Of a DNA stretch of 17,559 nucleotides, positions 1 to 17,559 are shown one piece after another (positions within the stretch are counted from its first letter, which is position 1; the number at the start of each line of letters is the position of its first letter). The translations under genes were made by a program, and so were the position numbers. Under the pieces are notes generated by a model. It ran no database searches. It was not told where the DNA came from and saw only the letters and a list, made by a program, of their open reading frames with translations. The DNA lies in NCBI GenBank assembly GCA_030620695.1, contig JAUXEA010000002.1, positions 1-17,559 of the forward strand, written 5' to 3'. The DNA is from Candidatus Aenigmatarchaeota archaeon (GTDB lineage Archaea > Aenigmatarchaeota > Aenigmatarchaeia > QMZS01).

Positions 1-46
1 TTTTTCTTTTAAAAAAATAAAATGCTTCAATCGTTTTTCCTCTGGA

Positions 47-135
47 ACATTCATCCTTCGGACGGTGCATCGTTTTTTCTTTAAAAAACGAATGAAACGG
101 TGCCTCTTTTCTGCAAAGCAGAAAAGCAGGAAGCC
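47..135 (+). repeat. Hairpin repeat element, copy 1 (nested, three hairpins)
   Basis: First of five related structured repeats in the window. Three hairpins follow one another. ATCC/GGA (53-56/60-62, loop TTC) is followed by CGGTGCAT. The second is an 8-bp stem, CGTTTTTT/AAAAAACG (71-78/83-90). After AATG and a second CGGTGCC comes a perfect 9-bp stem, CTTTTCTGC/GCAGAAAAG (106-114/118-126), then CAGGAAGCC. The outer bases CATTC (48-52) and GAATG (90-94) can pair around the first two hairpins, so one two-hairpin unit seems nested in the first arm of another. The CGGTGC junction and the CAGGAAG.C right end are shared with the tRNA-intron copy. No coding potential is seen. Confidence 0.7.
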
Positions 136-225
136 AAAAGAAAATAATTCATATTTTATAAAAAACAACGGTTTTTTCTAAAAGAATAAACCAGAACAAG
201 AAATTAATTGCTGAAAAAATTCAAG

Positions 226-306
226 TTTATATATTTCAAGCAAAAATTTGCTAAACTCCCGAATTCTGGGAGTATTTGGCTCATACTGTGAAAATACAGT
301 ATTTTT
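226..306 (+). other. Hairpin cluster with upstream TATA-like box; possible small RNA
   Basis: A TATA-like stretch (TTTATATATT, 226-235) is followed by three short hairpins: AGCAA/TTGCT (239-243/248-252), ACTCCC/GGGAGT (255-260/268-273) and ATACTGT/ACAGTAT (283-289/296-302). The last runs directly into a T-rich stretch, resembling a terminator. A transcript starting about 25 nt after the TATA box would begin near the second hairpin. The gene at 383 has its own TATA box further downstream, so this is either a short independent transcript or upstream regulatory structure. No known RNA family (C/D box, H/ACA, SRP, RNase P) is recognisable. Confidence 0.3.
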
Positions 307-340
307 ATATACTTGAATCTATATTTTCTATCACCGAAAA

Positions 341-360
341 CTATATATACTTTAAATACT
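341..360 (+). promoter_or_regulatory. TATA-box promoter of the 383-1225 gene
   Basis: An A/T-only stretch with ATATATA followed by TTTAAATA lies 23-42 nt before the ATG at 383. This spacing fits an archaeal TATA box with a short leader. GGTGA at 372-376, a few bases before the ATG, could act as a weak ribosome binding site. Confidence 0.5.
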
Positions 361-382
361 TATCTATTAGTGGTGAATTAGA

Positions 383-1225
383 ATGGCAGGAATTGGAAGC
401 GGGCAACAAGGATTTATGAGTGGTATGGCTTTTTTGCCTCCTGTAGGAAATACTGAGAAATGGATTACCTTGGGTGATGAAAAGGATATAAAAAATATTG
501 AGAAGTGGGGTATTGATAATTTTGGTTTAGATACAGAACTTTTTACCACAGGCAGGATTTCTTCTGTGGATGATAAGGGTAAACCAAAATATGAAAGGAA
601 ACCTATATTAGAAGCTTTAGATAATACTACTTCATTTTCAGAAATGGCAAAACCTTTCATAGCTGCACCTATAGAATACTATACTACACAAATTCTTGGG
701 AATATGATAGCTACAAACAGAAAGGCTGGGGTTGCAGAAAGAGTAGGTGCTGAAAGACTTATAAATACTGTGGACCTTGCTAAATGGTTTAACAATTATA
801 TTCTTGCATCAATGTTGGGTAAAGGCGCTGGAAAAACAGGTGCAATACCAGAAGAAAAAACAAAATATGAAGGAGAACAAATAAAAATTCTTGAGAAATA
901 CCTGCCAAGCATTATTCCTGAAATTGAAATGCAGATGACCCATTTGATAAAAAGCCGTGAACCACAGGGAGGTTATACTCCAAAAGATTTGAATAATTTT
1001 ATTAGAACTTACACTAGAGGCTCTGTTATGGAATTCATTGAGAGAGGTATTGATTATATAAATGATAATATTAAAAGTAGTGAATCATATGGAGATTATA
1101 ATATGACTGATTTGAAGGATCTTACAGAAAAATATGGTAAGGAATATGCTAAAGAAACAAAAGAAGTATTTAAAGCTTATAATGCCAAACTTAGTCATAA
1201 GGGATTGAATAATTTAGGGAATTGA
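383..1225 (+). CDS. Hypothetical protein, 280 aa, not recognised
   Basis: I do not recognise this family. The protein is soluble: there is no signal peptide and no long hydrophobic segment. The N-terminus is glycine-rich (MAGIGSGQQGFMSGMAF), followed by a mixed region to about residue 90. From about residue 95 to 280 it is mostly helical and charged, with a basic, lysine/glutamate-rich C-terminal third. A Gly/Lys patch (MLGKGAGKTGAIP, about residues 144-156) resembles a P-loop superficially, but it lacks a following Walker B motif and a hydrophobic strand before it, so I would not call it a nucleotide site. The ATG is supported by a TATA box at 341-360 and a GGTGA at 372. The next gene converges from the opposite strand. 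It is probably lineage-specific. Confidence 0.75.
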   Translation: MAGIGSGQQGFMSGMAFLPPVGNTEKWITLGDEKDIKNIEKWGIDNFGLDTELFTTGRISSVDDKGKPKYERKPILEALDNTTSFSEMAKPFIAAPIEYYTTQILGNMIATNRKAGVAERVGAERLINTVDLAKWFNNYILASMLGKGAGKTGAIPEEKTKYEGEQIKILEKYLPSIIPEIEMQMTHLIKSREPQGGYTPKDLNNFIRTYTRGSVMEFIERGIDYINDNIKSSESYGDYNMTDLKDLTEKYGKEYAKETKEVFKAYNAKLSHKGLNNLGN

Positions 1226-1239
1226 AAATGAGTTGGTTT

Positions 1240-1281
1240 GGAGATATAAAAATCATCTCCACTTCCCTATCCTGCGGGATA
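1240..1281. terminator. Hairpins between convergent genes
   Basis: Two short inverted repeats occupy the gap between the convergent genes: GGAGAT/ATCTCC (1240-1245/1255-1260) and TATCC/GGATA (1268-1272/1277-1281, loop TGCG). They may end transcription or stabilise 3' ends on either strand. Neither has a strong T-run, so the terminator role is an inference from position. Confidence 0.35.
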
Positions 1282-1310
1282 CACTCCTTAAATGGATATT
1301 CATTTAGATA

Positions 1311-1883
1311 TTAACGAGGAATAATTTTTTCTGACCTTTTTAATTGTTTTTTATAAAGTTCTAACTCCATTTCTGCTTCAGTTATTAACGCATTAATTAT
1401 GCTCATTTGTTCTTGATCTTTCTTATCTTCTGCTGCCTTTTTTCGTTCCTTTAATCTTATTATTTCACCTTCTTTTACATCAATTCTATCTTTGATTATT
1501 TTTGTATCGTATGTTTTCTCACCAAAGCCTCTTGCTGACTTTGCAAGTGATAGCCAATCCGAAATTGGCATAAATCTCGTCACTACAAATAAAACAAATG
1601 CTCCAATTAAGAAAAGTACAAGATAAGGCATAACAAATGCTGCAAAGATACCATAAAAACCAGTGTACACAATCACAATATAGAAAACAATCGCCAGTAA
1701 AGGCTTTATTTTAGGGTGTTCACTTTTAAGAAACATAGTTGCGGCAATATACAAAAAAATAATCATAATCACTGAGGGAACAAGCAAATACTCAATTAAT
1801 AATTTATCTAGCGGCATAGTTGAACAGTTTGAATAAGTTGTAGTGAGTTGGAACAAACTGCAAATTGTTTCCTGAATAACCAT
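1311..1883 (-). CDS. Three-helix membrane protein with C-terminal coiled coil, 190 aa
   Basis: Function unknown. After a polar N-terminus of about 28 residues come three hydrophobic segments: roughly residues 29-52, 61-82 (aromatic-rich) and 84-103. A cytoplasmic-looking tail follows. Residues about 129-187 are strongly charged and helical (KEGEIIRLKERKKAAEDKK and onward), typical of a coiled coil. The layout of a small membrane anchor plus a cytosolic coiled coil suggests a scaffold or a partner of a membrane complex; this is inference only. The start at 1883 is the first ATG. Met23 (1817) just before the first membrane helix is an alternative, because an AT-rich TATA-like stretch at 1893-1905 lies very close to the longer start. 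It converges with the 383-1225 gene. Confidence 0.75.
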   Translation of the reverse strand: MVIQETICSLFQLTTTYSNCSTMPLDKLLIEYLLVPSVIMIIFLYIAATMFLKSEHPKIKPLLAIVFYIVIVYTGFYGIFAAFVMPYLVLFLIGAFVLFVVTRFMPISDWLSLAKSARGFGEKTYDTKIIKDRIDVKEGEIIRLKERKKAAEDKKDQEQMSIINALITEAEMELELYKKQLKRSEKIIPR

Positions 1884-2058
1884 AATTATATTTTAAATAT
1901 AAAAAGAATTAGGAAAACATTTTTCTAAGTAATTCCATAACTTCTGAAAACAAAATACTTCAAGTAAAGAATAAATTTCTATAAACAAGTTGATGTGCAA
2001 AGAAAATTTATTTTAATAAATCAATCTTTGAAGTAAAAACCAAATAATTTGTGTAAAA

Positions 2059-2074
2059 ACTTTATATATATACC
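2059..2074 (+). promoter_or_regulatory. TATA-box promoter of the lysine-rich protein gene
   Basis: TTTATATATATA is centred about 24 nt before the ATG at 2090. This spacing predicts transcription starting at or next to the start codon, that is a leaderless mRNA. No Shine-Dalgarno sequence is seen. Confidence 0.55.
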
Positions 2075-2089
2075 CCAAGTTAATAAATT

Positions 2090-2404
2090 ATGGTAAGCAA
2101 AACAGAAATGTTGAAAGTAATACCACGAGTGAAGTTAGCATCAGCGATAAAGAAAAAAAGAAAAAAAGTTCCGATGAGTTGGAACAAAGAAAAAATTGCT
2201 GAACAACTTTCTTTTGATGAACTAAGAAAACTTTATGGAAGTGTGAAAGTTAAACCTGCAAGGAAAAAAGTTGTAAAGAAGAAAGTTAAAAGAAAAGTTG
2301 TAAAGAAAAAACCTGCAAGGAAAAAAGTTGTAAAGAAGAAAGTTAAAAGAACAGTTGTAAAGAAAAAACCTGCAAGGAAAAAAGTTGCTAAAAAAAGAAG
2401 ATAA
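2090..2404 (+). CDS. Lysine-rich histone-H1-like basic protein, 104 aa
   Basis: Residues 1-54 form a small basic domain with a likely helical segment (NKEKIAEQLSFDELRKLYGS). Residues 55-104 are almost entirely Lys, Arg, Val, Pro and Ala. They are built from a 19-residue unit, KPARKKVVKKKVKRKVVKK, present twice plus a shortened third copy that ends in KKRR. Such tails resemble histone H1 and bacterial H1-like proteins and bind nucleic acids without sequence specificity. A chromosome-packaging or RNA-binding role is therefore likely but inferred from composition alone. The gene is monocistronic, with a TATA box at 2059-2074 and a T-rich tract directly after the stop. The repeat copies are nearly identical at DNA level, so copy number may vary between strains. 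Confidence 0.8.
   Translation: MVSKTEMLKVIPRVKLASAIKKKRKKVPMSWNKEKIAEQLSFDELRKLYGSVKVKPARKKVVKKKVKRKVVKKKPARKKVVKKKVKRTVVKKKPARKKVAKKRR
2252..2401 (+). repeat. In-frame 57-bp coding tandem repeat, about 2.6 copies
   Basis: Units start at 2252, 2309 and 2366; the third is truncated. Copies 1 and 2 appear to differ at a single base (an AAA versus ACA codon, Lys to Thr). A 57-bp period keeps the frame and encodes the 19-residue basic unit. Near-identity with no synonymous drift implies recent duplication or gene conversion. Confidence 0.85.
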
Positions 2405-2445
2405 TTTTTTGTTTTTATTTTGTTTTTATTATTTTAAATTTTATT
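2405..2445 (+). terminator. Oligo-T terminator after the lysine-rich gene
   Basis: Immediately after the stop codon come several T-runs of four to six bases, separated by single G or A bases, with no hairpin. Archaeal RNA polymerase terminates at such oligo-T tracts. The remaining sequence to 2564 shows no gene that I can support. Confidence 0.5.
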
Positions 2446-2564
2446 ATCACAATACCCCTTCCAACAGAGGCAGAGACTCGGTTCATTATTTTAGAATCCA
2501 ATTATTTAATTTTATCATTAATTAAACAAGTATTGAAAAATTTAGAAAATAAAAAAATAAATTA

Positions 2565-3047
2565 TTATTCACATTCTCTTGATGTTTGGCTCCATTGTTT
2601 AGCATCCGGACAACAAGCAGGATCTGGGTTCCCATCTTTTGCAGTGTTACATTTCCAAGTAGATCTGCCAAAACCCATCTGACATTCCTTGTCTCCTACT
2701 CCACCAGTTGCACTACAAGAGGTTCCTTCTACAATCACAGTACCACAACATTTATTTCTACACCAATACTCTGATACAGTATCATCTTGGTATTTTGCCC
2801 TGCAAATTAATAGTAATGAATCCTTTATACCATCACCCGTTATATCTGCAACCATTATACCCTCCACCTTATCAGCCTCACAATTGTGGGACTTCAATAT
2901 GCTGCAACCCTGACTCCAAGCACTCTCTAAACTTGTAGCACTCATTTGTCTTGTACCTCCAAAGAAGAACATTGCAAGCATTAGCAAAACCATTATTGCT
3001 AAGGCAACTATAATTACTGTATTTACTGGCATTTCAATACCTTTCAT
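2565..3047 (-). CDS. Cys-rich type IV pilin-like protein with class III signal peptide
   Basis: The N-terminus MKGIEMPVNTVIIVALAIMV is a class III (prepilin/archaellin-type) signal. A short basic leader ends in Lys-Gly, and the cut would fall before Ile-Glu, followed by one hydrophobic helix of about 20 residues. The remaining roughly 125 residues are extracellular and contain about a dozen cysteines, including Cys-Cys pairs, so they are probably disulphide-bonded. An acidic loop, ADITGDGIKDS, looks like a dockerin/FG-GAP-type calcium loop (D-x-T-G-D-G). It is likely a surface pilin-like subunit or adhesin. I start it at the second ATG (3047), giving 160 aa. The TATA box at 3068-3078 is then about 25 nt upstream; the ATG at 3053 would add only Met-Arg. 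No prepilin peptidase or assembly ATPase lies in the window. Confidence 0.75.
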   Translation of the reverse strand: MKGIEMPVNTVIIVALAIMVLLMLAMFFFGGTRQMSATSLESAWSQGCSILKSHNCEADKVEGIMVADITGDGIKDSLLLICRAKYQDDTVSEYWCRNKCCGTVIVEGTSCSATGGVGDKECQMGFGRSTWKCNTAKDGNPDPACCPDAKQWSQTSRECE

Positions 3048-3065
3048 TCTCATAATTTAATTATT

Positions 3066-3079
3066 TAAGTATATATAAG
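3066..3079 (-). promoter_or_regulatory. TATA-box promoter of the pilin-like gene
   Basis: On the minus strand, TTATATATAC is centred about 26 nt before the ATG at 3047, predicting a leaderless message. It abuts the 25-bp tandem repeat at 3076-3125, so that repeat lies directly upstream of the promoter. Confidence 0.5.
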
Positions 3080-3125
3080 GGTTTTCTTTTTCTGTTAACG
3101 TAAGGGTTTTCTTTTTCTGTTAACG
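3076..3125 (+). repeat. 25-bp direct tandem repeat, two copies
   Basis: Two exact 25-bp copies (3076-3100 and 3101-3125) begin TAAGGGTTTTC and end GTTAACG. They are followed by the partial unit TAAGG, which runs into repeat element copy 2. They lie between the pilin-like promoter and that element. Two copies without spacers is not a CRISPR array; duplication or polymerase slippage next to a mobile element is the simplest reading. Confidence 0.85.
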
Positions 3126-3126
3126 T

Positions 3127-3238
3127 AAGGCTTTTATTGGTAGAACTTCAAAAAGCACTCGTTGTTCCAACGGTGCATCTTTGCTTCGCAAAGAAAGTTC
3201 TATCATTTACCCTATCTTCGCCTTCGGCTCGACAGGCT
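3127..3238 (+). repeat. Hairpin repeat element, copy 2
   Basis: The left end AAGGCTTTTATTGG matches the tRNA-intron copy. An 11-position outer stem with one G-T pair, TGGTAGAACTT (3138-3148) with AAGTTCTATCA (3195-3205), encloses two hairpins. The first is CAC-T-CGTT/AACG-GTG (3156-3163/3170-3176 region), with a single unpaired T. After CAT comes CTTTGC/GCAAAG (3179-3184/3188-3193). A cruciform or three-way junction can therefore form. Downstream, GCCTTCGGC makes one more small hairpin and GGCTCGA echoes the GGCTCGAGCC palindrome of copies 3 and 5. No ORF is present. Confidence 0.75.
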
Positions 3239-3294
3239 TTCAAAAACTATTAACCCAAAAAATTGAAGTTACTATTTTAATCAATAAATAATTT

Positions 3295-4569
3295 ATGGGT
3301 CCAAAAACAGGTAATTTTGTTGTTGTTGAAAAAAATAAGGAGAAATGGGAAGGAACTGTAGTACAAATTAGTGAGGACTTAATAACCTTAAAATTAAAAT
3401 CAGGATACAATGTTGGAATTAAAATTAGTGAAGAAACAAAGATTAAAAAAATTAGTGAGGAAAAAGCAAAGAAACATAAGCCTGTGAAATTTGAATTAAA
3501 GTTTGATAAAACCAAACCCTTGGTTTCTATTTTGTCAGCGGGGGGGACAATTGCATCTTCTATTGATTATACAACCGGAGCAATCTCTGCTTCTTATTCT
3601 GCTTCCCAACTGGTTGCTTCTGTTCCTGAGTTAGTTAATTTTGCGAACATAAAATCAAAAAAAATTTTGGAAGAGATGAGTGAGAACTTACTTCCAAAAC
3701 ACTGGAAAAAAATTGGTGCTGAAGTTTTTAAAGAATTAAAGGATAGTAAAGGTGTTATTGTTACTCACGGAACAGATACATTGGGTTATACTTCATCAAT
3801 GCTTTCTTTCATGTTAAGAAATTTAAACAAGCCTATTGTTTTAACCTTTGCACAAAAAAGTTCTGACAGGGGAAGCAGTGATGCATCAATGAATTTAATT
3901 TGCTCAGCAATAACAGCAACAAAAAATATTGCAGAAGTTGTTGTTGTAGGGCATGGAACAATTGGTGATGAGTATTGTTTAATTAACAGGGGAACAAAAG
4001 TCAGAAAAATGCATTCTTCACAGAGAAATGCTTTCAGACCAGTTAATTGTTCCCCGATTGGAAAAGTCTGGCAGAATGGAAAAGTTGAGTTTATAAGCGA
4101 ACACAAAAAAAAGGAAGAAGTAAAAGAAAACTGTTATCTAGATGACAGGATTGAAGAGAAAGTTGCAATAATAAAATCATATCCCGGGCTTAACCCGGAG
4201 ATTATTGATTTTTATATTGACAAAGGATATAAAGGAATTGTTATTGAGGGAACAGGTCTGGGTCATGTTAATGCTGGAGAGAAATCTTTAGTGCCACAGA
4301 TTAAAAGAGCAATTGAAGAGGGAATTATTGTAGCAATGACAACACAGACAATTTACGGGAGAGTTAATCCTTATATTTATTCTGCTGCAAGAAAACTATC
4401 TAAATTAGGAGTGCTTTACTTGGAAGATTTACTAACAGAAACTGCTTACATAAAATTAATGTGGGTTCTTGGGCATACTCAAAACGAGAAAGAAATTAAG
4501 GAATTAATGCTGAAAAATCTTGCTGGAGAATTTAATCCAGGACTGAGACCTGATATGTTTTTATATTAA
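3295..4569 (+). CDS. gatD: Glutamyl-tRNA(Gln) amidotransferase subunit D
   Basis: GatD is the glutaminase subunit of the archaeal GatDE complex, which converts mischarged Glu-tRNA(Gln) to Gln-tRNA(Gln) using ammonia from glutamine. Residues 1-70 form the GatD-specific beta-rich N-domain (KWEGTVVQISEDLITLKLKS, then GYNVGI). The rest is L-asparaginase-like. Catalytic residues are in place: the first Thr in SAGGTIAS (T85), the HGTDT motif (T160, D161) and the Lys in VRKMH (K238). The 424-aa length is normal for the family. The partner gatE is not in the window, so it is encoded elsewhere. A 21-bp gap leads to the SIS gene on the same strand, which may be co-transcribed. The start at 3295 is the first ATG and gives the family N-terminus. 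Confidence 0.95.
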   Translation: MGPKTGNFVVVEKNKEKWEGTVVQISEDLITLKLKSGYNVGIKISEETKIKKISEEKAKKHKPVKFELKFDKTKPLVSILSAGGTIASSIDYTTGAISASYSASQLVASVPELVNFANIKSKKILEEMSENLLPKHWKKIGAEVFKELKDSKGVIVTHGTDTLGYTSSMLSFMLRNLNKPIVLTFAQKSSDRGSSDASMNLICSAITATKNIAEVVVVGHGTIGDEYCLINRGTKVRKMHSSQRNAFRPVNCSPIGKVWQNGKVEFISEHKKKEEVKENCYLDDRIEEKVAIIKSYPGLNPEIIDFYIDKGYKGIVIEGTGLGHVNAGEKSLVPQIKRAIEEGIIVAMTTQTIYGRVNPYIYSAARKLSKLGVLYLEDLLTETAYIKLMWVLGHTQNEKEIKELMLKNLAGEFNPGLRPDMFLY

Positions 4570-4590
4570 GTTTTATTTATAAATAGTAGT

Positions 4591-5751
4591 ATGGATTTTA
4601 TAAAGCAAAGTAAAGAAAATCTTGAAAATGTAAAGAAAGAGGAAATAGAGATATTGTATGATTCTTTATATCCGAAAACTCCTCGTGCTATTTACTTAGA
4701 CGGCGAACCGGGCGGGAGGACTCTCCAGGGACTAAAAGTAGGTACAGATGAGTTGGGGTTATTGTTTGAAAAAATTAAAGTTAATTATGTTGGCGGCAGC
4801 CATTCTCCTGGTAGAAATATTGTAAAAGCATTCCAAAATTTAGAAAAAGTTTATGATAACTGCAATTATCTTTGTGTTTCAGGGAGTGGAGAATCTGTAA
4901 CCCCTTACAAAAATCTAAAAGAATTAACAGAAAAACATAAATCAAAAAAACTTATTCTAAACCTGATAACCTCTTATCCAGATTCTTCAATGGGGGAAAT
5001 GGTAAAAAATTACGGGGGCAATATACTTGAACTCAAGGGTCGTAAATCAAAAACCAGTAATGGTATAGAATATATAAGAGAAGGACTACTCGAAGATGAA
5101 TTTGAACTTGAAACTACTGAACTGGCAAGTATAATTACCAGAGGGATCTTAGAGGAAATTGAACTGGATGGTTTCTATAATTATTATAAAGATAAATTAA
5201 AAGAACTTGATAAAACAAATAGCTTAATAGAAGATTTAAAGAAAACACAGGAATATGAATTATTTTTAGGATATTTATTTAATCCTGCGAAAAATTTCTT
5301 CTCATGCGGGCAGGAAGTGAGCAATGAAGTAGTTAAGATGAATTGTACAAGAATAGGGCATACAAGACCAAGCACTGCAAAAAGAGTTGGTATAGAACCG
5401 GATCCAAGTTTAGGAATTGGAGCAAACCGGAATGTTGTTATTGGTGAAAGCAATATAGGGAACATGGATAAAAATTCAGTACTTCTCGGCGTTTCCAAAT
5501 CTGGCACAGGCAAAATCGAAAAATATCTGGGGGATGCTAAAAAGATTGGGGCTGAGCGTTTTTTAATAACAAAATATGGAGAAATGGAAGAAGGAGGAAA
5601 TATGCTTAAATTAAATAGCAATAATTTTTATACTGATACATGCTTTTTTCTTTCCCGTAGTCTTATGGATTTGGGATATAGACTTGTGGGAGAAGGAATA
5701 GAAGTCAATGAGGATATATTAAGAGCAATTCATGTTAATGACAAAAAATAA
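4591..5751 (+). CDS. Tandem SIS-domain sugar-phosphate isomerase-like protein, 386 aa
   Basis: Two SIS (sugar isomerase) folds appear in tandem. The first carries the phosphosugar-binding loop VSGSGESVTPYKNLKEL (residues about 96-112) and a following strand-helix repeat ending near residue 150. The second starts near NFFSCGQEVSNE (about 235) and has a comparable loop, LLGVSKSGTGKIEKYL (about 298-313), followed by GAERFLITKYG. The double-SIS layout is that of GlmS isomerase domains and related aldose-ketose isomerases or deaminases. No glutamine amidotransferase domain is fused. The substrate cannot be assigned: glucosamine-phosphate and other sugar phosphates are all possible. It lies 21 bp after gatD and 41 bp before the tRNA gene. 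Confidence 0.75.
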   Translation: MDFIKQSKENLENVKKEEIEILYDSLYPKTPRAIYLDGEPGGRTLQGLKVGTDELGLLFEKIKVNYVGGSHSPGRNIVKAFQNLEKVYDNCNYLCVSGSGESVTPYKNLKELTEKHKSKKLILNLITSYPDSSMGEMVKNYGGNILELKGRKSKTSNGIEYIREGLLEDEFELETTELASIITRGILEEIELDGFYNYYKDKLKELDKTNSLIEDLKKTQEYELFLGYLFNPAKNFFSCGQEVSNEVVKMNCTRIGHTRPSTAKRVGIEPDPSLGIGANRNVVIGESNIGNMDKNSVLLGVSKSGTGKIEKYLGDAKKIGAERFLITKYGEMEEGGNMLKLNSNNFYTDTCFFLSRSLMDLGYRLVGEGIEVNEDILRAIHVNDKK

Positions 5752-5831
5752 ACTCAACTCACAAAATCCTTTTTAGAAAGATTATAATTTATGGACCTGT
5801 AGCTCAGTCCGGATAGAGCGACACCCTCCTA

Positions 5832-5942
5832 AGTCAGCCTTTTATTGGTTAGGTTGTATAAACACTCGTTTGCTTTGCAAACGGTGCCCATTTTGCCAAA
5901 AGCAAAATCAGGAAGGCTCGAGCCAAAAAATAAAACGGGGTT
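5832..5942 (+). other. tRNA intron with bulge-helix-bulge splice motif
   Basis: The intron lies at the canonical 37/38 position. The central helix pairs exon bases CTCC (5826-5829) with GGGG (5937-5940), including one G-U pair. The 5' bulge is TA^A (5830-5832) and the 3' bulge is TT^A (5941-5943). A short outer helix pairs GT (5833-5834) with AC (5935-5936). This is the substrate of the archaeal tRNA splicing endonuclease EndA. The intron is much longer than most archaeal tRNA introns because nearly all of it is hairpin repeat copy 3. Confidence 0.85.
5836..5924 (+). repeat. Hairpin repeat element, copy 3, inside the tRNA intron
   Basis: Terminal inverted repeats AGCCTT/AAGGCT (5836-5841/5913-5918) enclose two hairpins. 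The first is CAC-T-CGTTTGC/GCAAACG-GTG (5863-5873/5877-5886), with one unpaired T. After CCC comes a perfect 7-bp stem, ATTTTGC/GCAAAAT (5890-5896/5902-5908), then CAGGAAGGCT. The palindrome GGCTCGAGCC (5915-5924) follows and recurs next to copy 5. The left end GCCTTTTATTGG matches copy 2, and the junction CGGTGCC and right end CAGGAAG match copy 1. This is the clearest copy for defining the ends. Confidence 0.85.
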
Positions 5943-5987
5943 AGGTGAAGGTCGCAGGTTCAAATCCTGCCAGGTCCGTTTTAAAAT

Positions 5988-6896
5988 ATGAGAATAATTA
6001 AGAAAGAAAAGGATTATATAACAATAATTCCAGAGAGCCTAAACGATTTATACTTTCTTTACAATCAACTGGATAATCTGGTGATTGAGCAGAAAACTTT
6101 GAGAACAAGGATTATTAGAAAAGGTGGTGAAATCTTAAAAGGAAAAAAAGTTCCGCAGATAGTTGCAATAGAAGTTGAAAAGAAGAAATGGGAAGGAGAT
6201 AAGGTAAGAGCAACAGGAAAAATTATATCTGAAACTGACAAAAATAAATATCACTCTCTTGATTTGAAAACAGACAACAAGATAAAAATAGCCGGAGAAT
6301 TAAAAAACCTGCCAAAAGAGGAAAAGCAGGAAATATCTGTTTGTGTTGTTGATAAAGGAGGTGCAGATTTCAGAACTTATGAATCCGGGAAACTTATAGA
6401 AATAAAAAAAGTTTTGGCAAAAGGAAGAGAAAAAGAATTTTATAAAGAAATTTCAAATATTTTAGGGAAAGAAAACAAAGAGGTTCTAATGGCTGGACCT
6501 GGAAATACAAAAGACAAAGTTGCAAAGTTGTTGAATAAAGAAATTATATTGGACAATCTCTCCTGCGGTGGTGAGAAAGGTTTTAAAGAGCTATTAAAAA
6601 GAGGAAGTATTAAAAAAATTATTGAAAAATTGAGGGACAGGCAGGAAGAGGAAACAGTTAAGAAATTCCTTGTTGAGCTAAATAAAAATCCTAAGAAAGT
6701 CTGCTATGGCTCTGCAGTTGAAACACAGGTTGAGCGAATAAAGGAAATTTTGGTTTTAAGCAGTCTGGTGCCAAAATATGAAAAAATTTTATGTGAAGCA
6801 GATAAAAACGGGGTAAAAATAAATATTGTAAATGAGGGAAAAGAATATTGCGAAGAAATCAGGAAGTTTGAGATTATCGGGATTTTGTGGTGGTAA
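5988..6896 (+). CDS. pelA: Pelota (mRNA surveillance, ribosome rescue factor)
   Basis: Archaeal Pelota binds the empty A site of stalled ribosomes and, with ABCE1, splits them. Domain A (about 1-105) shows IIPESLNDLYFLYNQL, the Pelota 'PES-DDL--LYN' signature, then VEKKKWEGDKVRATGKI and KYHSLDL. The central domain shows the eRF1-like strand VCVVDKGGADF and the loop MAGPGNTKDKV (168-178), corresponding to the family's GPGF-K motif, and GGEKGFKELLKRG. The C-terminal domain ends in IIGILWW, at the position of the usual GGIAAILRY. There is no GGQ motif, as expected for Pelota. At 302 aa it is some 40-50 residues shorter than typical archaeal homologues, mostly in domain A and the early central domain. 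It starts 9 nt after the tRNA. Confidence 0.9.
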   Translation: MRIIKKEKDYITIIPESLNDLYFLYNQLDNLVIEQKTLRTRIIRKGGEILKGKKVPQIVAIEVEKKKWEGDKVRATGKIISETDKNKYHSLDLKTDNKIKIAGELKNLPKEEKQEISVCVVDKGGADFRTYESGKLIEIKKVLAKGREKEFYKEISNILGKENKEVLMAGPGNTKDKVAKLLNKEIILDNLSCGGEKGFKELLKRGSIKKIIEKLRDRQEEETVKKFLVELNKNPKKVCYGSAVETQVERIKEILVLSSLVPKYEKILCEADKNGVKINIVNEGKEYCEEIRKFEIIGILWW

Positions 6897-6906
6897 ATCA
6901 CTTCTT

Positions 6907-7578
6907 TTATTTTATATTGTAACGTTCAAATGCCTCCCGGAAAGTTACTTCAATCTTTGGATCGCGATAACTTACTTCATCAAAGTTTATTTCATATTGT
7001 GGATACTTTTCCCTGAAATCCTCAAATTTTTCTTCAGCAACAGGTCTCAGTTTTCTTGTTAAAAAATCGAGTTCTTTATGTTCATACACACTTGGCATGG
7101 ATATAATCCAATGCCGTATTTCCTTTCTCAGTTCCCTTTTTTCATATTTGCTCAGGGATCTTCTTGTTTTATATTTTTTATGTGCAGGTCCTGTTTTTCC
7201 AAGTCCACGATACAGAAAAGACCTTTCGAGTCTAAACAATGATTCTCTAAAGGTATTATTTATATATCTTCTATAAGCTTCATCTACAGAGCCTTCACAC
7301 TCCTTAATATAATCCGGGTCTGCTCCAAACTCTGTTTCTTTAGCCCTGATAAATTCTTTTACTTCTTCTATAGCTCTTCCTTTATCTTTTCTCATTAACC
7401 TTCTAAATTCCCTGGCTTTTCGGTCTGTGGATTCTGAAGTAAGATAAATATAAGAATGCTCCATCACTTTGAGGTCATCTCCAAATATATCCAATAATTC
7501 TTTACGTCCTTGTTCCGTCTCTTCTTTGATTTTATTTATCAACTCAGGTGTTATCTCAACAAGTTGTTTTTCTCCCAT
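6907..7578 (-). CDS. Hypothetical helical charged protein, 223 aa
   Basis: I do not recognise this family. The product is soluble, has no cysteine pattern or membrane segment, and is dominated by charged helices (for example DRKAREFRRLMRKDKGRAIE and LSKYEKRELRKEIRHW). It is very rich in Arg, Lys and Glu, with a basic middle section (RGLGKTGPAHKKYKTRRSLS, about residues 125-144 of this start) that could contact nucleic acid. I chose the ATG at 7578 (MGEKQLVEITPEL). A longer form from 7614 would overlap the promoter of the divergent gene. A TTTAAA box at 7613-7620 lies about 38 nt upstream. It converges with pelota, with 10 bp between stops. Confidence 0.65.
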   Translation of the reverse strand: MGEKQLVEITPELINKIKEETEQGRKELLDIFGDDLKVMEHSYIYLTSESTDRKAREFRRLMRKDKGRAIEEVKEFIRAKETEFGADPDYIKECEGSVDEAYRRYINNTFRESLFRLERSFLYRGLGKTGPAHKKYKTRRSLSKYEKRELRKEIRHWIISMPSVYEHKELDFLTRKLRPVAEEKFEDFREKYPQYEINFDEVSYRDPKIEVTFREAFERYNIK

Positions 7579-7595
7579 AATCAGATATTTATTTG

Positions 7596-7620
7596 TATTT
7601 AAATAATTCTTCACTTTTAA
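7596..7620. promoter_or_regulatory. Divergent promoter region with opposing TATA-like boxes
   Basis: On the plus strand, TATTTAAA (7596-7603) lies about 35 nt before the GTG at 7635. On the minus strand, TTTAAAAG (7613-7620) lies about 38 nt before the ATG at 7578. The paired layout supports the shorter start for both divergent genes. Confidence 0.4.
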
Positions 7621-7634
7621 AAAGATATTTTATT

Positions 7635-8525
7635 GTGGTATCGTACAGCTCATCATGGAAACAAAAATTAGAAGAGAAAATAATAGAAACAGCATACAAG
7701 TCTGGATGTATTGAAACTATTTTTAACACCTCTAATCCCGAAAAAAGAAAGAATGGGTGGATCTTTAAAGGTGGAACTAATTCTATTTATATTATCAACT
7801 TGAGGAATGCTGGAAATTCTCCGGAACTTACTCATTATTTGGGTTATACAATGGGAAAAGTAATAGAAGAAGAAATAAAACCTGAGTATGATAAAAGTAT
7901 TTTAATAGGAGTTGAGATGGCAGGTATCCCTTTAGTATCTGCAATATCAGAAATAGCCTACACAAGAAGTAAAGGTAAAACCAATCTTAAATGGGGTTAC
8001 ACAAGACCGTTGCCAGGAGAAAAAGTAAGAACTCCGCCTGAAGTTGTAGAAAGACTTAAAGAATTAAAACAAAAAGAAACGAGTTTAGGTGAATGGGGCT
8101 CACACAATCTTGTAGAGGGTACATTATTTGATGGTTGCAATGTGATAATAGTAGATGATACTGCCACAGACTTTGGTAGTAAGTTAATTGCAAGAGAAGT
8201 TATTAACTATGAGGCTGAGAAACGTGATGTGGATATAACTTGTAAGCATGTTCTAATTGGAATAAACCGGGAGGAAGGTGCTGCTAAGATAGCAAAAAAA
8301 GAAAATATGGATTTATACTCGGCAGTTTCCATGAAATCTGAAAATAGTTTACACGTGCTAAAAGATTTAATGCCTAAAGATCAATATTATTATCTTGATG
8401 AATTTATTAAAAACCCTTCTTTATTTCAAGATGTAGGTAGAGACCTTAAAAAAGATGGAGACAAAGGAAAAAGTTCTCAATTAATGGAAGAAGCACTAAA
8501 ACTGGCTGCATCTTTGCAATTGTAA
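7635..8525 (+). CDS. Orotate phosphoribosyltransferase-like protein
   Basis: This is a type I phosphoribosyltransferase fold resembling PyrE, which joins orotate and PRPP to make OMP in pyrimidine synthesis. Support, numbered from this start: ILIGVEMAGIPLVSAISE (about 89-106) matches the OPRT 'G----G-PLA' region. VIIVDDTATDFGS (170-182) is the PRPP-binding loop, where the usual T-G-G is altered to T-D-F. VLIGINREEGAAKIAKKENM resembles the OPRT 'VDR-EG-----L' strand. At 296 aa it is much longer than standard PyrE (about 170-220 aa), with extra sequence at both ends and in the middle (PLPGEKVRTPPEVVERLKEL). Substrate specificity is therefore uncertain. The start is unclear: GTG 7635 fits the TATA box, while TTG 7593 would add 14 residues and run into the promoter. 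Confidence 0.65.
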   Translation: MVSYSSSWKQKLEEKIIETAYKSGCIETIFNTSNPEKRKNGWIFKGGTNSIYIINLRNAGNSPELTHYLGYTMGKVIEEEIKPEYDKSILIGVEMAGIPLVSAISEIAYTRSKGKTNLKWGYTRPLPGEKVRTPPEVVERLKELKQKETSLGEWGSHNLVEGTLFDGCNVIIVDDTATDFGSKLIAREVINYEAEKRDVDITCKHVLIGINREEGAAKIAKKENMDLYSAVSMKSENSLHVLKDLMPKDQYYYLDEFIKNPSLFQDVGRDLKKDGDKGKSSQLMEEALKLAASLQL

Positions 8526-8535
8526 GTCTGTAATA

Positions 8536-9174
8536 TTAAGAAATAGTTTTTAGAGCTAAATTATAAATAGAAGCAGAAACTTTATTTTTATATTTTTCAA
8601 CAACAGAATCAGCGAAGTTTTTGCCATCAAAATCAATCAAATCAGCATATAATTTTTCTGAGAGTCTTTTAAATTCTTCACAATCTGTTTTACAGGGAAT
8701 ACAATCCAAAAGAAGTAGATATTTATATGAACCCCCATTACCATTAATTGCTTCCACCATTCTTGATTTTTTATCCACTAAAAATTTTATAAACGCTAAA
8801 GGATAATCCTCTCCATGTTCTTCTTCAAGTTTAATACATGTTTCTTTAAATTGTTGTGAACAACACTCTGGGTGTCCATAGAAAATTCCTGCTGTCTTAA
8901 CATCTCCAAAATCCGGGTGGGATTCTTTCAGTTTCTTGTTCCATCCCTTTTTTTGAAAAATATAACCCGCACCTCCATTATCTTGACCATCATAACCCAG
9001 ATATTCTATATTATATTTTTCCAGAAAGTTAAGATTCTGGTTTACAATTCGTAGGTCAGTATCTGTAATATACCTGTCTTCCAGAGACATTGCAGGTCTG
9101 GTTTCATAAACGAGCCATACAAACCTCTCGATACAACCTAAACCTGATAATTCTTTTAGAACTTTTTCACCCAT
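8536..9174 (-). CDS. DUF483-like cysteine-motif protein, 212 aa
   Basis: Function unknown. The motif AGIFYGHPECCSQQFKETC (residues about 95-113) resembles the 'GYPECCV--F' signature of the archaeal DUF483 family. A second cluster, LDCIPCKTDCEEFKRL (C158, C161, C165), follows the same kind of order as that family's 'PC---C' motif. The five or more conserved-looking cysteines could bind a metal ion. The N-terminal 90 residues are mixed alpha/beta with no recognisable domain. No signal peptide or membrane segment is present. The ATG at 9174 has an ATTTATTAAT box (9196-9205) about 26 nt upstream on the minus strand, fitting a leaderless message. It converges with the OPRT-like gene, 10 bp apart. 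The 211 bp upstream, to 9385, hold no gene that I can support. Confidence 0.7.
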   Translation of the reverse strand: MGEKVLKELSGLGCIERFVWLVYETRPAMSLEDRYITDTDLRIVNQNLNFLEKYNIEYLGYDGQDNGGAGYIFQKKGWNKKLKESHPDFGDVKTAGIFYGHPECCSQQFKETCIKLEEEHGEDYPLAFIKFLVDKKSRMVEAINGNGGSYKYLLLLDCIPCKTDCEEFKRLSEKLYADLIDFDGKNFADSVVEKYKNKVSASIYNLALKTIS

Positions 9175-9385
9175 ATTATTATATTATAATGATTAATAAA
9201 TCGTAGTTCCTAATAGAGAATTAATGTTGAACTTAGCATTATCAAAATATTATATTTAATGCAGGTTAAAAAAACCCAACCAAAAAAATCAAAACAAAAT
9301 ATTTGAGTCAAAGAAACGATATTATCATTTTTTAAAATTAACAAAAATTATGCTCTTCTGCAATAATTCTCTTCCTCACACATCT

Positions 9386-9811
9386 CTAGTTATGCTTTCT
9401 TTTAGAAGTTCTTACCAAAAGATTTTTTCCCAATCTTATCTTTTGTCCTAAATATTTCTCCAATAACTCTTCTACATTAGTAGCTCTTTTACACAAGTCC
9501 TCCATGACTGAATAATTGTCCCTTCCATTAGGATAAAGTCTAACTCTTATGCTTCCTGAATGCACCACAACTACATGTGCTGTAGAAGTATAGGTATCCT
9601 TATCTTCTTCTCTTGTATGTTGTTCGTATTTTTCATATATATCTTGTGGAACAAGAAGAAATTTACATTCATGTATAGGTTCCGTTTCTCTTATATTATC
9701 TCCCCACCTATAACATTCACACTTGCAAAGAATACCGCTTTTAACTTGTGTTCTTTCATATTCCTTATGTAAAGTTTCCATAGCCTCTTCTCTTGTATCA
9801 AAAGTTCTCAT
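9386..9811 (-). CDS. Hypothetical protein with CxCxC cluster, 141 aa
   Basis: Not recognised. It is a small soluble alpha/beta protein. It begins with a helix (TREEAMETLHKEYERTQVKS), then a cysteine cluster CKCEC (C29, C31, C33) with a later Cys at 49 in PIHECKFLLVP, which might hold zinc or an Fe-S cluster. The middle has alternating strand-like segments (AHVVVVHSGSIRVRLYPNG), and the C-terminus is basic (RLGKNLLVRTSKRKHN). Base composition matches its neighbours. The ATG at 9811 is preceded on the minus strand by AT-rich sequence with a TTTAATTAAT stretch (9825-9837). It stands alone, between 211 bp and 179 bp of non-coding sequence. Confidence 0.65.
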   Translation of the reverse strand: MRTFDTREEAMETLHKEYERTQVKSGILCKCECYRWGDNIRETEPIHECKFLLVPQDIYEKYEQHTREEDKDTYTSTAHVVVVHSGSIRVRLYPNGRDNYSVMEDLCKRATNVEELLEKYLGQKIRLGKNLLVRTSKRKHN

Positions 9812-9990
9812 AAAATAATAATTACATTAATTAAATTAACAAATCAGGGAATTTGGGTTAATGTGTATTTTTTAAAGCTAAGTCAATTATGATTAATCAA
9901 GAGAAATATTTATAGAACCTTTAAATTGAATGAATCTATTTAAAAATTGAATGAAAATTCAGTGATAAAGAAATTGAATATTAACCATTT

Positions 9991-11085
9991 ATGAAACTAA
10001 AAACAATCAAAGAAGGAAATATAAAAATCAGGGTTCCTGTTGAAGAAGAACTCACAAAAAAGATGAGTGTGTTTTATAATCCTGAAATGAAATTCGACAG
10101 GGATTTGTCAGAAATTATTGTCAAAATTTTAAAGCCGAAAAAAATTTGTGATTGCCTTGGTGCTTCAGGGGTAAGGGGACTGAGATATGCAAATGTTTTG
10201 AAGGAATTAGTTAATAAGGATACTCTTTCCAATTACCTGGAAGTTGTTTTAAATGACACAAATCCGAATGCGGTTAAGTTAATGAAAAAAAATATATCCC
10301 TTAACAAACTAAAAGCAAGGACTGAAAACATGAATGCAAACAAACTCCTGCTTGAGGAGATGTTTGATTTTATTGACATTGACCCTTTTGGCTCTCCGAT
10401 TTATTTTCTTGATTGCGCAGCAAAGTCAATAAGGAACAAGGGGGTTGTTGCTTTAACAGCAACTGACACAGCCCCTCTCTGCGGAACTTCTCCTCTAACC
10501 TGTCTGAGAAGATATGAAATAAAAAGTCTGCGAACAGATTTTTCAAAAGAACTTGGATTGAGAATTTTGATTTCCGGTACAATCAGAAATTTCGCAAAAT
10601 ATGATTTAGCATTCAATCCAATTTTCTCTTATTACAGAAAACATTATTTCAGGATTTTCGGAAAAATTGAGAGAGGTTGCAAGAAAACAGATTTATTGAT
10701 GAAACAATTTAATTATCTTTCTTATTGCCAAAAATGTGGTTTTAGGAAGGAAGGAATTTTAGAGAAATGTGAATTTTGTGGGAACAAAACAAATTTAATC
10801 GGTAAAGTGTATCTCGGGAATTTTGGTGATAAAAATTTTTGTGATGAAATTAAAAAAATTGCAGAGAAAGAATTTGATTATTTATCAAAATTGGTGGGCA
10901 CTGTAAAAGAAGAGCAAAATTTTCCTCCTTATTTTGATATTCACAAACTCTGTAAATTAAATAAAAAACAACCAAAGAAAATGGAAATTTTATTAGAAAA
11001 ATTAGAAGGAAAAAGAACTCATTTTTCAAACACAGGAATAAAAACAAATAAAAGTTTTGAAGAGGTTTTGAAGGCTTTGGATTAA
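9991..11085 (+). CDS. trm1: tRNA (guanine26-N2)-dimethyltransferase Trm1
   Basis: Trm1 methylates G26, at the junction of the D arm and anticodon stem, using S-adenosylmethionine. The N-terminus has the family signature KIRVPVEEE and FYNPEMKFDRDLS. The SAM site shows CDCLGASGVRGLRYA (about 53-67), LNDTNPNAVKLMKKN (acidic ribose-binding Asp) and catalytic-loop motif DIDPFGSP (129-136). LTATDTAPLCGT and PIFSYYRKHYFRIFGKIERG are also typical. A C-terminal zinc finger has C246, C249, C260 and C263. The length of 364 aa is normal. The tRNA-Arg of this window carries G26 and is a plausible substrate. Possible TATA elements at 9907-9916 and 9935-9946 are rather far from the ATG. Confidence 0.95.
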   Translation: MKLKTIKEGNIKIRVPVEEELTKKMSVFYNPEMKFDRDLSEIIVKILKPKKICDCLGASGVRGLRYANVLKELVNKDTLSNYLEVVLNDTNPNAVKLMKKNISLNKLKARTENMNANKLLLEEMFDFIDIDPFGSPIYFLDCAAKSIRNKGVVALTATDTAPLCGTSPLTCLRRYEIKSLRTDFSKELGLRILISGTIRNFAKYDLAFNPIFSYYRKHYFRIFGKIERGCKKTDLLMKQFNYLSYCQKCGFRKEGILEKCEFCGNKTNLIGKVYLGNFGDKNFCDEIKKIAEKEFDYLSKLVGTVKEEQNFPPYFDIHKLCKLNKKQPKKMEILLEKLEGKRTHFSNTGIKTNKSFEEVLKALD

Positions 11086-11135
11086 GATTTTGTGGTATCA
11101 GAAATTAGAATTTTACTTTTAGTTTAAATAAAATT

Positions 11136-11879
11136 ATGAGAATCACTTTAGTTTATGACAATGAAGTTTACAAAGAAGGTCTTGAGGCTGACTGGGGTTT
11201 TTCCTGCCTTGTAGAAACAGGGAATAAAAAAATTCTTTTTGATACTGGAACAAGCGGAAGAATACTTCTCAGCAACATGGAAAAACTTGGTATTAATCCC
11301 AACAAAATTGATGAAGTTTTTATCTCTCACTCTCATTTTGACCACACAGGGGGGCTTTCAGCTTTTCTGGACAAGAACAACAATGTCAAAGTTTATGTTC
11401 CTGCTTCATTTAGGGGAGTTCACAATGCCAAAGAAGTGATTCATGTAAAAGAGCCAATTAAAATTCATGAAAACACTCGTCGTTCCAACCGACCCTTTTA
11501 TCAGTTAAATTTATTAAAAAGCGTCGACGGAAAAAGGAAATTGGTTAACGACGGTGCATCGTTGCGAAGCAACGAATGTATTTTTTCAACCGGGGAATTG
11601 GAAGGAATAGAACAATCTTTAGCAGTTAGAACAGAAAAAGGAATTGTTGTAATTGTTGGCTGCTCTCATCCGGGAGTTAAAAATATTCTCAAGGCAGCTT
11701 CTCAATTTGGAAAAGTTTATGCTCTTATTGGTGGCTTGCATGGATTCAGAGAATTTGATTTGCTTAAAGATTTAGAATTAATTTGCCCCTGCCATTGCAC
11801 TCAATTCAAGGAAGAAATAAAATCTTTGTATCCTGAAAAATATATTGAGGGTGGAGTTGGTAAAGTAATTGAAATATAA
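11136..11879 (+). CDS. Metallo-beta-lactamase-fold protein (MptG/dihydropterin-synthase-like) carrying an in-frame repeat insertion
   Basis: This MBL-fold hydrolase belongs to the family annotated in archaea as 7,8-dihydropterin-6-methyl-4-(beta-D-ribofuranosyl)aminobenzene-5'-phosphate synthase; the real substrate is uncertain. Metal ligands are visible: HSHFDH (H65, H67, D69, H70), H178 in GCSHPG, and H202 in GGLHGF, with a later CHC motif. ILFDTGTSG and STGELEGIEQSL are family features. The oddity is residues 114-148 (about 35 residues, TRRSNRPFYQLN to SNEC). They separate IKIHEN from IFSTGELEG, which are adjacent or nearly so in relatives I know, and are encoded exactly by hairpin repeat copy 4. 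Without it the protein would be 212 aa. The metal site is intact, so the protein may still work. Its stop is 2 bp from that of the convergent pgsA-like gene. Confidence 0.85.
   Translation: MRITLVYDNEVYKEGLEADWGFSCLVETGNKKILFDTGTSGRILLSNMEKLGINPNKIDEVFISHSHFDHTGGLSAFLDKNNNVKVYVPASFRGVHNAKEVIHVKEPIKIHENTRRSNRPFYQLNLLKSVDGKRKLVNDGASLRSNECIFSTGELEGIEQSLAVRTEKGIVVIVGCSHPGVKNILKAASQFGKVYALIGGLHGFREFDLLKDLELICPCHCTQFKEEIKSLYPEKYIEGGVGKVIEI
11474..11579 (+). repeat. Hairpin repeat element, copy 4, in frame inside a coding gene
   Basis: The element begins ACACTCG (11473-11479) and ends CGAATGT (11573-11579), an imperfect inverted repeat. Stem 1 is CAC-T-CGTCGTT with AACGACG-GTG (11474-11484/11547-11556), again with a single unpaired T. 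It is extended by AACC/GGTT (11487-11490/11543-11546) and CCTTTT/AAAAGG (11494-11499/11532-11537). After CA comes stem 2, TCGTTGC/GCAACGA (11559-11565/11569-11575, loop GAA). The inserted block of about 105 bp is a multiple of three and has no stop in the host frame, so the gene stays open. Confidence 0.8.
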
Positions 11880-11881
11880 AA

Positions 11882-12439
11882 TTAAAGAGATTTCAAAACA
11901 GCAAAAAACCGGTAAACAAGGGAAATTAAGGATAGAATTAAAATCAGCAAAATCCCGAAATCCAGAACAAACAAAAACTCCGAAACAATCAGGAAAATGA
12001 AGAGAAAAAAGAACCTGTCTGCTCTTCCAAACCCGGAATAAAGTCTTTTTTTGGTTAATGCCTGTGCCTGGGTTCCCAGGTAAGAAACCAAAAGAATTAC
12101 AATTAAAGTCAAAAATCCCAAGACCAAATTAACCCCTGGACTAAATGCAACACCAAGAAAAATAAAAGTGTCAGAGAGCCTGTCAAAAGTGTGATCAAGA
12201 AAATCACCTTTCTTTGTTGCTCCATATTTCTTTGCAATTGCACCATCTAAAATATCACAATAACAGTGGAGAATTAAGAAAACTGCGGCAAAGAGATAGA
12301 ATCCCCTGAAAATCAGGTAAGCAGCAGGAATTGATAATAAAAGCCCAATAACAGAAATATAATTCGGATTTATCTTTTTTAAAAAAGGTTTTGTTATTTT
12401 CTCCTTAAACCCAAGTTTTTTGTCTATCTTATCTAACAT
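11882..12439 (-). CDS. CDP-alcohol phosphatidyltransferase family membrane enzyme
   Basis: A membrane enzyme that swaps the CMP of a CDP-activated lipid for an alcohol, making phospholipid head groups. The catalytic signature D-x2-DG-x2-A-R-x8-G-x3-D-x3-D is present as DILDGAIAKKYGATKKGDFLDHTFD; A-R is A-K and the spacer is one residue shorter. Around it are about five to six hydrophobic helices (for example YISVIGLLLSIPAAYLIF and LVLGFLTLIVILLVSYLG), as expected for the fold. The 185-aa length is normal for a single-domain member. In archaea this family includes archaetidylinositol-phosphate and archaetidylglycerol-phosphate synthases; the alcohol acceptor cannot be told from sequence alone. 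It is divergent from the OB-fold gene (17 bp between starts) and convergent with the MBL gene. Confidence 0.85.
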   Translation of the reverse strand: MLDKIDKKLGFKEKITKPFLKKINPNYISVIGLLLSIPAAYLIFRGFYLFAAVFLILHCYCDILDGAIAKKYGATKKGDFLDHTFDRLSDTFIFLGVAFSPGVNLVLGFLTLIVILLVSYLGTQAQALTKKRLYSGFGRADRFFFLFIFLIVSEFLFVLDFGILLILILSLISLVYRFFAVLKSL

Positions 12440-12456
12440 AAAATTAAGTATAAATT

Positions 12457-12903
12457 ATGCAAGAAAGACAGGTTGCAAAGAAGATAGATATAAAAACCAT
12501 AAACACCGGGAATTTTATTCAGGTTGACAGGACATCAGAAGAAAACAAGTACCTCCCAAACTATATTGAAGTTGATGGCGTGAAAATCTCAAGAGTGAGA
12601 ATTTTGGCAACTGTTTTGGATAAATTTGTTTCAGAAGACGGAAATTATGCGGCTCTGACTCTTGACGACACAACAGATACAATCAGGTGCAAAATATTCC
12701 TGAACAGTAAGTTTGGGGATGACAGTTCAAGACAGATTTTAATTGATTTGGAAACTCTGGAAAATTTTGAAAAAGGAGAGTTAGTAGATATAATTGGGAA
12801 GGTTAAGGAATACAATGAAGAAAGATATATCCAGCCGGAGATTATTATAAAAATTGATGACCCAAATTTCGAGGTTTTGAGGAAATTGGAGTTAAGCAGG
12901 TAA
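12457..12903 (+). CDS. RPA-like OB-fold nucleic-acid-binding protein, 148 aa
   Basis: A single OB fold occupies residues about 40-135: SRVRILATVLDKFVSEDGNY, AALTLDDTTDTIRCKIF (strand-turn-strand), then LVDIIGKVKEYNEERYIQPEIIIKI. This pattern matches the archaeal RPA-associated/RPA32-like OB proteins that accompany or substitute for the single-strand DNA-binding protein RPA. The N-terminal 40 residues are polar. The final segment FEVLRKLELSR is a short helix. No zinc finger or winged helix is fused, so this may be one subunit of a multi-subunit RPA; the large subunit is not in the window. The ATG at 12457 lies 17 bp from the divergent phosphatidyltransferase start. A small zinc-ribbon gene follows after 27 bp but has its own TATA box. 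Confidence 0.8.
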   Translation: MQERQVAKKIDIKTINTGNFIQVDRTSEENKYLPNYIEVDGVKISRVRILATVLDKFVSEDGNYAALTLDDTTDTIRCKIFLNSKFGDDSSRQILIDLETLENFEKGELVDIIGKVKEYNEERYIQPEIIIKIDDPNFEVLRKLELSR

Positions 12904-12911
12904 TATATATT
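12902..12911 (+). promoter_or_regulatory. TATA box of the DUF5679 gene
   Basis: AATATATATT overlaps the stop codon of the OB-fold gene and is centred about 24 nt before the ATG at 12931. This predicts leaderless transcription of the zinc-ribbon gene independent of the gene before it. Confidence 0.5.
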
Positions 12912-12930
12912 ACTAAAAGAACTATAATAT

Positions 12931-13128
12931 ATGGTAGAAGGATATTGTGTTGTATGTAAAGAAAAAGGGGTTAAGATGAAAAATCCTGTGATTGGCAAAA
13001 CTTCAAAAGGGGGTTTTATAGCAAAAGGAATTTGCTCAAAGTGCAATAAAACAAAGATGTGTGCTATGATGTCTAAAGACAATGCAGAAAAAGCAATCAA
13101 AGACGGCGAAGCTAAAAAAGGGTATTAA
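12931..13128 (+). CDS. DUF5679 zinc-ribbon protein, 65 aa
   Basis: A tiny zinc ribbon with two CxxC knuckles: YCVVCKEKGVKMKNP at the start and GICSKCNKTKMCAMM near residue 34-47. The layout GYC-x2-C---- MKNP ---- G-C-x2-C matches the DUF5679 family, whose members are found in many archaea and some phages with no established role. The extra Cys after KTKM and a basic-acidic tail (KDNAEKAIKDGEAKKGY) are additional. It probably binds zinc through four cysteines and might contact nucleic acid, but no function is established. It sits 27 bp after the RPA-like gene. The 184 bp downstream hold only the thrC promoter. Confidence 0.8.
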   Translation: MVEGYCVVCKEKGVKMKNPVIGKTSKGGFIAKGICSKCNKTKMCAMMSKDNAEKAIKDGEAKKGY

Positions 13129-13257
13129 AAATTGCAATTGCGGAACAAACATGTTTAAATCTGGAAAATGAATTAGTTTTTTATTAGTCCTCAACAAAAA
13201 GAATCATTAGAGTTGGGATAAAAATAGAAAGATCATGAAGAAGAAAATTAGAACTTG

Positions 13258-13273
13258 CTATTTATATTTAATC
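13258..13273 (+). promoter_or_regulatory. Probable TATA box of thrC
   Basis: TATTTATATTTAAT lies about 45-55 nt before the thrC ATG, so a leader of about 20-25 nt is expected. That leader consists of two near-identical 16-nt copies (13281-13296 and 13298-13313) of an AT-rich unit, TTTTTAATAATGTTTA, with one mismatch. The first copy includes an ATG that opens a three-codon ORF (13290-13301), ending before thrC. Confidence 0.4.
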
Positions 13274-13312
13274 CCATAAATTTTTAATAATGTTTATTTT
13301 TTAATAATATTT

Positions 13313-14734
13313 ATGGATAGAATAAAATATAGAGATACCAATGGAATATCTCCAGAAGTTACAAGAAGAGAGGCTATATTAAACAGTCAGCCACCCAGTG
13401 GTGGTTTATATGTTCCTACTGAAATACCTAAATTTTCTAAAAGAGAAATAGAATCTCTTAGAGGGGTGGATCTTCCAGAAATTGGTTATTGTGTTATGTC
13501 AAAGTTTCTTAAAGGTGAGATTCCTGATGATTATATTCAAAAGATATGTGAAGACGCCCTGAATTACCCAATACCCATTGAACAAGTACATAATGGAGTT
13601 TATACAGAGAGGCAAGGGATAGGACCAACAGGTGCTTTTAAAGATACAGCAGCAAGAATTCTGGCAAGAGAGGCAAGTTATTACATTCAGCAAGAAAGTG
13701 ATAGTGAATTTTGGCTCTTAGTTGCTACTTCAGGAGATACAGGTGCTGCAATTAGAAGTGGATTTCATAAAGTGCCTGGAATTAATGTAATTATTTTGTA
13801 CCCGAAAAACAATGTAACTGAGACCCAAGCAGCTCTTATGGATAGATATGGTGAGAACATAATAGCTTTGGCATGTGATGGTCCATTCGGTGATCTTCAG
13901 GAAATATGTATGACTGCTTTTTCAGATCCAGATTTAAAAAGATTTAATTTATTCTCTGCAAACTCAATAAATATAGGTAGAGCACAACCACAGATTATCC
14001 ATGCAATTATTCCCTTAACTGATGATAGAGTGATGGAAAGTGGAAAGGACCCTTATTACGTAATTCCTGGTGGAAACCTTGGGCATACTTATGCATTCTT
14101 ATTAGCAAGAGAAATGGAAGCTTTTGATAGTAATGTTATTGTTGCAAATAATTCCAACAATGTTTTTGACAGGTTTCTAAAAACTGGAAAGTATGAAGTT
14201 CAAGATGTTGTTAAAACTATTTCAAATGCCATGGATGTTGATGATCCAAGCAATGCCAGAAGAATATTTGATATGTTTGGTGGAAGGCTTATTAGAGATA
14301 AGAAATATATTACCAAAACAGGTAAGGAAAAATTAGTATGTAGAATTGACAAGATGCCAGACCTTGAAAAAATGAGAGAAATTATATATTCAACTACTGT
14401 CAGTGATGAAGAAACAAAAAAAACCATCAAAGAACTTTATGATGAACATAACATAATTTTTGAACCGCATGGTGGAGTAGGTGCTACGGCAGCAAAAAGA
14501 TTTGCCCCTATTTTAGAAAAAAACAGGAAGATTGTTACGATGGCAACAGCTCATCAAGGGAAATTTCCTGAAGTACTTGAAGAGATTGGTATACAAGTGG
14601 AGACTCCTGATTATATGAAAGATGCGTTAAACAGACCTTCATATGCAATAAACTTTCCAAATAATTATAACGACTTTAAAAAGTTTTTACTTTCTGGAAA
14701 GGCTGAAAAAGTTATAAAGAGACAGAAAAGTTAA
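13313..14734 (+). CDS. thrC: Threonine synthase
   Basis: A PLP enzyme that converts O-phosphohomoserine to threonine. It is of the longer class with the N-terminal Thr_synth_N domain (YRDTNG, then PPSGGLYVPTEIP, residues 6-37), as in many bacteria and yeast. The PLP lysine is K110 in GPTGAFKDTAARI. The substrate/PLP phosphate segments are ATSGDTGAA (from 138), the PGGNLGHTYAFLLA region (family SGNFGN--AG, here altered) and PHGGVGATAAKRF near the C-terminus (family DPHTAVG). The 473-aa length is normal. No homoserine kinase or dehydrogenase gene adjoins it, so the organism may import or scavenge precursors, or encode them elsewhere. It stands alone between its own promoter and a convergent protease gene. 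Confidence 0.92.
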   Translation: MDRIKYRDTNGISPEVTRREAILNSQPPSGGLYVPTEIPKFSKREIESLRGVDLPEIGYCVMSKFLKGEIPDDYIQKICEDALNYPIPIEQVHNGVYTERQGIGPTGAFKDTAARILAREASYYIQQESDSEFWLLVATSGDTGAAIRSGFHKVPGINVIILYPKNNVTETQAALMDRYGENIIALACDGPFGDLQEICMTAFSDPDLKRFNLFSANSINIGRAQPQIIHAIIPLTDDRVMESGKDPYYVIPGGNLGHTYAFLLAREMEAFDSNVIVANNSNNVFDRFLKTGKYEVQDVVKTISNAMDVDDPSNARRIFDMFGGRLIRDKKYITKTGKEKLVCRIDKMPDLEKMREIIYSTTVSDEETKKTIKELYDEHNIIFEPHGGVGATAAKRFAPILEKNRKIVTMATAHQGKFPEVLEEIGIQVETPDYMKDALNRPSYAINFPNNYNDFKKFLLSGKAEKVIKRQKS

Positions 14735-14776
14735 AATAATTGATAATACTTTTTTAGAGAAAAATATTCATCCAAG

Positions 14777-15370
14777 TTACAAAAACATAATAACACCAAA
14801 AAGCCCGATTGCTATTGCGAAAACCAAAACCCATATTTTTCGATTATAATAGAAAACTTTTGAACCATCAAGAGGGGGAAAAGGGAGTAAATTGAAAATT
14901 GCAAGCCAAATGTTAATGCAGGCAATTCTAAACCAAATATTTATTCCTAGTATGGCTATAGGATGAATAAAATTCAATAAAATAAATAAAATACCAAGAA
15001 CAATATTTACTACAACCCCCGCAATAGATATTTTCAAAGATATATTTCTAAGTTTTTCCCTGCTGCCGCTAAAAATCCCTCTCTGGTGGATTACAACCGC
15101 ACCCGGGGCAGCAATAAGAAAACCGAACAGGGAAGAAACAACTGCAAGAATAACTCCCTTCACCCACATCTCGTAATTTGCCTGAAGCCCATATTTTCTG
15201 GCGACCTGCCTGTGACCAAATTCGTGGGAAAGAAATGAAACTGCAACAATGAATAAATATATTAACAAAGCCTCTATACTTGGTATGCCAACACCTTCAA
15301 ACAAAAACATAAATGCCACACTCAAAGCAACCCATGAAACCAAAATGTCTCTCACTTCTGTTCTATCCAT
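14777..15370 (-). CDS. M50-family (site-2 protease-like) membrane metalloprotease
   Basis: An intramembrane zinc protease of the small archaeal/bacterial M50B type. The zinc motif HEFGH is at residues 49-53 in SFLSHEFGHRQVARKYG. The second metal site is NLLPFPPLDG (160-169) with Asp168, matching the family N-x-P-x-x-LDG. About five hydrophobic helices surround them. A helix precedes HEFGH, and the VVVNIVLGILFILLNFI helix lies before the LDG motif. The ATG at 15370 gives 197 aa, typical of stand-alone members without PDZ domains. An extended reading frame upstream to 15484 lies antisense to ychF and is not credible. It diverges from ychF with only 16 bp between starts, so their promoters must lie within each other's coding sequence. 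The substrate is unknown. Confidence 0.88.
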   Translation of the reverse strand: MDRTEVRDILVSWVALSVAFMFLFEGVGIPSIEALLIYLFIVAVSFLSHEFGHRQVARKYGLQANYEMWVKGVILAVVSSLFGFLIAAPGAVVIHQRGIFSGSREKLRNISLKISIAGVVVNIVLGILFILLNFIHPIAILGINIWFRIACINIWLAIFNLLPFPPLDGSKVFYYNRKIWVLVFAIAIGLFGVIMFL

Positions 15371-15386
15371 AAAAACATTATTAATA

Positions 15387-16529
15387 ATGAAAATAGGTTT
15401 AGTAGGGAAACCAAGTTCAGGGAAGTCAACTTTTTTTAAGGCAGCAACCCTGATTGATGTGAAAATAGGGAATTTCCCTTTCACAACAATAACACCAAAC
15501 CGGGGATTTGGTTATGTGAGAGTAGAATGTGCTGAAAAGTTTTTTAATGTAAAATGCAACCCGAGACAGGGTTATTGTATTGATGGAAACAGGTTTGTTC
15601 CTGTTGAATTAGTTGATGTTGCAGGACTGGTTCCGGGAGCGCACGAGGGAAGAGGAATGGGAAACAAGTTTCTGGATGATTTAAGACAGGCAGACTGTTT
15701 AATACATGTTGTTGACGCTTCGGGAACAACAGACAGCGAGGGAAGAGAATGCATTGAACATAATCCTGCGGAAGATATTAAATTTCTTGAGGATGAATTA
15801 AATTACTGGTTTCTCTCAATCATTGAAAGAAACTGGAGAAAAATGAATGATATTAAATGTCTTGCAAAACAATTGTCCGGTTTGAAAGTTTCAGAAAAGT
15901 TAATAACAGGAATAATAAAAAAACTGGGTTTTGATGAAACTATAAAATCGTGGGATGAGGAAAAAAGATTAATTTTTTCAAAAGAAGTGAGAAAACAGGT
16001 TCAGCCTATTCTTATTGCAGCAAACAAGATTGATAAACCTGAAGCAGGTAAATGGGTTGATGAATTAATCAAACTCGGAGCAATTCCCTGCTCCGCTGAA
16101 GCGGAATTTGCATTAAAAGCCGCAGCAAAAAGCAATTTGATAAAATATATTCCAGGGGATAAAAATTTTGAGATAACAGGGCAGGTTACAGAAAAACAAA
16201 AACCTGCTCTGGAAAAAATTAAAATCATTCTGAAGAGATTTGGTTCAACAGGAGTACAGAAAATAATCAATGAGTCTGTTTTCGGAGTTTTAAAATATAT
16301 GACCATTTTCCCGGGCGGGGTGAAAAAACTTTCTGACAAGGACGGAAATGTTCTTCCAGATACTTTCCTGATGCCCCCGGGCTCAACTGCACTTGACTTT
16401 GCTTACAGAATTCATGAGGATTTTGGGAAAAAATTCATTACTGCAATAAATGTTAAAACAAAACAAAGAATTGGAAAAGACCATCTGCTAAAAGAAGGCG
16501 ATGTTATCGAACTTGTTGCTGGCAGGTAA
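15387..16529 (+). CDS. ychF: YchF/Obg-related GTPase with C-terminal TGS domain
   Basis: A translation-associated GTPase/ATPase of the archaeal YchF type. G1 is [12 protein letters not shown] (family usually GKPNVGKST, so N-V is S-S here). The switch region is [15 protein letters not shown]3 is [17 protein letters not shown] followed by [19 protein letters not shown], a hallmark of the family. G4 is AANKID. A TGS domain (about 310-380) closes the protein with [17 protein letters not shown] and [10 protein letters not shown] start it at the ATG at 15387 (MKIGLVG), giving 380 aa; the open frame back to 15249 is antisense to the protease gene. The 3' end is odd: after the stop, a hairpin repeat is followed by a second copy of the last eight codons (16646-16672). 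Confidence 0.93.
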
Positions 16530-16550
16530 TTTGAGTGAAGAATGTTTTTT

Positions 16551-16645
16551 GGCTCGAGCCTTTTTATCCAATTCCTTCTTTTTGCAGAATGCAAAAAGGG
16601 GTGCCGTTTTTCTTCGAAAAACCAGCATACTCAATAAAAGGCTCG
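16551..16645 (+). repeat. Hairpin repeat element, copy 5, at the 3' end of ychF
   Basis: Terminal inverted repeats CGAGCCTTTTTAT (16555-16567) and ATAAAAGGCTCG (16634-16645) pair over 12 bp with one bulge. Inside are two perfect hairpins: CTTTTTGC/GCAAAAAG (16578-16585/16591-16598, loop AGAAT), then GGTGCC, then GTTTTTC/GAAAAAC (16606-16612/16616-16622, loop TTC), followed by CAG. The palindrome GGCTCGAGCC at 16551-16560 is identical to that at the right end of copy 3. The element lies between the ychF stop and the duplicated ychF tail. The left arm lacks CACTCG. Confidence 0.8.
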
Positions 16646-16672
16646 GCTATTGAAATTGTTGCAGGGAGATAA
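16646..16672 (+). pseudogene. Displaced duplicate of the ychF 3' end
   Basis: These nine codons read A-I-E-I-V-A-G-R-stop. The ychF gene itself ends [12 protein letters not shown] at 16503-16529. The two 27-nt stretches match at about 21 of 27 bases, and most differences are at third positions. The duplicate's stop abuts the stop codon of the convergent thymidine kinase (16673), a normal arrangement for tightly packed genes here. It therefore looks like the original end of ychF, separated from the gene by repeat copy 5. How the new end arose is not visible. Confidence 0.65.
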
Positions 16673-17218
16673 TTATTTTTTAACAAAACAATTTCTGCAT
16701 ACTGCTTTGTAAGTGTAAGCCCCATCCTCAGGAACTACTGCAGGAAGACCGTCTAAAACAGGGTTTTTGCCTTTATAAATTTGGGTATATACTGCATCAG
16801 GACTTTTACAAATTTCACATACAGCTTTTTTATAAATTATTTCTTCGGGTCCAAGTTCAAACAATTTTTTTATGATTGGAAACATAAGACCTTTATAATC
16901 CAGGTCCAGTCCTGTTGCTATTATCTTTGTATTATTCTTTAACAATTTGTGGATAGGTTGCACAATATCTTCATTGAACATATGGACTTCATCAATACCA
17001 ATTATCCTGTAACCCTTGTTTAATGCTTCATCAAGATTACCCACTTTTTTAGCTTCTAATTGTAATCCATTTCTTGTCCATACATTTTCATTCCGGACAT
17101 TTCTTGAAGACTGGAAAAGAGCAAAAGGAATGTCTGTGTATTTTAATGGTGCGAAGTGACTAATTAATTCAAATGATTTCCCGCTTTTCATAGGACCAAT
17201 GACTAATTTTAATCCCAT
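16673..17218 (-). CDS. tdk: Thymidine kinase (type II)
   Basis: Phosphorylates thymidine (deoxyuridine) with ATP in pyrimidine salvage. Walker A is GPMKSGKS (residues 8-15). The Walker B region is RIIGIDEVHMF (71-81; family usually DEAQF). ATGLDLDYKG is the family's GLD-D-- loop. The zinc-binding lasso domain has C134/C137 (CEIC) and C174/C177 (CRNC). At 181 aa it is normal for bacterial and archaeal TK1-like enzymes. The segment around FQSSRNVRNENVWTRNG differs from the usual K-x-D-x-R-x-x-x---SHNG pattern, so substrate handling may differ slightly. Its stop directly abuts the duplicated ychF tail. It diverges from the STT3-like gene, with 21 bp between starts. Confidence 0.9.
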   Translation of the reverse strand: MGLKLVIGPMKSGKSFELISHFAPLKYTDIPFALFQSSRNVRNENVWTRNGLQLEAKKVGNLDEALNKGYRIIGIDEVHMFNEDIVQPIHKLLKNNTKIIATGLDLDYKGLMFPIIKKLFELGPEEIIYKKAVCEICKSPDAVYTQIYKGKNPVLDGLPAVVPEDGAYTYKAVCRNCFVKK

Positions 17219-17239
17219 AATTTAATTTTAATTAAAGTT

Positions 17240-17559
17240 ATGGTGGAAGAAAATAAAGAGAAAAACAAGATTGGATTGTATGGTTCTGTGATTCTACTTA
17301 TTATTTTAATAATTGTTGCTGGTTATTCTCTACATTCTGTTTATGCAGCTTCTAGTCAGATGGCTACTCAATATGGAACAGGAATATCTACTAATTGGGC
17401 TGATGCAATGAACTGGTTAAAAGAAAATTCCCCGGAATGCACGGTTGTAGCATCCTATTGGGACCCCGGATACTGGATTGCTGCCTTGTCTGAAAGGAAA
17501 ACAGTTTTTGATGGGGGTTCACAGGGAGCAACAAAGCACACAAAACTGGAAGATTTGAA
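17240..17559 (+). CDS. STT3/AglB-like protein, short N-terminus, partial (runs off the window)
   Basis: The visible 106 residues start MVEENKEKNKIGLYG, followed by one hydrophobic helix (about 16-36), then a soluble region with NWADAMNWLKENSPECTVVASYWDPGYWIAALSERKTVFDGGS. This matches the start of the catalytic C-terminal domain of oligosaccharyltransferase STT3/AglB. The hallmark WWDYG is YWDPG here, with the following G-W--- R-V--DGG pattern intact. Full AglB has about 13 membrane helices before this motif; here a single helix precedes it. It could be a split STT3 whose membrane part is another gene, or an STT3-derived protein without transferase activity. The start ATG is the only plausible one, 21 bp from divergent tdk. 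The 3' end is missing. Confidence 0.75.
   Translation, partial: MVEENKEKNKIGLYGSVILLIILIIVAGYSLHSVYAASSQMATQYGTGISTNWADAMNWLKENSPECTVVASYWDPGYWIAALSERKTVFDGGSQGATKHTKLEDL

Follow-up and report, generated by a model that had tools for sequence, protein, structure and literature searches.

Elements of the IS200/IS605 type carry hairpins with unpaired bases and insert without target duplication, and a paper on Allomyces reportedly deals with mitochondrial double-hairpin elements. Rickettsia palindromic elements (RPE) are about 150 bp long and fall into ten families with a conserved peptide, according to a review (PMC10969869). Mitochondrial hairpin elements are characterized, in the available portions of two papers, as adjacent hairpins that are thought to be mobile and lie mostly between genes, sometimes within rRNA or protein genes (PMC5910586, PMC2800124), and the accessible part of a further report mentions REPs inside genes (PMC3733652). 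Literature searches confined to open-licence papers turned up none whose title or abstract opening describes such elements in archaea.

We analyzed a stretch of 17,559 nt (the window) from a 547-kb, Aenigmarchaeota-like genome that is 66% complete. Its repeats are likely copies of a non-autonomous mobile double-hairpin DNA element, limited to one genus as far as tested, that is read by shape, probably mobilized as single-stranded DNA and tolerated as translated peptide or tRNA-intron cargo. The unit consists of two abutting hairpins, is 42-57 nt long (28 of the 29 copies parsed), starts with CAC and ends with ATG or AGG. Hairpin 1 has a 3-bp base followed by a single unpaired T on the 5' arm, and hairpin 2 has a 3-bp base and usually a single unpaired A on the 3' arm, so that its opposite strand again reads as a T-bulged hairpin. 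The basal triplets alternate around the T bulge. In a search with only the junction fixed, the single T was found in 46 of 51 hairpins of the host genome and 57 of 78 of its congeners, and was missing from the other 5 and 21, respectively. A reversed-sequence control, in which T and A bulges are mirrored, is not independent, and bulge letters were compared instead (T 56, A 14, C 4, and G 10 in the host genome; T 73, A 13, C 7, and G 5 in congeners).

The first-pass annotation had described five loci in one orientation, each with two hairpins and a GGTGC-type junction. Hairpin pairs and junction were present at all five, and all five CGGTGC cores lie on the plus strand, as it had stated. The single orientation did not hold, because the plus strand of copy 5 carries GGGGTGCC, a reverse-complemented GGCACC variant; models R1 and R2 both place this copy on the minus strand (matches at 16571-16627). 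Copy 5 (16574-16627, minus) reads TGC-T-GGTTTTTC..GAAAAAC-G-GCA followed by CCC-CTTTTTGC..GCAAAAAG-A-AGG and sits directly downstream of a TGS-domain GTPase gene. What had been taken for one copy at 47-135 is two nested plus-strand elements. The inner one (48-94; CATTCATCC..GTG followed by CATCG..CGAATG) was matched by R2 at 48-97 with 34.3 bits (26.1 on the opposite strand). The outer one (28-130) was recognized by reading the sequence, R1 reaching its right part (98-132) alone and weakly (E 0.95); its hairpin 1 is CAA-T-CGTTT..AAACG-GTG, with the inner element in the loop, and its hairpin 2 is CCT..C-AGG. Copy 2 (3156-3197, plus), supported by pattern, fold and R2, sits between two divergent ORFs, framed by a further stem, GGTAGAACTT/AAGTTCTATC. 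Copy 3 (5863-5912, plus), found by pattern, structural scan and R2, lies within a tRNA gene and reads CAC-T-CGTTTGC..GCAAACG-GTG followed by CCC-ATTTTGC..GCAAAAT-C-AGG. Copy 4 (11474-11578, plus; CACTCG..GAATG) is a 105-nt in-frame insertion, identified by empty sites in relatives, in an ORF of the metallo-beta-lactamase (MBL) superfamily (11136-11879, plus; PF00753); the loop of its hairpin 1 holds about 63 nt of nested sequence. The CAGGAAG(G)C proposed for the right arm belongs partly to the element, given where the unit ends, and partly lies outside.

CGGTGC occurs five times in the window versus a mean of 0.72 in shuffles, none of 200 of which reached five, and the genome holds 23 instances of CACTCG..CGGTGC versus none for the reversed-pattern control. 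For four of the five window regions, none of 200 shuffles folds as well (z -3.1 to -4.1); the fold of copy 3 is not exceptional (z -1.9; 7 of 200 shuffles equally good). A strict structural scan had copy 3 as its sole window hit, against 0 to 2 per shuffle, and was dropped as too strict. The earlier proposal was to fall if the genome held no further copies, or if stem complementarity was lost in most of them. Both outcomes favoured it, the second as shown below by the share of standard pairs; the covariance model R2 found 64 distinct loci in 46 stretches fetched from it, and 68 in 61 stretches from seven congeners. Among 20 control loci on other contigs (297 kb), none matched at E<=0.01 (best E 0.21). 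Pattern matches (54) are spread over seven of the nine genus genomes, and 48 of the 54 have an inner stem of at least 3 pairs, versus 9 of 71 elsewhere in the phylum. With strands counted apart, model matches number 21 in congener G154 and 14 in G155; those in G150 score weakly, 19.9 bits at best, and lack the unpaired T, and we do not claim the element there. Copies also nest inside one another. Two scans of viral contigs for carriers gave no match; four matches from a looser, pattern-selected scan, scored by R1 at E 1e-5 to 0.0014, show no second hairpin by eye, and carriage by the viral contigs scanned was rejected.

Across the family, 91 cells are changed on both sides of a stem versus 20.1 in shuffles, and 94.2% of paired cells hold standard pairs versus 85.5%, in agreement with the earlier description of covarying stems that differ in sequence and stay complementary. 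That structure rather than sequence is preserved is true at the family level, but resident copies also decay: of a TraB-gene copy common to G152 and G153, the G153 version has one pair fewer, and the MBL copy of G152 has a damaged hairpin 1. Structure thus appears to be kept by a mobile source or copying mechanism rather than by selection at each site. Identical tips turn up across copies, in hairpin 1 of one and hairpin 2 of another.

Comparison with orthologues yielded five precise insertions in four proteins, all five in frame. The 105-nt MBL insertion has empty sites in G149, G150, and G151; in G152 it is represented by a version of 42 nt. Arginyl-tRNA synthetase (ArgRS) carries a 45-nt insertion (junction-peptide stretch TLARKGGASFASQTN) missing from all eight relatives, the ORF at locus L020 has insertions of 48 and 99 nt, each missing from all seven relatives, and a 45-nt insertion in S4e of G153 is missing from all five. 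A few copies are common to two species; otherwise the tested positions are unshared among congeners. Among the 29 parsed copies no fixed target tetranucleotide or pentanucleotide was seen at the left end, which is only A-rich: A frequency is 86%, 66%, 72%, and 38% at positions -1 to -4 on the left flank, and 79% and 90% at +1 and +2 on the right. Length is divisible by three in 9 of 9 parsed ORF copies versus 6 of 20 others, a comparison favoured by the open-frame filter used. Copies are in sense at 26 of 31 loci within long open frames (24 of 28 once three orthologous pairs are merged), and the antisense ORF copies number five, two of them doubtful. Open frames are found in 123 of 165 antisense versus 105 of 165 sense readings (55 of 61 candidates).

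The tRNA gene that hosts copy 3 is a tRNA-Arg(CCT) gene (5793-5978, plus; Rfam tRNA, 48.3 bits, the only Rfam match in the window), interrupted near the anticodon by an intron of about 110 nt. ARAGORN found no tRNA in the uncut window sequence; among 553 scored trial cuts it reported tRNA-Arg(cct) 20 times, and for most of the rest no amino acid. Trial cuts at further loci gave Ile(GAT) at L138, Ser(GGA) at L127, and Arg(TCT) at L173, conflicting anticodons at L015 and L019, and no tRNA match at L004, L017, or L129; because the scripts took tRNAs on the element strand alone, antisense cases would be missed. By eye, L004, L015, L017, and L019 resemble intron-bearing tRNAs. One intron type recurs across several tRNA genes and between genes, and the two-hairpin unit is an insertion within it, as seen from a filled copy at L017 and an empty paralogue at L020. 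The tRNA reading obtained after trial cuts implies that tRNA-resident copies would be removed from the RNA.

As in archaeal bulge-helix-bulge tRNA introns, several copies are thus carried in tRNA introns; unlike those introns, the two-hairpin unit is itself inserted in such an intron and also lies in frame in ORFs. Compared by description (PMC10969869, accessible part), the element resembles RPE as a short mobile palindrome that recurs in frame in unrelated protein genes within a lineage with small genomes, and the RPE-type trait of in-frame insertions with empty orthologues is present in the five insertions above. The length and conserved peptide of RPE are not matched by its shorter unit and frame-dependent peptides. 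It differs further in its archaeal host, tRNA-intron copies, use of several reading frames, unconserved stems and fixed unpaired base in two hairpins. Two adjacent hairpins form the mobile unit, as in mitochondrial double-hairpin elements. Sponge repetitive hairpin elements keep their stems and vary in their loops, opposite to the archaeal family, and fungal and sponge elements are organellar, with no fixed bulge or tRNA-intron carriage mentioned in the accessible parts of their descriptions. The archaeal element may work like RPE and the mitochondrial double-hairpin elements, a likeness seen in their descriptions.

The earlier suggestion of REP/RAYT or IS200/IS605 relatives could not be established. 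The element is small, palindromic and non-autonomous like these, and target-site duplication is lacking at the MBL, ArgRS, and L020 sites, as in IS200/IS605 and contrary to a classical MITE with TIR and TSD. However, no GTAG or CGTC tag adjoins the hairpins, the hairpin foot is the element end and the target is just A-rich. Y1_Tnp matches were found in five of nine genus genomes, with none in the (incomplete) host genome, G149, G154, or G155. Hairpins beside four Y1 genes (L242, L243, L244, and L250) differ from the element, and no transposase gene with matching terminal hairpins or cognate ends was seen among these four of the 15 matches listed; the genus genomes are incomplete.

Under the DNA-element reading that we favour, a putative enzyme acting in trans would recognize the bulged hairpins, most likely in single-stranded form; a Y1/HUH-type transposase, or a similar one that works on single strands, is the most likely candidate. 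The tips of hairpins may be exchanged or rewritten as a unit, which would explain why stems change sequence yet stay complementary. Insertions in genes would survive when in frame, translated as short polar peptides, and those in tRNA genes within introns later spliced out; both the translation and the splicing are predicted from sequence. The sense excess within ORFs is not predicted by simple DNA transposition. A more tentative possibility is that the element is read by shape alone, with the 3-bp base, extrahelical base and junction conserved and the stems free, and enters expressed genes with a sense bias. Insertion might then be into RNA, or into the single strand displaced when a gene is transcribed, and the element would supply an archaeon with translated peptides and tRNA-intron cargo.

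That sense bias (26 of 31), which arises though antisense frames are at least equally open, would also suit an element that moves at the RNA level, entering transcripts through reverse splicing or RNA ligation and the genome through reverse transcription and recombination, and that is perhaps excised from RNA. Copies within introns of several tRNA genes point the same way, and transposition of tRNA introns in archaea has reportedly been put forward in the literature. We nevertheless consider this route unlikely. Reverse transcriptase (PF00078, RVT_1) matches were absent from all nine genomes, all incomplete, and a reverse transcriptase partner was rejected on this count; five antisense ORF copies, two doubtful, also speak against the RNA route. 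RNA excision would not need frame, so the lengths divisible by three (9 of 9, under the filter noted above) and the in-frame insertions (5 of 5) weigh against it as well. Rather less probable still is covariation produced by mutational templating alone (template switching or tip-swapping recombination), with the structure read by no enzyme or selection: the tips shared between hairpins 1 and 2 of different copies and the uncompensated changes in resident copies agree with it, but it leaves precise insertion at new sites unexplained, and the bulge stays in position while the surrounding bases change.

Strong covariation is also what a structured RNA kept by selection, whether gene or regulatory element (riboswitch, small RNA), would display. 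We regard this as very improbable, with copies inside ORFs, tRNAs, and other copies, tested positions unshared by congeners bar a few copies in two species, and tRNA as the only Rfam match in the window. The stems are often T and A runs, as expected in AT-rich DNA of transcription terminators or of inverted repeats that arise by chance; this explanation, to which we give almost no credence, is refuted by the shuffles, the control loci without a match at E<=0.01, the zero reversed-pattern matches and the precise empty sites.

If the DNA-element reading is right, the family would be an archaeal counterpart to in-frame palindromic elements. Evidence of movement is clean: the sites are precisely empty in relatives, one of them in as many as eight congeners, and the genes that carry insertions include those for a tRNA synthetase, a ribosomal protein and tRNAs. 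The recognition and copying of a hairpin pair whose stem sequence is free, the preference for the sense strand and the way in which new loops enter conserved proteins become testable. The encoded peptides start with TLV.., NTR.., or HS.. according to frame, and more than one frame is used.

The double-hairpin element is a mobile unit of two abutting hairpins with precise ends, conserved in structure rather than in sequence and able to reside in frame within protein genes. The first hairpin consists of 3 bp, an unpaired T, a stem with its loop and a closing 3 bp; the second consists of 3 bp, a stem with its loop, an unpaired base and a closing 3 bp. Typical units read CACTCG..CGGTG/CATCG..CGAATG or CACTCG..CGGTG/CCTC..GTAGG (slash, junction). 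Among 29 strictly parsed copies from the source genome's own and congener loci, 28 were 42-57 nt long, and the second unpaired base was A in 21, T in six, and C in two. When only the junction (GTGC, GCACC, or ATGCA) was fixed and the hairpin closing on it was then determined, a single T bulge was found in 46 of 51 own hairpins and 57 of 78 congener hairpins. Basal triplets at own loci were mainly CAC/GTG (20), CAT/ATG (10), and TGC/GCA (5), in alternation.

The source genome assembly (G000) is archaeal, 66% complete, and spans 547 kb in 122 contigs; the closest named relative of the window's GatD/asparaginase gene is on an Aenigmarchaeota contig (66% identity). CGGTGC occurs five times in the window (shuffled mean, 0.72), always on the plus strand, as the first-pass annotation had noted. 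Its placement of all five loci in one orientation does not hold, since copy 5, a GGCACC variant, lies on the minus strand (16574-16627). Copy 1, described as a single two-hairpin repeat, is actually a nested pair, with one element (48-94) within the loop of another (28-130). For copies 2 (3156-3197), 3 (5863-5912, in a tRNA-Arg(CCT) intron), and 4 (11474-11578, 105 nt inserted into a metallo-beta-lactamase superfamily [MBL] ORF), the layout stood and the element ends were revised. A perfect 25-nt tandem duplication (3076-3125) lies immediately upstream of copy 2. At 16500-16672, the last codons of a TGS GTPase gene appear twice, flanking copy 5 (..ELVAGR stop before, ..EIVAGR stop after), as if the gene end had been brought or duplicated by the insertion. 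A search for this gene end in relatives yielded no entries.

The copy 4 site is empty in three congeners (G149, G150, and G151), where MBL residues 1-113 and about 147-247 align to adjacent DNA. G152 carries a 42-nt version at the same position, and about 63 nt were therefore nested later in copy 4. Matches to the MBL protein were merely weak and partial in G148, G154, and G155, and in G153 they covered no more than its first 46 residues. A 45-nt insertion in ArgRS is missing from all eight relatives, insertions of 48 and 99 nt in a ThiI/NFACT-R-like ORF (locus L020) are each missing from all seven relatives with a match, and a 45-nt insertion in ribosomal protein S4e of G153 is missing from all five other genomes with a match. 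Removing the element from the MBL, ArgRS, and L020 sites restores the relatives' length and leaves no target duplication; insertion flanks are A-rich. In a G151/G155 pair, a 48-nt element entered an older one precisely between its two hairpins. A roughly 340-nt insertion (L187) also interrupts the MBL gene of G152, and one end of it is similar to hairpin-containing sequence upstream of that genome's Y1 transposase gene; this is apparently a separate non-autonomous IS200/IS605-type element.

The earlier observation that stems differ in sequence yet stay complementary was borne out. Among matches to the pattern CACTCG..CGGTGC, which fixes outer letters only, an inner stem of at least 3 pairs was present in 48 of 54 within the genus (nine genomes) versus nine of 71 in the rest of the phylum. 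This test is cleaner than the alignment to covariance model R2, because that alignment had been made to fit the structure, and near-symmetric copies entered with both strands; there, 94.2% of cells were paired (85.5% in shuffles), 10 of 11 pairs showed two-sided changes, and both sides had changed in 91 cells versus 20.1 in shuffles. Resident copies do decay individually: a copy in a TraB-family gene common to G152 and G153 differs by one uncompensated change, and in the copy at the MBL site of G152, hairpin 1 is damaged but hairpin 2 shows one compensated pair.

The pattern matched 23 times in G000, 13 times in G151, and two to six times in each of G148, G152, G153, G154, and G155, with zero matches in G149 and G150. 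The remainder of the 156 phylum genomes held only one match that resembled the element by eye, in G147, a genome of the same family. An earlier covariance model (R1) matched all nine genus genomes at E<=0.1, from 88 matches in G000 down to two in G149, counting both strands of near-symmetric copies; those in G150 were weak and without the T bulge. Within fetched stretches, once strands and duplicates had been merged, R2 yielded 64 loci from 46 own sources and 68 from 61 sources of seven congeners other than G150. None of 20 control loci (297 kb; 19 archaeal, one bacterial) had an R2 match at E<=0.01.

Of 132 merged loci, 31 reside in open frames (at least 150 codons, with at least 30 before the element and at least 20 after), 26 sense and five antisense (two-sided binomial, 0.0002). 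Merging three orthologous pairs left 24 of 28 sense (again 0.0002). Two of the five antisense cases are doubtful (L134, weak and 17% GC; L016, before a pilin-like start, by eye). Antisense frames were no more often closed (123/165 open, versus 105/165 for sense). Length was divisible by three in nine of nine parsed ORF copies versus six of 20 others, a contrast favored by the open-frame filter, of which the orthologue comparisons are independent. At least one element seems to break the host frame: it lies antisense in a G151 transposase-like gene, presumably IS1595-like (L250/L103; contig 26, 65096-65144). At G148 contig 27, 4454-4833, a match to the double-hairpin model lies where a Y1 transposase match breaks into two parts.

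An unpaired T is a feature of IS200/IS605 hairpins. Because of this T, the lack of target duplication, and the occurrence of Y1 transposase domains in five of the nine genus genomes and of reverse transcriptase domains (RVT_1) in none of the nine, we infer that a Y1/HUH-like enzyme acting in trans may recognize the bulged hairpin as single-stranded DNA. Counting against this route, no Y1 gene was found in the 66% of G000 recovered, hairpins flanking the four inspected Y1 genes differ from the element, and insertion flanks share no fixed target motif. Several routes could each account for the sense bias in ORFs: insertion into single-stranded DNA that transcription exposes, selection against antisense peptides, or a pathway through RNA.

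Rickettsia palindromic elements are in-frame and recurrent (PMC10969869), and the archaeal unit shares this way of working; mitochondrial double-hairpin elements (PMC5910586 and PMC2800124) work like it as well. These likenesses are of behavior, and we would not file the element as a member of either group. No title or abstract opening among the open-licence papers retrieved described archaeal elements of such kind.

Intron-borne elements occur in four tRNA genes, namely Arg(CCT) (window), Ile(GAT) and Ser(GGA) (G000), and Arg(TCT) (G155), all four sense (only the element's strand was examined) and with independent support for the window case; four further candidates were picked out by eye only. 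One T-loop intron (L017) bears the element, and its L020 paralogue is empty at ..GGGTAAA/AACCC... A second repeated unit, CGAGGCTTTTATTGG..CCTCGAGCCAAAAA..AATAAAAG with variants, makes up T-loop introns of several tRNA genes (L020:747, L017:970, L127:1511, and, on the minus strand, L138 and L016) and is also intergenic, with close successive copies in L139. This unit resembles a tRNA intron that is proliferating, often with the double-hairpin element inside it. Loci L199 and L200 are orthologues of window 5793-5978, with tRNA-Arg(CCT) by the same downstream gene. By eye, the G152 gene has no anticodon intron and two others, in the D-loop and T-loop, and the G150 gene has a T-loop intron; on this reading, introns in this one gene turn over rapidly.
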